A DNA stretch of 64,000 bases, taken from the NCBI GenBank assembly GCA_024347015.1, contig AP024889.1:1798001-1862000 (forward strand), read 5' to 3'. The stretch is from Vibrio pectenicida. GTDB lineage: Bacteria; Pseudomonadota; Gammaproteobacteria; Enterobacterales; Vibrionaceae. A program made the translations under genes and the position numbers. The notes under the pieces were generated by a model. The model was not told the origin of the DNA. It searched no databases and was given only the letters and a program-made list of their open reading frames with translations. The first letter of the stretch is position 1. The number at the start of each line of letters is the position of its first letter. Positions 1-64,000 of this stretch are shown one piece after another.

Positions 1-2815
1 CTTCACTATCAGAGATATGATCTTGAGCAGCATCATTGCTGTTGAAGAAGATGTCTGCATTGCCGCTTGGATCCAATGTGACAGTAAAGTCTTCCGCTTG
101 AGGTGGATTATCAGCAAAATCTAAAATCGTTGCACTAGCACTGGTCGAGGTTGGCGCTAATACCGTCCCGTTACCAGCGCTGACCGACAGGCTGAAGCTT
201 TCATCACCTTCATAGACACTGTCTTGCTCGGTAACCACTTTTACATTCACAGAATCAGAGCCCGCCGGAACAACAATCTCGCCAGAGTCAGGGACATCCT
301 GCCAAGTCCCATCCGTCGTTTGATATTGATAAGCAGACAAATCTTGCGATGAGGTATCACCGGCATTCAACGCTAAGAAGAAAGACACCGCGGAAGTGGC
401 CGTATTGGAGAGCTGGACAGTAAAGTTCGCGGTATCACCTTCTGCCACATCACCACCACCAACAATGGATACCTGTGGGCGATCTCTATCGTCGGTAATA
501 GTACCGGTACCTGTATCAGTTAGATTAAAACGGTCACCGCCCACCGTTGCGCTGGCATTAGCGCTTAATGTGAAGCTTTCTGACCCTTCAAAAATACTGT
601 CGTCTTGAGTTTGAACCGACACCTGAATATCGGTCGCATTACCAGCAATGGTATAACTGCCATCATTGTTGGCCGTCGCCGAATACGTCACACCATCAAG
701 CTGATAACTCACACTGAGTGGGTTTGAGGCAAAGTCGTCCCACTCCGCGTTTTGACCATCTAGGCTCAATGCAAACTCATACGTCACATCCCCATCGACA
801 TCATTTGAAAGCTCAACATTAAATACCGCGGCGCCGCCTTCCACCACACTGTCCGAGCTGACGCTTAACTCTGGCGTATCAGCATTATTAGCCCCATCTC
901 TATCGTCGGTAATAGTACCGGTACCTGTATCAGTTAGATTAAAACGGTCACCGCCCACCGTTGCGCTGGCATTAGCGCTTAATGTGAAGCTTTCTGACCC
1001 TTCAAAAATACTGTCGTCTTGAGTTTGAACCGACACCTGAATATCGGTCGCATTACCAGCAATGGTATAACTGCCATCATTGTTGGCCGCCGCCGAATAC
1101 GTCACACCATCAAGCTGATAACTCACACTAAGTGGGTTTGAGGCAAAGTCGTCCCACTCCGCGTTTTGACCATCTAGGCTCAATGCAAACTCATACGTCA
1201 CATCCCCATCGACATCATTTGAAAGCTCAACATCAAATACCGCGCCGCCGCCTTCCACCACACTGTCCGAGCTGACGCTTAACGCTGGCGTATCAGCATT
1301 ATTAGCCCCATCTCTATCATCGGTAATAGTGCCAGTACCTGAATCGGCTAGATTAAAACGGTCACCGCCCACCGTTGCGCTGGCATTGGCGCTTAGCGTG
1401 AAGGTTTCTGACCCTTCAAAAATACTGTCGTCTTGGGTTTGAACCGACACCTGAATATCGGTCGCATTACCAGCAATGGTATAACTGCCATCATTGTTGG
1501 CCGCCGCCGAATACGTCACACCATCAAGCTGATAACTCACACTAAGTGGGTTTGAGGCAAAGTCGTCCCACTCCGCGTTTTGACCATCTAGGCTCAATGC
1601 AAACTCATACGTCACATCCCCATCGACATCATTTGAAAGCTCAACATCAAATACCGCGCCGCCGCCTTCCACCACACTGTCTGAGCTGACGCTTAACTCT
1701 GGCGTATCATCATCTTGGATGATCGTTATTAGTTCTCCGCCACCTACGGTGCCAGATCCAGACGTTAGGTCTAGCTGAAAGTCTTCGCTGCCTTCAAATA
1801 CATCATCAGCTGTGGTAGCAAGTGTAATATTTAGTGAAGTCACTCCTGCAGGTACATTTACGGTTCCGTCAGATCCAACAATAAGTATTAAACCACCAGC
1901 TGTTGTGACCGTAATCGATGAAAGATCACCTATTTCGGCAGAGTTAAGCGACAATGATAAGTTTATCTGTGTCTCTTGCGTGGATGGCTTATCAAAAGTA
2001 GCTACATAGATTGCAGAATCACCTTCATTTACTTGGCTCGGCCCCGTAAGAGAAACCTCCGGAATAGGTGTAACCTCAACATTCACAATGGCTGTATCTG
2101 CTCCACCATTGCCATCATCAACAGTTATCTCAAATGAGTCTGCACCATCAAAATTTGTATTTGGAGTGTAAACCCAAATACCACTGATTGGGTTGATGAA
2201 GACTTCTCCATTTATGGGGCTCGTTGAAATTACGAAAGATAATGCATCTTGAGGATTTGGATCAGTTGCAAAAATCTGACCGCTAACTGCATTGTCTTCA
2301 TCGGTTACAACAGAGAGGTTATCAGCTAAAGGAGATTGATTTGCATCTGTTAAAGTAGGAGATTGCTGAAATGCGCGAAACTGCTCAACAATTGATAAAC
2401 TCTGAGTTCGGCTTAAACCAAGCTCACCGAATAAACCTTCAGTATCAAACGCTGTTCTGGGGGATGTTTGATCTGCTGTTCTCGCCACAGAACCAATTGC
2501 CGATGGACTGGAGCCAACCTGGCTCCCAGATGCAGTAGCGAATTCATCACCTAATTCAGTAGGATCTTCTCCCGACTCTAAAGCATCAATAATATCATCT
2601 ATATCTGAAGTGATATCCAAAATATTTGAATCATCGTCAGCAAATCCAATGTTAATATTTTTAATTTCAGAATCAAATTGAGAACTAGATATGAATACCT
2701 CACCTGGTGACGTTTCATCAGTTGTACTTGCTACACGAACATTACCATCTCGACCAATGATAACTGTCTGACCTGCCGCCAATTTATTCGTCGCTAGATA
2801 CGGCTTGACATCCAT
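1..2815 (-). CDS. LapA/RTX-like large surface adhesin, N-terminal part (runs off left edge)
   Basis: Open from an ATG at 2813-2815 to the left edge with no stop, so about 938 residues are visible and the C terminus is missing. A strong GGAGG sits just upstream of the ATG. Residues 1-110 resemble the LapA-type N-terminal retention module, which holds type I secreted adhesins in the outer-membrane pore. The segment DALESGEDPT is followed by TASG at residues 94-97, where LapA has the LapG protease site TAAG. Then come a cadherin-like domain (about 150-250), a Calx-beta-like domain (about 265-360), and 138-residue Calx-beta-like repeats from about residue 363. The visible end (NSNDAAQDHISD) resembles a stretch of the giant adhesin at 42573-64000 (DSNDVALDRISD). 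No Sec signal is seen, as expected for type I secretion. The family call is firm; ligand and full length are unknown. Confidence 0.85.
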   Translation of the reverse strand, partial: MDVKPYLATNKLAAGQTVIIGRDGNVRVASTTDETSPGEVFISSSQFDSEIKNINIGFADDDSNILDITSDIDDIIDALESGEDPTELGDEFATASGSQVGSSPSAIGSVARTADQTSPRTAFDTEGLFGELGLSRTQSLSIVEQFRAFQQSPTLTDANQSPLADNLSVVTDEDNAVSGQIFATDPNPQDALSFVISTSPINGEVFINPISGIWVYTPNTNFDGADSFEITVDDGNGGADTAIVNVEVTPIPEVSLTGPSQVNEGDSAIYVATFDKPSTQETQINLSLSLNSAEIGDLSSITVTTAGGLILIVGSDGTVNVPAGVTSLNITLATTADDVFEGSEDFQLDLTSGSGTVGGGELITIIQDDDTPELSVSSDSVVEGGGAVFDVELSNDVDGDVTYEFALSLDGQNAEWDDFASNPLSVSYQLDGVTYSAAANNDGSYTIAGNATDIQVSVQTQDDSIFEGSETFTLSANASATVGGDRFNLADSGTGTITDDRDGANNADTPALSVSSDSVVEGGGAVFDVELSNDVDGDVTYEFALSLDGQNAEWDDFASNPLSVSYQLDGVTYSAAANNDGSYTIAGNATDIQVSVQTQDDSIFEGSESFTLSANASATVGGDRFNLTDTGTGTITDDRDGANNADTPELSVSSDSVVEGGAAVFNVELSNDVDGDVTYEFALSLDGQNAEWDDFASNPLSVSYQLDGVTYSATANNDGSYTIAGNATDIQVSVQTQDDSIFEGSESFTLSANASATVGGDRFNLTDTGTGTITDDRDRPQVSIVGGGDVAEGDTANFTVQLSNTATSAVSFFLALNAGDTSSQDLSAYQYQTTDGTWQDVPDSGEIVVPAGSDSVNVKVVTEQDSVYEGDESFSLSVSAGNGTVLAPTSTSASATILDFADNPPQAEDFTVTLDPSGNADIFFNSNDAAQDHISDSE
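70..1725 (-). repeat. 414-bp tandem repeats (138 residues) in the left-edge adhesin
   Basis: The anchor ctctatc recurs at 484, 898 and 1312, spacing exactly 414 bp, which gives three close copies between 484 and 1725. A more diverged copy lies at about 70-483. Each copy encodes a Calx-beta-like domain containing SVSSDSVVEGGG and a FEGSETFTLS-type strand. The close copies differ by scattered single bases, which suggests recent duplication or gene conversion. More copies probably follow beyond the left edge. Confidence 0.9.
2525..2536 (-). other. Variant LapG-type cleavage motif (TASG)
   Basis: These bases encode Thr-Ala-Ser-Gly at residues 94-97 of the left-edge adhesin. LapG cleaves LapA between the two alanines of TAAG. 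Here the second alanine is serine (codon TCT), while the surrounding context (DPT upstream, GSS downstream) matches the paralogue at 63930-63941, which has TAAG. Whether TASG is cut cannot be told from sequence. Confidence 0.6.
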
Positions 2816-3280
2816 GACACCTCCAATTCTTACTAATCTCTAGCCAGTCAAAGGTATGACATAAATGCAACCAAGCACATTCCATACCACATTTAGGAAA
2901 TCCGGTGTGATCCTTACTCCAGAGGAGATACTAAACAGTATTCATATTACTATGCAAGCTATTGGTCCAAGTAAAACTGATATTTTTTCATTACCTTAAC
3001 CTCTCTCTCGAAAACCAAAACGATCCAAACAGCAAAAGTTACGATACTAAATTCATATAAAATAATATTTATCGAAAAACCACATATTGAGTACAGTAAA
3101 AATAAAAAATGGTGCATGGTTGGTGAAACATCAGAATTGGTAATATTTTAGATCAAGATCAATTTCATTTTGTTCATTATTTAATCAAATGCAATCTTTG
3201 ATGTATAATATATATGCACCAAGTAACTTATAAGAATAAAACTAAAAAATAATATTTAAACAATGTCAGAAGGAAGGAAA
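2816..3280. promoter_or_regulatory. Divergent AT-rich regulatory region between adhesin and small ORF
   Basis: This 465-bp stretch without a clear gene separates the minus-strand adhesin from a plus-strand small ORF. It is strongly AT-rich. It holds an FNR-like site at 3149-3162 and a TATAAT hexamer at 3204-3209 on the plus strand, with only a weak -35 (ttaatc, 3181-3186). I cannot assign a clear promoter for the adhesin itself. Confidence 0.5.
3149..3162 (-). promoter_or_regulatory. FNR-like box
   Basis: Read on the minus strand the site is TTGATcttgATCTA, matching 9 of the 10 fixed positions of the FNR consensus TTGATnnnnATCAA. It lies about 340 bp upstream of the adhesin start and about 55 bp upstream of the TATAAT at 3204. 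Which gene it would control, if any, is unclear. Confidence 0.4.
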
Positions 3281-3508
3281 ATGAAACGGGATATGTTCGG
3301 TATTTGCCTGTCTAAATCTATGCTATCGCACAACTTGTCCAGCACTTTCACTCATGTTAGAGCTTATAAAAAGTCTAAATACAGTGATGGTGTAAAAGTC
3401 ATGTGCTCGTACCCGCAGCTATCTGGAGAAGAGCTGCTTACAACTATTAAGTCTTCTAGAAGTTTGTTGTGGCGAGCTGAGTTTATATGCCCAAGCCAAG
3501 TAAAATGA
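3281..3508 (+). CDS. Small hypothetical protein (75 aa)
   Basis: I do not recognise this protein. The frame is open from 3263, but the better start is the ATG at 3281, which is directly preceded by AGGAAGGAAA, a good ribosome-binding site. The product is basic and polar with three cysteines and no membrane segment or signal peptide. A TATAAT hexamer lies about 70 bp upstream and a stem-loop follows the stop by 5 bases. A ribosome-binding site, a candidate promoter and a terminator favour a real gene, but length and lack of known relatives leave doubt. Confidence 0.45.
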   Translation: MKRDMFGICLSKSMLSHNLSSTFTHVRAYKKSKYSDGVKVMCSYPQLSGEELLTTIKSSRSLLWRAEFICPSQVK

Positions 3509-3513
3509 TAAAC

Positions 3514-3543
3514 AAAAGGAGCACATCTCGTGCTCTCCTTTTC
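3514..3543. terminator. Bidirectional terminator between small ORF and TPR gene
   Basis: AAAAGGAGCAC and GTGCTCTCCTTTT flank a five-base loop. The hairpin has one bulged base, with A-run and T-run on opposite sides. It lies between two convergent stops (3508 plus, 3543 minus) and can serve both. Confidence 0.7.
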
Positions 3544-4718
3544 TACGCAGCAGTTCGATCATGGTTTGATGATGCACGAATCTGAGATAAGAACCTTATC
3601 CAGTTTTTAGCCTGAATTGAAGGTTCAAAACTATCAGATTGCTTGGCTTGATATAAAGCTTTATCTAACTGATTGAGCTTATAAAAAGCACGAGTTTTGA
3701 CTAGAGCGACATCCGCCTTATTATCTTCAATCTTATCAAGAGCAGAGATGGATGCCTTATAGTGCCCTTGCTGAACAAGAAGCTGAGCAAGATTCCAATT
3801 ATATTTTGGTTCTATTCGCGCAGCTTTTTTCCAGACTGAAATCGCTGAATCCCACTCTTTCGCAAGTTGCCAATATGTTGCCTGCTCGACAAGTAGTTTG
3901 ATATCCGTTTGAGCTTCTTCTAGCTCACTAATTTCGATTGCAGCTTTTTCAGGTATACCTTGCTTGGAATAAAGTTGAGCTAATATACGGCGATCGTATT
4001 GACTAATAGGCAGTCCTTTAAGTTTAGCCAATGAAAGCGTTCCAAGAGCCTGTTTTCCTTGCCCTATTTGAATTTGTAACACAAATAATTGTCGCCACCA
4101 TTGGAGCTTATTAGGTTCTATCGCAATGAGCTGCCCGAGTGTACCGATCGCATCATGTGAAAATTTTAGCGCTAATTGAGCCCCTAACTTGAGAGAAAGC
4201 GGTTGCAGGCGATCATTACTATCAGCACTCAAATAACGATCAGTTGCCACTATTACATCACGCCACTGCTCAAGCTGATAGTGAGATTGAGCAATACGCA
4301 GCCAAATGTCGACTTTCTGCTGAGTTGGTGGAACGACTTTAACCAGTTGGTAATAATGCTTTAATGCTTGAGTAAAATCACGCTCCGTAAGATAAAGGTC
4401 TGCGAGCATACGCTGACTCACCCATGCCTGCTCATCTTGCAATAAACCACTGGCAACAGCGTACCTCATTTGTTCAATCGCTTGCTTGGTTTTTCCTTCT
4501 TGCCAATAAAACACAGCCATAACTCGTGCAACAAAGGCTTTGTCATAATCAAATGATGTCTCGGTCTCTCGTAAGACCTCAATTGCTTGTTTGAGCTTAT
4601 CGTTCTGAGCTAGCTGGTTTGCCTGCTGCAAACGACCAGCAGTGTAGTGGCTAAGATCACGAGCAACAGCTAGCGATGAGAACAAAAACATAGCAATCAG
4701 AGCAAATTGTTTAATCAT
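3543..4718 (-). CDS. TPR-repeat protein of the TonB2 operon
   Basis: A 391-residue periplasmic protein, last gene of the TonB2 operon. Residues 1-19 form a signal peptide ending near AVA-RD. The rest is helical and made of degenerate tetratricopeptide repeats (for example YWQEGKTKQAIEQMRYAV and LAQLYSKQGIPEKAAIEI). Its ATG overlaps the tonB2 stop as ATGA, so the two are translationally coupled. TPR proteins are found at this position in other Vibrio TonB2 loci. A role as scaffold for the energy-transduction complex is inferred from context. Transcription probably ends at the hairpin at 3514-3543. Confidence 0.85.
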   Translation of the reverse strand: MIKQFALIAMFLFSSLAVARDLSHYTAGRLQQANQLAQNDKLKQAIEVLRETETSFDYDKAFVARVMAVFYWQEGKTKQAIEQMRYAVASGLLQDEQAWVSQRMLADLYLTERDFTQALKHYYQLVKVVPPTQQKVDIWLRIAQSHYQLEQWRDVIVATDRYLSADSNDRLQPLSLKLGAQLALKFSHDAIGTLGQLIAIEPNKLQWWRQLFVLQIQIGQGKQALGTLSLAKLKGLPISQYDRRILAQLYSKQGIPEKAAIEISELEEAQTDIKLLVEQATYWQLAKEWDSAISVWKKAARIEPKYNWNLAQLLVQQGHYKASISALDKIEDNKADVALVKTRAFYKLNQLDKALYQAKQSDSFEPSIQAKNWIRFLSQIRASSNHDRTAA

Positions 4719-5332
4719 TTTGATAGTGTGAACTCCAATTTTACCGTCTGCCCTTGCTGAGAAACCGATTTCCCGTCAACGATTTTTGGCTGATATTTCC
4801 ACTTTTTAATCGCATATATTGCCTCTCGATCGAACATATACTTAGGCTGTGATTTTTGAACTTGAATATCAACGGGCTTACCTGTTGGGTCTATAGTGAA
4901 CCTAATTAACACATAACCTTCCACTTGGCGCTTTTCAGCTTTGGCAGGGTAACGAGGTTCAACACGATATATAGGCATCGCTTGCTGCTGAATACCAAAG
5001 TCACCAAATTCAGGCGCGCTAATTGCCAAACCATCAATACTAGTATCAAGACCAAGCGCTGGCTTCAACGTATCAGAGACACTAGTGATATTGTTATTCA
5101 CACTCGAAACTGGCATTTGTTCCGGCAATTTGGGCATCTTAGGCTGTTCTGGGATGCTGCGCTGGCGACGTTGAGTATCTGTATCGTTTTCAACAACAAG
5201 CATATCAAAGCGTAACGGTGCATCATCACCTAAGGCCTGTCTGTCACTAATATTAACCATCCATGCCATTAAGGCGAAAACGGTTAAAGTACATACTCCG
5301 GCCATTGGAACAGCTATTAACCAACGCAGCAT
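4715..5332 (-). CDS. tonB2: TonB2 energy transducer
   Basis: A 205-residue TonB-family protein that carries inner-membrane proton-motive energy to outer-membrane receptors. It has one N-terminal membrane segment (about 4-27), then a short linker with Pro/Lys-rich QPKMPKLPEQ. The C-terminal TonB domain (about 115-205) contains the family motif RVEPRYPAKAEKRQVEGYV and ends KVWKYQP-like (IKKWKYQPKIVDG). The short linker is typical of TonB2 rather than TonB1. It overlaps exbD2 by one base and the TPR gene by four bases. No clear Fur box was found upstream of the operon. Confidence 0.93.
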   Translation of the reverse strand: MLRWLIAVPMAGVCTLTVFALMAWMVNISDRQALGDDAPLRFDMLVVENDTDTQRRQRSIPEQPKMPKLPEQMPVSSVNNNITSVSDTLKPALGLDTSIDGLAISAPEFGDFGIQQQAMPIYRVEPRYPAKAEKRQVEGYVLIRFTIDPTGKPVDIQVQKSQPKYMFDREAIYAIKKWKYQPKIVDGKSVSQQGQTVKLEFTLSK

Positions 5333-5736
5333 TACTTTTTCTCCGCTGCCAGTGCGATATTTTTAACCCCTGCTTCTTTAGCAGCATCCATAACTTTGAC
5401 TACCGTTCCACTAAAAGCGTGCTCATCAGCCTGAATGACAAGTGCCGCATCAGGTTTATCCAAAAGCAAATGTTCTAGTACAGCTTGAACCCGTTCCACG
5501 TCGACAATTCGCTTATCAATGTATATGTCGTTAGACGAAGTCACTGCGGCAAAAATGCCAGCATCTTTTTGACTAACAGCGCTGCTTGCCTGCGGACGGT
5601 TAACTTCAACACCAGATTCCCTGACAAATGAACTGGTAACAATAAAGAAAATCAGCATAATAAATACGATATCAAGCATAGAAGTCAGATCAACTTGAGC
5701 TTCTTCCTGTTTATGGTGGCGTCGGCCCAGTCTCAT
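5332..5736 (-). CDS. exbD2: ExbD2 biopolymer transport protein
   Basis: A 134-residue ExbD/TolR-family protein, the proton-channel partner of ExbB2. It has a short cytoplasmic N terminus, then a single membrane helix at about 21-40. The helix contains the conserved aspartate in TSMLDIVFIMLIFF, the proton-binding residue of the family. A periplasmic domain follows, with DAALVIQADEHAFSGTVVKVMD. Length fits the family. The start overlaps the exbB2 stop by four bases, indicating one transcript and coupled translation. Confidence 0.95.
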   Translation of the reverse strand: MRLGRRHHKQEEAQVDLTSMLDIVFIMLIFFIVTSSFVRESGVEVNRPQASSAVSQKDAGIFAAVTSSNDIYIDKRIVDVERVQAVLEHLLLDKPDAALVIQADEHAFSGTVVKVMDAAKEAGVKNIALAAEKK

Positions 5737-6290
5737 CGCTGACTCCTTAATGACTTTTCTAATTTAATTTCTCTTACTTGGCAGGCTTTAAGTAAACGAG
5801 CATGGAAAAACATACCAAACAAGGCTGCCACCATTCCTGCCATAGTGGGTAAAGTCGCTAATGAAATCCCCGAAGCCATTAACTTCGGATTACTACTTCC
5901 CTGGTTTGCCATTACATCAAATACTGAAATCATTCCTGTCACGGTTCCCAAAAGCCCTAGCATTGGACAAATTGCAACTAACACTTTAATTATATTTAAG
6001 TTTTTATAGAGTTTGGTATGTGCTTGAGCCAGCCACCCTTCTCGTATTGACCGTGCGTACCATGAATGTTGCTCAGACCTTTCGTGCCAAGCTCTAATCC
6101 AATTTGATTTTTGGGTGGGAAACTCAACAAACAGGTAAATCACCCGCTCAATCATCAGTAGCCAACACAAAGCAACCACCCAAAATAACCACCACAGTAA
6201 TTGGCCTCCCTGCTGCATAAAGCCCTGCAAAGATATAGTCCACTGATTTTCAATGATTAAATCAGGCAGCATTGTGATGAATGAATCCAT
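5733..6290 (-). CDS. exbB2: ExbB2 biopolymer transport protein
   Basis: A 185-residue MotA/TolQ/ExbB-family inner-membrane protein. Membrane segments are visible at about 30-50 (LLWWLFWVVALCWLLMIERV), 105-125 and 140-165. The family core LVAICPMLGLLGTVTGMISVF and GISLATLPTMAGMVAALFGMFF is intact. It forms the stator of the TonB2 motor with ExbD2. The short cytoplasmic loop and length are typical of ExbB2. It overlaps ttpC by one base and exbD2 by four. Confidence 0.95.
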   Translation of the reverse strand: MDSFITMLPDLIIENQWTISLQGFMQQGGQLLWWLFWVVALCWLLMIERVIYLFVEFPTQKSNWIRAWHERSEQHSWYARSIREGWLAQAHTKLYKNLNIIKVLVAICPMLGLLGTVTGMISVFDVMANQGSSNPKLMASGISLATLPTMAGMVAALFGMFFHARLLKACQVREIKLEKSLRSQR

Positions 6291-7639
6291 TAAGCCACTC
6301 TCTCCAGAGGTGCCTCATTCGCCACAGAGTCTTTCTCGGCTTGCTGAGCAACCAAAGAAATACCCTGCTTTTCGAGAATGTTGCGAATAAGCTCTGCCTG
6401 TGAACTAAGAATATTGTGCGCAAGCAAAAGTGGCATAGCGGCAATTAAACCAAGGACTGTTGTCATTAGAGCCATTGAAATTCCACCAGCCATTACTTTG
6501 GGGTCACCATTTCCAAATTGAGTAATTACCTGGAATGTTTCAATCATACCAATTACAGTACCTAGTAGCCCCAACATAGGCGCTAAAGCAGCTAACAACT
6601 TGAGCATGGATAAACCCTTTTCAAGTCGAGCTTGCTCATCAACCACCGCCTCAAGTAAACGCAACTCCAGAGCTTCAACAGTCAAGCGTTGATCTTTTGT
6701 GTATACAGACAAAATACGGCCAAGTGGATTATTACCCGGTATTTGCGGGGATTTGAGTTGAGCACAAATCTTTTGTCGAGTGGTCAATAAACTCGCGCCA
6801 CGCACAATAGCAATGACAAGACCAACCAAAAGTAAACCAAGAATAACTTGCCCTACAACACCAGCCGAGGCAAGCCTGTCCATGAAGCTTGGGCTATGAG
6901 CTAGTTGCTCAAGTAACACACCACGAGTTGGATCAAGTACGATGTTATTTATCTGACCAGAGCTTAGTAAAGATAGAGCCGGAGTATTTTCAGGTTGCTT
7001 TGAATAAAGCTGCGCCTCTGCCTTTATTGCATTCCACTTTAAATACCCTGCTTCTGAAATCAAACCTAATGAACCAACTCTAAGAGCCGGTTCAGTTTTA
7101 ATTATTCCTTCACCATTAACAAAATTCACCATAGTAGGCACAAGTTGTCTACTTGCTTGTATTTGCTCTTCAAGTGCTTTCCACAAACCTGTGAGCTGTT
7201 GCATTGAAGGTAATTCAGTTGCTGCTACTACATTTTTGACAAGCTCTGTATAATGTTGCGCATCGGCGGAAGTGACTGAACTATCTAACTCAGATTCTAA
7301 CTGCTTGGCATTTTGCCGAACTACGCCAAATACTTCTCCAAGACTTCCCGTTTCAAGTCGAAGCTTTTCTTCTAACTGGGCGAGTTTTTTTTCATTTTCT
7401 GAAAATTGAGCAGCAAGCTGGTCATTGCGAGCTTGTAAACCATTCCGCTGTTTAAGAAGAGAGGCTTTAATTGATTTGAGCTCATTTTCTGTTTGTTGGA
7501 AAGCTGATTCACGTTCAAGGTTATGCTGCCCTTGTCGAACACTTTCAGTTTTTGCTTTAGTAATAAGGTCATCGCTCGAATGAGCAGTAAAAGGCAAAAT
7601 CGATAGGCTTAAAAGACAAATAATCATTGGGAATTTCAT
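6290..7639 (-). CDS. ttpC: TtpC, ExbB-like protein with long periplasmic N terminus
   Basis: A 449-residue protein with a signal peptide (residues 1-21), then a long coiled-coil periplasmic region (about 25-115, rich in Glu, Gln, Lys, Leu). The C-terminal MotA/TolQ/ExbB domain has a membrane helix near 265-283 and the core LLAALAPMLGLLGTVIGMIETF plus GISMALMTTVLGLIAAMPLLL. In Vibrio TtpC is required for TonB2-dependent siderophore uptake but not for TonB1. The stop is adjacent to the exbB2 start, and the gene follows the DUF3450 gene with no gap. Confidence 0.93.
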   Translation of the reverse strand: MKFPMIICLLSLSILPFTAHSSDDLITKAKTESVRQGQHNLERESAFQQTENELKSIKASLLKQRNGLQARNDQLAAQFSENEKKLAQLEEKLRLETGSLGEVFGVVRQNAKQLESELDSSVTSADAQHYTELVKNVVAATELPSMQQLTGLWKALEEQIQASRQLVPTMVNFVNGEGIIKTEPALRVGSLGLISEAGYLKWNAIKAEAQLYSKQPENTPALSLLSSGQINNIVLDPTRGVLLEQLAHSPSFMDRLASAGVVGQVILGLLLVGLVIAIVRGASLLTTRQKICAQLKSPQIPGNNPLGRILSVYTKDQRLTVEALELRLLEAVVDEQARLEKGLSMLKLLAALAPMLGLLGTVIGMIETFQVITQFGNGDPKVMAGGISMALMTTVLGLIAAMPLLLAHNILSSQAELIRNILEKQGISLVAQQAEKDSVANEAPLERVA

Positions 7640-8404
7640 TTATTTTACCTCCATTACATTTAGCGTAAGAGGTAAAGTAAGTAAGCTTGGTGTTGCTTGT
7701 TTATTAGCAACATTAAATGCTCTATCCAGATCCGGTTTTAGCGCACTATCAAGAGACTGCCAATGTTTTTGTGACTGATCCCATGACCAAGACTTATTTC
7801 CGTCTAAACTACGTGCAACTAAAGAGACGCGTCCAAGGTGAAGAACTTGCGCTTCACGAACACTTTCTTCAATAGAGATTTTACTTTGGTAAACCCCAAG
7901 TTTGACACCGTAATCAAGCTCTATCTGATACGCTTCAAGAATACGACGATATTTCTCAGCATCACTTACGTCTGCGCGTACAATCATGTTATCGAGCTTA
8001 GCAATACGCTCTAATCGAGCTTCATGTTTTATGGGAAGATCTTCTTCTACTAATACTTTTAACCCAGATATCATTTGGTACATCAAAGGTACGATACCTT
8101 GACGCGTATTATTTATCTCTTCAATCTGAGATTCAAGATTTGATGCCTCTTTTGACTGGCTGTCCATCAATGCCAAAAGATGATCTTGATAAATCTCTAA
8201 ATTTTTAATCTCTTCCTTAAGTTGTTCGACTTGCGCTTGCAGGTTTAATGAATTTTCTGCAACCGTATTTATACGTTTCTGACTGGAAGCCGAAGTAGCA
8301 TTGGTGCTACGTTGGATGGACTGCGCATTATCAAAATTTGTAGCGACAGTATTTGTGCTAAATGATGCCACGAGCAACGCAAAGCAAGGTTTTATTAAAT
8401 TCAT
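7640..8404 (-). CDS. DUF3450 periplasmic coiled-coil protein
   Basis: A 254-residue protein, first gene of the TonB2 operon. Residues 1-21 look like a signal peptide (ending near NTVA-TN). Residues about 45-105 form a long coiled coil, followed by a compact region with QGIVPLMYQMISGLKVLVEEDLP, which is typical of DUF3450. Proteins of this family are regularly encoded next to ttpC/exbB-type genes. The molecular role is not established; assistance to the TonB2 complex is inferred from conserved gene order. The operon promoter should lie in 8405-8628. Confidence 0.9.
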   Translation of the reverse strand: MNLIKPCFALLVASFSTNTVATNFDNAQSIQRSTNATSASSQKRINTVAENSLNLQAQVEQLKEEIKNLEIYQDHLLALMDSQSKEASNLESQIEEINNTRQGIVPLMYQMISGLKVLVEEDLPIKHEARLERIAKLDNMIVRADVSDAEKYRRILEAYQIELDYGVKLGVYQSKISIEESVREAQVLHLGRVSLVARSLDGNKSWSWDQSQKHWQSLDSALKPDLDRAFNVANKQATPSLLTLPLTLNVMEVK

Positions 8405-8628
8405 AGTATGTCTATTTTTAAGGTTGCCAATTTACTATTGAGACGCAATCTCATTTACATCTGAGGACATATTAACGTGATTATCTAAAAATTCAATCAA
8501 CTATCTGCTTACTACTCAATATAAATGTTCAAATGCACAAAAATGGACAATTTTACCTCAATTTTTTAATTAAGGACAAAATGATGGCAAATATAAAATA
8601 GCGGTTTACATCAGTAATAAAAAGTTCA

Positions 8629-9402
8629 TCACTTATCCACCAGCCCAAATGACCAAACAGAACTGAGCAAGCTACGAAGTTTTACTTTAATGGCCCGCCA
8701 GTGAGTTGTTGGCGTGCAAGGAGCAATATTGACAAGGTGTTGGTATGCACTTTCATCTAAAGTCACCTCACCTCCGTGTGCAAGTAACAAAGTAGTGGGC
8801 GCCATATCGTAAACTCGTTGCAGTGATTGACGGTATTTATTGGGGTGAAAAATAGGGAAAGGCGCGATGAGACGCTGTTTAACTTCAACAATCAAGTCAG
8901 CAACATAGAGAATACCTTGTTGCTTATGATAGACAGATAAATCTCGGTCTGTATGCCCAGGCGTTTCCAATACTACCCAATCTTCAAAGTAAGGGATTGG
9001 CTGTCCATCATTTAAGGTCACATCGGGTTGCAAATATCTCGGATACCAAAGTCTCCTTTTGGGCTTTTTTAACCTTCCTGCAACCCACCTTGCAAGAATC
9101 AAATCAGTGAAATGCATTAGCATTCCATCAAGTCCACCATACCATTGCTTGCTTTTATCTGCCGACACTAAAATACAACCAGTTAAGTCCCTCAGCTTAT
9201 GTGCCGCACCAGCATGATCAGGGTGCATGTGTGTCACGATAACAACTTTTAAGTTAGTAAAAGGCTGCTTAATTACCTCTGTGATATAGTGTTTTATATA
9301 AGGAATATCGGCCCTACTCGCCCCATCAAGTAACAAGAGTTTGCCCGAGTATTCGACAAGATAAATTTTTTGAATATAACCATTAATGGCATGTAACTTC
9401 AT
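8629..9402 (-). CDS. MBL-fold metallohydrolase
   Basis: A 257-residue cytoplasmic protein of the metallo-beta-lactamase fold. The metal-binding motif THMHPDHAG (HxHxDH) is at about 58-66, TPGHTDRDLSVY supplies the next histidine at about 148, YVADLIVE gives the bridging aspartate at about 168, and LLAHGGEV the last histidine. There is no signal peptide. The set of ligands fits a glyoxalase II/RNase Z-type dinuclear centre, not a beta-lactamase with a Cys ligand. The substrate cannot be named. It is a single gene with no obvious partner. Confidence 0.85.
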   Translation of the reverse strand: MKLHAINGYIQKIYLVEYSGKLLLLDGASRADIPYIKHYITEVIKQPFTNLKVVIVTHMHPDHAGAAHKLRDLTGCILVSADKSKQWYGGLDGMLMHFTDLILARWVAGRLKKPKRRLWYPRYLQPDVTLNDGQPIPYFEDWVVLETPGHTDRDLSVYHKQQGILYVADLIVEVKQRLIAPFPIFHPNKYRQSLQRVYDMAPTTLLLAHGGEVTLDESAYQHLVNIAPCTPTTHWRAIKVKLRSLLSSVWSFGLVDK

Positions 9403-9502
9403 TTTATTAACACGATGATAACAAATATCAATCTATTCAATTTAGCAACCCGTGCTTAATTGAGAAGCTTGTAAGGCCCATATCGTGAAGTCAGACCAGT
9501 TA

Positions 9503-10390
9503 TTACTTACGGTACTTAGAGACTTTAAAACTGAATAATCGCCCGTCGGTCCGATAAAAGATCAACGAGAGCAAGATAAGGCCACAGCCTAATAATTTAT
9601 TGATAGATAATTGTTCACCATACCAAAGAATACTCAGTATAACGGTCCAGATCGGTTCAAGTAACATAATCAGCGCGGCATTCGCTGGATTACAGTGCTT
9701 TTGACCAAGTGTTTGCATAACATAACGGAGGCTGGTTGCAAGTATTGCACTTGCTGCAAACCATCCCCAAATATTAATATCAACATTTTTAGGCATTGTC
9801 TCCACACAAGCCGATACCAGCAAAGCAATAACCCCAGTAGCAAATAGTTGTATACACGTCAGCATGAGTACTGGAAGTTTTTGAACCAAGCGACTGTTAA
9901 CATTAAAATGTAAAGCCAATAAACAGGCATTAGTTAAGAACCAAAGCTGCCCGGGTGAACTCTTCCATCCACCTTGTAAAGATAAAAATGCCAGCCCTGA
10001 AACAGCAATTGGCATAGAAATCCAGAATGCTCGTTTGGGTCGTTCTTTGTATATTGCCCACGCAACAATCGGCACGATTATCATCGACAAGCTTACGATA
10101 AATGCTCCCTCACCAAGAGTAGCGCTTACAGTAATCGCGTGGATCCAAGCTAGCAGCGCAGCTGCCAATATACTGCCCGCACCTAGCGCGTGTAAAACTT
10201 GTCTCGCAGTAAATTGTAATAGTGACTTGTAGCAAAATGGTAACAGACAAACAGACGCAACTAAAAACCTGAGTCCAACAAAACCAAATGGCGGCAAACC
10301 TTGAATTGTCTGCTTAGAAAAAATCCACCCTAAGCCCGCTAATGCAGTCGTCACCACTAAAATCCAAATCGCTTTATTCTCTGCGTTCAA
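9503..10390 (-). CDS. DMT/EamA-family permease
   Basis: A 295-residue inner-membrane protein with about ten hydrophobic segments and two EamA repeats (first half with GWIFSKQTIQGLPPFGFVGLRF, second half with PANAALIMLLEPIWTVILSI). The EP motif near the end of the second repeat is characteristic of drug/metabolite transporters. The frame starts with TTG at 10388-10390, with a weak GAG upstream; no better upstream ATG was found. Substrate is unknown; relatives export amino acids or metabolites. Confidence 0.88.
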   Translation of the reverse strand: MNAENKAIWILVVTTALAGLGWIFSKQTIQGLPPFGFVGLRFLVASVCLLPFCYKSLLQFTARQVLHALGAGSILAAALLAWIHAITVSATLGEGAFIVSLSMIIVPIVAWAIYKERPKRAFWISMPIAVSGLAFLSLQGGWKSSPGQLWFLTNACLLALHFNVNSRLVQKLPVLMLTCIQLFATGVIALLVSACVETMPKNVDINIWGWFAASAILATSLRYVMQTLGQKHCNPANAALIMLLEPIWTVILSILWYGEQLSINKLLGCGLILLSLIFYRTDGRLFSFKVSKYRK

Positions 10391-10505
10391 TATCTCTACT
10401 CTTTGACAGCTAATCTGCTAAATTATGATTTCTGATAGTGTCAGATTTGGCTTGTAATTGCGATGAAAAAGCCTGATTTGAATGTGATTGAATAAAGGTA
10501 TATTA

Positions 10506-11213
10506 ATGAAGATTATTGGTCATCGTGGTGCAGCAGGTAATTACCCTGAAAACACCAGAGTAAGTATAGAAGCAGCGGCTAAACTGGGAGTTGAGTGGGT
10601 CGAGGTCGATGTACAACCCACCAAAGACAATATTCTTGTTATTTGTCATGATCATACCATTGATCGATGCAGTAACGGCTCTGGACGCATTGATGAAAAA
10701 ACACTAGAAGAACTCCGTCAATTTAACTTTGCTGCCAAATTTTGTGATAAAACCTATACACAATCCATTATGACACTTTCCGAGCTACTATCGCTGGCTA
10801 GTGATTTAAACCTAAAACTCAATTTGGAATTAAAAGTCGACCAACATGACAAAACCCACGTGGCTCAGCTCTTAAAACGTGATCTACAATCTTCTCAACT
10901 CAGCTGTCAGTCAATCCTGCTCTCCAGTTTTGACCACGACACTTTACTTGAGTTACATGCCGTATTACCCAACTATCGAATTGCTGTACTGACTGAAAAA
11001 CTAAGCCCAAAAGATACCCAATTGCTACAAACAATTTCGGCATTTGGCTGTAATCTTAATTACAAGTTTGCAAGCCAAAGGGATGTTAGTCTTCTTCAAA
11101 AACAAGGTTTTCAAGTCTGGTGTTATACTGTTAATCAACCTTCAGACATCCAGCACCTTGACTATTTGGATGGAATTTTCAGTGATTTTCCCGCACGTTT
11201 TTTAGAGCAATAG
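10506..11213 (+). CDS. Glycerophosphodiester phosphodiesterase
   Basis: A 235-residue cytoplasmic enzyme of the GDPD family, which hydrolyses glycerophosphodiesters to glycerol-3-phosphate and an alcohol. Visible motifs are IIGHRGAAGNYPENT at the N terminus, EWVEVDVQPTKD (metal-binding Glu and Asp) and CHDHTIDRCSNG (catalytic His). NLELKV supplies a further metal ligand. The C terminus has VWCYTVNQPSD and GIFSDFP, as in UgpQ. The frame extends to a TTG at 10488, but the ATG at 10506 is preceded by AAAGGTA and begins directly at the conserved domain. Confidence 0.92.
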   Translation: MKIIGHRGAAGNYPENTRVSIEAAAKLGVEWVEVDVQPTKDNILVICHDHTIDRCSNGSGRIDEKTLEELRQFNFAAKFCDKTYTQSIMTLSELLSLASDLNLKLNLELKVDQHDKTHVAQLLKRDLQSSQLSCQSILLSSFDHDTLLELHAVLPNYRIAVLTEKLSPKDTQLLQTISAFGCNLNYKFASQRDVSLLQKQGFQVWCYTVNQPSDIQHLDYLDGIFSDFPARFLEQ

Positions 11214-11425
11214 GTAAAGTCATGATTCGTTTGTGACTTCCTCATCAGTTAACACAGTATAAAGCACTGTGTAAGATAACATTATCGCTGATTCTTTTTA
11301 TTATCTTCCCATCATAACAATATGGTTATTATAAATGGTTGATTTAGTTATTTTTATGACACCTTTTGGATAGAGCATAATCAATATCATGAGGTTTTTC
11401 TTGATCAGTGTAAATAAAACAACTA

Positions 11426-11441
11426 CTGTACATACATACAG
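11426..11441 (+). promoter_or_regulatory. LexA (SOS) box of sulA
   Basis: CTGTACATACATACAG has the CTG-N10-CAG frame and alternating TA core of the gammaproteobacterial LexA operator. A TTGATC hexamer at 11401-11406 and TACTGT at 11424-11429 are spaced 17 bp, so the box overlaps the -10. This layout closely resembles the E. coli sulA promoter. Confidence 0.9.
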
Positions 11442-11463
11442 CATGCATGTGAGGACAGTATTT

Positions 11464-11838
11464 ATGTTTCATTTACACACAGCCAATATCTTGGCTACTA
11501 CTCATTTTCATTGGCAAAACCAGAAAGAATCTATTAAACGGTTAGCTGGGCTATCTAGCCAAAGACAATGGATCTTGTTTACTTCTGAATGCCCCAGACC
11601 AAGCCTAGAATTATTCATGGCTTATAAGGTTAGCTGTAACAATATTATCCAGATGAAGCCTTCAAAGACTTTGTGTGAACGTGACATTGTTGAAAAAGCG
11701 ATCAAATCACGTAATGCAAGTGCCATTGTCGCTTCTAATAAAGTCAGCCGATTTGATCAAAACGTACTGCGTCATTTAGCTGTTGAGTATCATTGTGAAG
11801 TCTTATTCATTGAAAAAGAAACTGACCACTATCACTAA
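11464..11838 (+). CDS. sulA: SulA-like SOS cell-division inhibitor
   Basis: A 124-residue cytoplasmic protein. The segment from QNQKESIKRLAGLSSQR through WILFTSECPRPSLELF to NIIQMKPSK and VEKAIKSRNASAIVAS follows the SulA pattern (FtsZ-binding inhibitor of septation), and the end DHYH recalls the Lon-recognised YH end of E. coli SulA. The frame is open from 11389, but the LexA operator lies inside that extension. The start is therefore the ATG at 11464, preceded by GAGG. It is expected to be induced by DNA damage. Family assignment is by pattern, supported by the operator. Confidence 0.85.
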   Translation: MFHLHTANILATTHFHWQNQKESIKRLAGLSSQRQWILFTSECPRPSLELFMAYKVSCNNIIQMKPSKTLCERDIVEKAIKSRNASAIVASNKVSRFDQNVLRHLAVEYHCEVLFIEKETDHYH

Positions 11839-11889
11839 GTTCTGCAACCTATCCAGTTCTTAACGCTCCTGCTAATATTTGCCCTTGCA

Positions 11890-11905
11890 ATGCAAACGTT
11901 TGCTT
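11890..11905 (+). promoter_or_regulatory. PurR box upstream of purC
   Basis: ATGCAAACGTTTGCTT matches every fixed position of the PurR consensus ANGCAANCGNTTNCNT. It lies about 25 bp upstream of an extended -10 (TGGTATGAT, 11929-11937), so a bound repressor would cover the -35 region. Purine-dependent repression of purC is inferred. Confidence 0.88.
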
Positions 11906-11928
11906 TTTGTGGCAGCTTGCATTTTTTC

Positions 11929-11937
11929 TGGTATGAT
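11929..11937 (+). promoter_or_regulatory. Extended -10 element of purC
   Basis: TGGTATGAT fits the extended -10 pattern TGnTATAAT. No good -35 exists at 17 bp, which is usual for extended -10 promoters. The element sits 66 bp before the chosen purC start. Confidence 0.55.
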
Positions 11938-12002
11938 TCAATCCCAAAAGGTTGTATCTATTATTACGGCCTCAGGTTTCTGACTCAGATAGGATTATCC
12001 AG

Positions 12003-13106
12003 ATGACGCTTGCTGATCAAGTTCTTGCTATAAATGATGACCTCCCAATTCGTACTAATCAACCAGTGCACAACGGTAAAGTTCGGTCCGTATACTGGTT
12101 AACAGAACAAGACAGCCGCCGCCTGATTGAAGAGAAAGATTATGATGTCGCACCTGATGCCCCGCTTGCTATCATGGTGATCAGCGACCGCATTTCTGCA
12201 TTTGACTGCATTTGGCACGGACAAGAAGGTTTAAAAGGTATACCGGGCAAAGGTGCAGCACTTAATGCTATATCAAATCACTGGTTTAGTTTGTTTAAAC
12301 AAAATAACCTTGCCGACAGCCACATACTAGATATCCCTCATCCGCTAGTGTGGATCGTTCAAAAAGCTAAGCCCATTAAGATTGAAGCTATTTGTCGTCA
12401 ATACATTACCGGATCAATGTGGCGCGCATATGAGAAAGGCGAACGTCATTTCTGTGGGATAGAGTTGCCAGAGGGGCTGAAAAAAGATACCCGCCTACCT
12501 GAACTACTGATGACACCTTCAACTAAGGGGATCCTGAAAAACATCCCAGGAGTACCAGAAGCTGACGATGTAAATATTACTAGGCAAAACATCGAAGATA
12601 ACTTTGCTGCGTTCAACTTCTCTAGTATTAGCGATATTAGACTCTATGAAAAGCTACTCAGTGAAGGGTTTAACGTGATCAACCAAGCTCTTGCGGAAGT
12701 TAACCAAATCTTCGTTGATACCAAGTTTGAATTTGGTTATGTTCAAGATGCGTCAGGTAATGAGAAACTCATTTACATGGATGAAGTTGGTACTCCTGAT
12801 TCATCACGTATCTGGGATGAATACGAGTATCAAAATGGTCATATTGTTGAAAACTCCAAAGAAGATTTCCGTCAATTTCTACTAAACTACTTCCCTGACC
12901 CAGACATTTTGCTCAACAAAGAACGAATGACTGAGAGAGAAGCTCTAGCAAGAAATAACGAACTACCATCTGAAGCCCTGATGAATATCTCTAAAACTTA
13001 TATTAATATTGCAGAAAAAATAACCGGCAAAGCCATTTCTTTATCTAACAATCCAAAGCAAGAAATTATTAATATACTAAGCAACGCATACGGACTAATA
13101 GACTAA
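12003..13106 (+). CDS. purC: Phosphoribosylaminoimidazole-succinocarboxamide synthase (SAICAR synthase)
   Basis: A 367-residue enzyme of purine synthesis that joins CAIR and aspartate using ATP. Conserved segments include [10 protein letters not shown] (nucleotide loop), [35 protein letters not shown] and [13 protein letters not shown]. It is the long form found in Vibrio rather than the short E. coli form of about 237 residues. The frame is open from 11952, but the ATG at 12003 has AGGA upstream and begins the usual [12 protein letters not shown]. Control by PurR is indicated by the box at 11890-11905. Confidence 0.95.
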
Positions 13107-13146
13107 ATAACCAGTATTAGATTCAAAGTCCGTACTGTGTAGAAAT

Positions 13147-13185
13147 AAAAATTGATGTAGGCTCTAAGGTCTACCTCAATTTTTA
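13147..13185 (+). terminator. Terminator downstream of purC
   Basis: AAAAATTGA pairs with TCAATTTTT and GTAG with CTAC around a ten-base loop, ending in a T-run. It lies 40 bp after the purC stop and before the AraC-type gene. Confidence 0.65.
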
Positions 13186-13278
13186 TAAAAACAATTTTGG
13201 GAATTCGCGGTATTTTCTATAGGGGAGGGTATGTTCAGTAACACAATAAATTCGCAACGGTAAATGGTGTAAGCCAGA

Positions 13279-14004
13279 ATGAATAACCTGACATCACATC
13301 CAATACGTCACACTTCAGGTTCAGAAACAGAGTGGCATCAACACGACACGGCTCAAATGTATTGGATTAACCAAGGCACTGCCACCATAGAAACCCTTGA
13401 CCACCAGTGGACAATGACACCCGCATCCATTGGCTGGATCCCAGCCTGCCTAGAACACAAATCCAACGTAGTTTCTGATATGGAAGCCTTTATCATTTAT
13501 TTGCCAGTTAATGATGTGTACTCACCTACTAGCCAGGCCAAGGTAATCGCGTCTAACGCTCTAATAGCGGCTTTGATTGAACGTATTAAAGGTTTCGATT
13601 TTACACACCTAACCCTGTCGCAGCAGAGATTAATTGACGTATTGATTGATGAAGTCAACGCAGCAAAACCCTGTAACCTCTATCTACCACTACCCAATAA
13701 AAACAACATACGCCGTCTTACTTATTGGTTAATGTCCCACCCAGACGACCCACGCTCACAGAGTCAGTTAGCAGCCGATTTTGCTACCAGTAGCAGAACA
13801 TTAAGTCGAGTGTTTAAAAGTGAAACAGGTATCAATTTTGGATTTTGGCGACAGCAAGCTCGTTTAATTAGTTCGCTCACTATGCTTAGCCAAGGTATGA
13901 GTGTTACATCAACTGCCCTATCGTGCGGTTATAGCAATACCAGCAGTTATATCACTGCATTCAAAGCTCGCTTTGGAATAACACCGAGCAAATATTTTAA
14001 TTAA
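13279..14004 (+). CDS. AraC-family transcriptional regulator with cupin sensor
   Basis: A 241-residue DNA-binding protein. The N-terminal half has a cupin-like fold with EWHQHDTAQMYWI (metal or ligand histidines) and the pocket segment PASIGWIPACLEH. The C-terminal HTH_18 region holds SQLAADFATSSRTLSRVFKS (first helix-turn-helix) and ALSCGYSNTSSYITAFKARFG with TPSKYF, the AraC signature. The gene stands alone between purC and the convergent lipoprotein gene. No target or ligand can be deduced; such proteins often control an adjacent exporter, but none is next to it here. Confidence 0.9.
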   Translation: MNNLTSHPIRHTSGSETEWHQHDTAQMYWINQGTATIETLDHQWTMTPASIGWIPACLEHKSNVVSDMEAFIIYLPVNDVYSPTSQAKVIASNALIAALIERIKGFDFTHLTLSQQRLIDVLIDEVNAAKPCNLYLPLPNKNNIRRLTYWLMSHPDDPRSQSQLAADFATSSRTLSRVFKSETGINFGFWRQQARLISSLTMLSQGMSVTSTALSCGYSNTSSYITAFKARFGITPSKYFN

Positions 14005-14034
14005 TATAAATGTTAAGCATAACAATTTACCACC

Positions 14035-14066
14035 GCAAAAAGGCACGCTCCATGATGGAGTGCGCC
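14035..14066 (-). terminator. Terminator of the lipoprotein gene
   Basis: On the minus strand GGCGCACTCCA and TGGAGCGTGCC form an 11-bp stem with one mismatch around a short loop, followed by TTTTT. It lies 58 bp beyond the stop of the gene at 14124-14780. Confidence 0.75.
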
Positions 14067-14123
14067 CTGCTGTTTATAATGCTTCTTATATTGATATTAA
14101 AGCTTTCGACAACAGACGAAAAT

Positions 14124-14780
14124 CTAGAAATCAAAAGTGGGTGTATTAAAACCAAAGTATTTCAGTTCATCTTCAGATAAGTAGTGTATTCCTTCAGATG
14201 AGGCTGAATACACCGTAAACCAATAAAATTCTTCTGGTTTGTCTAAGTTGATATTCTGGTAATAGTTGATGTATTTTTGGTGTTGGAGGTTATCAACTGA
14301 CACATCCGAACCTTCGACAATATTGCCATCATCATCGCCACTTGCCCACGAATGAACCCCGACTGTAACATCTTGCTCAGTTTTGCGTTCAACACCAGAC
14401 AAAAATAAGTCCGTTCCACCAGACTCCACTTTACCTCCACTTTCAAGCAAAGTGCTTATACCCATCTCATGTACCATTGATGACAAACGTATGTTGGTTT
14501 CATCATCCAATGAACCCGGTATATTTTGCAATCGAAGTAACTTGATATCAGGGTAAAATTCATTCATTGACTGAAATGCTTGATAAGACCCTGAACAAAT
14601 CACTCCATTGACTTTCGCTTGCGATAAGTTTTGATCAACCACAAAAGTTAGTGGCATCACATTACCTTCTCTCGCCTCAATACAATCGGATTGAAACACA
14701 TAAGGCGCACGATATTCAGGGCTAGACTGGCAGCCTGCCATAGCTATCGCAGAAATAAAGACTGGGAATAAAGATTTCAA
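14124..14780 (-). CDS. Lipoprotein with ClpP/COG3904-like domain
   Basis: A 218-residue predicted lipoprotein. The best start is TTG at 14778-14780, preceded by GGAG five bases upstream; it gives a compact lipoprotein signal (KSLFPVFISAIAMAGC) with the lipobox AMAGC. An upstream ATG at 14813 would add 11 residues and has no ribosome-binding site. The segments ICSGSYQAF, ISTLLESGGKVESGGTDLFLSGVER and VTVGVHSWASG follow the order of ClpP/crotonase-like periplasmic proteins of the COG3904 type, where a serine lies before the hydrophobic FLSG strand. Activity is uncertain, since the usual ASACT serine motif is here SGGTD. Confidence 0.7.
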   Translation of the reverse strand: MKSLFPVFISAIAMAGCQSSPEYRAPYVFQSDCIEAREGNVMPLTFVVDQNLSQAKVNGVICSGSYQAFQSMNEFYPDIKLLRLQNIPGSLDDETNIRLSSMVHEMGISTLLESGGKVESGGTDLFLSGVERKTEQDVTVGVHSWASGDDDGNIVEGSDVSVDNLQHQKYINYYQNINLDKPEEFYWFTVYSASSEGIHYLSEDELKYFGFNTPTFDF

Positions 14781-15029
14781 GGTAACTCCACAATGTATAC
14801 TTATTAGGAGCATCTTATTTTTAAAATGATTAGTTTTATATATGGTGCTTGTCAGTAATTGTCATTTTTCTGTTATCAATTTATGGTAAGAACAGATTTA
14901 ATTAATGATCGGCACTAATCTCCACTCCCTTGGTGTAATATCTCGCAACCAGACTAAGTAATTTTACTTTTGTATTATATTCATTACACCCTGGTAAATA
15001 AAATCATCCGTTTTACTTACATTTTTCGT

Positions 15030-16226
15030 TCAAACGATATTTGCTAATCGATCGTTTACCAATTGAATCCAGTAGCTCGTCCCAAACTTCAAGATACGGT
15101 CATTGAAATCGTATCTAGGGTTATGTAAAGCGCAGCCACCAATCGATTCGATACCATTACCAAGCAACACATAACAACCCGGCCTAACTCGTAACATACT
15201 GGAGAAATCCTCTGAAATCGTTAGCGGATCACAGGCATCATTGACCTTATCTTCTCCAAGTACCTGCTTGGCAGCTTCAACAGCATAATGAGTTTGTTGA
15301 ACACTATTGATGGTCGGGTAAAAGGTATTAGTGAATTCAAAGACATAAGTAGCGCCTGCAGCTTGGCAAATACCCGCAACAATTCGCTCCATACTCTGCT
15401 TAATTTGGTCTAGAGTGACTTCCGTGAAGCTGCGACAGTCACCCTTAATAACAACTTGAGTCGGGATAACATTGACAGTTCCATCGGTAATAAATTCAGT
15501 TGCAGATACAACCGCTGTATCATAAATAGCACTTAAATTTCGGGAAACGATCGTCTGTATGCCAAGGATCACCTGAGAACCAACCACCAGCGGATCAACA
15601 CCTTGATGTGGCAGAGCTGCATGACCGCCCACACCATGAATGGTGATTTCAAAACTGCTCTCACTGGCCATAAAAGAACCGGGGCGCACCATCAATTCTC
15701 CTTCCGCTAAACCGAGAAAGTTGTGAACACCATACACTTCATCAATTGAGAAACACTCAAATAGCCCATCATCTATCATCGCTTGAGCACCACACCCATG
15801 CTCTTCATCTGGTTGAAAAATGAAATAGACAGTCCCGTCAAAGGTTTGGTGTTTAGCTAAATAACTTGCCGCACCAAGCAACATTGCCGAATGACCATCA
15901 TGTCCACAGGCATGCATCTTTCCATCATATTGCGAGCAGTGGGCAAAGTTGTTCTGCTCATGAATGTGTAACGCATCCATATCAGCCCTAAGGCCAATAC
16001 TCGCGTCCCCGTAACCAGAACGGAGTATGCCGACTAACCCAGTTTTGCCAATATTACGTACCACATCGATACCAAAACTTTCTAACTTACTAGCGATGTA
16101 ATCTGAGGTCAGATTGACATCAAAGCCACACTCTGGGAAACGATGTAAATGTTGACGCCACTCCGTCATATCTTGAATAAGCTGAGAGCTAAGTTGATCC
16201 GGTTGTATCGAGAAAGTAGATGACAT
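15030..16226 (-). CDS. M20-family amidohydrolase
   Basis: A 398-residue cytoplasmic metallohydrolase of the M20D/hippurate hydrolase type, which removes acyl groups from amino acids. Visible are WRQHLHRFPECGF at the N terminus, MHACGHDGHSAM (metal ligands Cys/His), FQPDEEHGCGA (catalytic and metal glutamates), YGVHNF and the dimerisation domain with GVGGHAALPHQGVDPL. LHNPRYDFND near the end supplies the last histidine. The ATG is preceded by AGGA. It is divergent from the Lrp-type gene and close to dpaL, so it probably belongs to the same amino-acid catabolic module. Confidence 0.92.
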   Translation of the reverse strand: MSSTFSIQPDQLSSQLIQDMTEWRQHLHRFPECGFDVNLTSDYIASKLESFGIDVVRNIGKTGLVGILRSGYGDASIGLRADMDALHIHEQNNFAHCSQYDGKMHACGHDGHSAMLLGAASYLAKHQTFDGTVYFIFQPDEEHGCGAQAMIDDGLFECFSIDEVYGVHNFLGLAEGELMVRPGSFMASESSFEITIHGVGGHAALPHQGVDPLVVGSQVILGIQTIVSRNLSAIYDTAVVSATEFITDGTVNVIPTQVVIKGDCRSFTEVTLDQIKQSMERIVAGICQAAGATYVFEFTNTFYPTINSVQQTHYAVEAAKQVLGEDKVNDACDPLTISEDFSSMLRVRPGCYVLLGNGIESIGGCALHNPRYDFNDRILKFGTSYWIQLVNDRLANIV

Positions 16227-16602
16227 AATAGCTATTCCTAAAAATTAAATATTTGGTATTGCTTTACAACTCGAACCTAAAGATAACGATCACCTGAATA
16301 TACTATGCTCACCGATCCCTTAAGTTCATTAAATGTTGTTGAACTGTAGAGAGCAGATTGCCACCCCCACAAATTAACTCTTTACATTTTTTTTACAAGA
16401 TTAATAATGCCTCGATAAGTTTAAGGATTTTCATTAAATAACAACCACATTGTGTGGAAATTCCGCATTTTATTACGTTATAGTGATTTTTTATTCTTAG
16501 CATCAGACCTCTCATTGATAAGAGAAAAATACCTTATCTTGGTCACACCATGACTTCAAAGAGAGCAACAAGTAACTTATAAATAGATATGGGAAAACAG
16601 GT
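16227..16602. promoter_or_regulatory. Divergent promoter region of M20 hydrolase and Lrp-type regulator
   Basis: A 376-bp region without a gene. On the plus strand TATAGT (16479-16484) is a candidate -10 for the regulator. The 15-bp dyad at 16453-16467 would overlap its -35. The region is AT-rich, with no further structure that I can support. Confidence 0.55.
16453..16467. promoter_or_regulatory. Candidate Lrp/AsnC-type operator
   Basis: TGTGGAAATTCCGCA is a 15-bp dyad with one mismatched pair and an AT centre, the size and form of Lrp/AsnC operators. It lies over the -35 of the candidate promoter for the Lrp-type gene, consistent with autoregulation. A related half-site, TGCGGAAATT, occurs at 18483-18492 upstream of dpaL. 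Confidence 0.5.
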
Positions 16603-17094
16603 ATGACACAACAATCTGAAATGCTGATCGATAGCTTTGATAGAAATATCCTCAACATCGTTCAGAACTCAAATCGAGCGACCTCGGACAACATCGCGGA
16701 AAAAGTCGGGCTTTCACCCGCAGCTGTTCAACGCCGTTTAAAACGAATGCGCTCACATGGAGTGATACAAGCAGATGTCTCGATCATCAACCCAAAAGCA
16801 GTTGGTCAGGCGATGACTTTCATCGTGCAAGTAACACTAGAGCGCGAGCGTGTTGACTTGATGCATAACTTCAAAAAAGAGATGAGTGCTAATCGTTCAG
16901 TACAACAATGTTATTACGTAACGGGTAGCTCTGATTTTATTTTGATAGTTACAGCTGCAGACATGGAAGGGTACGATAATTTTACTCGTGAGGCTTTCTT
17001 CGATAACGCGAATATCAAGAGTTTTCAAACTAATGTGGTGATGGATAACGTTAAAGTCGGCTTGACAATTCCTCTTGATGATCAGCGTGGTTAA
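16603..17094 (+). CDS. Lrp/AsnC-family transcriptional regulator
   Basis: A 163-residue regulator. The N-terminal winged helix-turn-helix (about 10-60) contains DSFDRNILNIVQNSNRATS and KVGLSPAAVQRRLKRM. The C-terminal RAM effector domain (about 75-150) has VTLERERVDLM and CYYVTGSSDFILIVTA, with the GSSDF glycine typical of the amino-acid binding region. It lies between the divergent M20 hydrolase gene and the convergent dpaL, so it probably controls one or both in response to an amino acid. Confidence 0.93.
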   Translation: MTQQSEMLIDSFDRNILNIVQNSNRATSDNIAEKVGLSPAAVQRRLKRMRSHGVIQADVSIINPKAVGQAMTFIVQVTLERERVDLMHNFKKEMSANRSVQQCYYVTGSSDFILIVTAADMEGYDNFTREAFFDNANIKSFQTNVVMDNVKVGLTIPLDDQRG

Positions 17095-17166
17095 CAATAA
17101 TAAAAAGGAAATACGGTATGATACCACCTCGTATAAAGCAGCATCTATACCGTCAACTTAGTGTAA

Positions 17167-18360
17167 TTAATTGCCAATAATGTGCTGGTACAACTCTGGA
17201 TCAGTGGCGCCTTCAGTACCAATCACTAAAATTTGGCTATCTTGGGTTAAGTTCAACTTTTGAGCATAAACCTCATCTTGCTTCGCGATAATCGCTGCAG
17301 CAAAACCAGGTACTGCCGACTCACCAGCTTCTATCGTCACTGCCGTTTGCTCGCCACTCGCCAGCATTCGCATAGCTTGTGGGATCGCATCTTCACTCAG
17401 CGTCATAAAATCATCAGCGCCATTTTGCAAAATAGTCCAAGCTAAACTTGAAACTTCGCCACATGCGAGGCCCGCCATAATCGTCTCTAGATCACCTGTA
17501 ACCACAACAGGTTCACCTGCTTGAGCACTTTTCTGTAAACAGTTAGCTTGCTCAGGCTCTACAATAATAAAACGTGGACGATGCACTCCCCAAAGATCCC
17601 AGAAGTAACCGCATACCGCTGATGCTAAACCACCTACCCCGCCCTGCACGAAGACATGTGTGGGAATTTCGCCATCAAGTTGCTCGACAATTTCAGCCAA
17701 CATAGCGGTATAACCTAAAGCGACGTCTTTAGGAATCTCCAAATAACCTTCATAAGAAGTATCTGATACAATCACACGGTTATTTGCTCTTGCTTCTGAA
17801 TCGGCTAACCGAACAGATTCGTCATAATTACCACTAATACGTATGACTTCAGCGCCAAACGCTTCCATCGCTTGCTTACGTCCTTTTGATACATCGCGAT
17901 GAATGTAAATAATACAACCACAACCAAACATTTGCGCACCCCATGCGACAGAGCGACCATGGTTTCCATCTGTCGCACAACTAACGACAATTTCAGCGAC
18001 TTCTGATTTCCACTCACCGTTTAGTAATTGATTTATCGTCGCGTTCTTACCGTAACGACTCATCATCTCAATCTGAAGCTGTCGAGCTACGGCATATGCG
18101 CCACCTAATGCTTTAAAGCTCTTTAAGCCAAAACGCTGCGATTCATCTTTGTACCAAAACTGACTAACCCCCACAGCATCAGCGATATCATTAAGTGAAT
18201 GTAAAGGAGTAACAGAATAACCCGGCCATTGAGAAATATCCTTAATTCCCTGCTCAGATGTCGCGACGCAAAGAATATCACGTTGCTTACTTGAATACTC
18301 CCGTTCAGGATGTGCTTTAGGGTTAACATAGTGCGTCAAAGTACCTGTCAGTAACTGCAT
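17167..18360 (-). CDS. dpaL: Diaminopropionate ammonia-lyase-like PLP enzyme
   Basis: A 397-residue fold-type II PLP enzyme. DpaL of E. coli (YgeX, 398 residues) converts 2,3-diaminopropionate to pyruvate and ammonia. Visible are YKDESQRFGLKSFKALGG with the PLP lysine (about 78-81), SCATDGNHGRSVAWGAQMFG, FVQGGVGGLASAVCGYF (phosphate-binding glycines) and VIGTEGATDP at the end. The SFKALGG and TDGNHG motifs are those of the DpaL group. The ATG is preceded by AAGGA. The neighbours (M20 hydrolase, Lrp regulator) recall the E. coli ygeX-ygeY pairing, which supports the call; activity on other amino acids is possible. Confidence 0.85.
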   Translation of the reverse strand: MQLLTGTLTHYVNPKAHPEREYSSKQRDILCVATSEQGIKDISQWPGYSVTPLHSLNDIADAVGVSQFWYKDESQRFGLKSFKALGGAYAVARQLQIEMMSRYGKNATINQLLNGEWKSEVAEIVVSCATDGNHGRSVAWGAQMFGCGCIIYIHRDVSKGRKQAMEAFGAEVIRISGNYDESVRLADSEARANNRVIVSDTSYEGYLEIPKDVALGYTAMLAEIVEQLDGEIPTHVFVQGGVGGLASAVCGYFWDLWGVHRPRFIIVEPEQANCLQKSAQAGEPVVVTGDLETIMAGLACGEVSSLAWTILQNGADDFMTLSEDAIPQAMRMLASGEQTAVTIEAGESAVPGFAAAIIAKQDEVYAQKLNLTQDSQILVIGTEGATDPELYQHIIGN

Positions 18361-18482
18361 AAAGGTCGTCCTTATTAATCATTCACGATATTCCTTACTA
18401 CACCCTTCGGTTTGTAAGGATTGCGGAGATAATATTCTACCGGAGACAATGTGTCGTAATTGTGCTTTCTAAAAACTATATC

Positions 18483-18492
18483 TGCGGAAATT
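18483..18492 (-). promoter_or_regulatory. Operator half-site upstream of dpaL
   Basis: TGCGGAAATT (plus-strand reading) repeats one arm of the dyad at 16453-16467. It lies about 125 bp upstream of dpaL, between dpaL and the beta-lactamase gene. It is a short match and could be chance. Confidence 0.3.
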
Positions 18493-18584
18493 ACTTACTT
18501 CAATACTGTTTAATGCAGGATTTACCCCAAATCTAACTGAACCATAATGAAAATGATTTGTTGCCAATATTTATACCTAGCATA

Positions 18585-19334
18585 TTATAAACTTTCTGCG
18601 ATACCGATAGTATGGGTAATACTGTCTGTCCCCTCACCAACACTGCCATGCCCAGGAACAACGAATCGAGCCTCAGGGTACTTACTTAGTACTTTTTTAG
18701 CCGAGTTTGCCCATTCTTTTTTAACAGCATCACCAGTCCATCCGATAGTGTTAACTTCACCGGCTCGAATTAAACACCCACCAAGTAACACCTGCTCTTT
18801 TGGCAGCCAAATAACCGTATTGTCTTTGGTATGGCCAGCCCCTGGGTAAAATACTTCAATCTTATTTTCTAGCAGCACAAAGTTATCATCTGAAAATTGA
18901 TGATTAGTGGCTTTTTTATGATCAGATCGTAAAAATGTATTCGTTAATACAGAAGCATATGTCTCAAAGTTATGCGCTTGTAGGTATTCTAAACCACCGG
19001 TTCGATCTTCATGAAAGTGAGAAAATACTGTTTTCTTTAGCTCTAGACCTTTGTTTTCAATCCACATCATCATTTGGGGCATATTGGATGCATTCCATGG
19101 TGTATCAATTAAATACGCATCCTTTCCATCAACATACAATAATGAGTTAGCGTCCATTAAAATAGGTTTATCTGGATCCTGTAGATTTTTAAATTCACGG
19201 AAAGATTTTACTAAAAAAACATTATTAGTAATTTTTTCAAATTGGAGAGGTTTTACTACATCATCCGATGCAAAAGCATGAAAGCTGATAGCAGCACTTA
19301 AAAACGCTAAAGTAATTTTAAACATAAACTTCAT
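18585..19334 (-). CDS. Probable subclass B1 metallo-beta-lactamase
   Basis: A 249-residue periplasmic protein with a signal peptide (about 1-22, ending FHAFA-SD). All six zinc ligands of subclass B1 can be placed: HFHEDRTGG (the HxHxD motif), GAGHTKDN (His of site 1), LLGGCLIRAGEV (the Cys of site 2) and VVPGHGSVG (final His). YLIDTPW upstream is the usual B1 strand. Length fits the family. It has its own unit between dpaL and the chemoreceptor, with no integron or insertion sequence nearby, so it looks chromosomal. Hydrolysis of carbapenems is expected from the ligand set but cannot be confirmed from sequence. Confidence 0.85.
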   Translation of the reverse strand: MKFMFKITLAFLSAAISFHAFASDDVVKPLQFEKITNNVFLVKSFREFKNLQDPDKPILMDANSLLYVDGKDAYLIDTPWNASNMPQMMMWIENKGLELKKTVFSHFHEDRTGGLEYLQAHNFETYASVLTNTFLRSDHKKATNHQFSDDNFVLLENKIEVFYPGAGHTKDNTVIWLPKEQVLLGGCLIRAGEVNTIGWTGDAVKKEWANSAKKVLSKYPEARFVVPGHGSVGEGTDSITHTIGIAESL

Positions 19335-19431
19335 TCATTCTTACGGTCGCTCTAACAATACAGTACAACCCCTTTCAATAGTGTTAGTTCAATGTGAAAA
19401 AAGAGACTAATAGTCCATTTTTGGTTAAAAC

Positions 19432-19468
19432 TAAAGTGGCATAACTTACCTTTAGTTAAGCCACTTTA
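19432..19468 (-). terminator. Terminator of the chemoreceptor gene
   Basis: TAAAGTGGC pairs with GCCACTTTA, and inside it TAACT pairs with AGTTA, a 14-bp stem with one A-A mismatch. On the minus strand it is followed by a TTTT tract. It lies 41 bp past the stop at 19509. Confidence 0.7.
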
Positions 19469-19508
19469 TATCGACACTCTGAGTTAATCGCTTTATTTAG
19501 CTAAGTTG

Positions 19509-21392
19509 TTAAAGCTTAAAGCGACCAATTTCTTGCTCCAATTGGTAAGAAAGCTCAGAAAGCTGGGCTGCTTGCGCAGCAGCGTCGTGCGCTTCACCTG
19601 CTAACTCATCAGAAACATCTCGTATACCAACGGTATTGCGAGTAACTTCCGAGGTCACAGAGGCTTGCTCTTCCGCGGCAGAGGCTATTTGCGTCGCCAT
19701 ATCACTAATTTGCTCTACGGCCGACTGAATTTGATTAAGACTAATTGCCGCAGAGTCCGCATCGCTAACACTAGTATCAGCCAACTGGCGGCTATCACTC
19801 ATGATAGTGACTGCTTTGCCTGTTGTACTTTGTAATGTTTCAATCATTTGCTGGATTTCTTTGGTTGAGGCATGAGTGCGTTGACTCAGTACTCTAACTT
19901 CATCGGCAACCACTGCGAATCCACGTCCTTGCTCTCCTGCACGTGCGGCTTCAATTGCTGCATTCAATGCGAGTAAGTTTGTTTGTTCAGCAATGTTTTG
20001 GATGGTAGAAAGAATGGTGCTGATGCTATTGCCATGCACTTCAAGTTCCTGAATAACTTCAGTGGCAACTTCGACCTCCTGCGCTAGATTCTGAATCGAA
20101 CTCTGCGTTTGTACCACCTTCTGTCCACCATGAACACACGCCGTCACAGCTTCTGTCGAATTCTGAGCGGTGTTATCTGCATTGCCCGCAATTTCTTGAG
20201 TCGCAGCAGCCATTTCATTGATAGCTGTCGCAACCATGTTGATTTCATCCTGTTGCAAACGAATCCGCGCACTACGTTCTTCTGCTTGTGAAGCCGTTTG
20301 CTTCGACTGATCAGACAGGGATGCTGAGACCTTGCTCAATTTTGAGACCATAGCATGCATGTGACCAACGAAGGTGTTAAAGTTTTCGGCCAATTGACCC
20401 ACTTCATCATCACTTCTCGGTTCAAGACGTTGCGTTAAATCCCCTTCACCTGAAGCAATCTCTTCAAGAGCCTTAGATACCCGCCCAAGATCGCGAAATA
20501 AGAAGTTTACTAACCAAGAGACAACAGCAATAACCAAAAGAGTGACGATAAGCGCTGTTAGTATCAAGTCTTGAAGTAATGCTGAATGACTGGCTTCTTC
20601 TGTTTGACGGTCCATTTCTAGAGCGAAAATCCATTCAGTACCTGGCACCCTTTTGAAGAAGTAAAACTTGTCTTGGCCATTACGTTCAACAATGCTCATT
20701 GAACCTTCTTTAGCCGATCGCGTAATTGAAGCCATGGTTAACTCGCCTGCAAGAGTTGAGACGGGTTTTAGTAACAGCTCTTTATTGGGGTGCGCTAAAA
20801 ATGTTCCATCTTGGGTATCAATAAGCATTGCATAAGCGTTATCACCTGCATCAAGATTAATCACATCATTGATCAACTGATCAATCAGCACATCAGCCCC
20901 AACTACGCCAATAAAGGCGCCATTTTGACGAACGGGTTCGGCAATAGTGACAAGCAATGCATTAGTTATGGCGTCTTGATAAGCTGTAGTAATAATCTGG
21001 TGGCCGGCATTATTCGCATCTTGATACCAAGGACGAACTCGAGGATCATAATCTGCACGATTTCTCTCAGGATGTGAACGGAGCATCTCTCCCCTGGGCG
21101 TGCCTAGGAAAATGTCATCAAACCCACCAGCCTGGCGCGCTTGTTGTAAAAAAGGTACTACATCACTTTGTTGGGCATTGCCATTAAATGCTTGGGCGAT
21201 ATCTTTACGAATTTTAATCCAATCCGAAATACCTTCTGAGGCGGTTTTGGTCAAGCTATCTGCCCTAGCAATAACGCCATTACGAGTTTGTTTAAAAAGT
21301 TGATCAGCGGAAAGCCAAGTAAGTACTCCAGCCATTAGCAATACAGCTAATAAGCTGGCACCTATGAGTTTTTGTTTTAGAGACAATTTCAT
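19509..21392 (-). CDS. Methyl-accepting chemotaxis protein with dCache sensor
   Basis: A 627-residue chemoreceptor. A membrane helix at about 8-27 ([18 protein letters not shown]) is followed by a periplasmic dCache_1 domain with [30 protein letters not shown] and [14 protein letters not shown] second membrane helix lies near 270-295, then HAMP and the signalling domain with the hairpin [20 protein letters not shown] and [12 protein letters not shown]. The dCache residues (RPWYxxA, and D in GADV) recall amino-acid binding receptors. The frame is open to 21443, with ATGs at 21443, 21407 and 21392; none has a strong ribosome-binding site, and I chose the one that starts at the basic MKLSLKQKL. 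Confidence 0.9.
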
Positions 21393-21643
21393 GATTTTTA
21401 TATTCATATAGGAATAGACTGAAGTCTTTAATTTTATCGACAAACTTTTCTCGTTGCACGTAATATTATTAAAATATCACTTACTTGTAACTATTTGTAA
21501 TAAAGTATTTTTTGAGCCGCTATAATGGCTATATTTCTTAGCCACTTTTATATATAAGCGACCGATTTTCCTGATCACTTAAATATTTTTTCTGATTGCC
21601 AGCGGAAGGGGTATATTAACTAATCTATTGAATGATAGAAAAC

Positions 21644-21673
21644 AAAAAGCCGAGCTTAACGCTCGGCTTTTTT
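21644..21673 (-). terminator. Terminator of gyrA
   Basis: AAAAGCCGAGC and GCTCGGCTTTT form an 11-bp stem around a five-base loop, with T-runs on both strands. It lies 18 bp past the gyrA stop. It could also work on the plus strand, but no plus-strand gene enters it. Confidence 0.9.
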
Positions 21674-21690
21674 CTAATAAAGCAAATATA

Positions 21691-24312
21691 TTACTGCTGT
21701 TCTTCACTATCTGAATTTGATTCTGGCTCAGTCAGCTCTACGCTAGCACTCGCCTCCTCTCCTTCATCCTGCAGCAATTCAGATTCTTCAATCTCATCAA
21801 TTCGCTGAAGACCAACAACATTTTCATCGGCAGCAGTTCGAATCAAGGTCACACCTAAGGTATTACGTCCAACTTGACTCACTTCTGCAACTCGAGTACG
21901 GACTAAGGTTCCTGCGTCAGTGATCATCATCATCTCATCACCTTCTTCGACTTGAACAGCACCAACAACACTGCCATTTCTCTCAGAAACCTTAATCGAG
22001 ACAACACCTTGAGTTGCACGTCCTTTAGTTGGATATTCAGCCAACTCAGTACGTTTACCATAGCCGTTTTGTGTCACCGTCAAGATATCACCTTCATTAG
22101 AAGGAACAATCAGTGATACGACTTGATCGTCATTAGCTAACTTCATACCGCGTACACCAGCAGCGGTACGTCCCATTGCTCTAACCTTGTCTTCGGTGAA
22201 GCGGACCACTTTACCCGCTTTCGAGAACAACATGATATCACTCTCACCGTTTGTAATATCAACGCCGATCAGCGAATCATCATCACGCAAGTTTACTGCA
22301 ATAAGGCCATTTGAACGAACATTAGAAAATTGATCTAAAGAGGTTTTCTTAACGGTACCATCACCTGTTGCCATAAAGATAAACTTGTCAGGGGAAAACT
22401 CACTAACGGGCAAAATGGCCGTAATGCGTTCATTCTCTTCCAAAGGCAACACATTGACAATGGGCTTACCACGAGCAGTACGCGATGCTTGTGGCAGTTG
22501 ATAAACTTTAAGACGGTAAGTCTTACCACGAGTGGAGAAACATAAAATGTTATCGTGAGTATTAGCAACTAAAAGACGTTCAATGTAGTCTTCATCTTTC
22601 ATCCTAGTTGCACTCTTACCTTTTCCTCCACGACGTTGAGACTCATAGTCACGAAGCAGCTGATACTTAACGTAGCCTTCATGAGACAGTGTCACAACAA
22701 CATCTTCACGAGCAATAAGCTCTTCCATATCGATATCATGGATAGCCGTAGTAATCTCAGTACGACGTGTATCACCAAAGGCATTGCGAACCGCTTCTAG
22801 TTCTTCACGAATCACTTCCATCAAGCGTTCAGTACTCGCCAGAATATGCATCAACTCAGCAATTTCTTCTAGAAGCTGTTTGTATTCATCAAGAATTTTC
22901 TCATGCTCTAGGCCTGTCAATTTTTGAAGGCGTAGATCTAAAATAGCTTGTGCTTGCTGCTCAGTTAAAAAATATTGGTTGTTACGAATACCGAATTGAG
23001 GCTCTAGCCAATCAGGACGAGCGGCATCTGTACCAGCACGCTCAAGCATGGTCGTAACATTACCTAAATCCCAACCACGGGCAACTAAGCCTGCTTTCGC
23101 TTCAGCAGGTGAAGGTGCACGGCGAATAAGCTCGATAATTTCGTCAATATTTGCCAGTGCAAGAGCAAGGCCTTCAAGGATATGGGCGCGATCACGAGCT
23201 TTACGCAGTTCAAAGATAGTACGACGAGTCACCACTTCGCGGCGATGATCAACAAAGCACTTGATCATCTCTTTGAGATTAAACAGTTGTGGCTGACCAT
23301 TGTTCAGCGCAACCATATTAATACCAAAAGTAGTCTGCAATTGAGTATGCGTATAAAGGTTGTTTAGCACAACCTCACCGACAGCATCACGTTTACATTC
23401 AACAACAATGCGCATACCGTCTTTGTCAGACTCATCACGCAGTGCACTAATACCTTCAACTTTCTTGTCTTTAACTAACTCAGCAATTTTTTCAACCAGT
23501 CGAGCTTTGTTAACTTGGTAGGGGATCTCAGTAACGATGATCGTTTCTTTACCGTTTTTGTCAGCTTCAACACTGGCTTTGGAGCGCATGTAAACTTTAC
23601 CGCGACCCGTTTTATACGCATCAACTATACCTTTACGACCGCTGATTAGCGCAGCCGTTGGGAAGTCAGGGCCTGGAATGTAATCCATCAACTCATCAAT
23701 AGTGATATCTTCATTATTGATATATGCAAAACAGCCATCAATCACTTCACTAAGGTTATGTGGAGGGATGTTGGTTGCCATACCTACCGCGATACCGGAA
23801 GCACCATTGACTAGTAGATTAGGAACCTTGGTTGGCAAAACCGCAGGGATTTGCTCAGTGCCATCATAGTTTGGTACGTAATCAACGGTTTCCTTTTCGA
23901 GGTCAGCCAAAAGCTCATGAGCAATTTTTGACATTCGAACTTCGGTATAACGCATTGCCGCTGCTGAATCACCATCAATGGAACCAAAGTTACCTTGACC
24001 ATCAACAAGCATATAACGCAGTGAAAACGGCTGAGCCATACGTACAATCGTATCATATACTGCACTATCACCATGGGGGTGATATTTACCGATAACGTCA
24101 CCCACAACACGGGCAGATTTTTTATATGGTTTATTCCAGTCATTGCCCAATACATTCATCGCGAACAATACGCGACGGTGCACAGGCTTTAGGCCATCAC
24201 GCACATCTGGAAGAGCACGACCAACGATAACGGACATCGCATAGTCAAGGTATGAACCTCTTAGCTCATCTTCAATGTTTACGGGCGTGATCTCTTTAGC
24301 TAGATCGCTCAT
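21691..24312 (-). CDS. gyrA: DNA gyrase subunit A
   Basis: An 873-residue type II topoisomerase subunit, which cuts and rejoins DNA during negative supercoiling. The catalytic tyrosine is Tyr122 in AAAMRYTE. The quinolone-resistance region reads [10 protein letters not shown] with Ser83 and Asp87, the wild-type residues. The C-terminal beta-pinwheel carries the GyrA box QRRGGKG, and the tail is acidic ([10 protein letters not shown]). The gene is divergent from ubiG over 287 bp, an arrangement common in Vibrio and enterobacteria. Confidence 0.98.
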
Positions 24313-24599
24313 AGAGCCAATATCCCTCTATTTGTAGATCGTATGTACAATACGTTTAAGTCGCAAAAATATAACACACAAATGCCAAGTTCGGCATTAC
24401 TTTCCCTCACCTTTTATCAGGTTGTGAGCTTGGTAGTGAATCAAACGCTGAGAAATTAAACACTGTTATTTTATCTCGCTGATTTAGTGGCTAGATTTTC
24501 ACCACTCCATCAGAAAAGTCTCCCAAGCTATGGAGTGTAGTCAGTTAGAGAGTATAATATTATCCTATTCATGGAAGTTACTGAGAAAAGACACCACTT

Positions 24600-25307
24600 A
24601 TGACTCTTTCAAAAAATGTCGATCCAAATGAAATTAAAAAATTTGAAGATATGGCCTCGCGCTGGTGGGATAAAGAAGGAGAATTCAAACCTCTTCACCA
24701 AATCAATCCGCTACGCTTGAATTATGTCTTGGATAATGCTGGTGGCTTGTTTGGTAAAAAAGTTCTTGATGTAGGGTGCGGTGGCGGTATTTTGGCTGAA
24801 AGTATGGCAAAAGAAGGCGCTATAGTAACGGGCTTAGACATGGGTAAAGAACCTTTGGAGGTGGCTAGGTTGCATGCACTCGAAACTGGCACAAAACTCA
24901 CCTATATCCAAAGCACTATTGAAGATCATGCACAAGAAAACCAAGGTAAATATGATGTTGTTACCTGTATGGAAATGCTAGAACATGTACCTGACCCGCA
25001 CTCTGTTATTACTGCTTGCTCTGCCCTAGTAAAACAAGGCGGGCATGTGTTTTTTTCAACGCTCAATCGCAACTTTAAATCGTATTTATTTGCGATAATG
25101 GGAGCTGAAAAGTTGTTGCGTATTGTGCCGGAAGGGACTCACGATCACGATAGATTTATTCGACCTGCTGAGCTGCTTAAAATGATCGATACTACTGACT
25201 TAACTGATATGGGAATAACTGGCTTAGGGTACAACCCCATCACTGACACTTACAAACTTGGAACAAACGTGGACGTCAACTACATAGTCTACACCAGTAA
25301 GTTTTAA
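24600..25307 (+). CDS. ubiG: Ubiquinone biosynthesis O-methyltransferase
   Basis: A 235-residue SAM-dependent enzyme that carries out both O-methylations of ubiquinone synthesis. The N terminus has [20 protein letters not shown], then SAM motif [17 protein letters not shown] (about 58-73), [24 protein letters not shown] and FFSTLNRN. Length and the DMASRWWD start are typical of UbiG. It is divergent from gyrA and followed by a hairpin terminator at 25342-25375. Confidence 0.97.
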
Positions 25308-25341
25308 CCAACTCTCCATCAAGCGCCAGTACGATATGCTC

Positions 25342-25375
25342 AAAGCGGTAGCACACATATGCTACCGTTTTTGTT
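25342..25375 (+). terminator. Terminator of ubiG
   Basis: CGGTAGCA and TGCTACCG form a perfect 8-bp stem around six bases, followed by TTTTTGTTTTT. It lies 35 bp after the ubiG stop. Confidence 0.9.
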
Positions 25376-25574
25376 TTTATTTCAAGGTTATTTTTACTGT
25401 TTTGGTTCCAAAATGAGCACTTAGAATTCACGCTCAGAATGTTCGAAAGATCAAGGAATTTTTTTTTAAATATGGTTACTAATAAACCAATCCTAAAATA
25501 GCATTTTTTTACAATCAATTGGCTCCTATCTCCATCGGTTAGTACCCACTTACTGAAATTTTTAATTTTGTTAG

Positions 25575-25583
25575 TTATCCACA
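25575..25583 (+). promoter_or_regulatory. DnaA box upstream of nrdA
   Basis: TTATCCACA is the consensus DnaA box. It lies about 200 bp upstream of nrdA. In E. coli DnaA binds upstream of nrdAB and links its expression to replication; the same is inferred here. Confidence 0.6.
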
Positions 25584-25652
25584 AGTCATCCAAGTTCTTC
25601 AACTTGAAAAGCTTTCTAGATAGCACTATCTTGTAAGTCGAATAGCAATGCA

Positions 25653-25689
25653 CCCCTATATGTTGTGTTTGTACTACAATATGTAGATA
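25653..25689 (+). promoter_or_regulatory. Tandem NrdR-like boxes of nrdA
   Basis: The first box (25653-25668, centre CTATATGTTGTGT) matches about 13 of 16 positions of the NrdR consensus ACACtATATaTtGtGt. The second (25674-25689, centre CAATATGTAG) is weaker. They are 21 bp apart, two helical turns, as NrdR pairs require. Repression by NrdR bound to deoxynucleotide is inferred. Confidence 0.6.
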
Positions 25690-25775
25690 GACTTTGATCA
25701 CAAAGCTGTAACGTTTTTGAAGCAATTTGCATAGAAACACGGCTTTTATCAGTTTTGTTAGGGAAATTAAGCAGA

Positions 25776-28058
25776 ATGAACCAACAACTCACCGTTACTA
25801 AACGTGATGGACGCAAAGAAAGTATTGATCTGGACAAGATCCACAGAGTAATAACTTGGGCTGCAGAAGGCCTAGACAATGTCTCTGTATCTCAAGTGGA
25901 ACTTCGCGCTCACATTCAGTTCTATGATGGAATCACGACTTCAGATATTCATGAAACTATCATCAAGTCAGCAGCCGACTTAATCTCAGAAGACACTCCA
26001 GATTATCAATATCTTGCCGCACGACTCGCTGTTTTCCACTTGCGCAAGAAAGCCTACGGCCAATACGAGCCACCTAAGCTTTATGATCATGTCGCTCGTC
26101 TAGTCGATTTGGGCAAATATGATCAGAATATTTTGCAAGACTATACCAAAGCAGAATTGGATGAACTCAATACTTACATTGATCACAAACGTGACCTAAA
26201 TTTTTCCTATGCTGCCGTTAAACAGCTTGAAGGTAAGTACTTTGTTCAAAATCGCGTCTCAGGTAAAATATACGAGAGTGCTCAGTTTCTTTACATTCTC
26301 GTAGCGGCGTGTTTGTTTGCAAAATACCCTCAATCGACACGTCTTAACTACATAAAACGTTTTTACGACGCAACATCGACATTTAAAATTTCCTTACCAA
26401 CGCCAATTATGTCAGGTGTCCGCACACCAACGCGTCAATTTAGCTCCTGTGTGTTAATTGAATGTGGCGATAGCTTAGACTCTATCAATGCCACAGCAAG
26501 CTCCATAGTTCGCTATGTCTCTCAACGAGCAGGTATCGGTGTTAACGCTGGACGTATCCGTGCTATAGGCTCAGAGATCCGCCGCGGAGAGGCTTTTCAC
26601 ACTGGCTGTATTCCGTTCTATAAATACTTCCAAACCGCGGTTAAATGCTGTTCTCAAGGTGGTGTTCGTGGTGGTGCAGCAACTGTTTTCTACCCACTAT
26701 GGCACGGTGAATCTCAAGCCTTAATGGTATTGAAAAACAATCGAGGAGTAGAAGAAAACCGTGTACGCCACATGGACTATGGTGTTCAACTAAACCGGCT
26801 CATGTATCAGCGTCTGGTTGAAGGCGGAAACATTACCCTATTCTCACCTTCAGACGTTCCGGACTTGTACGACGCATTCTTTGAAGATCAAGATGAATTT
26901 GAGCGTTTATATACTCAATATGAAAATGATTCATCGATTAAAAAAGAAACTGTGAAAGCTATTGAACTCTTCTCTATTTTGATGCAAGAAAGAGCTTCTA
27001 CTGGCCGTATCTATATCCAAAATGTAGATCACTGTAATACTCATAGTCCTTTTGATCCTAAAGTCGCTCCAGTACGTCAATCTAATTTATGCTTAGAAAT
27101 TGCACTACCGACTAAGCCACTAACTAATGTTGAAGATGAATCTGGCGAGATTGCATTGTGTACTCTTTCTGCATTTAACCTTGGCGCAATTCAGTCTCTT
27201 GATGATTTTGAAGAACTGTCGGATTTGGTAGTAAGAGCACTCGATGCCCTACTTGATTACCAAAATTATCCTCTGCCAGCAGCAAAAAGATCAACCATGA
27301 ATCGACGTACCCTGGGTGTCGGTGTCATCAATTATGCATACTATTTAGCTAAAAATGGGGTCAAGTACTCTGATGGTAGTGCGAGTGGTTTGACTCACCG
27401 CACTTTTGAAGCAATTCAATATTACCTATTAAAAGCTTCTGTGGAGCTAGCTAAAGAACAAGGTAAGTGTCCTGCATTTGATGAAACAAACTATGCCAAA
27501 GGCTTATTACCAATAGATACTTACAAAAAAGACATCGATTCTGTCTGTGATGAGCCGCTACATTACGATTGGGATACATTACGCGAAGAAATCATGTTAC
27601 ATGGACTTCGTAACTCAACACTCACAGCTTTAATGCCATCAGAAACCTCTTCTCAGATTTCCAACGCAACCAATGGAATTGAGCCACCTAGAGGCTATGT
27701 ATCCATTAAAGCATCTAAGGACGGCATCCTAAAACAAGTAGTGCCTGAATATAGCAAGTACAAGGAAAACTATGAACTGCTGTGGGACATCGGTTCTAAT
27801 GATGGCTATTTGCACCTAGTTGGGATTATGCAGAAGTTTGTTGACCAAGCCATCTCTGCAAACACTAACTATGACCCGACTCGTTTTGATAAAGGTAAGG
27901 TCCCGATGAAAAAATTACTACAGGATCTGCTAACAGCGTACAAATACGGTGTAAAGACACTTTATTATCACAACACGCGTGATGGTGCGAGTGATGACCA
28001 GAAAGACGCTATCCAAGAGCAAGATGATGATTGCGCTGGCGGTGGTTGTAAAATCTAA
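25776..28058 (+). CDS. nrdA: Ribonucleoside-diphosphate reductase class Ia, alpha subunit
   Basis: A 760-residue enzyme that reduces ribonucleoside diphosphates. The N-terminal ATP cone (TVTKRDGRKESIDLDKIHR) gives allosteric activity control. The active site has FSSCVLIECGDS (first redox Cys), NVDHCNTHSPF (thiyl radical Cys) and NLCLEI (second redox Cys). The C-terminal CAGGGC pair shuttles electrons from thioredoxin or glutaredoxin. The frame extends to 25755, but the ATG at 25776 begins the conserved MNQQLTVTKRDG. nrdB follows after 81 bp. Confidence 0.98.
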   Translation: MNQQLTVTKRDGRKESIDLDKIHRVITWAAEGLDNVSVSQVELRAHIQFYDGITTSDIHETIIKSAADLISEDTPDYQYLAARLAVFHLRKKAYGQYEPPKLYDHVARLVDLGKYDQNILQDYTKAELDELNTYIDHKRDLNFSYAAVKQLEGKYFVQNRVSGKIYESAQFLYILVAACLFAKYPQSTRLNYIKRFYDATSTFKISLPTPIMSGVRTPTRQFSSCVLIECGDSLDSINATASSIVRYVSQRAGIGVNAGRIRAIGSEIRRGEAFHTGCIPFYKYFQTAVKCCSQGGVRGGAATVFYPLWHGESQALMVLKNNRGVEENRVRHMDYGVQLNRLMYQRLVEGGNITLFSPSDVPDLYDAFFEDQDEFERLYTQYENDSSIKKETVKAIELFSILMQERASTGRIYIQNVDHCNTHSPFDPKVAPVRQSNLCLEIALPTKPLTNVEDESGEIALCTLSAFNLGAIQSLDDFEELSDLVVRALDALLDYQNYPLPAAKRSTMNRRTLGVGVINYAYYLAKNGVKYSDGSASGLTHRTFEAIQYYLLKASVELAKEQGKCPAFDETNYAKGLLPIDTYKKDIDSVCDEPLHYDWDTLREEIMLHGLRNSTLTALMPSETSSQISNATNGIEPPRGYVSIKASKDGILKQVVPEYSKYKENYELLWDIGSNDGYLHLVGIMQKFVDQAISANTNYDPTRFDKGKVPMKKLLQDLLTAYKYGVKTLYYHNTRDGASDDQKDAIQEQDDDCAGGGCKI

Positions 28059-28139
28059 CCTCTAATCACCTATGTGATTAGAAAGAATTAACAGATTATT
28101 TGCCTCTCTAACGAGGGGCTTAAAAGGGATTGAGACATC

Positions 28140-29273
28140 ATGGCTTACAGCACTTTTAACCGAAATAAAAATGACCAATTAAAAGAACCAATGTTCTTAG
28201 GTCAATCCGTTAACGTTGCTCGTTATGACCAACAAAAATTTGAAATATTTGAAAAACTCATTGAGAAACAGCTTTCTTTTTTCTGGCGTCCAGAAGAGGT
28301 GGATGTTTCTAGTGACCGTATTGACTACAACAAACTACCTGAGCACGAGAAGCATATTTTTATCTCTAATCTAAAATATCAGACTCTGCTTGATTCGATT
28401 CAAGGGCGTAGCCCAAATGTAGCTTTACTACCCTTAGTTTCATTGCCAGAAGTCGAAACCTGGATAGAAACTTGGTCGTTTTCTGAAACTATTCACTCGC
28501 GCTCATACACTCATATTATCCGTAACATCATCAACGATCCCGCGATTGTTTTCGATGACATCGTTGAGAATGAGCATATCCTTAAGCGAGCTGAAGATAT
28601 CTCGCAATATTACGATGACTTGATTCAACTAACGAGTGACTACCATCGCTATGGTGAAGGTACCCATTCTGTGAATGGCGAACAAGTCACAATTAGGTTG
28701 CACGATCTAAAGAAAAAGCTCTACGTCTGTCTTATGTCAGTAAACGCGCTAGAAGCGATTCGATTTTACGTTAGCTTTGCATGTTCTTTTGCTTTTGCAG
28801 AACGTGAGCTTATGGAAGGTAATGCAAAAATTATCAAGCTGATTGCTCGTGATGAAGCCCTTCATCTTACGGGGACACAGCATATGATCAACATCTTGCG
28901 TAATGGCCAAGATGACTTCTCATTTATGCAGATCGCGGAAGAATGTAGACAAGAATGCTTCGACTTGTTTAAAGCAGCCGCTGAACAAGAAAAAGAATGG
29001 GCTGAGTACTTGTTTAAAGATGGTTCTATGATAGGCCTTAATAAAGACATCCTTTGCCAATACGTAGAGTATATCACTAATATTCGCATGCAAGCCGTCG
29101 GTTTAGGCGCAGCTTACCCAGAAGCAACTTCTAACCCAATTCCATGGATTAATGCATGGTTGTCATCAGACAATGTGCAGGTTGCACCACAAGAAGCCGA
29201 AATCTCTTCTTATCTAGTCGGTCAAATCGATAGCGATGTTCAAGCTGATGACTTTAAGGACTTCGAACTCTAA
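28140..29273 (+). CDS. nrdB: Ribonucleoside-diphosphate reductase class Ia, beta subunit
   Basis: A 377-residue diiron protein that holds the tyrosyl radical needed by NrdA. Iron ligands are visible in [20 protein letters not shown] and in ELMEGNAK with ARDEALH. The radical tyrosine lies in [11 protein letters not shown]. The C-terminal tail DDFKDFEL ends as in other class Ia beta subunits and docks on NrdA. The stop overlaps the yfaE start by one base (TAATG), so the two are coupled. Confidence 0.98.
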
Positions 29274-29551
29274 TGCCCAATATTAAAATCAACGATATTA
29301 CCTCTATCCAATCAAACCCATCTAATACCATTCTTGAAACAATGGAAAACGCAGGCATAATACCTGAGTACAACTGCCGAGATGGTCACTGTGGCTCTTG
29401 CCGCTGCAAGTTGGTGAAAGGAGAGGTAGAGTACGTTGGTTTTGCTATGGCATATACTCAAGATAATGAGATTTTGCCTTGTATTTGCAAAGCAAAATCT
29501 GATATAGAGATTGAAGAAGTCACTTATACTCTAAAAGACAAAAGTGCATAG
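29273..29551 (+). CDS. yfaE: 2Fe-2S ferredoxin YfaE
   Basis: A 92-residue plant-type ferredoxin. The cluster cysteines appear in YNCRDGHCGSCRCKL and in LPCICKAK, the CX4CX2C...C pattern. In E. coli YfaE helps to restore the diferric-tyrosyl radical of NrdB. Position directly after nrdB, with overlapping codons, fits that role. Confidence 0.95.
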   Translation: MPNIKINDITSIQSNPSNTILETMENAGIIPEYNCRDGHCGSCRCKLVKGEVEYVGFAMAYTQDNEILPCICKAKSDIEIEEVTYTLKDKSA

Positions 29552-29560
29552 TTATTCACC

Positions 29561-29597
29561 CTTAAATAACTCGGTATACCATGCTGAGTTATTTAAG
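29561..29597. terminator. Hairpin after yfaE
   Basis: CTTAAATAACTC and GAGTTATTTAAG form a perfect 12-bp stem around a 13-base loop. It lies 10 bp after the yfaE stop and 9 bp before the convergent stop at 29606. There is no clear T-run, so termination strength is uncertain; the symmetry suits both directions. Confidence 0.65.
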
Positions 29598-29605
29598 GAT
29601 TTGGG

Positions 29606-29857
29606 TTAAGCTCGAACATTAATACGTGCTAAAAATTCGTCCGCGGTCACCATAGACACGGCTTTGTTTGCAATTTCTCTCCCACCATCGTCAAATAGAG
29701 ACATACGATAGCCCAATGAATTCCCTTGATTTTCCTCTTCTGGAACACTGAGCCAAATCGAGATTACATCTTGCCCACCTTCACTAACTGATTCTCCTAG
29801 CACAACTTTTTGGCCTGCAACTTGATACCACACTACAATTTTCGAATGTTGGTACAT
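29606..29857 (-). CDS. Small hypothetical protein (83 aa)
   Basis: I do not recognise this protein. It is acidic, without a signal peptide or membrane segment, and predicted to be mostly beta-strand (KIVVWYQVAGQKVVLGES, VISIWLSVP, YRMSLFDDG). The ATG at 29857 is preceded by a good AGGGAGG, which supports expression. It faces nrdAB-yfaE convergently. No function can be given. Confidence 0.7.
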   Translation of the reverse strand: MYQHSKIVVWYQVAGQKVVLGESVSEGGQDVISIWLSVPEEENQGNSLGYRMSLFDDGGREIANKAVSMVTADEFLARINVRA

Positions 29858-30097
29858 GCTAACCTCCCTAGGTAAAACCCCTGACGAACTTTCATTTTAA
29901 GCACTATTACAACAAATGCACGTTTCAATTATTGGACTCTTCTGCCATTTATTTAAAATCATCACTTTAAGCTTTAGATGATTTTCTTCTAAGAAAGATT
30001 TACCGAAGCACTCATGTAATAAGAAACATATTCATTCACTTATTACTGCATACTACACGGTGGCAGTTTGACAGAATTACCAGATTAAGCTATCGAC

Positions 30098-31354
30098 CTA
30101 GCTATCGGGCTCCACATTATTGATAAACTCTCTAGGGACATAGATTTCTTTGTTTCGAACGAGAGAGCCGTACTTAGGAAACATATCTTTACCTAGAAAG
30201 TAACGTCGAAGCATATCAGCAGCAACTGTGGTGATAAATGTCACTTTATCATCTCGAGAGAAGGAACGATTGAAGGTTAATGTCTGTCCCCACTCACCTT
30301 CTTTGGTGGCAATAGCAACAGAAAATGTTTGTTCTTTTACCTTTCCAGTTGCAAGCGCAATACCAGTATGACATTTCTCTTTAGTGGCTCCTGCAAGAGC
30401 AAGTATGGCCGCCAAAGAATCATTGTTACTGTCCCCCACATCCATACTTTCTCCCAAAATCCAACCATGTTCACAATAATAAGCCGCCTCGTAACTGGTG
30501 TTTAACAACCTTGTAAGATGGCCATAAGTAGATTGTTCTGCTGTAGAAATTGATTGAGCCCTATCGGCAATTAGGTGAGCCACATACTCTTCCATCGACT
30601 CATCAACACTGACAACATTAGTTTCTATCAAGTTATGGATTATTTGAAGAAGCTTAACCCTAGTATCAACATCTCCTTTCGGCCCAAATAGTTTTACTTC
30701 GATATAGGGTAAGTGAGAGCGATAACCTAAGACATATCCTGCTGGCAAATCAATTTTATCTAGCGTATCCGACAAATAAGATTCTGACAGGCCAAACGTA
30801 TATAATTTACTACAATCATAACCAACAACATCACTATGAAGCTCAGTCAGTTGAGGTAAAATTTGCGACTCAACCATCAGTTGAAACTCGCTTGGAACGC
30901 CCGGTGTAAAATAAAAGTCGCAGTCATTAAAGGTAAATGAGAACCCACAAGCAGTACCGATTGGATTGTCGATAATAACTGCCCCTTTAGGTAGCATGGC
31001 CTGTTTACGATTACTCTCAGGCATGTCCACACCACGATTTGCAAAAAAAATCTCTAATTTATCCATCCATTGTGAATAAAGTTCCAATTCGACTCCTGCT
31101 GCCTGTGCTGCTGCTTCAGAACTCACATCATCCGTAGTAGGGCCGAGTCCACCATTAACCACCACTATGTCACAGTTGAAACTCAACATCATCAACTCTT
31201 CAACCATTGCTGACTTACTGTCACCGACAGTGGAACGCTTCGACAAAGAAAAGCCATGTTTGAAAAATTGCTCAGATAACCAAGCCGCATTAGTATCAAC
31301 GATATCCCCATGAAGTACCTCTTCACCAGTACTTAACATCGCTATTTTCAACAT
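30098..31354 (-). CDS. CinA/YfaY-family protein with degenerate C-terminal domain
   Basis: A 418-residue protein. The N-terminal molybdopterin-binding-like (COG1058) domain is intact: LSTGEEVLHGDIVDTNAAWL, VNGGLGPTTDDVS, NPIGTACGF and FTPGVPSEF. The C-terminal half corresponds to the PncC/CinA amidase domain, but the usual ESCTGG serine motif is replaced by AEQSTYG, so nicotinamide-nucleotide amidase activity is doubtful. E. coli YfaY, a similarly altered CinA relative, lies in the same chromosomal neighbourhood as nrdAB-yfaE. The frame extends to 31498, but the ATG at 31354 follows AAGGA and starts the conserved domain. Confidence 0.85.
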   Translation of the reverse strand: MLKIAMLSTGEEVLHGDIVDTNAAWLSEQFFKHGFSLSKRSTVGDSKSAMVEELMMLSFNCDIVVVNGGLGPTTDDVSSEAAAQAAGVELELYSQWMDKLEIFFANRGVDMPESNRKQAMLPKGAVIIDNPIGTACGFSFTFNDCDFYFTPGVPSEFQLMVESQILPQLTELHSDVVGYDCSKLYTFGLSESYLSDTLDKIDLPAGYVLGYRSHLPYIEVKLFGPKGDVDTRVKLLQIIHNLIETNVVSVDESMEEYVAHLIADRAQSISTAEQSTYGHLTRLLNTSYEAAYYCEHGWILGESMDVGDSNNDSLAAILALAGATKEKCHTGIALATGKVKEQTFSVAIATKEGEWGQTLTFNRSFSRDDKVTFITTVAADMLRRYFLGKDMFPKYGSLVRNKEIYVPREFINNVEPDS

Positions 31355-31640
31355 ATTTATTTTCCTTCTTAGGAAATCTGAATCACTTTGGTAACCCACC
31401 AACTTCACGGTGTAGCATTTATTGATGTTGATGTTAGTTCTAAAGACAAACAGACTTTGATATCGAAATTCAGAGTCTCTACTCATAGTTGACAACAATA
31501 ATAGACGACCGCCGTCATAGTTTGAGTGTAGCTAAGAGTATTACTTTCTTAATTAGCACAAGTTACGGTTTTCATTCCAGTTACTTTATTAGATAATCGC
31601 GAACTAGGACATATTAAGAACGATACTATGGAGTTTATCC

Positions 31641-32537
31641 GTGTACAAAAAATACATCACGATTTTGATGTTATCGGCTTCTGCTTATACAAATGCCAAT
31701 AACTACGAAACTCCTAAGACTATCGAGCTCTCATACACGGCAGAAAACGCACAAGATTATAGCCTTTTCGACAACTCATACTCATACCACTCCCTTAGCA
31801 CCTATAACTTAGGCCTAACTGAGAGTAATTTAAAACTTGAGGAGCCTGAATTACCTAAATATCTCACGGTACAAAGTGAAAAAGACTGGGGCTATCTTAA
31901 AGGTCAAACATACACTATTTTGGGTCTCAGTGTTGCGACAGTAGGCTTAATGACATTACTCCCTGAATCCATTACCAAGTGGGATGAAGAGGATCGGGAT
32001 TTAAGTGGCCTAGGTTCTAAATGGAAAGATAATGTCACTTCAGGGCCAAAATGGGACAGAGACGACCACTTTCTTAACTATGTCATGCATCCCTACTTTG
32101 GCGGCGTTTACTACACAGCAGCTCGTCATGCTGGTTTTAATGAATTCGAATCTTTCCTCTACTCTGCTACATTATCCACTTTCTTCTGGGAGTACGGCGT
32201 TGAAGCATTTGCTGAAGTACCTTCATGGCAAGATATTTTTATCACGCCTTTCTTTGGCGCCGTTGTAGGCGAGATGATGTTTGGTGCCGAGCAAGACATT
32301 GTCGCCAATGGTGGTGAAGTCTGGGGCTCTGAAACAATGGGTGGCGTTACCTTGTTCTTCCTTAACCCTGTTGGCCACATCCATGGTTGGGTTAGCAACG
32401 CATGGGGCGGCTCAGCTGAATTCCAATTCAACACTAAACCTTGGTTTGGTAATCAAGATGTTGCTAAATTTGCCCTAGATTCAGGCGCTAGCTACGACGA
32501 TCTTTTTTATGGCGTCGAAATGAAGATTACTTTTTAG
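31641..32537 (+). CDS. DUF3943 domain protein
   Basis: A 298-residue envelope protein. It starts with GTG at 31641, preceded by GGAG eight bases upstream. Residues 1-19 form a signal peptide (ending NA-NN). The rest has the features of DUF3943: a hydrophobic segment at about 90-110 (YTILGLSVATVGLMTLLP), then WDRDDHFLNYVMHPYFGGVYYTAAR, FFWEYGVEAFAEVPSWQDI and TPFFGAVVGE. The family has conserved His/Asp/Glu that suggest a membrane-associated enzyme or channel, but no function is established. Confidence 0.82.
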   Translation: MYKKYITILMLSASAYTNANNYETPKTIELSYTAENAQDYSLFDNSYSYHSLSTYNLGLTESNLKLEEPELPKYLTVQSEKDWGYLKGQTYTILGLSVATVGLMTLLPESITKWDEEDRDLSGLGSKWKDNVTSGPKWDRDDHFLNYVMHPYFGGVYYTAARHAGFNEFESFLYSATLSTFFWEYGVEAFAEVPSWQDIFITPFFGAVVGEMMFGAEQDIVANGGEVWGSETMGGVTLFFLNPVGHIHGWVSNAWGGSAEFQFNTKPWFGNQDVAKFALDSGASYDDLFYGVEMKITF

Positions 32538-32551
32538 AAATAACTTCTATT

Positions 32552-32584
32552 TGTAAGCTTGGTTGCGCTTCAAGCAGGCTTACA
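32552..32584. terminator. Possible hairpin between DUF3943 and MOSC genes
   Basis: TGTAAGC pairs with GCTTACA, with an inner CTTG/CAAG pair. It lies 15 bp after the DUF3943 stop and 10 bp before the convergent MOSC stop. There is no T-run, so the call is weak. Confidence 0.35.
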
Positions 32585-32593
32585 CCAACACCT

Positions 32594-33292
32594 TTATTTA
32601 TCTTTATCACAGGGGCCTTCGATCCTAGGTGACCAATCCTCCACAACACCATCACTTATTCTTCGATCAACTAATTTTTTCCATGATTCGACCAAAGGTA
32701 ATTGTGCCAATTTTTGTAACTCTGACGTTTCAAGACAGCCCTCAAAAATTACACTCATAATCCTAGCAAGCGACCATTCTGGATAGGGTCTATCGCACAA
32801 TATGATGTCGTCACCTTGCCCAATATCTCCCTCTTGCAGCACTCTGAAGTACCAACCTGTTCGTAATGAGTCTTGTAACCGCTTTGCCATATCGTTTTGG
32901 TCAAAGCGTACGTTCAATTTCCAACAAGGCATTCTGCCCTGAGAAACCTCTAAAAGCGTTGAGCCAATACGTACTATATCTCCTAGACACATGTCTTCTT
33001 CGGTAACACCGACGGAACTTATGTTCTCACCAAACGCCCCAATATGGCGAAAAACATCCCGCTCACCGAGCTCTTCCACCCACTGGTTATAATGCTCAGT
33101 AGGGTATATGTGGAGAGCCTTTTCTACTCCACCGTGGAAACGTAAGTCTCCTTGCTCATCACCATTAAGCCCCAAAAACGAGACGGATTGACGCCCATCA
33201 ACAACTTTCTTATCAATTGCGCTTTTTGAACCATGAGCAAACGACACTGCCTTACCTGTCAGCACAGATTTTACTTTCCCTGAACTTTTCAT
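32594..33292 (-). CDS. MOSC domain protein (YiiM-like)
   Basis: A 232-residue cytoplasmic protein of the MOSC family, which carries sulfur to molybdenum cofactor or reduces N-hydroxylated compounds. Visible are GLNGDEQGDLRFHGGVEKALHIYP, GAFGENISSVG and the conserved cysteine in VSQGRMPCWKLNVRF. The C-terminal helical extension with GWYFRVLQEG and SLARIMSVIF is typical of YiiM. It is followed upstream by a small gene in the same direction with a 27-bp gap, so the two may be co-transcribed. Confidence 0.92.
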   Translation of the reverse strand: MKSSGKVKSVLTGKAVSFAHGSKSAIDKKVVDGRQSVSFLGLNGDEQGDLRFHGGVEKALHIYPTEHYNQWVEELGERDVFRHIGAFGENISSVGVTEEDMCLGDIVRIGSTLLEVSQGRMPCWKLNVRFDQNDMAKRLQDSLRTGWYFRVLQEGDIGQGDDIILCDRPYPEWSLARIMSVIFEGCLETSELQKLAQLPLVESWKKLVDRRISDGVVEDWSPRIEGPCDKDK

Positions 33293-33319
33293 AGTCTCCT
33301 CGAAAGAAGTTGCCTAATT

Positions 33320-33562
33320 TCAGCTATGTGGAACCAATTGGTAGACAGGCAATGCAGCAAGCAATTCAACACTGTCTCCAGTACTTTTAAGATAACGAAT
33401 TTCATGATCTGAATAGAAAGCTTTTAACTGATACCCTTCTTCTGAAGGAAACTTCACTATCAGTAACTCTAAATGTCTCTCTCTTTTGTTTTTATCTATA
33501 TGTTCGATGTTCACACTAAAAAGTAGTTTTTCTTGCTGGTATATATCTACCCGATATCTCAT
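33320..33562 (-). CDS. Small hypothetical protein (80 aa)
   Basis: I do not recognise this protein. It has a basic, charged middle (IDKNKRERHLELLIV) and beta-rich ends (MRYRVDIYQQEKLLFSVNI), with no signal peptide or membrane segment. It lies 27 bp upstream of the MOSC gene on the same strand, so the two may form a unit. No function can be given. Confidence 0.65.
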   Translation of the reverse strand: MRYRVDIYQQEKLLFSVNIEHIDKNKRERHLELLIVKFPSEEGYQLKAFYSDHEIRYLKSTGDSVELLAALPVYQLVPHS

Positions 33563-33695
33563 ATCAATGACAGTCCTTCTGCAAATATTTTTCTATCAAT
33601 CCATCGAGAAACCATTTTTTAACAACCAATACTCAAAATAACCCGGCCCCTCAAATGACTCATGGATAACAAAATGAATATGCATAGCCTCTCCT

Positions 33696-34589
33696 GTGAT
33701 AGTTAGTGATACTATGCTAACCTCACTCATCAATGACGGGATAAAGACAAAAAGACATTTTATAATGCCAAACCGCCAAAATGAGCCACAGACATATCAG
33801 CAATCGGCCAACGAAATTATCGCTACTCAGCCAGACGCACCAGTGCTGGTAAAAACAATACAAATGACCAAAGGATATGTAGACAAAATGCATAGCCACA
33901 ATTGGCATCAAATCATTTTTCCGATTAAAGGGTTACTGCAAACACAGTCCGATAACTATCAATACCTGCTGCCTCATACTTCAGCTTTGTTCGTACCGGC
34001 TACTCTAGATCATGAATCTATTGCTTTATCTGACACGACTTTCATTGGCATTTATATCAACCCTGCGTTTAGCAGAAACTATAAAAACAGGCTAAGGACC
34101 TTATATCTAACGCCCTTTCTCAAAGAGCTTCTACAAAAAATACGTAGAACATACTCATATACAAATATGCACGAGAAGATACTTCGATTACTCGATGTAT
34201 TACACGATCAAGTTTATACAGATGAAGTGATGACGTTTCAGTTGCTATTGCCCCATGATAGACGGCTAAGATTTATCTTTAACCAACTCTCAGAAAAACC
34301 AACGTTAGACTGGTCCCTGAAAATTTGGGGAGATAAAGTTGGCGCTTCAGAGCGAACCTTGTCTCGGCTATTTTTTAAGGAGTTCAACACCTCATTTCCA
34401 CGCTGGCGACAACACTTAAGACTTATATACTCTCTGCCATTATTAGACGAAAAGCTACCCATCCAAGTTATTGCAGACAACATTGGATACAAGAATGATT
34501 CTTCCTATATTAAAGCATTTAAGTCCTATTTTGATCTCACGCCACAACAATTTAGACTCAATAAAAACCACCAATATTGCGAGCTTTGA
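33696..34589 (+). CDS. AraC-family transcriptional regulator
   Basis: A regulator of up to 297 residues. The N-terminal cupin-like domain holds KMHSHNWHQIIFPIKGLL, and the C-terminal HTH_18 region has WGDKVGASERTLSRLFFKEF and IADNIGYKNDSSYIKAFKSYF with LTPQQF. The start is not settled: GTG at 33696, ATG at 33714 or ATG at 33765 (274 residues) are possible and none has a strong ribosome-binding site. It is similar in layout to the regulator at 13279-14004, though not close in sequence. Target and ligand are unknown. Confidence 0.87.
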   Translation: MIVSDTMLTSLINDGIKTKRHFIMPNRQNEPQTYQQSANEIIATQPDAPVLVKTIQMTKGYVDKMHSHNWHQIIFPIKGLLQTQSDNYQYLLPHTSALFVPATLDHESIALSDTTFIGIYINPAFSRNYKNRLRTLYLTPFLKELLQKIRRTYSYTNMHEKILRLLDVLHDQVYTDEVMTFQLLLPHDRRLRFIFNQLSEKPTLDWSLKIWGDKVGASERTLSRLFFKEFNTSFPRWRQHLRLIYSLPLLDEKLPIQVIADNIGYKNDSSYIKAFKSYFDLTPQQFRLNKNHQYCEL

Positions 34590-34691
34590 TATGTATCCTA
34601 GTTAAGCTGAATAGTAAATTACCCTTCAATTCATCTAAGAAATAACCATTGAGCATTTAAACCAGGTAGAATAAAACATTAGATAAAACTC

Positions 34692-34731
34692 TGTGACTTC
34701 ATTGTCCAAATTCTTTGACAATGAAGTCACA
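34692..34731 (-). terminator. Terminator overlapping the SGNH esterase 3' end
   Basis: TGTGACTTCATTGTC and GACAATGAAGTCACA form a perfect 15-bp stem around a ten-base loop. The stem includes the last codons and the stop (34699-34701) of the esterase gene. On the minus strand CAGAGTTTTATC follows. Confidence 0.75.
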
Positions 34732-35880
34732 CATACGTGAAGCAAGGATTTGGTGAACTTCTTGGCTAGGATGAACTTGATCATGAAATACATGCCGATG
34801 TGCCGGATCAAATGTCTGGCTACTCCCTTTAAATCCAAAGTAGCGCCGTAAATCAACATAACCAGCTTGCTCTTCTGTTACTGTGTTATATCCGACTTTA
34901 TGAGCCACTGTAACAAGCTTGCTCAACTCGCCACCAAAGTCAAAAAACTTTATTGCTACTCTCTTTTCTTCATATTTCTCGTTCATCTCATTTAACATAG
35001 CTTGCATTGCTGTATTATGTTCATAAGAAATATTAGACATCGTATCTTGATAATCTTGCCCTTTTCTCTGGGCTAAAGCGGTCTTTGATAAATCAGGCAC
35101 CCCGGTGACTAGAATATGTCTTACCCCTTTCTGCTCAACTAATTTTGTTATTTGATTTCTGTAGCAATTCAACACTTTTCTAATATCCCTTTTTGAAAAG
35201 GTCATATAATCGTTAGCACTGAGCGATAGCACCACCATATCTCCTTCCTTAAATCCTTCCTTTTTTTCATGCTTTCGGATTTGCCGACTCATATGGGAAA
35301 TAAGAATAAACGTAGGGTCCAGCTTTGAATAACGTGCCGTGACTGCCCCACCCTCTGCATAATTGAATAATTTGAAGTTATCGCGCACATCTTTATCTTT
35401 GATATGTTTTTTTAAGTAGGCATCTGAGGATATAAAATCTGGCCAAACAAACCCATTCGTAAAGCGCCCTTCATGGTACTGCCTCGAAGACAGCATAATA
35501 CCCAACGTCTTTGACTTCATACGTCCATGTGAATCCGATAGGCTATCACCGATAACCACTAAGCGCTTTATACCATCTAATGATTTACTTTCAGCGTGTT
35601 TTTTAAGCGCTGCTGTTTCTTGATGATCACGTATCGCAAGTTCATACGCTTGGCTCTTTGAAGCTGATTTATCGGGCGAAGTAATGTTCAATAATTCTGG
35701 CTGTATAGGTTTATGGCTACTCTCAGGCAAAATCTCTAACTTAAAGGATGGTAGAGAAGCAGAGCGGCTTTTACCGTGCTCCGATGCTTGTGAAACAGAC
35801 AAAACCTCAAGTTTTCTCTCAGCTAAGTTCTTATTATAGAGTGGTGAAATAAAAACTCTTCCTAGTGCCGACAACTTCAT
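34699..35880 (-). CDS. SGNH/GDSL esterase without a visible signal peptide
   Basis: A 393-residue hydrolase. All SGNH blocks are present: VIGDSLSDSHGRM (block I nucleophile, about residue 112), NYAEGGAVTARY (block II Gly), LSLSANDYM (block III Asn) and FHDQVHPSQEVH (block V Asp-x-x-His). GRFTNGFVWPDFI is common in secreted phospholipase/acyltransferase members such as SseJ and the Vibrio/Aeromonas lecithinases. The first 100 residues lack a Sec signal and are polar and low in complexity (HGKSRSASLPSF, SPDKSASKSQAYE). It may therefore be cytoplasmic or exported by a specialised system; no such system or chaperone is visible nearby. Confidence 0.88.
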   Translation of the reverse strand: MKLSALGRVFISPLYNKNLAERKLEVLSVSQASEHGKSRSASLPSFKLEILPESSHKPIQPELLNITSPDKSASKSQAYELAIRDHQETAALKKHAESKSLDGIKRLVVIGDSLSDSHGRMKSKTLGIMLSSRQYHEGRFTNGFVWPDFISSDAYLKKHIKDKDVRDNFKLFNYAEGGAVTARYSKLDPTFILISHMSRQIRKHEKKEGFKEGDMVVLSLSANDYMTFSKRDIRKVLNCYRNQITKLVEQKGVRHILVTGVPDLSKTALAQRKGQDYQDTMSNISYEHNTAMQAMLNEMNEKYEEKRVAIKFFDFGGELSKLVTVAHKVGYNTVTEEQAGYVDLRRYFGFKGSSQTFDPAHRHVFHDQVHPSQEVHQILASRMCDFIVKEFGQ

Positions 35881-36062
35881 ATCATCATCCTTAATTGAAA
35901 TTTAACAATTAATTTACATTGCCAATTCCAATGTAAATATCACCAGAAAAATCATGAAAATTCTTACCAAAATCAGATCAATCATTTATCTAGTTAAGTG
36001 GTGTGATATATATCTTTATTAGACGGCGTTTTTGTCAAATAAGATAAATTCGACTTCAAATA

Positions 36063-36076
36063 TTGATCTAAATCAA
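36063..36076 (+). promoter_or_regulatory. Perfect FNR box
   Basis: TTGATCTAAATCAA matches all ten fixed positions of TTGATnnnnATCAA. A TATATA hexamer at 36109-36114 lies downstream, which would place the box about 50 bp before the transcription start. It precedes the ACT-domain gene at 36145. Confidence 0.75.
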
Positions 36077-36144
36077 CCCCCACTTGCGAGCGACTTCTAC
36101 AATCAAACTATATAGATAAGATAGGTTGTTACTCAGGTGGTTTT

Positions 36145-36657
36145 ATGAACAGTATCTTTATCGTCAGTTTTTCAGGGAAGGCAACACCTGCAACAATCAG
36201 GCAGCTCGCTAGTATTACCCATGAACAGGGCGGAAAGTGGCTTGTAAGTAAAGTGAACTTTATTGAAAATCAAGTTGCTGCTGTAATAAAAGTAGAATTA
36301 CCACAGGAAAACGAAGAGTTAGTTAAAAATGCTTTTTGTAATAACAAGGACCTGCTTGTTAAGTTTAGTGAATCTAAAAACCACGACCACAATATTGAAA
36401 CCACCTATAAACTACGTTTAGACTCTACCGACCGACCTGGTATCGTCAACGAAATTAGTCATACGCTTGATAAACAAGGTATCAATATATTGGATATGGA
36501 TTGTCAACGGGTTTTTATTGCAGATGGCGGTGGAGTAAGTTCAAGCTTGTTCACCTCTACTATTACTATTAGGATTCCTAAAAATATTATCATCGATGAT
36601 GTGGTAAAAGATTTGGAAGCCCTTAGTGTCGAAATTCGTGTCATTGTTGAATCATAA
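36145..36657 (+). CDS. ACT-domain regulator (GcvR-like)
   Basis: A 170-residue cytoplasmic protein with two ACT domains. The first (about 3-75) has FIVSFSGKATPATIRQLASI, and the second (about 87-165) has KLRLDSTDRPGIVNEISHTLDKQGINIL, the ligand-binding loop type. This layout matches GcvR-like proteins, which act with glycine-cleavage regulators, but the first domain is diverged. AGGTGG precedes the ATG. A perfect FNR box upstream suggests control by oxygen. The partner and ligand are unknown. Confidence 0.8.
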   Translation: MNSIFIVSFSGKATPATIRQLASITHEQGGKWLVSKVNFIENQVAAVIKVELPQENEELVKNAFCNNKDLLVKFSESKNHDHNIETTYKLRLDSTDRPGIVNEISHTLDKQGINILDMDCQRVFIADGGGVSSSLFTSTITIRIPKNIIIDDVVKDLEALSVEIRVIVES

Positions 36658-36660
36658 CTA

Positions 36661-36682
36661 GGGTAGCTCTATACTGCTACCC
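36661..36682. terminator. Terminator between the ACT gene and nspC
   Basis: GGGTAGC and GCTACCC form a 7-bp stem around eight bases. It lies between convergent stops at 36657 and 36696. The following tract is ATTATATTT, so it is a moderate terminator. Confidence 0.65.
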
Positions 36683-36695
36683 ATTATATTTAAGC

Positions 36696-37829
36696 TTATT
36701 TTACACTCCACTGTGATAGAGAGCGCTTAAAATCTGAGTAATCAAACTCATTAAGCGTTTGGAGCTGACCATTTGAACGCTCACAATACACAGAGGGCAT
36801 TCTCAAGCCATTAAACCAGTTAAGCTTTACCATGGTGTATCCAGCACTATCTATAATGTGTAACCGCTGGCCAACATTAAGTGGCTGATCAAAATTGGCA
36901 ATACAAAACTGATCGCCTGCAAGACATGAACATGACCCAATCACATATTCATAAATACCACTCTTTGAAGCTTCCCGAACAGATGCAGGTTCATTGTAAA
37001 TCAGGGTATCTAAGCGGTGTGCTTCTGTTGCTGAGTCAACGATAGCCGTTTTCATACCATTCTCAACAACATCAACCACAGTCACGACCAAATCAGTTGT
37101 ATTGGTAATTATCGCCTCACCTGGCTCTAAATAAACTTGTATATCATGCCTTTGTGCAAAAGCTTTAAGAGCTAGACCTAGCTTTTCAATATCATAACCC
37201 GGCCATGTAAAGAATACCCCCCCGCCTAAACTAACCCAAGATAGCTCATCTAGATATTGGCCAAACGTTTTAGAGACTGAATCTAGTAAACCAATGAAAG
37301 CATCCACGTCTTTGTTCTCACAATTCATGTGGAACATTACGCCATCTATACTTTTAAAAACTTCGGGGTTTATATGATCCGACTGCACACCTAAACGAGA
37401 AAACTGCCTTGCTGGATTCGCCAAATCCTGACCTGCATAACTAACACCTGGATTGATTCGAAGGCCAATTGACGTCTTACTTTCAACAATATGATGATAA
37501 GCAGCTAACTGACTATGCGAATTAAAAATCAGCTTATCACAAATGTCTACCACCTCACGAACATCATCCTCGCTGTAACCCACACTATAAGCATGCGTTT
37601 CTCCACCAAATGTCTCATGTCCGAGCTTTACTTCATAAGGACCAGAACTGGTAGTGCCATCTAAATATGGTTTAATGATGTCAAAAACACCCCAAGTTGA
37701 AAAACATTTAAGAGCCAATACCAATTTAACGCCCGATATCTCTTTTAGTTTCTTGGCATGTTCTAAATTCTCAATCAATTTAGCTTCATTGATAATAAAA
37801 TAAGGTGTTTTTAATTCACTTTTTTGCAT
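36696..37829 (-). CDS. nspC: Carboxynorspermidine decarboxylase
   Basis: A 377-residue fold-type III PLP enzyme, the last step of norspermidine synthesis: carboxynorspermidine to norspermidine and CO2. The N-terminal barrel carries the PLP lysine in [15 protein letters not shown] (about residue 41). [26 protein letters not shown] and VYLEPGEAI line the active site. The C-terminal domain has [10 protein letters not shown] with the catalytic cysteine. It is the third gene of the operon, 73 bp after the dehydrogenase, with a hairpin between them. NspC affects biofilm formation in V. cholerae. Confidence 0.95.
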
Positions 37830-37852
37830 TTCTAATTACCATAGAATCGAAT

Positions 37853-37878
37853 AAAGCCGATAACTAATTACCGGCTTT
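37853..37878 (-). other. Intercistronic hairpin upstream of nspC
   Basis: AAAGCCG and CGGCTTT pair around a 12-base loop in the 73-bp gap between the dehydrogenase and nspC. There is no proper T-run, so it may be a processing or stability element, or a weak attenuator. Confidence 0.4.
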
Positions 37879-37902
37879 GGGGTAAATAAATGGGGCTTGG
37901 AA

Positions 37903-39147
37903 TTATTTCAAAATTTGAATATCTGGCTGCCCAACTTCCAATTCCTGAACATGCCAATCAAGACCAATCTCAGGCATGGATTCCAAAAATGGATCAGGAT
38001 CAAGTTGCTCCATATTAAACACGCCCTTATCTGCCCATTCACCACGGAAAAACTGTAATGCGGCTGTAATCGCTGGCACACCTGTCGTATAAGAGATTGC
38101 CTGATGTTCTACATCCTCATACGCTACTTGGTGGTCAGCATTGTTATAAATGAACACGCTACGTTCTTTACCATCCTTATTGCCTTGTACCCAAGTACCG
38201 ATACACGTTTTTCCTATATATCCAGGAGCAAGAGATGTCGGATCTGGTAGCAGTGCTTTTAGAACATGTAACGGCTGAACACTAGTTCCATCATGTAAGG
38301 TCAGTGGCTCAGGGCTTAGCAACCCAATATCTCGCATACAGTTAAAATAATTCAGGTATTGATCACCAAAGCCCATCCAGAACTCAATCCGCTTAGCGGG
38401 TATGAACTCTTGCATTGATCTCACTTCATCATGAGCCATAGAGTAAACTTTATGCTTACCAACTAATGGGAAATCAAACTCTAACATTCGAGAGTGACAA
38501 GGAACTTGCTTCCACTGTTCATTTTCCCAATAGAAAGAGTCACCTTGAATTTCCAGCATGTTAGTTTCTGGATCGAAGTTAGTAGCAAACTTTTTACCAT
38601 GATCGCCAGCATTTACGTCCATAACATCAATCGTATCGATCTCATCAAACAAATGCTTCATTGCATATGCTGCAAACACCGAAACAACACCTGGGTCAAA
38701 ACCTGCCCCCAAAATCCCAGTGATTCCTGCCTCAACAAACTTCTCACGGTAACCCCACTGCCAATCATAAGCTTGCGGTACTTGCTGCCCTTCAGAACAT
38801 AAATCTACGGCAACAGATGTATCTAGGTAAGACACCTTTGCTTGATAACAAGCCTCCATAATCGTCATATTAACCCAAGGAGGACCAGCATTAATAACCA
38901 AGTCTGGATTGACTTCTTGAATTAAAGTAACGAGAGCATCTACGTCGTCTGCATTGACTGTACGCGCTGTAAGTTTTTTATTTGGATCTTGTAAGTTATT
39001 TTTCTTATCAATTGAAGCAATGATTTTTTCACACTTACTCACCGTTCGTGAGGCAATCGTAATATCGCCCAACACCTTATTATTTTGCGCTGCTTTGTGT
39101 GCTACTACCCAGCCAACACCACCTGCACCAATCTGTAAAATTGCCAT
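37903..39147 (-). CDS. Carboxynorspermidine dehydrogenase
   Basis: A 414-residue enzyme of the saccharopine dehydrogenase family. It condenses diaminopropane with aspartate semialdehyde and reduces the product to carboxynorspermidine. The Rossmann motif is at the N terminus, ILQIGAGGVGWVVAHKA. GFDPGVVSVFAAYA and DVNAGDHGKKFATNFDPETN are typical of the bacterial CANSDH group. It stands 18 bp after the fusion gene and before nspC, the order known in Vibrio. Confidence 0.95.
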   Translation of the reverse strand: MAILQIGAGGVGWVVAHKAAQNNKVLGDITIASRTVSKCEKIIASIDKKNNLQDPNKKLTARTVNADDVDALVTLIQEVNPDLVINAGPPWVNMTIMEACYQAKVSYLDTSVAVDLCSEGQQVPQAYDWQWGYREKFVEAGITGILGAGFDPGVVSVFAAYAMKHLFDEIDTIDVMDVNAGDHGKKFATNFDPETNMLEIQGDSFYWENEQWKQVPCHSRMLEFDFPLVGKHKVYSMAHDEVRSMQEFIPAKRIEFWMGFGDQYLNYFNCMRDIGLLSPEPLTLHDGTSVQPLHVLKALLPDPTSLAPGYIGKTCIGTWVQGNKDGKERSVFIYNNADHQVAYEDVEHQAISYTTGVPAITAALQFFRGEWADKGVFNMEQLDPDPFLESMPEIGLDWHVQELEVGQPDIQILK

Positions 39148-39165
39148 AATTTTCTATTACCTAAG

Positions 39166-42069
39166 TTATACTAGTTCATTAGCTAGTTTATTAATTTTTG
39201 AAATTAAAGATTCAAAGTCGGACATAACTAAACACGGATTTAGAATCGTAAACTTGAGTGCTACTTTGTCATCAACAATAGTTTCACCTAATACAGCGAC
39301 ACCACGAGTTAAAGCCTCTAGTCGTACAACTTTATTCAACTCATTTAAATCTGCGGAGCTTTTATTGCTGACTCTAAATAACACGGTCGACAATAATGGC
39401 TTAGATAGAAGTTCTAAGTTTTCTTCTCGGTTAATTAACTCTGCAACCATCTGAGTTTGCTCTAGAAGATGGTCATACATAGCTCCTAGCGTGTCAGGGC
39501 CAACATTTTGCATAGTCATAAATACTTTCAGCGCATCAAATCGTTTCGTCGTTGCAATTGATTTGTCGACCAAGTTTGGTAACTCGTCATGCTCTCGATT
39601 AAGGTAGTCAGCATGATGAAGTAAGTACTTAAAATTAGCCTTATCTTTAACCAATAAAGAACCACAACTTATGGTTTGATAGAATAGTTTATGAAAATCA
39701 ACACTTACAGAATGTGCTCGTTCAATACCCGATAAACGCTCTTTGTGACTACTTAAAATAAGAGCCCCTCCATAAGCGCCATCAACATGCATCCACATTT
39801 GGTGACTTTCAGCTATATCTGCAATAGCATTCAAATCATCAATTGCACCATGATCAGTCGTACCCGCCGTACCCACAATAGCAAATGGGATCAGGCCATC
39901 CGATTTTGCCTCTAAAACTACTTTTTCTAGTTGGGTGATATCCATGGTGCCATCTGGAGTTGTTACTACGGTCAAAATAGATTGCTCGCCAAGCCCCATC
40001 CAAGATGCTGACTTATGTACGGTAAAATGCGATTTATCCGAACAAATAATTCTCAGTTTGTCTGCATAATCAGGAAGCCCAAGTTGACGAACTGAATGGC
40101 CAGATACTTTGTCCGCAATCCAGTCACGAGCCAACATTAAGCCCATTTGATTACTCTGAGTCCCACCACTGGTGAAAACACCATCAGACTCTTCACCCAA
40201 TTCATATTTATCACAAAGCCAGCTAATCACTTTCTGTTCGACATAAGTTGCAGCTGGAGCCTGATCCCACGAGTCCATAGACTGATTCAATGAGGCAATG
40301 ATCGTTTCCGCCACTACTGAAGACATTAATGGAGGAGTATGAAGGTGAGCAATACAATTGGGGTGCTGAGTAAAAATTGAATTCTTAGCAACAAGTTCAG
40401 CAGTATGGCCAATTACATCAATCAAAGTTGATTGTTGGTTATTAAGATCAACAGCGTTGATCTCTTGCTCAAGTCGCTGGGGATCGATACCAGAATATGG
40501 CGCACTAACCTTCTCAAACACTTTTTTCATCGTCGCATTAGTATGATTCATGACTTTAGTAAATTCGTCATTCTCTAATTCGCCAGAACCAGTCTGAATA
40601 AAGTATTTCTTCCAGCTTTGATTGAACTCTTTCGTATGCTGATTTTTACCGCCAGATGCGAGAATAGCTTCCTCAAGAACACGCAAAGCAAAGTCAATCT
40701 GTTCAAAAGTAATGATTAATGGAGGCAGGAAGCGGATGACTGAGCCATCGCGTCCACCTTTTTCAACCATTAACCCTCTTTCAAGTGCAGCTCGCTGAAT
40801 AGCTAAAGTGAGATCTCCATCTGATGCGGGTTCACCAAATTTGTTTCGCTCTTGATTTGGTTTGCAAATTTCAACACCCAACATTAGACCTTTACCGCGT
40901 ACATCGGCAATACAACTGACACGCTTTTGGATATGTTCCAAGCCTAAACGTAAATATTGACCTGCAATATTGGCATGCTCAACAAGGTTATCTCGTTCAA
41001 TAATTTCAAGCGCTTTAGATCCTGATACCATAGCTAATTGATTGCCACGGAAAGTCCCCGTATGTTCACCGGGCAGCCAAGTATCATATTTTTTATTTAT
41101 TACAAGCAAAGACATGGGTAAACCTCCACCAATTGCTTTCGATAAACACAGAATATCAGGGACTATCTCTGCCTCTTCAAAAGCAAAGTTGTAACCAGAT
41201 TTACCAACTCCACATTGGATTTCATCAAAAATCAGTAGAATATTATGCTCGTCACAAACTCGACGAAGCTCTTGTAGCCAGAATACAGGAGCTGGAATAA
41301 CGCCACCTTCACCTTGAACAGGTTCGACAATTATAGCTGCAGGCTTCATAATCCCAGCCTCATCATCGCTCAATAAACGTTCAATATAACGAATGCCAGC
41401 TCGCGCACCCTCATCACCTCCCAAGCCAAATGGGCAGCGCAAATCATATGGAAATGGCATAAAGTGGACATCAGACATCAAACCTGTTCGGCGAGCTTTG
41501 GTATCTAAATTGCCCATCATTCCCATAGTACCATTCGTCATCCCATGATATGCACCACGGAAAGAAAACATGGTATTTCTACCCGTCGTTTGTTTAGCCA
41601 GTTTAATCGCCGCTTCAACAGCATCGGCACCTGAAGGGCCACAGAACTGAATAACACAATTTTCTCCCAATTTTTGAGGAAGAAAGCGTTTTACTGACTG
41701 GATAAAATGTGTCTTTACTTGGGTAGTAATATCCAGAGTCTGATAAGGAAGGCCTGAATCAAGCTGATGTTTTAGTGCTTGATTAATCTCTGGATGGTTG
41801 TAGCCAAGAGCAAGCGTACCAGCACCCGCTAAACAATCTAAGAAGATCTGTCCTCGGGTATCTTCAACAAGTGCGCCATAGGCTTGCCTAATTGCAATAG
41901 GCAGACGACGAGGATATGAACGTACCGCAGATTCATGATCCTCTTGCTCCTGTAAAATAGTATCTAGAGTGAGATCATAGACTCCGTTAACAGCTGGAAT
42001 TTGTGACAAAAATGGGGTTGCGATATTGTTATTATTCAACGAATTATCGACTTCAAAGGCAGTGCTCAT
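39166..42069 (-). CDS. Diaminobutyrate aminotransferase/decarboxylase fusion
   Basis: A 967-residue bifunctional enzyme that makes 1,3-diaminopropane. Residues about 50-470 are a class III aminotransferase (L-2,4-diaminobutyrate:2-oxoglutarate), with FCGPSGADAVEAAIKLAKQ, LIFDEIQCGVGKSGYNFAFE and the PLP lysine in LCLSKAIGGGLP. Residues about 500-967 are a group II PLP decarboxylase, with FTSGGTQSNQMGLMLARD, HVDGAYGGALILS and the PLP lysine in SVDFHKLFYQ. The fusion is typical of Vibrio. A GGAG precedes the ATG. It is the first gene of the norspermidine operon. Confidence 0.96.
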   Translation of the reverse strand: MSTAFEVDNSLNNNNIATPFLSQIPAVNGVYDLTLDTILQEQEDHESAVRSYPRRLPIAIRQAYGALVEDTRGQIFLDCLAGAGTLALGYNHPEINQALKHQLDSGLPYQTLDITTQVKTHFIQSVKRFLPQKLGENCVIQFCGPSGADAVEAAIKLAKQTTGRNTMFSFRGAYHGMTNGTMGMMGNLDTKARRTGLMSDVHFMPFPYDLRCPFGLGGDEGARAGIRYIERLLSDDEAGIMKPAAIIVEPVQGEGGVIPAPVFWLQELRRVCDEHNILLIFDEIQCGVGKSGYNFAFEEAEIVPDILCLSKAIGGGLPMSLLVINKKYDTWLPGEHTGTFRGNQLAMVSGSKALEIIERDNLVEHANIAGQYLRLGLEHIQKRVSCIADVRGKGLMLGVEICKPNQERNKFGEPASDGDLTLAIQRAALERGLMVEKGGRDGSVIRFLPPLIITFEQIDFALRVLEEAILASGGKNQHTKEFNQSWKKYFIQTGSGELENDEFTKVMNHTNATMKKVFEKVSAPYSGIDPQRLEQEINAVDLNNQQSTLIDVIGHTAELVAKNSIFTQHPNCIAHLHTPPLMSSVVAETIIASLNQSMDSWDQAPAATYVEQKVISWLCDKYELGEESDGVFTSGGTQSNQMGLMLARDWIADKVSGHSVRQLGLPDYADKLRIICSDKSHFTVHKSASWMGLGEQSILTVVTTPDGTMDITQLEKVVLEAKSDGLIPFAIVGTAGTTDHGAIDDLNAIADIAESHQMWMHVDGAYGGALILSSHKERLSGIERAHSVSVDFHKLFYQTISCGSLLVKDKANFKYLLHHADYLNREHDELPNLVDKSIATTKRFDALKVFMTMQNVGPDTLGAMYDHLLEQTQMVAELINREENLELLSKPLLSTVLFRVSNKSSADLNELNKVVRLEALTRGVAVLGETIVDDKVALKFTILNPCLVMSDFESLISKINKLANELV

Positions 42070-42572
42070 AACTAGCTCCTTCGATATTCTGTATATCCTC
42101 TATAATCATAGAGCGGAATAACAGATACAGTGATCTCTTCGCATCAGATCCATCAAATGACGACAATGCGAATGTATTCCATCGTTTAGATGGGCTGTAG
42201 TTTATCGAGAGACAATCAAGGTTCAGTAATGCTACTGTTTTGTAATACAGGGCATTGAGGAAGAACAAAGCTGATTAGTGCGTGTTTTTTATGTGTGTTC
42301 AATGTTGGGTTTCCCATCAACATGCCGCGTTGGCGACAATAGTATCCCGTCTATCGACAAAAGAACTTGTCGATACCTACCCTACGCGATAAACACTCAG
42401 CCTGAATATTTACCACGCGTATCCCCCAGTGTATCAAAGTTAAGACAGATCCGAGATTGCGCGCGAAACTACCATATATTAAAAACTCTAAGCAAGATTT
42501 TTGTTACATTCGAACAAAAAAATTATGCGCTTTATTCAAAAATGGTAAATGTGTAGAGCCCTAGACGCTAAA
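42070..42572. other. Intergenic region between the norspermidine operon and the giant adhesin
   Basis: This 503-bp stretch has no gene that I can support. It must hold the promoter of the norspermidine operon (minus strand) and the 3' end of the giant adhesin transcript. An open frame at 42278-42556 on the plus strand (92 residues, Cys-rich and without family features) is not convincing. I found no clear terminator after the adhesin. Confidence 0.55.
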
Positions 42573-45500
42573 TCAACTGTCAACTTTCAAAATTTGAGTA
42601 AGCGTATTGAGTTCATTAACAATAGTATCATTGACAATCAAACCGGCAGCTTCAAATGAAGATATTACCCCCTCTAGAATAACAGTTTGATCTGTACCGT
42701 CATCACTGACTGTTAAGACTACATCATTTTCATCAACAGAAAGTTCAATATTATTAATCAAGTCTGCAACTTCAACATCGTTATCATTTAAGATGTCTCT
42801 AAAATCAAGCAAATCAGTTCCAAGATCAAAGTTTTTAATCACGTCAGTACCACTATCTAAAGTAGAGTCTAGCCACTTAAATACATTATCACTACTATCA
42901 CCTAACAAAATTTGATTCCCGAGTTGTGCAGTTATCTCATTATCAGCTGGTATCACTCCGTATTGAGGAGAATCATTAACATCAATAGTTACTGTAGCTT
43001 CACTACTCACTGAAGAATTAGAATCTACTGCTATGTAATCAAAAGTTACATCTTCTGTTATTTGTTGGCTTCCTGAAAGATACCTAAGCTCCCAACTACC
43101 ACCTGTAGATGTAAGCTCCATAGACACTATAGGGTTGTTTGGTGATGAATAGGTAAAATCATACAAAATTTGACTGTTGCCCGTATGGCCTGGATCTTTT
43201 TGGTATTGCTCAACGTGAGTCGTATTATCAGCAAAAGTATAAGTCACTTCGACATAAACGTTACTATTGGCCGTAAATGCTCCGCCTAACCCATCTAAGC
43301 CAAATGTCACAACATCAAGAGGATTACCTGACAAATCAACGATCAGGGTTTCTTGTTTATTCATACCTGAACCATCTGTATCACCAATCCCCCAACCAAC
43401 ATGTCCACCGTTACCTGTGTACTGTTTTAGCGGCTTGCCATTATTACCAGTAATACTCACTCCAACAGTATTACCATTATCTAAAGTTATCAGTCTTTCT
43501 GTATCACTGACATAAACACCCCAACCGAAAAAACCATTATTAAGCATAATATTAGCAGTATCACCACTATAGCCTATTTCAAATGAAGGACCAGCACCGG
43601 GGACATAGCTGATGTTATCTGGATTCAATAATTTTGCATTATCAACTGACTGACCAATTGTGTGAAGATCTGACGCAGTCAGCACTCTAGTATCACCTGA
43701 TTGTTCTGTGTAAAGCAAAGTACCATAGGTTGGTAACGATGTGATCATCACATTCAGTTTAACACTGTTAAAGTCATCATCTTCGTCCGAAATACGGTCC
43801 AAAGCAACGTCATTTGAATCGAAAATAACAGGCACTGTTATTAAATTGTCAGCATCAATACTAAAACTTTCGGCAATGGGTAACTCATTAACGTTGTCCT
43901 CTGACAACATAACGTTAACATCTGTAGATTTTTGAGCACCAAACCCAGTAGCTTCTGTTGCTGTCACTACAATATTATGGATATTTGAAAGAGCCTCAAA
44001 ATTATTGGTAAACGCTGTGACCCCCGCGGCGGTTAAACTGATGGCGCCACTGGTGGGGTTAATTTCAAACAGCGCGTTGCCGCCGCTGCTGACATTGGTG
44101 CTGATGCTGTAAGTGACGTTTTCGCCATCGGCGTCACTGGCTGAGACAGAGCCCAGCACATCACTGTCAACGCGGTTCTCGTTGTAGCTAAAGGCGTAGT
44201 TCGCTTGCCCAAACTCGGGCGCGTTATCGTCGAGGTTCAACTCGGTCAGCGCCACATTGACGGTGGCGGTTTGCACGCTGCCAAGGCCCGCGTCTTCAGT
44301 GGCCGTGACGACTAAGTTGTGCACGTTGGGGTTAAGCTCAAAGTCGTTGGCAAAGGCGCTCACGCCAGCCGCGGTTAAACTGATGTCACCCGAATTTTCA
44401 TCAATCTCAAACAGCGCGTTGCCGCCGCTGCTGACGTTGGTGCTGATGCTGTAGGTGACGTTTTCGCCATCGGCGTCACTGGCGGACACCGTGCCCAGCA
44501 CATCACTGTCAACGCGGTTCTCGTTGTAACTAAAGGCGTAGTTCGCCTGAGCAAACTCGGGCGCGTTATCGTCGAGGTTCAATTCGGTCAACGCCACATT
44601 GACGGTGGCGGTTTGCACGCTGCCAAGGCCCGCGTCTTCAGTGGCCGTGACGACTAAGTTGTGCACGTTGGGGTTAAGCTCAAAGTCGTTGGCAAAGGCG
44701 CTCACGCCAGCCGCGGTTAAACTGATGTCACCCGAATTTTCATCAATCTCAAACAGCGCGTTGCCGCCGCTGCTGACGTTGGTGCTGATGCTGTAGGTGA
44801 CGTTTTCGCCATCGGCGTCACTGGCGGACACCGTGCCCAGCACATCACTGTCAACGCGGTTCTCGTTGTAGCTAAAGGCGTAACTCGCTTGCCCAAACTC
44901 GGGCGCGTTGTCATCGAGGTTCAACTCGGTCAGCGCCACATTGACGGTGGCGGTTTGCATGCTGCCAAGGCCCGCGTCTTCAGTCGCGGTCACCACTAAG
45001 TTGTGCACGTTGGGGTTAAGCTCAAAGTCGTTGGCAAAGGCGCTCACGCCAGCCGCGGTTAAACTGATGGCGCCTGAGGTTGCATCGATTTCAAACAGAT
45101 CGTTGCCGCCGCTGCTGACGTTGGTGCTGATGCTGTAGGTGACGTTTTCGCCATCGGCGTCACTGGCGGACACCGTGCCCAGCACATCACTGTCAACGCG
45201 GTTTTCGTTGTAACTAAAGGCGTAGCTCGCTTGCCCAAACTCGGGCGCGTTGTCATCGAGGTTCAACTCGGTCAGCGCCACATTGACGGTGGCGGTTTGC
45301 ACGCTGCCAAGGCCCGCGTCTTCAGTCGCGGTCACCACTAAGTTGTGCACGTTGGGGTTAAGCTCAAAGTCGTTGGCAAAGGCGCTCACGCCAGCCGCGG
45401 TTAAACTGATGTCACCCGAATTTTCATCAATCTCAAACAGCGCGTTGCCGCCGCTGCTGACGTTGGTGCTGATGCTGTAGGTGACGTTTTCGCCATCGGC

Positions 45501-48500
45501 GTCACTGGCGGACACCGTGCCCAGCACATCACTGTCAACGCGGTTTTCGTTGTAACTAAAGGCGTAGCTCGCTTGCCCAAACTCGGGCGCGTTGTCGTCG
45601 AGGTTCAACTCGGTCAGCGCCACATTGACGGTGGCGGTTTGCACGCTGCCAAGGCCCGCATCTTCAGTCGCGGTCACCACTAAGTTGTGCACGTTGGGGT
45701 TGAGCTCAAAGTCGTTAGCAAAGGCCGAGACCCCCGCGGCGGTTAAACTGATGGCGCCACTGATGGGGTTAATTTCAAACAGCGCGTTGCCGCCACTGCT
45801 GACATTGGTGCTGATGCTGTAAGTAACATTCTCGCCATCGGCGTCACTGGCGGACACCGTGCCCAGCACATCGGTAGCTGCGCGGTTTTCATTGTAACTA
45901 AAAGCGTAGCTCGCCTGATTAAACTCGGGCGCGTTGTCGTCGAGGTTCAATTCGGTCAGCGCCACATTGACGGTGGCGGTTTGCACGCTGCCAAGGCCCG
46001 CGTCTTCAGTCGCGGTCACCACTAAGTTGTGCACGTTGGGGTTAAGCTCAAAGTCGTTAGCAAAGGCCGAGACCCCCGCGGCGGTTAAACTGATGGCGCC
46101 ACTGGTGGGGTTAATTTCAAACAGCGCGTTGCCGCCGCTGCTAACATTGGTGCTGATGCTGTAGGTGACATTCTCGCCATCGGCGTCACTGGCTGAGACG
46201 GTACCAATCACCGCCGAGTCGGTTGAATTTTCATTGTAACTAAAGGCGTAGCTCGCTTGCCCAAACTCGGGCGCGTTGTCGTCGAGGTTCAACTCGGTCA
46301 ACGCCACATTGACGGTGGCGGTTTGCACACTGCCAAGGCCCGCGTCTTCAGTCGCGGTGACGACTAAGTTGTGCACGTTGGGGTTGAGCTCAAAGTCGTT
46401 GGCAAAGGCGCTCACGCCAGCCGCGGTGAGACTGATGGCGCCTGAGGTTGCATCGATTTCAAACAGATCGTTGCCGCCGCTGCTGACGTTGGTGCTGATG
46501 CTGTAGGTGACGTTTTCACCATCGGCGTCACTGGCTGAGACGGTACCAATCACCGCCGAGTCGGTTGAATTTTCATTGTAACTAAAGGCGTAACTCGCTT
46601 GCCCAAACTCGGGCGCGTTGTCATCGAGGTTCAATTCGGTCAGCGCCACACTGACGGTGGCGGTTTGCACGCTGCCAAGGCCGGCGTCTTCAGTGGCCGT
46701 CACCACTAAATTGTGCACATTGGGGTTAAGCTCAAAGTCATTAGCAAAAGCCGAGACCCCCGCGGCGGTTAAACTGATGGCGCCACTGGTGGGGTTAATT
46801 TCAAACAGCGCGTTGCCGCCACTGCTGACGTTGGTGCTGATGCTGTAGGTGACATTTTCGCCATCGGCGTCACTGGCCGAGACGGTACCAATCACCGCCG
46901 AGTCGGTTGAATTTTCATTGTAACTAAAGGCGTAGTTCGCTTGCCCAAACTCGGGCGCGTTGTCGTCGAGGTTCAATTCAGTCAGCGCCACATTGACGGT
47001 GGCGGTTTGCACGCTGTCAAGGCCCGCGTCTTCAGTGGCCGTGACGACTAAGTTGTGCACATTGGGGTTAAGCTCAAAGTCATTAGCAAAGGCGCTCACG
47101 CCAGCCGCGGTGAGACTGATGGCGCCTGAGGTTGCATCGATTTCAAACAGATCGTTGCCGCCGCTGCTGACGTTGGTGCTGATGCTGTAGGTGACGTTTT
47201 CGCCATCGGCGTCACTGGCTGAGACAGAGCCCAGCACATCGCTGTCAACGCGGTTTTCGTTGTAACTAAAGGCGTAGCTCGCTTGCCCAAACTCGGGCGC
47301 GTTGTCGTCGAGGTTTAATTCGGTCAGCGCCACATTGACGGTGGCGGTTTGCACGCTGCCAAGGCCGGCGTCTTCAGTCGCGGTCACCACCAAGTTGTGC
47401 ACGTTGGGGTTAAGCTCAAAGTCATTAGCAAAGGCCGAGACCCCCGCGGCGGTTAAGCTGATGGCGCCACTGGTGGGGTTAATTTCAAACAGCGCGTTGC
47501 CGCCGCTGCTGACGTTGGTGCTGATGCTGTAAGTAACATTCTCGCCATCGGCGTCACTGGCGGACACCGTGCCCAGCACATCGCTGTCAACGCGGTTTTC
47601 GTTGTAGCTAAAGGCGTAACTCGCTTGCCCAAACTCGGGCGCGTTGTCGTCGAGGTTTAATTCGGTCAGCGCCACATTGACGGTGGCGGTTTGCACGCTG
47701 CCAAGGCCCGCGTCTTCAGTCGCGGTCACCACCAAGTTGTGCACATTGGGGTTAAGTTCAAAGTCATTAGCAAAGGCGCTCACGCCAGCCGCGGTGAGAC
47801 TGATGGCGCCTGAGGTTGCATCGATTTCAAACAGATCGTTGCCGCCGCTGCTGACGTTGGTGCTGATGCTGTAGGTGACATTTTCGCCATCGGCGTCACT
47901 GGCGGACACCGTGCCCAGCACATCACTGTCAACGCGGTTTTCGTTGTAGCTAAAGGCGTAGCTCGCTTGCCCAAACTCGGGCGCGTTGTCGTCGAGGTTC
48001 AATTCAGTCAGCGCCACATTGACGGTGGCGGTTTGCACGCTGCCAAGGCCGGCGTCTTCAGTGGCCGTGACGACTAAGTTGTGCACGTTGGGGTTGAGCT
48101 CAAAGTCGTTAGCAAAGGCCGAGACCCCCGCGGCGGTGAGACTGATGGCGCCTGAGGTTGCATCGATTTCAAACAGATCGTTGCCGCCGCTGCTGACGTT
48201 GGTGCTGATGCTGTAAGTGACGTTTTCGCCATCGGCGTCACTGGCCGAGACGGTACCAATCACCGCCGAGTCGGTTGAATTTTCATTGTAACTAAAGGCG
48301 TAACTCGCTTGCCCAAACTCGGGCGCGTTATCGTCGAGGTTCAACTCGGTCAGCGCCACATTGACGGTGGCGGTTTGCACACTGCCAAGGCCCGCGTCTT
48401 CAGTCGCGGTCACCACCAAGTTGTGCACATTGGGGTTAAGTTCAAAGTCATTAGCAAAGGCGCTCACGCCAGCCGCGGTGAGACTGATGGCGCCTGAGGT

Positions 48501-51500
48501 TGCATCGATTTCAAACAGATCGTTGCCGCCGCTGCTGACGTTGGTGCTGATGCTGTAGGTAACGTTTTCGCCATCGGCGTCACTGGCGGACACCGTGCCC
48601 AGCACATCACTGTCAACGCGGTTTTCGTTGTAACTAAAGGCGTAACTCGCTTGCCCAAACTCGGGCGCGTTATCATCGAGATTCAATTCGATCAGCGCCA
48701 CATTGACGGTGGCGGTTTGCACGCTGCCAAGGCCCGCGTCTTCAGTCGCGGTCACCACCAAGTTGTGCACATTGGGGTTAAGCTCAAAGTCGTTAGCAAA
48801 GGCCGAGACCCCCGCGGCGGTTAAACTGATGGCGCCACTGATGGGGTTAATTTCAAACAGCGCGTTGCCGCCACTGCTGACATTGGTGCTGATGCTGTAA
48901 GTAACATTCTCGCCATCGGCGTCACTGGCGGACACCGTGCCCAGCACATCGGTAGCTGCGCGGTTTTCATTGTAACTAAAAGCGTAGCTCGCCTGATTAA
49001 ACTCGGGCGCGTTGTCGTCGAGGTTCAATTCGGTCAGCGCCACATTGACGGTGGCGGTTTGCACGCTGCCAAGGCCCGCGTCTTCAGTCGCGGTCACCAC
49101 TAAGTTGTGCACGTTGGGGTTAAGCTCAAAGTCGTTAGCAAAGGCCGAGACCCCCGCGGCGGTTAAACTGATGGCGCCACTGGTGGGGTTAATTTCAAAC
49201 AGCGCGTTGCCGCCGCTGCTAACATTGGTGCTGATGCTGTAGGTGACATTCTCGCCATCGGCGTCACTGGCTGAGACGGTACCAATCACCGCCGAGTCGG
49301 TTGAATTTTCATTGTAACTAAAGGCGTAGCTCGCTTGCCCAAACTCGGGCGCGTTGTCATCGAGGTTCAACTCGGTCAGCGCCACATTGACGGTGGCGGT
49401 TTGCATGCTGCCAAGGCCCGCGTCTTCAGTCGCGGTCACCACTAAGTTGTGCACGTTGGGGTTAAGCTCAAAGTCGTTGGCAAAGGCGCTCACGCCAGCC
49501 GCGGTTAAACTGATGGCGCCTGAGGTTGCATCGATTTCAAACAGATCGTTGCCGCCGCTGCTGACGTTGGTGCTGATGCTGTAGGTGACGTTTTCGCCAT
49601 CGGCGTCACTGGCGGACACCGTGCCCAGCACATCACTGTCAACGCGGTTTTCGTTGTAACTAAAGGCGTAGCTCGCTTGCCCAAACTCGGGCGCGTTGTC
49701 ATCGAGGTTCAACTCGGTCAGCGCCACATTGACGGTGGCGGTTTGCACGCTGCCAAGGCCCGCGTCTTCAGTCGCGGTCACCACTAAGTTGTGCACGTTG
49801 GGGTTAAGCTCAAAGTCGTTGGCAAAGGCGCTCACGCCAGCCGCGGTTAAACTGATGTCACCCGAATTTTCATCAATCTCAAACAGCGCGTTGCCGCCGC
49901 TGCTGACGTTGGTGCTGATGCTGTAGGTGACGTTTTCGCCATCGGCGTCACTGGCGGACACCGTGCCCAGCACATCACTGTCAACGCGGTTCTCGTTGTA
50001 GCTAAAGGCGTAACTCGCTTGCCCAAACTCGGGCGCGTTGTCATCGAGGTTCAACTCGGTCAGCGCCACATTGACGGTGGCGGTTTGCATGCTGCCAAGG
50101 CCCGCGTCTTCAGTCGCGGTCACCACTAAGTTGTGCACGTTGGGGTTAAGCTCAAAGTCGTTGGCAAAGGCGCTCACGCCAGCCGCGGTTAAACTGATGG
50201 CGCCTGAGGTTGCATCGATTTCAAACAGATCGTTGCCGCCGCTGCTGACGTTGGTGCTGATGCTGTAGGTGACGTTTTCGCCATCGGCGTCACTGGCGGA
50301 CACCGTGCCCAGCACATCACTGTCAACGCGGTTTTCGTTGTAACTAAAGGCGTAGCTCGCTTGCCCAAACTCGGGCGCGTTGTCGTCGAGGTTCAACTCG
50401 GTCAGCGCCACATTGACGGTGGCGGTTTGCACGCTGCCAAGGCCCGCATCTTCAGTCGCGGTCACCACTAAGTTGTGCACGTTGGGGTTGAGCTCAAAGT
50501 CGTTAGCAAAGGCCGAGACCCCCGCGGCGGTTAAACTGATGGCGCCACTGATGGGGTTAATTTCAAACAGCGCGTTGCCGCCACTGCTGACATTGGTGCT
50601 GATGCTGTAAGTAACATTCTCGCCATCGGCGTCACTGGCGGACACCGTGCCCAGCACATCGGTAGCTGCGCGGTTTTCATTGTAACTAAAAGCGTAGCTC
50701 GCCTGATTAAACTCGGGCGCGTTGTCGTCGAGGTTCAATTCGGTCAGCGCCACATTGACGGTGGCGGTTTGCACGCTGCCAAGGCCCGCGTCTTCAGTCG
50801 CGGTCACCACTAAGTTGTGCACGTTGGGGTTAAGCTCAAAGTCGTTAGCAAAGGCCGAGACCCCCGCGGCGGTTAAACTGATGGCGCCACTGGTGGGGTT
50901 AATTTCAAACAGCGCGTTGCCGCCACTGCTGACGTTGGTGCTGATGCTGTAGGTGACATTTTCGCCATCGGCGTCACTGGCCGAGACGGTACCAATCACC
51001 GCCGAGTCGGTTGAATTTTCATTGTAACTAAAGGCGTAGTTCGCTTGCCCAAACTCGGGCGCGTTGTCGTCGAGGTTCAATTCAGTCAGCGCCACATTGA
51101 CGGTGGCGGTTTGCACGCTGTCAAGGCCCGCGTCTTCAGTGGCCGTGACGACTAAGTTGTGCACATTGGGGTTAAGCTCAAAGTCATTAGCAAAGGCCGA
51201 GACCCCCACGGCGGTTAAACTGATGGCGCCACTGGTGGGGTTAATTTCAAACAGCGCGTTGCCGCCGCTGCTAACATTGGTGCTGATGCTGTAAGTGACG
51301 TTTTCACCATCGGCGTCACTGGCGGACACCGTGCCCAGCACATCGCTGTCAACGCGGTTCTCGTTGTAACTAAAGGCGTAGTTCGCCTGAGCAAACTCGG
51401 GCGCGTTATCGTCGAGGTTCAATTCGGTCAACGCCACATTGACGGTGGCGGTTTGCACGCTGCCAAGGCCCGCGTCTTCAGTGGCCGTGACGACTAAGTT

Positions 51501-54500
51501 GTGCACGTTGGGGTTAAGCTCAAAGTCGTTGGCAAAGGCGCTCACGCCAGCCGCGGTTAAACTGATGTCACCCGAATTTTCATCAATCTCAAACAGCGCG
51601 TTGCCGCCGCTGCTGACGTTGGTGCTGATGCTGTAGGTGACGTTTTCGCCATCGGCGTCACTGGCGGACACCGTGCCCAGCACATCACTGTCAACGCGGT
51701 TTTCGTTGTAACTAAAGGCGTAGCTCGCTTGCCCAAACTCGGGCGCGTTGTCGTCGAGGTTCAACTCGGTCAGCGCCACATTGACGGTGGCGGTTTGCAC
51801 GCTGCCAAGGCCCGCATCTTCAGTCGCGGTCACCACTAAGTTGTGCACGTTGGGGTTGAGCTCAAAGTCGTTAGCAAAGGCCGAGACCCCCGCGGCGGTT
51901 AAACTGATGGCGCCACTGATGGGGTTAATTTCAAACAGCGCGTTGCCGCCACTGCTGACATTGGTGCTGATGCTGTAAGTAACATTCTCGCCATCGGCGT
52001 CACTGGCGGACACCGTGCCCAGCACATCGGTAGCTGCGCGGTTTTCATTGTAACTAAAAGCGTAGCTCGCCTGATTAAACTCGGGCGCGTTGTCGTCGAG
52101 GTTCAATTCGGTCAGCGCCACATTGACGGTGGCGGTTTGCACGCTGCCAAGGCCCGCGTCTTCAGTCGCGGTCACCACTAAGTTGTGCACGTTGGGGTTA
52201 AGCTCAAAGTCGTTAGCAAAGGCCGAGACCCCCGCGGCGGTTAAACTGATGGCGCCACTGGTGGGGTTAATTTCAAACAGCGCGTTGCCGCCACTGCTGA
52301 CGTTGGTGCTGATGCTGTAGGTGACATTTTCGCCATCGGCGTCACTGGCCGAGACGGTACCAATCACCGCCGAGTCGGTTGAATTTTCATTGTAACTAAA
52401 GGCGTAGTTCGCTTGCCCAAACTCGGGCGCGTTGTCGTCGAGGTTCAATTCAGTCAGCGCCACATTGACGGTGGCGGTTTGCACGCTGTCAAGGCCCGCG
52501 TCTTCAGTGGCCGTGACGACTAAGTTGTGCACATTGGGGTTAAGCTCAAAGTCATTAGCAAAGGCGCTCACGCCAGCCGCGGTGAGACTGATGGCGCCTG
52601 AGGTTGCATCGATTTCAAACAGATCGTTGCCGCCGCTGCTGACGTTGGTGCTGATGCTGTAGGTGACGTTTTCGCCATCGGCGTCACTGGCTGAGACAGA
52701 GCCCAGCACATCGCTGTCAACGCGGTTTTCGTTGTAACTAAAGGCGTAGCTCGCTTGCCCAAACTCGGGCGCGTTGTCGTCGAGGTTTAATTCGGTCAGC
52801 GCCACATTGACGGTGGCGGTTTGCACGCTGCCAAGGCCGGCGTCTTCAGTCGCGGTCACCACCAAGTTGTGCACGTTGGGGTTAAGCTCAAAGTCATTAG
52901 CAAAGGCCGAGACCCCCGCGGCGGTTAAGCTGATGGCGCCACTGGTGGGGTTAATTTCAAACAGCGCGTTGCCGCCGCTGCTGACGTTGGTGCTGATGCT
53001 GTAAGTAACATTCTCGCCATCGGCGTCACTGGCGGACACCGTGCCCAGCACATCGCTGTCAACGCGGTTTTCGTTGTAGCTAAAGGCGTAACTCGCTTGC
53101 CCAAACTCGGGCGCGTTGTCGTCGAGGTTTAATTCGGTCAGCGCCACATTGACGGTGGCGGTTTGCACGCTGCCAAGGCCCGCGTCTTCAGTCGCGGTCA
53201 CCACCAAGTTGTGCACATTGGGGTTAAGTTCAAAGTCATTAGCAAAGGCGCTCACGCCAGCCGCGGTGAGACTGATGGCGCCTGAGGTTGCATCGATTTC
53301 AAACAGATCGTTGCCGCCGCTGCTGACGTTGGTGCTGATGCTGTAGGTGACATTTTCGCCATCGGCGTCACTGGCGGACACCGTGCCCAGCACATCACTG
53401 TCAACGCGGTTTTCGTTGTAGCTAAAGGCGTAGCTCGCTTGCCCAAACTCGGGCGCGTTGTCGTCGAGGTTCAATTCAGTCAGCGCCACATTGACGGTGG
53501 CGGTTTGCACGCTGCCAAGGCCGGCGTCTTCAGTGGCCGTGACGACTAAGTTGTGCACGTTGGGGTTGAGCTCAAAGTCGTTAGCAAAGGCCGAGACCCC
53601 CGCGGCGGTGAGACTGATGGCGCCTGAGGTTGCATCGATTTCAAACAGATCGTTGCCGCCGCTGCTGACGTTGGTGCTGATGCTGTAAGTGACGTTTTCG
53701 CCATCGGCGTCACTGGCCGAGACGGTACCAATCACCGCCGAGTCGGTTGAATTTTCATTGTAACTAAAGGCGTAACTCGCTTGCCCAAACTCGGGCGCGT
53801 TATCGTCGAGGTTCAACTCGGTCAGCGCCACATTGACGGTGGCGGTTTGCACACTGCCAAGGCCCGCGTCTTCAGTCGCGGTCACCACCAAGTTGTGCAC
53901 ATTGGGGTTAAGTTCAAAGTCATTAGCAAAGGCGCTCACGCCAGCCGCGGTGAGACTGATGGCGCCTGAGGTTGCATCGATTTCAAACAGATCGTTGCCG
54001 CCGCTGCTGACGTTGGTGCTGATGCTGTAGGTAACGTTTTCGCCATCGGCGTCACTGGCGGACACCGTGCCCAGCACATCACTGTCAACGCGGTTTTCGT
54101 TGTAACTAAAGGCGTAACTCGCTTGCCCAAACTCGGGCGCGTTATCATCGAGATTCAATTCGATCAGCGCCACATTGACGGTGGCGGTTTGCACGCTGCC
54201 AAGGCCCGCGTCTTCAGTCGCGGTCACCACCAAGTTGTGCACATTGGGGTTAAGCTCAAAGTCGTTAGCAAAGGCCGAGACCCCCGCGGCGGTTAAACTG
54301 ATGGCGCCACTGATGGGGTTAATTTCAAACAGCGCGTTGCCGCCACTGCTGACATTGGTGCTGATGCTGTAAGTAACATTCTCGCCATCGGCGTCACTGG
54401 CGGACACCGTGCCCAGCACATCGGTAGCTGCGCGGTTTTCATTGTAACTAAAAGCGTAGCTCGCCTGATTAAACTCGGGCGCGTTGTCGTCGAGGTTCAA

Positions 54501-57500
54501 TTCGGTCAGCGCCACATTGACGGTGGCGGTTTGCACGCTGCCAAGGCCCGCGTCTTCAGTCGCGGTCACCACTAAGTTGTGCACGTTGGGGTTAAGCTCA
54601 AAGTCGTTAGCAAAGGCCGAGACCCCCGCGGCGGTTAAACTGATGGCGCCACTGGTGGGGTTAATTTCAAACAGCGCGTTGCCGCCGCTGCTAACATTGG
54701 TGCTGATGCTGTAGGTGACATTCTCGCCATCGGCGTCACTGGCTGAGACGGTACCAATCACCGCCGAGTCGGTTGAATTTTCATTGTAACTAAAGGCGTA
54801 GCTCGCTTGCCCAAACTCGGGCGCGTTGTCGTCGAGGTTCAACTCGGTCAACGCCACATTGACGGTGGCGGTTTGCACACTGCCAAGGCCCGCGTCTTCA
54901 GTCGCGGTGACGACTAAGTTGTGCACGTTGGGGTTGAGCTCAAAGTCGTTGGCAAAGGCGCTCACGCCAGCCGCGGTGAGACTGATGGCGCCTGAGGTTG
55001 CATCGATTTCAAACAGATCGTTGCCGCCGCTGCTGACGTTGGTGCTGATGCTGTAGGTGACGTTTTCACCATCGGCGTCACTGGCTGAGACGGTACCAAT
55101 CACCGCCGAGTCGGTTGAATTTTCATTGTAACTAAAGGCGTAACTCGCTTGCCCAAACTCGGGCGCGTTATCGTCGAGGTTTAATTCGGTCAGCGCCACA
55201 TTGACGGTGGCGGTTTGCACGCTGCCAAGGCCGGCGTCTTCAGTCGCGGTCACCACCAAGTTGTGCACGTTGGGGTTAAGCTCAAAGTCATTAGCAAAGG
55301 CCGAGACCCCCGCGGCGGTTAAGCTGATGGCGCCACTGGTGGGGTTAATTTCAAACAGCGCGTTGCCGCCGCTGCTGACGTTGGTGCTGATGCTGTAAGT
55401 AACATTCTCGCCATCGGCGTCACTGGCGGACACCGTGCCCAGCACATCACTGTCAACGCGGTTCTCGTTGTAGCTAAAGGCGTAACTCGCTTGCCCAAAC
55501 TCGGGTGCGTTGTTATCGAGGTTCAACTCGGTCAGCGCCACATTGACGGTGGCGGTTTGCATGCTGCCAAGGCCCGCGTCTTCAGTCGCGGTGACGACTA
55601 AGTTGTGCACGTTGGGGTTAAGCTCAAAGTCATTAGCAAAGGCCGAGACCCCCGCGGCGGTTAAGCTGATGGCGCCACTGGTGGGGTTAATTTCAAACAG
55701 CGCGTTGCCGCCGCTGCTGACGTTGGTGCTGATGCTGTAAGTAACATTCTCGCCATCGGCGTCACTGGCGGACACCGTGCCCAGCACATCGTTGTCAACG
55801 CGGTTTTCGTTATAGCTAAAGGCGTAACTCGCTTGCCCAAACTCGGGCGCGTTATCGTCGAGGTTCAACTCGGTCAACGCCACATTGACGGTGGCGGTTT
55901 GCACGCTGCCAAGGCCCGCGTCTTCAGTGGCCGTGACGACTAAGTTGTGCACGTTGGGGTTAAGCTCAAAGTCATTAGCAAAGGCGCTCACGCCAGCCGC
56001 GGTGAGACTGATGGCGCCTGAGGTTGCATCGATTTCAAACAGATCGTTGCCGCCGCTGCTGACGTTGGTGCTGATGCTGTAGGTGACGTTTTCGCCATCG
56101 GCGTCACTGGCGGACACCGTGCCCAGCACATCACTGTCAACGCGGTTTTCGTTGTAGCTAAAGGCGTAGCTCGCTTGCCCAAACTCGGGCGCGTTATCAT
56201 CGAGGTTCAATTCGGTCAGCGCCACATTGACGGTGGCGGTTTGCACGCTGCCAAGGCCGGCGTCTTCAGTCGCGGTCACCACCAAGTTGTGCACGTTGGG
56301 GTTAAGCTCAAAGTCGTTAGCAAAGGCCGAGACCCCCGCGGCGGTTAAGCTGATGTCACCCGAATTTTCATCAATCTCAAACAGATCGTTGCCGCCACTG
56401 CTGACGTTGGTGCTGATGCTGTAAGTAACATTCTCGCCATCGGCGTCACTGGCGGACACCGTGCCCAGCACATCGTTGTCAACGCGGTTTTCGTTATAGC
56501 TAAAGGCGTAACTCGCTTGCCCAAACTCGGGCGCGTTATCGTCGAGGTTCAACTCGGTCAACGCCACATTGACGGTGGCGGTTTGCACGCTGCCAAGGCC
56601 CGCGTCTTCAGTGGCCGTGACGACTAAGTTGTGCACGTTGGGGTTAAGCTCAAAGTCATTAGCAAAGGCGCTCACGCCAGCCGCGGTGAGACTGATGGCG
56701 CCTGAGGTTGCATCGATTTCAAACAGATCGTTGCCGCCGCTGCTGACGTTGGTGCTGATGCTGTAGGTGACGTTTTCGCCATCGGCGTCACTGGCGGACA
56801 CCGTACCCAGTACATCACTGTCAACGCGGTTTTCGTTGTAGCTAAAGGCGTAGCTGGCTTGCCCAAACTCGGGCGCGTTATCATCGAGGTTCAATTCAGT
56901 CAGCGCCACATTGACGGTGGCGGTTTGCACGCTGCCAAGGCCGGCGTCTTCAGTCGCGGTCACCACCAAGTTGTGCACGTTGGGGTTAAGCTCAAAGTCG
57001 TTAGCAAAGGCCGAGACCCCCGCGGCGGTTAAGCTGATGTCACCCGAATTTTCATCAATCTCAAACAGATCGTTGCCGCCACTGCTGACGTTGGTGCTGA
57101 TGCTGTAGGTGACGTTTTCGCCATCGGCGTCACTGGCTGAAATGGTACCAATCACCGCCGAGTCGGTTGAATTTTCATTGTAACTAAAGGCGTAGCTGGC
57201 TTGCCCAAACTCGGGCGCGTTGTCGTCCAAATTGAGTTCAGTCAACGCCACATTGACGGTGGCGGTTTGCACACTGCCAAGGCCCGCGTCTTCAGTCGCG
57301 GTCACCACCAAATTGTGCACATTGGGGTTAAGCTCAAAGTCATTAGCAAAGGCCGAGACCCCCGCGGCGGTTAAACTGATGTCACCCGAATTTTCATCAA
57401 TCTCAAACAGATCGTTGCCGCCGCTGCTGACGTTGGTGCTGATGCTGTAGGTGACGTTTTCGCCATCGGCGTCACTGGCTGAGACAGAGCCCAGCACATC

Positions 57501-60500
57501 GCTGTCAACGCGGTTTTCGTTATAGCTAAAGGCGTAACTCGCTTGCCCAAACTCTGGCGCGTTATCGTCGAGGTTCAACTCGGTCAACGCCACATTGACG
57601 GTGGCGGTTTGCACGCTGCCAAGGCCCGCGTCTTCAGTGGCGGTCACCACTAAGTTGTGCACATTGGGGTTAAGCTCAAAGTCGTTAGCAAAGGCCGAGA
57701 CCCCCGCGGCGGTTAAGCTGATGGCGCCCGAATTTTCATCAATCTCAAACAGCGCGTTACCGCCGCTGCTAACATTGGTGCTGATGCTGTAAGTGACGTT
57801 TTCGCCATCGGCGTCACTGGCTGAGACAGAGCCCAGCACATCACTGTCAACGCGGTTCTCGTTGTAGCTAAAGGCGTAACTCGCTTGCCCAAATTCGGGT
57901 GCGTTGTCATCGAGGTTCAACTCGGTCAGCGCCACATTGACGGTGGCGGTTTGCACGCTGCCAAGGCCCGCGTCTTCAGTCGCGGTCACCACCAAGTTGT
58001 GCACGTTGGGGTTAAGCTCAAAGTCGTTAGCAAAGGCCGAGACCCCCGCGGCGGTTAAGCTGATGTCACCCGAATTTTCATCAATCTCAAACAGATCGTT
58101 GCCGCCGCTGCTGACGTTGGTGCTGATGCTGTAGGTGACGTTTTCGCCATCGGCGTCACTGGCTGAGACAGAGCCCAGCACATCGCTGTCAACGCGGTTT
58201 TCGTTATAGCTAAAGGCGTAACTCGCTTGCCCAAACTCTGGCGCGTTATCGTCGAGGTTCAACTCGGTCAACGCCACATTGACGGTGGCGGTTTGCACGC
58301 TGCCAAGGCCCGCGTCTTCAGTGGCGGTCACCACTAAGTTGTGCACATTGGGGTTAAGCTCAAAGTCGTTAGCAAAGGCCGAGACCCCCGCGGCGGTTAA
58401 GCTGATGGCGCCCGAATTTTCATCAATCTCAAACAGCGCGTTACCGCCGCTGCTAACATTGGTGCTGATGCTGTAAGTGACGTTTTCGCCATCGGCGTCA
58501 CTGGCTGAGACAGAGCCCAGCACATCACTGTCAACGCGGTTCTCGTTGTAGCTAAAGGCGTAACTCGCTTGCCCAAACTCGGGTGCGTTGTCATCGAGGT
58601 TCAACTCGGTCAGCGCCACATTGACGGTGGCGGTTTGCACGCTGCCAAGGCCCGCGTCTTCAGTCGCGGTTACCACCAAGTTGTGCACGTTGGGGTTAAG
58701 CTCAAAGTCGTTGGCAAAGGCGCTCACGCCAGCCGCGGTTAAACTGATGGCGCCTGAGGTTGCATCGATTTCAAACAGATCGTTGCCGCCGCTGCTGATA
58801 TTGGTGCTGATGCTGTAGGTGACGTTTTCGCCATCGGCGTCACTGGCGGACACCGTGCCCAGCACATCACTGTCAACGCGGTTCTCGTTGTAGCTAAAGG
58901 CGTAACTCGCTTGCCCAAACTCGGGTGCGTTATCATCGAGGTTCAATTCAGTCAGCGCCACATTGACGGTGGCGGTTTGCATGCTGCCAAGGCCCGCGTT
59001 TTCAGTGGCCGTGACGACTAAGTTGTGCACGTTGGGGTTAAGCTCAAAGTCGTTAGCAAAGGCGCTCACCCCCGCAGCGGTTAAGCTGATGTCGCCCGAA
59101 TTTTCATCAATCTCAAACAGCGCGTTGCCGCCACTGCTAACATTGGTGCTGATGCTGTAAGTGACGTTTTCGCCATCGGCGTCACTGGCTGAGACTGAGC
59201 CCAGCACATCACTGTCAACGCGGTTCTCGTTGTAGCTAAAGGCGTAACTCGCTTGCCCAAACTCGGGTGCGTTATCATCGAGGTTCAACTCGGTCAGCGC
59301 CACATTGACGGTGGCGGTTTGCACGCTGCCAAGGCCCGCGTCTTCAGTCGCGGTCACCACCAAGTTGTGCACATTGGGGTTAAGTTCAAAGTCATTAGCA
59401 AAGGCGCTCACGCCAGCCGCGGTGAGACTGATGGCGCCTGAGGTTGCATCGATTTCAAACAGATCGTTGCCGCCGCTGCTGACGTTGGTGCTGATGCTGT
59501 AGGTGACATTTTCGCCATCGGCGTCACTGGCGGACACCGTGCCCAGCACATCACTGTCAACGCGGTTTTCGTTGTAGCTAAAGGCGTAGTTCGCTTGCCC
59601 AAACTCGGGCGCGTTGTCATCGAGGTTCAATTCGGTCAGCGCCACACTGACGGTGGCGGTTTTCACGCTGCCAAGGCCGGCGTCTTCAGTGGCCGTCACC
59701 ACTAAATTGTGCACATTGGGGTTAAGCTCAAAGTCATTAGCAAAAGCCGAGACCCCCGCGGCGGTTAAACTGATGGCGCCACTGGTGGGGTTAATTTCAA
59801 ACAGCGCGTTGCCGCCACTGCTGACGTTGGTGCTGATGCTGTAGGTGACATTTTCGCCATCGGCGTCACTGGCCGAGACGGTACCAATCACCGCCGAGTC
59901 GGTTGAATTTTCATTGTAACTAAAGGCGTAGTTCGCTTGCCCAAACTCGGGCGCGTTGTCGTCGAGGTTCAATTCAGTCAGCGCCACATTGACGGTGGCG
60001 GTTTGCACGCTGTCAAGGCCCGCGTCTTCAGTGGCCGTGACGACTAAGTTGTGCACATTGGGGTTAAGCTCAAAGTCATTAGCAAAGGCCGAGACCCCCA
60101 CGGCGGTTAAACTGATGGCGCCACTGGTGGGGTTAATTTCAAACAGCGCGTTGCCGCCGCTGCTAACATTGGTGCTGATGCTGTAAGTGACGTTTTCACC
60201 ATCGGCGTCACTGGCGGACACCGTGCCCAGCACATCGCTGTCAACGCGGTTCTCGTTGTAACTAAAGGCGTAGTTCGCCTGAGCAAACTCGGGCGCGTTA
60301 TCGTCGAGGTTCAATTCGGTCAACGCCACATTGACGGTGGCGGTTTGCACGCTGCCAAGGCCCGCGTCTTCAGTGGCCGTGACGACTAAGTTGTGCACGT
60401 TGGGGTTAAGCTCAAAGTCGTTGGCAAAGGCGCTCACGCCAGCCGCGGTTAAACTGATGTCACCCGAATTTTCATCAATCTCAAACAGCGCGTTGCCGCC

Positions 60501-63500
60501 GCTGCTGACGTTGGTGCTGATGCTGTAGGTGACGTTTTCGCCATCGGCGTCACTGGCGGACACCGTGCCCAGCACATCACTGTCAACGCGGTTCTCGTTG
60601 TAACTAAAGGCGTAGTTCGCCTGAGCAAACTCGGGCGCGTTATCGTCGAGGTTCAATTCGGTCAACGCCACATTGACGGTGGCGGTTTGCACGCTGCCAA
60701 GGCCCGCGTCTTCAGTGGCGGTCACCACTAAGTTGTGCACGTTGGGGTTAAGCTCAAAGTCGTTGGCAAAGGCGCTCACGCCAGCCGCGGTTAAACTGAT
60801 GGCGCCTGAGGTTGCATCGATTTCAAACAGATCGTTGCCGCCGCTGCTGACGTTGGTGCTGATGCTGTAGGTGACGTTTTCGCCATCGGCGTCACTGGCG
60901 GACACCGTGCCCAGCACATCACTGTCAACGCGGTTTTCGTTGTAACTAAAGGCGTAGCTCGCTTGCCCAAACTCGGGCGCGTTGTCATCGAGGTTCAACT
61001 CGGTCAGCGCCACATTGACGGTGGCGGTTTGCACGCTGCCAAGGCCCGCGTCTTCAGTCGCGGTCACCACTAAGTTGTGCACGTTGGGGTTAAGCTCAAA
61101 GTCGTTGGCAAAGGCGCTCACGCCAGCCGCGGTTAAACTGATGTCACCCGAATTTTCATCAATCTCAAACAGCGCGTTGCCGCCGCTGCTGACGTTGGTG
61201 CTGATGCTGTAGGTGACGTTTTCGCCATCGGCGTCACTGGCGGACACCGTGCCCAGCACATCACTGTCAACGCGGTTTTCGTTGTAACTAAAGGCGTAGC
61301 TCGCTTGCCCAAACTCGGGCGCGTTGTCGTCGAGGTTCAACTCGGTCAGCGCCACATTGACGGTGGCGGTTTGCACGCTGCCAAGGCCCGCATCTTCAGT
61401 CGCGGTCACCACTAAGTTGTGCACGTTGGGGTTGAGCTCAAAGTCGTTAGCAAAGGCCGAGACCCCCGCGGCGGTTAAACTGATGGCGCCACTGATGGGG
61501 TTAATTTCAAACAGCGCGTTGCCGCCACTGCTGACATTGGTGCTGATGCTGTAAGTAACATTCTCGCCATCGGCGTCACTGGCGGACACCGTGCCCAGCA
61601 CATCGGTAGCTGCGCGGTTTTCATTGTAACTAAAAGCGTAGCTCGCCTGATTAAACTCGGGCGCGTTGTCGTCGAGGTTCAATTCGGTCAGCGCCACATT
61701 GACGGTGGCGGTTTGCACGCTGCCAAGGCCCGCGTCTTCAGTCGCGGTCACCACTAAGTTGTGCACGTTGGGGTTAAGCTCAAAGTCGTTAGCAAAGGCC
61801 GAGACCCCCGCGGCGGTTAAACTGATGGCGCCACTGGTGGGGTTAATTTCAAACAGCGCGTTGCCGCCGCTGCTAACATTGGTGCTGATGCTGTAGGTGA
61901 CATTCTCGCCATCGGCGTCACTGGCGGACACCGTGCCCAGCACATCGTTGTCAACGCGGTTTTCGTTATAGCTAAAGGCGTAACTCGCTTGCCCAAACTC
62001 GGGCGCGTTATCGTCGAGGTTCAACTCGGTCAACGCCACATTGACGGTGGCGGTTTGCACGCTGCCAAGGCCCGCGTCTTCAGTGGCCGTGACGACTAAG
62101 TTGTGCACGTTGGGGTTAAGCTCAAAGTCGTTGGCAAAGGCGCTCACGCCAGCCGCGGTGAGACTGATGGCGCCTGAGGTTGCATCGATTTCAAACAGAT
62201 CGTTGCCGCCGCTGCTGACGTTGGTGCTGATGCTGTAGGTGACGTTTTCGCCATCGGCGTCACTGGCGGACACCGTACCCAGTACATCACTGTCAACGCG
62301 GTTTTCGTTGTAGCTAAAGGCGTAGCTGGCTTGCCCAAACTCGGGCGCGTTATCATCGAGGTTCAATTCAGTCAGCGCCACATTGACGGTGGCGGTTTGC
62401 ACGCTGCCAAGGCCGGCGTCTTCAGTCGCGGTCACCACCAAGTTGTGCACGTTGGGGTTAAGCTCAAAGTCGTTAGCAAAGGCCGAGACCCCCGCGGCGG
62501 TTAAGCTGATGTCACCCGAATTTTCATCAATCTCAAACAGATCGTTGCCGCCACTGCTGACGTTGGTGCTGATGCTGTAGGTGACGTTTTCGCCATCGGC
62601 GTCACTGGCTGAAATGGTACCAATCACCGCCGAGTCGGTTGAATTTTCATTGTAACTAAAGGCGTAGCTGGCTTGCCCAAACTCGGGCGCGTTGTCGTCC
62701 AAATTGAGTTCAGTCAACGCCACATTGACGGTGGCGGTTTGCACACTGCCAAGGCCCGCGTCTTCAGTCGCGGTCACCACCAAATTGTGCACATTGGGGT
62801 TAAGCTCAAAGTCATTAGCAAAGGCCGAGACCCCCGCGGCGGTTAAACTGATGTCACCCGAATTTTCATCAATCTCAAACAGATCGTTGCCGCCGCTGCT
62901 GACGTTGGTGCTGATGCTGTAGGTGACGTTTTCGCCATCGGCGTCACTGGCTGAGACAGAGCCCAGCACATCGCTGTCAACGCGGTTTTCGTTATAGCTA
63001 AAGGCGTAACTCGCTTGCCCAAACTCTGGCGCGTTATCGTCGAGGTTCAACTCGGTCAACGCCACATTGACGGTGGCGGTTTGCACGCTGCCAAGGCCCG
63101 CGTCTTCAGTGGCGGTCACCACTAAGTTGTGCACATTGGGGTTAAGCTCAAAGTCGTTAGCAAAGGCCGAGACCCCCGCGGCGGTTAAGCTGATGGCGCC
63201 ACTGGTGGGGTTAATTTCAAACAGCGCGTTGCCGCCGCTGCTAACATTGGTGCTGATGCTGTAGGTGACGTTTTCGCCATCGGCGTCACTGGCGGACACC
63301 GTACCCAGTACATCACTGTCAACGCGGTTTTCGTTATAGCTAAAGGCGTAGCTCGCTTGCCCAAACTCGGGCGCGTTATCGTCGAGGTTCAATTCAGTCA
63401 GCGCCACATTGACGGTGGCGGTTTGCACGCTGCCAAGGCCGGCGTCTTCAGTCGCTGTCACCACCAAGTTGTGCACATTGGGGTTAAGCTCAAAGTCGTT

Positions 63501-64000
63501 AGCAAAGGCCGAGACCCCCGCGGCGGTTAAGCTGATGGCGCCACTGGTGGGGTTAATTTCAAACAGCGCGTTGCCGCCACTGCTGACATTGGTGCTGATG
63601 CTGTAGGTGACGTTTTCGCCATCGGCGTCACTGGCTGACACCGTGCCCAGCACATCGCTGTCCGCTGAGTTCTCGTTGTAACTAAAGCTGTAATTGATAC
63701 CATCGTTGGGCGTAAATACTGGCGAGTTATCATCAACAAGCAAAGTATCTGCAACAAGTAAATTATCTGCAATGATAGCTTCGGTTACCAGATCTAGAAG
63801 CGCTAAGCTCTGAGTTTCAGATAACCCCTGGGACTCGAGGCCTACTGTATCAAAATCAGTGCTTGCTCTAGTTTGTATGGCAGTTCTGTCGACATCTCCA
63901 GTACCAGTAGGACTTGAACCGTTTTGACCACCCGCTGCTGTTGCGAAGTCTTCATTTTGCGTTGGGTCAACACCTTGTTCTATTTGTTCGAATATCGATG
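42573..64000 (-). CDS. Giant LapA-like cadherin-repeat adhesin (5' end beyond window)
   Basis: One frame of at least 7,141 codons that is still open at the right edge. At the N-terminal side, QGVDPTQNEDFATAAGG is a LapA-type retention/LapG segment with TAAG, followed by a stretch resembling residues 94-140 of the left-edge adhesin. Then come 58 cadherin-like repeats of 114 residues (43960-63700), each with ASDADGENVTYSIS and LNLDDNAPEF calcium-type motifs. A non-repeated region follows: a linker (about 43640-43960), a unique region (about 43030-43640) and the C-terminal type I secretion domain (42573-42960, SSDNVFKWLDSTLDSGTDVI). A TTG at 63743 could start a shorter frame but is internal. Secretion and anchoring genes are not in the window. 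A long calcium-stiffened surface fibre for attachment is inferred. Confidence 0.93.
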   Translation of the reverse strand, partial: SIFEQIEQGVDPTQNEDFATAAGGQNGSSPTGTGDVDRTAIQTRASTDFDTVGLESQGLSETQSLALLDLVTEAIIADNLLVADTLLVDDNSPVFTPNDGINYSFSYNENSADSDVLGTVSASDADGENVTYSISTNVSSGGNALFEINPTSGAISLTAAGVSAFANDFELNPNVHNLVVTATEDAGLGSVQTATVNVALTELNLDDNAPEFGQASYAFSYNENRVDSDVLGTVSASDADGENVTYSISTNVSSGGNALFEINPTSGAISLTAAGVSAFANDFELNPNVHNLVVTATEDAGLGSVQTATVNVALTELNLDDNAPEFGQASYAFSYNENRVDSDVLGSVSASDADGENVTYSISTNVSSGGNDLFEIDENSGDISLTAAGVSAFANDFELNPNVHNLVVTATEDAGLGSVQTATVNVALTELNLDDNAPEFGQASYAFSYNENSTDSAVIGTISASDADGENVTYSISTNVSSGGNDLFEIDENSGDISLTAAGVSAFANDFELNPNVHNLVVTATEDAGLGSVQTATVNVALTELNLDDNAPEFGQASYAFSYNENRVDSDVLGTVSASDADGENVTYSISTNVSSGGNDLFEIDATSGAISLTAAGVSAFANDFELNPNVHNLVVTATEDAGLGSVQTATVNVALTELNLDDNAPEFGQASYAFSYNENRVDNDVLGTVSASDADGENVTYSISTNVSSGGNALFEINPTSGAISLTAAGVSAFANDFELNPNVHNLVVTATEDAGLGSVQTATVNVALTELNLDDNAPEFNQASYAFSYNENRAATDVLGTVSASDADGENVTYSISTNVSSGGNALFEINPISGAISLTAAGVSAFANDFELNPNVHNLVVTATEDAGLGSVQTATVNVALTELNLDDNAPEFGQASYAFSYNENRVDSDVLGTVSASDADGENVTYSISTNVSSGGNALFEIDENSGDISLTAAGVSAFANDFELNPNVHNLVVTATEDAGLGSVQTATVNVALTELNLDDNAPEFGQASYAFSYNENRVDSDVLGTVSASDADGENVTYSISTNVSSGGNDLFEIDATSGAISLTAAGVSAFANDFELNPNVHNLVVTATEDAGLGSVQTATVNVALTELNLDDNAPEFAQANYAFSYNENRVDSDVLGTVSASDADGENVTYSISTNVSSGGNALFEIDENSGDISLTAAGVSAFANDFELNPNVHNLVVTATEDAGLGSVQTATVNVALTELNLDDNAPEFAQANYAFSYNENRVDSDVLGTVSASDADGENVTYSISTNVSSGGNALFEINPTSGAISLTAVGVSAFANDFELNPNVHNLVVTATEDAGLDSVQTATVNVALTELNLDDNAPEFGQANYAFSYNENSTDSAVIGTVSASDADGENVTYSISTNVSSGGNALFEINPTSGAISLTAAGVSAFANDFELNPNVHNLVVTATEDAGLGSVKTATVSVALTELNLDDNAPEFGQANYAFSYNENRVDSDVLGTVSASDADGENVTYSISTNVSSGGNDLFEIDATSGAISLTAAGVSAFANDFELNPNVHNLVVTATEDAGLGSVQTATVNVALTELNLDDNAPEFGQASYAFSYNENRVDSDVLGSVSASDADGENVTYSISTNVSSGGNALFEIDENSGDISLTAAGVSAFANDFELNPNVHNLVVTATENAGLGSMQTATVNVALTELNLDDNAPEFGQASYAFSYNENRVDSDVLGTVSASDADGENVTYSISTNISSGGNDLFEIDATSGAISLTAAGVSAFANDFELNPNVHNLVVTATEDAGLGSVQTATVNVALTELNLDDNAPEFGQASYAFSYNENRVDSDVLGSVSASDADGENVTYSISTNVSSGGNALFEIDENSGAISLTAAGVSAFANDFELNPNVHNLVVTATEDAGLGSVQTATVNVALTELNLDDNAPEFGQASYAFSYNENRVDSDVLGSVSASDADGENVTYSISTNVSSGGNDLFEIDENSGDISLTAAGVSAFANDFELNPNVHNLVVTATEDAGLGSVQTATVNVALTELNLDDNAPEFGQASYAFSYNENRVDSDVLGSVSASDADGENVTYSISTNVSSGGNALFEIDENSGAISLTAAGVSAFANDFELNPNVHNLVVTATEDAGLGSVQTATVNVALTELNLDDNAPEFGQASYAFSYNENRVDSDVLGSVSASDADGENVTYSISTNVSSGGNDLFEIDENSGDISLTAAGVSAFANDFELNPNVHNLVVTATEDAGLGSVQTATVNVALTELNLDDNAPEFGQASYAFSYNENSTDSAVIGTISASDADGENVTYSISTNVSSGGNDLFEIDENSGDISLTAAGVSAFANDFELNPNVHNLVVTATEDAGLGSVQTATVNVALTELNLDDNAPEFGQASYAFSYNENRVDSDVLGTVSASDADGENVTYSISTNVSSGGNDLFEIDATSGAISLTAAGVSAFANDFELNPNVHNLVVTATEDAGLGSVQTATVNVALTELNLDDNAPEFGQASYAFSYNENRVDNDVLGTVSASDADGENVTYSISTNVSSGGNDLFEIDENSGDISLTAAGVSAFANDFELNPNVHNLVVTATEDAGLGSVQTATVNVALTELNLDDNAPEFGQASYAFSYNENRVDSDVLGTVSASDADGENVTYSISTNVSSGGNDLFEIDATSGAISLTAAGVSAFANDFELNPNVHNLVVTATEDAGLGSVQTATVNVALTELNLDDNAPEFGQASYAFSYNENRVDNDVLGTVSASDADGENVTYSISTNVSSGGNALFEINPTSGAISLTAAGVSAFANDFELNPNVHNLVVTATEDAGLGSMQTATVNVALTELNLDNNAPEFGQASYAFSYNENRVDSDVLGTVSASDADGENVTYSISTNVSSGGNALFEINPTSGAISLTAAGVSAFANDFELNPNVHNLVVTATEDAGLGSVQTATVNVALTELNLDDNAPEFGQASYAFSYNENSTDSAVIGTVSASDADGENVTYSISTNVSSGGNDLFEIDATSGAISLTAAGVSAFANDFELNPNVHNLVVTATEDAGLGSVQTATVNVALTELNLDDNAPEFGQASYAFSYNENSTDSAVIGTVSASDADGENVTYSISTNVSSGGNALFEINPTSGAISLTAAGVSAFANDFELNPNVHNLVVTATEDAGLGSVQTATVNVALTELNLDDNAPEFNQASYAFSYNENRAATDVLGTVSASDADGENVTYSISTNVSSGGNALFEINPISGAISLTAAGVSAFANDFELNPNVHNLVVTATEDAGLGSVQTATVNVALIELNLDDNAPEFGQASYAFSYNENRVDSDVLGTVSASDADGENVTYSISTNVSSGGNDLFEIDATSGAISLTAAGVSAFANDFELNPNVHNLVVTATEDAGLGSVQTATVNVALTELNLDDNAPEFGQASYAFSYNENSTDSAVIGTVSASDADGENVTYSISTNVSSGGNDLFEIDATSGAISLTAAGVSAFANDFELNPNVHNLVVTATEDAGLGSVQTATVNVALTELNLDDNAPEFGQASYAFSYNENRVDSDVLGTVSASDADGENVTYSISTNVSSGGNDLFEIDATSGAISLTAAGVSAFANDFELNPNVHNLVVTATEDAGLGSVQTATVNVALTELNLDDNAPEFGQASYAFSYNENRVDSDVLGTVSASDADGENVTYSISTNVSSGGNALFEINPTSGAISLTAAGVSAFANDFELNPNVHNLVVTATEDAGLGSVQTATVNVALTELNLDDNAPEFGQASYAFSYNENRVDSDVLGSVSASDADGENVTYSISTNVSSGGNDLFEIDATSGAISLTAAGVSAFANDFELNPNVHNLVVTATEDAGLDSVQTATVNVALTELNLDDNAPEFGQANYAFSYNENSTDSAVIGTVSASDADGENVTYSISTNVSSGGNALFEINPTSGAISLTAAGVSAFANDFELNPNVHNLVVTATEDAGLGSVQTATVNVALTELNLDDNAPEFNQASYAFSYNENRAATDVLGTVSASDADGENVTYSISTNVSSGGNALFEINPISGAISLTAAGVSAFANDFELNPNVHNLVVTATEDAGLGSVQTATVNVALTELNLDDNAPEFGQASYAFSYNENRVDSDVLGTVSASDADGENVTYSISTNVSSGGNALFEIDENSGDISLTAAGVSAFANDFELNPNVHNLVVTATEDAGLGSVQTATVNVALTELNLDDNAPEFAQANYAFSYNENRVDSDVLGTVSASDADGENVTYSISTNVSSGGNALFEINPTSGAISLTAVGVSAFANDFELNPNVHNLVVTATEDAGLDSVQTATVNVALTELNLDDNAPEFGQANYAFSYNENSTDSAVIGTVSASDADGENVTYSISTNVSSGGNALFEINPTSGAISLTAAGVSAFANDFELNPNVHNLVVTATEDAGLGSVQTATVNVALTELNLDDNAPEFNQASYAFSYNENRAATDVLGTVSASDADGENVTYSISTNVSSGGNALFEINPISGAISLTAAGVSAFANDFELNPNVHNLVVTATEDAGLGSVQTATVNVALTELNLDDNAPEFGQASYAFSYNENRVDSDVLGTVSASDADGENVTYSISTNVSSGGNDLFEIDATSGAISLTAAGVSAFANDFELNPNVHNLVVTATEDAGLGSMQTATVNVALTELNLDDNAPEFGQASYAFSYNENRVDSDVLGTVSASDADGENVTYSISTNVSSGGNALFEIDENSGDISLTAAGVSAFANDFELNPNVHNLVVTATEDAGLGSVQTATVNVALTELNLDDNAPEFGQASYAFSYNENRVDSDVLGTVSASDADGENVTYSISTNVSSGGNDLFEIDATSGAISLTAAGVSAFANDFELNPNVHNLVVTATEDAGLGSMQTATVNVALTELNLDDNAPEFGQASYAFSYNENSTDSAVIGTVSASDADGENVTYSISTNVSSGGNALFEINPTSGAISLTAAGVSAFANDFELNPNVHNLVVTATEDAGLGSVQTATVNVALTELNLDDNAPEFNQASYAFSYNENRAATDVLGTVSASDADGENVTYSISTNVSSGGNALFEINPISGAISLTAAGVSAFANDFELNPNVHNLVVTATEDAGLGSVQTATVNVALIELNLDDNAPEFGQASYAFSYNENRVDSDVLGTVSASDADGENVTYSISTNVSSGGNDLFEIDATSGAISLTAAGVSAFANDFELNPNVHNLVVTATEDAGLGSVQTATVNVALTELNLDDNAPEFGQASYAFSYNENSTDSAVIGTVSASDADGENVTYSISTNVSSGGNDLFEIDATSGAISLTAAGVSAFANDFELNPNVHNLVVTATEDAGLGSVQTATVNVALTELNLDDNAPEFGQASYAFSYNENRVDSDVLGTVSASDADGENVTYSISTNVSSGGNDLFEIDATSGAISLTAAGVSAFANDFELNPNVHNLVVTATEDAGLGSVQTATVNVALTELNLDDNAPEFGQASYAFSYNENRVDSDVLGTVSASDADGENVTYSISTNVSSGGNALFEINPTSGAISLTAAGVSAFANDFELNPNVHNLVVTATEDAGLGSVQTATVNVALTELNLDDNAPEFGQASYAFSYNENRVDSDVLGSVSASDADGENVTYSISTNVSSGGNDLFEIDATSGAISLTAAGVSAFANDFELNPNVHNLVVTATEDAGLDSVQTATVNVALTELNLDDNAPEFGQANYAFSYNENSTDSAVIGTVSASDADGENVTYSISTNVSSGGNALFEINPTSGAISLTAAGVSAFANDFELNPNVHNLVVTATEDAGLGSVQTATVSVALTELNLDDNAPEFGQASYAFSYNENSTDSAVIGTVSASDADGENVTYSISTNVSSGGNDLFEIDATSGAISLTAAGVSAFANDFELNPNVHNLVVTATEDAGLGSVQTATVNVALTELNLDDNAPEFGQASYAFSYNENSTDSAVIGTVSASDADGENVTYSISTNVSSGGNALFEINPTSGAISLTAAGVSAFANDFELNPNVHNLVVTATEDAGLGSVQTATVNVALTELNLDDNAPEFNQASYAFSYNENRAATDVLGTVSASDADGENVTYSISTNVSSGGNALFEINPISGAISLTAAGVSAFANDFELNPNVHNLVVTATEDAGLGSVQTATVNVALTELNLDDNAPEFGQASYAFSYNENRVDSDVLGTVSASDADGENVTYSISTNVSSGGNALFEIDENSGDISLTAAGVSAFANDFELNPNVHNLVVTATEDAGLGSVQTATVNVALTELNLDDNAPEFGQASYAFSYNENRVDSDVLGTVSASDADGENVTYSISTNVSSGGNDLFEIDATSGAISLTAAGVSAFANDFELNPNVHNLVVTATEDAGLGSMQTATVNVALTELNLDDNAPEFGQASYAFSYNENRVDSDVLGTVSASDADGENVTYSISTNVSSGGNALFEIDENSGDISLTAAGVSAFANDFELNPNVHNLVVTATEDAGLGSVQTATVNVALTELNLDDNAPEFAQANYAFSYNENRVDSDVLGTVSASDADGENVTYSISTNVSSGGNALFEIDENSGDISLTAAGVSAFANDFELNPNVHNLVVTATEDAGLGSVQTATVNVALTELNLDDNAPEFGQANYAFSYNENRVDSDVLGSVSASDADGENVTYSISTNVSSGGNALFEINPTSGAISLTAAGVTAFTNNFEALSNIHNIVVTATEATGFGAQKSTDVNVMLSEDNVNELPIAESFSIDADNLITVPVIFDSNDVALDRISDEDDDFNSVKLNVMITSLPTYGTLLYTEQSGDTRVLTASDLHTIGQSVDNAKLLNPDNISYVPGAGPSFEIGYSGDTANIMLNNGFFGWGVYVSDTERLITLDNGNTVGVSITGNNGKPLKQYTGNGGHVGWGIGDTDGSGMNKQETLIVDLSGNPLDVVTFGLDGLGGAFTANSNVYVEVTYTFADNTTHVEQYQKDPGHTGNSQILYDFTYSSPNNPIVSMELTSTGGSWELRYLSGSQQITEDVTFDYIAVDSNSSVSSEATVTIDVNDSPQYGVIPADNEITAQLGNQILLGDSSDNVFKWLDSTLDSGTDVIKNFDLGTDLLDFRDILNDNDVEVADLINNIELSVDENDVVLTVSDDGTDQTVILEGVISSFEAAGLIVNDTIVNELNTLTQILKVDS
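43030..43640 (-). other. Unique domain near the C terminus of the giant adhesin
   Basis: About 200 residues that match neither the repeats nor the secretion domain. They include FEIGYSGDTANIMLNNG, FGWGVYVSDTERLITLDNG, GHVGWGIGDTDGSGMNKQ and STGGSWELRYLSGSQQI. The region is aromatic and glycine-rich. In other RTX adhesins the ligand-binding domains lie here, at the end that is outermost after type I secretion. Family not recognised. Confidence 0.6.
46751..49359 (-). repeat. Segmental duplication within the array (copy 1, pairs with 52223-54831)
   Basis: Lines compared between this block and 52223-54831 are identical at an offset of 5,472 bp, which is 16 units. Divergence starts at about 46750 (aaaag versus aaagg) and 49360 (tcatcg versus tcgtcg). 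A second pair at the same offset is about 56668-57728 and 62140-63200. Not every base was checked. Confidence 0.7.
52223..54831 (-). repeat. Segmental duplication within the array (copy 2, pairs with 46751-49359)
   Basis: This is the partner block of 46751-49359, 16 units away. It carries the same order of unit variants, including a rare Thr-to-Ile change (VALIELN) present in both copies at the same place. Confidence 0.7.
63930..63941 (-). other. LapG-type cleavage motif (TAAG)
   Basis: These bases encode Thr-Ala-Ala-Gly in the context DPTQNEDFATAAGGQNGSS, like the site where LapG cuts LapA between the alanines. The matching position in the left-edge adhesin reads TASG. Confidence 0.75.

Follow-up and report, generated by a model that had tools for sequence, protein, structure and literature searches.

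The window (the whole stretch of Vibrio pectenicida DNA analyzed here, 64,000 nucleotides; positions 1,798,001-1,862,000 of a contig of 3.23 Mb, in a genome that totals 4.54 Mb in 4 contigs) ends inside a giant adhesin gene (42573..64000, minus strand). The minus-strand frame at 42573-63998 reads open over 7,141 codons and leaves the window at its end; with the next 178 bases of the contig added (fetched stretch L003), it begins at an ATG at window-equivalent position 64178, 178 bp past the window end, and encodes 7,201 residues (739 kDa, pI 4.05, zero cysteines), although an alternative in-frame TTG start is possible upstream. No frameshift was found over the 21.6 kb, and the uninterrupted frame of more than 7,100 residues described in the original prediction is intact once the 178 bp are added. 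The protein consists of an N terminus (residues 1-148), cadherin units (149-6763) and a C-terminal piece (6764-7201). With a TAAG motif, an extender array and the partner genes described below, this is the layout of LapA and FrhA, as the LapA-like anatomy initially proposed implied, and the protein is likely an FrhA/LapA-type RTX adhesin, that is, one of an already known kind with a strongly expanded rod.

The rod is made up of 58 cadherin-type units of 114 amino acids (342 bp) each, enriched in silent-site GC (43890..63734, minus strand). The predicted number and length of the units were reproduced by the 58 linker motifs, spaced by 114 aa (56 times) or 117 aa (once), and by TRF, which reported 57.5 copies of 342 bp at 44019-63687. 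The units match the cadherin profile (Pfam PF00028, E 1.1e-22), and in units 2-58 the motifs NEN (57 of 57), DADG (57 of 57), DFE (56 of 57) and TED (55 of 57), along with the first (57 of 57) and second (56 of 57) linker Asp, are retained. We take these to be the calcium-ligand positions, and their retention in nearly all of these units, with the profile match, agrees with the designation of the repeats as cadherin-like; calcium binding to the units would stiffen the rod. Their description as near-identical holds for the protein, where identity among units 2-57 averages 94.5% (minimum 87.7%), and less so for the DNA (mean 89.5%, minimum 81.6%). There are 41 distinct DNA and 25 distinct protein sequences among units 2-58, and 40 distinct DNA sequences among units 2-57. 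At the edges of the array, the last third of unit 58 and the first residues of unit 1 are diverged.

Variable sites less than 4 bp apart are linked with an r2 of 0.60, which drops to 0.03 at distances above 230 bp (a decay this strong occurred in 0 of 500 permutations); of 3,003 pairs of sites, 2,302 fail the four-gamete test. This decay within the length of one unit shows that each unit is a mosaic pieced together from short segments, the outcome expected of repeated recombination. Exact internal repeats, sought at whole-unit offsets only, reach 2,609 bp: a block in units 27-34 (52222..54830, minus strand) recurs 16 units further on (46750..49358, minus strand), which points to block duplication besides short-segment recombination. 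Greater likeness of adjoining than of distant units was not seen, and similarity peaks mainly at a lag of 16 units. The array would thus likely have been both expanded and homogenized by recombination.

At the N-terminal end, a putative retention module, which spans residues 1 to ~78 and lies largely past the window end, precedes a LapG-type cleavage motif, TAAG (residues 80-83; 63930..63941, minus strand). The retention model NF033682 matches the N terminus at E 3.2e-9 and 37.1 bits, against a curated cut-off of 50, and over profile positions 83-143 of 145 only; identity to the N termini of 11 congeneric loci is 41-69%. The predicted structure of this region is poor (pLDDT 61), and its top Foldseek row is 5ix9, 'cell surface anchoring domain' (prob 0.94, E 0.23). 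The TAAG segment, already recognized as LapA-like from the window, is kept in 11 of the 12 aligned N termini, the remaining one having TASG. Read from the ATG, the N terminus is ~13 residues short ahead of the retention module compared with all 11 aligned relatives (L003:80-478, minus strand).

Near the C terminus, a split domain (42975..43889, minus strand) accommodates an inserted beta-sandwich (43062..43592, minus strand; residues 100-276 of the modelled C-terminal piece) that is predicted from its structural model to be a carbohydrate-binding domain. The tip and C terminus had no match in Pfam, NCBIfam or a PDB sequence search, and the PDB sequence search with the tip and the N terminus returned nothing relevant. 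At two related loci (L035 and L036), a different insert replaces that of the tip, with the split domain and C terminus retained, and adhesin tips look exchangeable among relatives. The C-terminal 42573..42944 (minus strand) is a presumptive type I secretion target region: among the best 120 of 485 homologous proteins, some are named 'Type I secretion C-terminal target domain', but no Pfam or NCBIfam model matched this region, the type I secretion C terminus reported previously.

A TolC family (TolC/LapE) gene is divergent from and adjacent to the adhesin gene (L003:738-2048), and is followed by genes for an OmpA-like protein and for what, judging from its sequence, is presumably NhaA. A 1.20-Mb contig (C2; fetched stretch L005), taken as the second chromosome, encodes an HlyD-type adaptor, LapG, LapD and an LssB-type ABC transporter in one cluster, lapC-lapG-lapD-lapB. 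LapG matches PF06035 above the cut-off and LapD matches PF16448 with 124.8 bits; the matches to the NCBIfam equivalog models NF045674 and NF045673 (LapG/LapD) are below the models' own cut-offs. A search for type I secretion genes and for lapD and lapG had been suggested as a check, and both sets are present, the TolC/LapE gene adjoining the adhesin and the other four genes on another replicon. Downstream of the adhesin lies a norspermidine operon (36696-42069, minus strand) that encodes NspC, carboxynorspermidine dehydrogenase and DABA aminotransferase/decarboxylase; norspermidine is described as driving biofilm formation in V. cholerae (PMC10914755). Synteny of the relatives was examined in 15 fetched congeneric loci, out of the set with the shared C-terminal piece: the operon is downstream of the adhesin in 7, and all 15 have the TolC gene, the operon or both as neighbors. 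Because this arrangement is shared with V. cholerae frhA, we place the adhesin gene, by its neighbors, at the frhA locus. The original prediction overlooked the synteny with frhA, the composition of the array at silent sites, and the inserted domain predicted to bind carbohydrate.

In the available text of the respective papers, V. cholerae FrhA (VC1620 locus) likewise has cadherin repeats, an adjoining LapE-like gene, and lapB, lapC, lapD and lapG on the second chromosome (PMC6890996); the norspermidine gene VC1625 is close by locus number (PMC10914755), and a sugar-binding domain is carried on a split domain (PMC10865825). The likeness to FrhA is one of layout and gene order. FrhA differs in its size (0.235 MDa, with far fewer extenders than MpIBP, compared with 739 kDa and 58 units here) and in having a peptide-binding domain (PMC10865825). 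MpAFP/MpIBP of Marinomonas primoryensis has a retention module, a long calcium-dependent beta-sandwich array and distal binding domains, the counterparts of the parts predicted here, but its approximately 120 repeats are identical, Ig-like and 104 aa long, in a protein of 1.5 MDa (PMC4083281), whereas the units of the window's adhesin are cadherins that vary by about 10% at the DNA level. AhLap of Aeromonas hydrophila, a 5,047-residue RTX adhesin, also has repeated extenders and a carbohydrate-binding module projecting from a split domain; it has two further ligand-binding domains, and its extenders are not termed cadherins in the available text of the paper (PMC12077191). By analogy with such systems, the adhesin would be secreted through LapBCE, and the N-terminal retention module would plug it in the TolC-like outer-membrane channel; the 58-unit calcium-binding rod would then present at its end the predicted carbohydrate-binding domain, which may bind glycans, and LapG may release the adhesin under the control of c-di-GMP via LapD.

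The adhesin had been regarded as exceptionally long for its class, a claim that we reject: among 61 congeners there are 8 longer matched frames, of up to 20,674 aa, besides which frames of 8,995, 9,969, 7,563 and 7,394 aa were found, and the Marinomonas ice adhesin described above, with about 120 repeats and 1.5 MDa, is also larger. The 20,674-aa open frame (G052:C1 around 1785954, L064) shares part of the tip domain. At the same locus, relatives in genomes of 2-5 contigs (9 fetched) are 958-2,448 aa long, six further genomes of 2-5 contigs have frames of 926-1,434 aa, and the full-length frames with the adhesin's C-terminal piece (23 distinct frames) span 774-2,448 aa with 0-10 detected cadherin units. 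On this comparison, the length appears to be exceptional only for the adhesin's own locus, and, given relatives with the same C-terminal piece and 0-10 units, the 58-unit array appears to be an expansion on a conserved scaffold. The number of cadherin units at one conserved locus can apparently rise from about 0-10 to 58 while both ends of the gene are kept.

The unexpected feature of the adhesin, and the chief reason for a second look at it, is the composition of the silent sites. In the array, 2,807 of 3,300 four-fold sites (85%) are G or C, and in the consensus unit alone 52 of 59, compared with 19 of 76 at one end of the gene and 48 of 193 at the other (25% in both); GC3 of the other 29 ORFs of the window is 0.28-0.43. 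Overall GC is 56.8% in the array and 39.2% elsewhere in the gene. The transition at silent sites lies within unit 58, at the point where its homology with the other units fades. Its homogenized part (nt 1-222; 44010..44231, minus strand) has G or C at 30 of 35 four-fold sites, and its diverged part (nt 223-342; 43890..44009, minus strand) at 3 of 20 (Fisher 2.9e-7), whereas GC4 of the same last 120 nt in the other units is 0.83. Domain, gene position and expression are constant across this boundary; what changes is homology. Within the array, Phe is encoded by TTT throughout (100%), which counts against a GC bias, and CAA usage is 91%. Shine-Dalgarno-like motifs are nearly absent from units 2-58 (43890-63392): GGAG occurs 0 times per kb, compared with 3.41 in the gene ends, and AGG 1.59 times, compared with 9.65. 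Rare silent alleles inside the array are A/T in 14 cases and G/C in 2, counts that fit a GC bias but also plain AT-biased mutation, and were therefore not used as evidence.

In the window and the fetched loci, 98 long acidic frames were surveyed, of which 78 contain arrays; frames shorter than 1,000 aa or not clearly acidic were excluded, and L007-L025 and six duplicate loci (L033, L034, L036, L038, L039 and L040) were left out of the array comparison. The arrays were drawn mostly from hits to the adhesin's C-terminal piece, and many of the 20-kb stretches cut an array. Homogenized arrays were defined as those with at least 4 copies and a mean identity of at least 0.93, a 93% threshold set after the first results; 16 of the 78 arrays, with fewer than 4 copies, fall in neither this set (33 arrays) nor that of the more diverged arrays (29, with at least 4 copies). 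Silent-site GC exceeds that of the array's own flanks in all 33 homogenized arrays (mean +0.29, uncorrected for phylogeny), and averages +0.07 above it in the diverged ones, 21 of which are positive. The 33 come from 31 Vibrionaceae genomes of three genera (25 from the window's genus, 6 and 2 from the others), and all of their clusters are positive, whether 16 of 16 at 50% identity or 8 of 8 at any detectable similarity (again uncorrected for phylogeny). The window's array is the most extreme (+0.60).

Binned by local identity, with 0.55-0.75 as the lowest bin and 0.98-1 as the highest, the mean excess is, in ascending order, -0.002 (n 37), 0.009 (29), 0.017 (28), 0.174 (27) and 0.226 (59); stretches below 93% local identity show almost no excess on average, and in the top two bins 23 of 27 and 54 of 59 stretches are positive. 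In five of the 59 arrays, the 98-100% identical parts show no excess, which counts against a GC bias. Thus, silent-site GC follows homogenization both across the 78 arrays and inside unit 58. A GC bias common to all giant adhesin repeats is rejected: about none is seen in most of the less uniform arrays of the 191/287/383-aa type, although a few do have an excess, namely L066 (+0.12), L115 (+0.10), L116 (+0.16) and L124 (+0.19). A class-wide search of 229 genomes with the retention model gave at least 88 matched and at least 14 over the cut-off; those listed were mostly short and weak, with few arrays, so that the pattern is barely sampled outside Vibrionaceae. No earlier account of it was among the titles listed in literature searches that covered papers outside subscription journals.

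GC-biased gene conversion fits the silent-site pattern best, although it is unproven. Repeats that convert one another would be driven up to about 87% G/C at silent sites, with the unique ends staying near 25% here. Under translational selection, the codons that ribosomal genes favor, AT-ending ones among them, should become more frequent. The opposite was found in the window's unit, where, relative to expectation, AT-ending optimal codons are the most depleted (0.15), GC-ending non-optimal codons the most enriched (2.24) and GC-ending optimal codons are at 1.67, the optimal codons being taken from 27 individually unverified ORFs in a ribosomal-protein region of 16 kb; translational selection is accordingly rejected as the sole cause. 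Pooled shifts at four-fold sites are equal for C over T (1.30 +- 0.14) and G over A (1.26 +- 0.15). A GC push acting uniformly on all codons fails for Lys, Gln and Glu, which as a group are unshifted (lnOR 0.02 +- 0.21; 0.18 +- 0.22 when stratified by the next base), and two-fold C/T sites shift less than four-fold sites (0.83 +- 0.13; before C, 0.20 +- 0.43). Among single amino acids, the shifts are -0.70 +- 0.65 for Lys and 0.41 +- 0.38 for Pro. Split by the next base, to probe an idea of AGG avoidance formed after this result, the Lys/Gln/Glu shift is -0.62 +- 0.40 before G, +1.75 +- 0.75 before C, +0.65 +- 0.61 before T, and, before A, +0.34 +- 0.41, indistinguishable from zero. Given the shortfall before G and the low AGG frequency of the array, we think that a general GC push is combined with selection against AGG; our guess is that NAG before G would create a Shine-Dalgarno-like AGG that is harmful when repeated many times.

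The most serious alternative, which we regard as possible but distinctly less probable, is that selection on codons or mRNA sets silent GC, with homogenization spreading the favored codon to every copy and multiplying the effect. It would account for the unshifted Lys/Gln/Glu group and the shortfall where NAG would create AGG; the scarcity of AGG and GGAG reported above suggests that selection does act on the array, the shifts of individual codons show a weak correlation with their preference in ribosomal-protein genes (rho 0.34, p 0.009, n 57), and the excess grows with copy number (rho 0.58 among the 33 arrays, copies being cut where the fetched stretch ended). It is countered by the depletion of AT-ending optimal and enrichment of GC-ending non-optimal codons, by the equality of the C/T and G/A shifts at four-fold sites, and by the stop of the GC change at a homology boundary inside one domain. 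Among the arrays, no conversion tract with known parents was seen, and selection for GC could leave the same mark.

That the length of the array is an assembly artefact, the real gene being much shorter or longer, seems improbable. The exact internal repeats of up to 2,609 bp, the relatives with far fewer units in nearly closed genomes and the break inside unit 58 of the closest named record (strain E3R11, a contig filed under Vibrio hepatarius, 96.4% identical along 10.4 kb; another protein filed under this species name is closer to a different relative) would all be compatible with it, but the 41 distinct DNA units form an orderly mosaic, the 21.6 kb are free of frameshifts, and a single 3.23-Mb contig of a 4-contig genome runs across the locus. 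Codon usage in GC-rich gammaproteobacteria is unlike the 91% CAA and 100% TTT of the array, and acquisition of the array from a GC-rich donor whose codon usage was kept is very unlikely, despite the contrast in overall GC within the gene, as the pattern recurs in all the unit clusters counted above and GC4 of the cadherin units in 14 relatives with the C-terminal piece is 0.28-0.78 (10 of them at 0.49-0.58), compared with 0.85 here.

The account that we consider probable overall is that of an FrhA/LapA-type secreted adhesin whose array was homogenized by GC-favoring recombination. For the broader proposition, that GC-biased gene conversion operates in Vibrionaceae and that giant adhesin arrays are its natural recorder, we see the case as evenly balanced. 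Published work, in the parts available, is split on whether recombination pushes bacterial DNA towards G/C: Lassalle 2015 reports GC rising with recombination against AT-ending optimal codons, and takes this as biased gene conversion (PMC4450053), whereas according to Ely 2021 it is unobserved in bacteria (PMC8153448). The direction of the effect is the same here as in Lassalle 2015, but that comparison was between recombining and non-recombining core genes (PMC4450053), whereas here repeats inside one gene are compared with the gene's own ends as the control. Because a homogenized array and its unique ends share one reading frame, differences in expression, gene position or horizontal origin are largely controlled for, which makes such arrays a clean test of recombination-driven GC in bacteria. 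If GC-biased conversion is the cause, the arrays would allow a disputed force in the evolution of bacterial genomes to be tested against an internal control; if it is selection instead, they would reveal the codons and motifs, such as AGG, that long mRNAs avoid.

A second LapA-like adhesin is encoded at the other end of the window (2-2815, minus strand, continuing into L004:3601-10077), in a 3,079-aa frame with a retention-model match of E 6e-9; it has three repeats of 138 aa (414 bp, with 97% matches), located at 482-1713, and their silent-site GC excess is +0.17. In two of the GC-rich homogenized arrays, a second frame is also free of stops, over 4,081 aa in L067 and 2,378 aa in L084; such stop-free second frames over thousands of codons are a risk for automatic gene calling.
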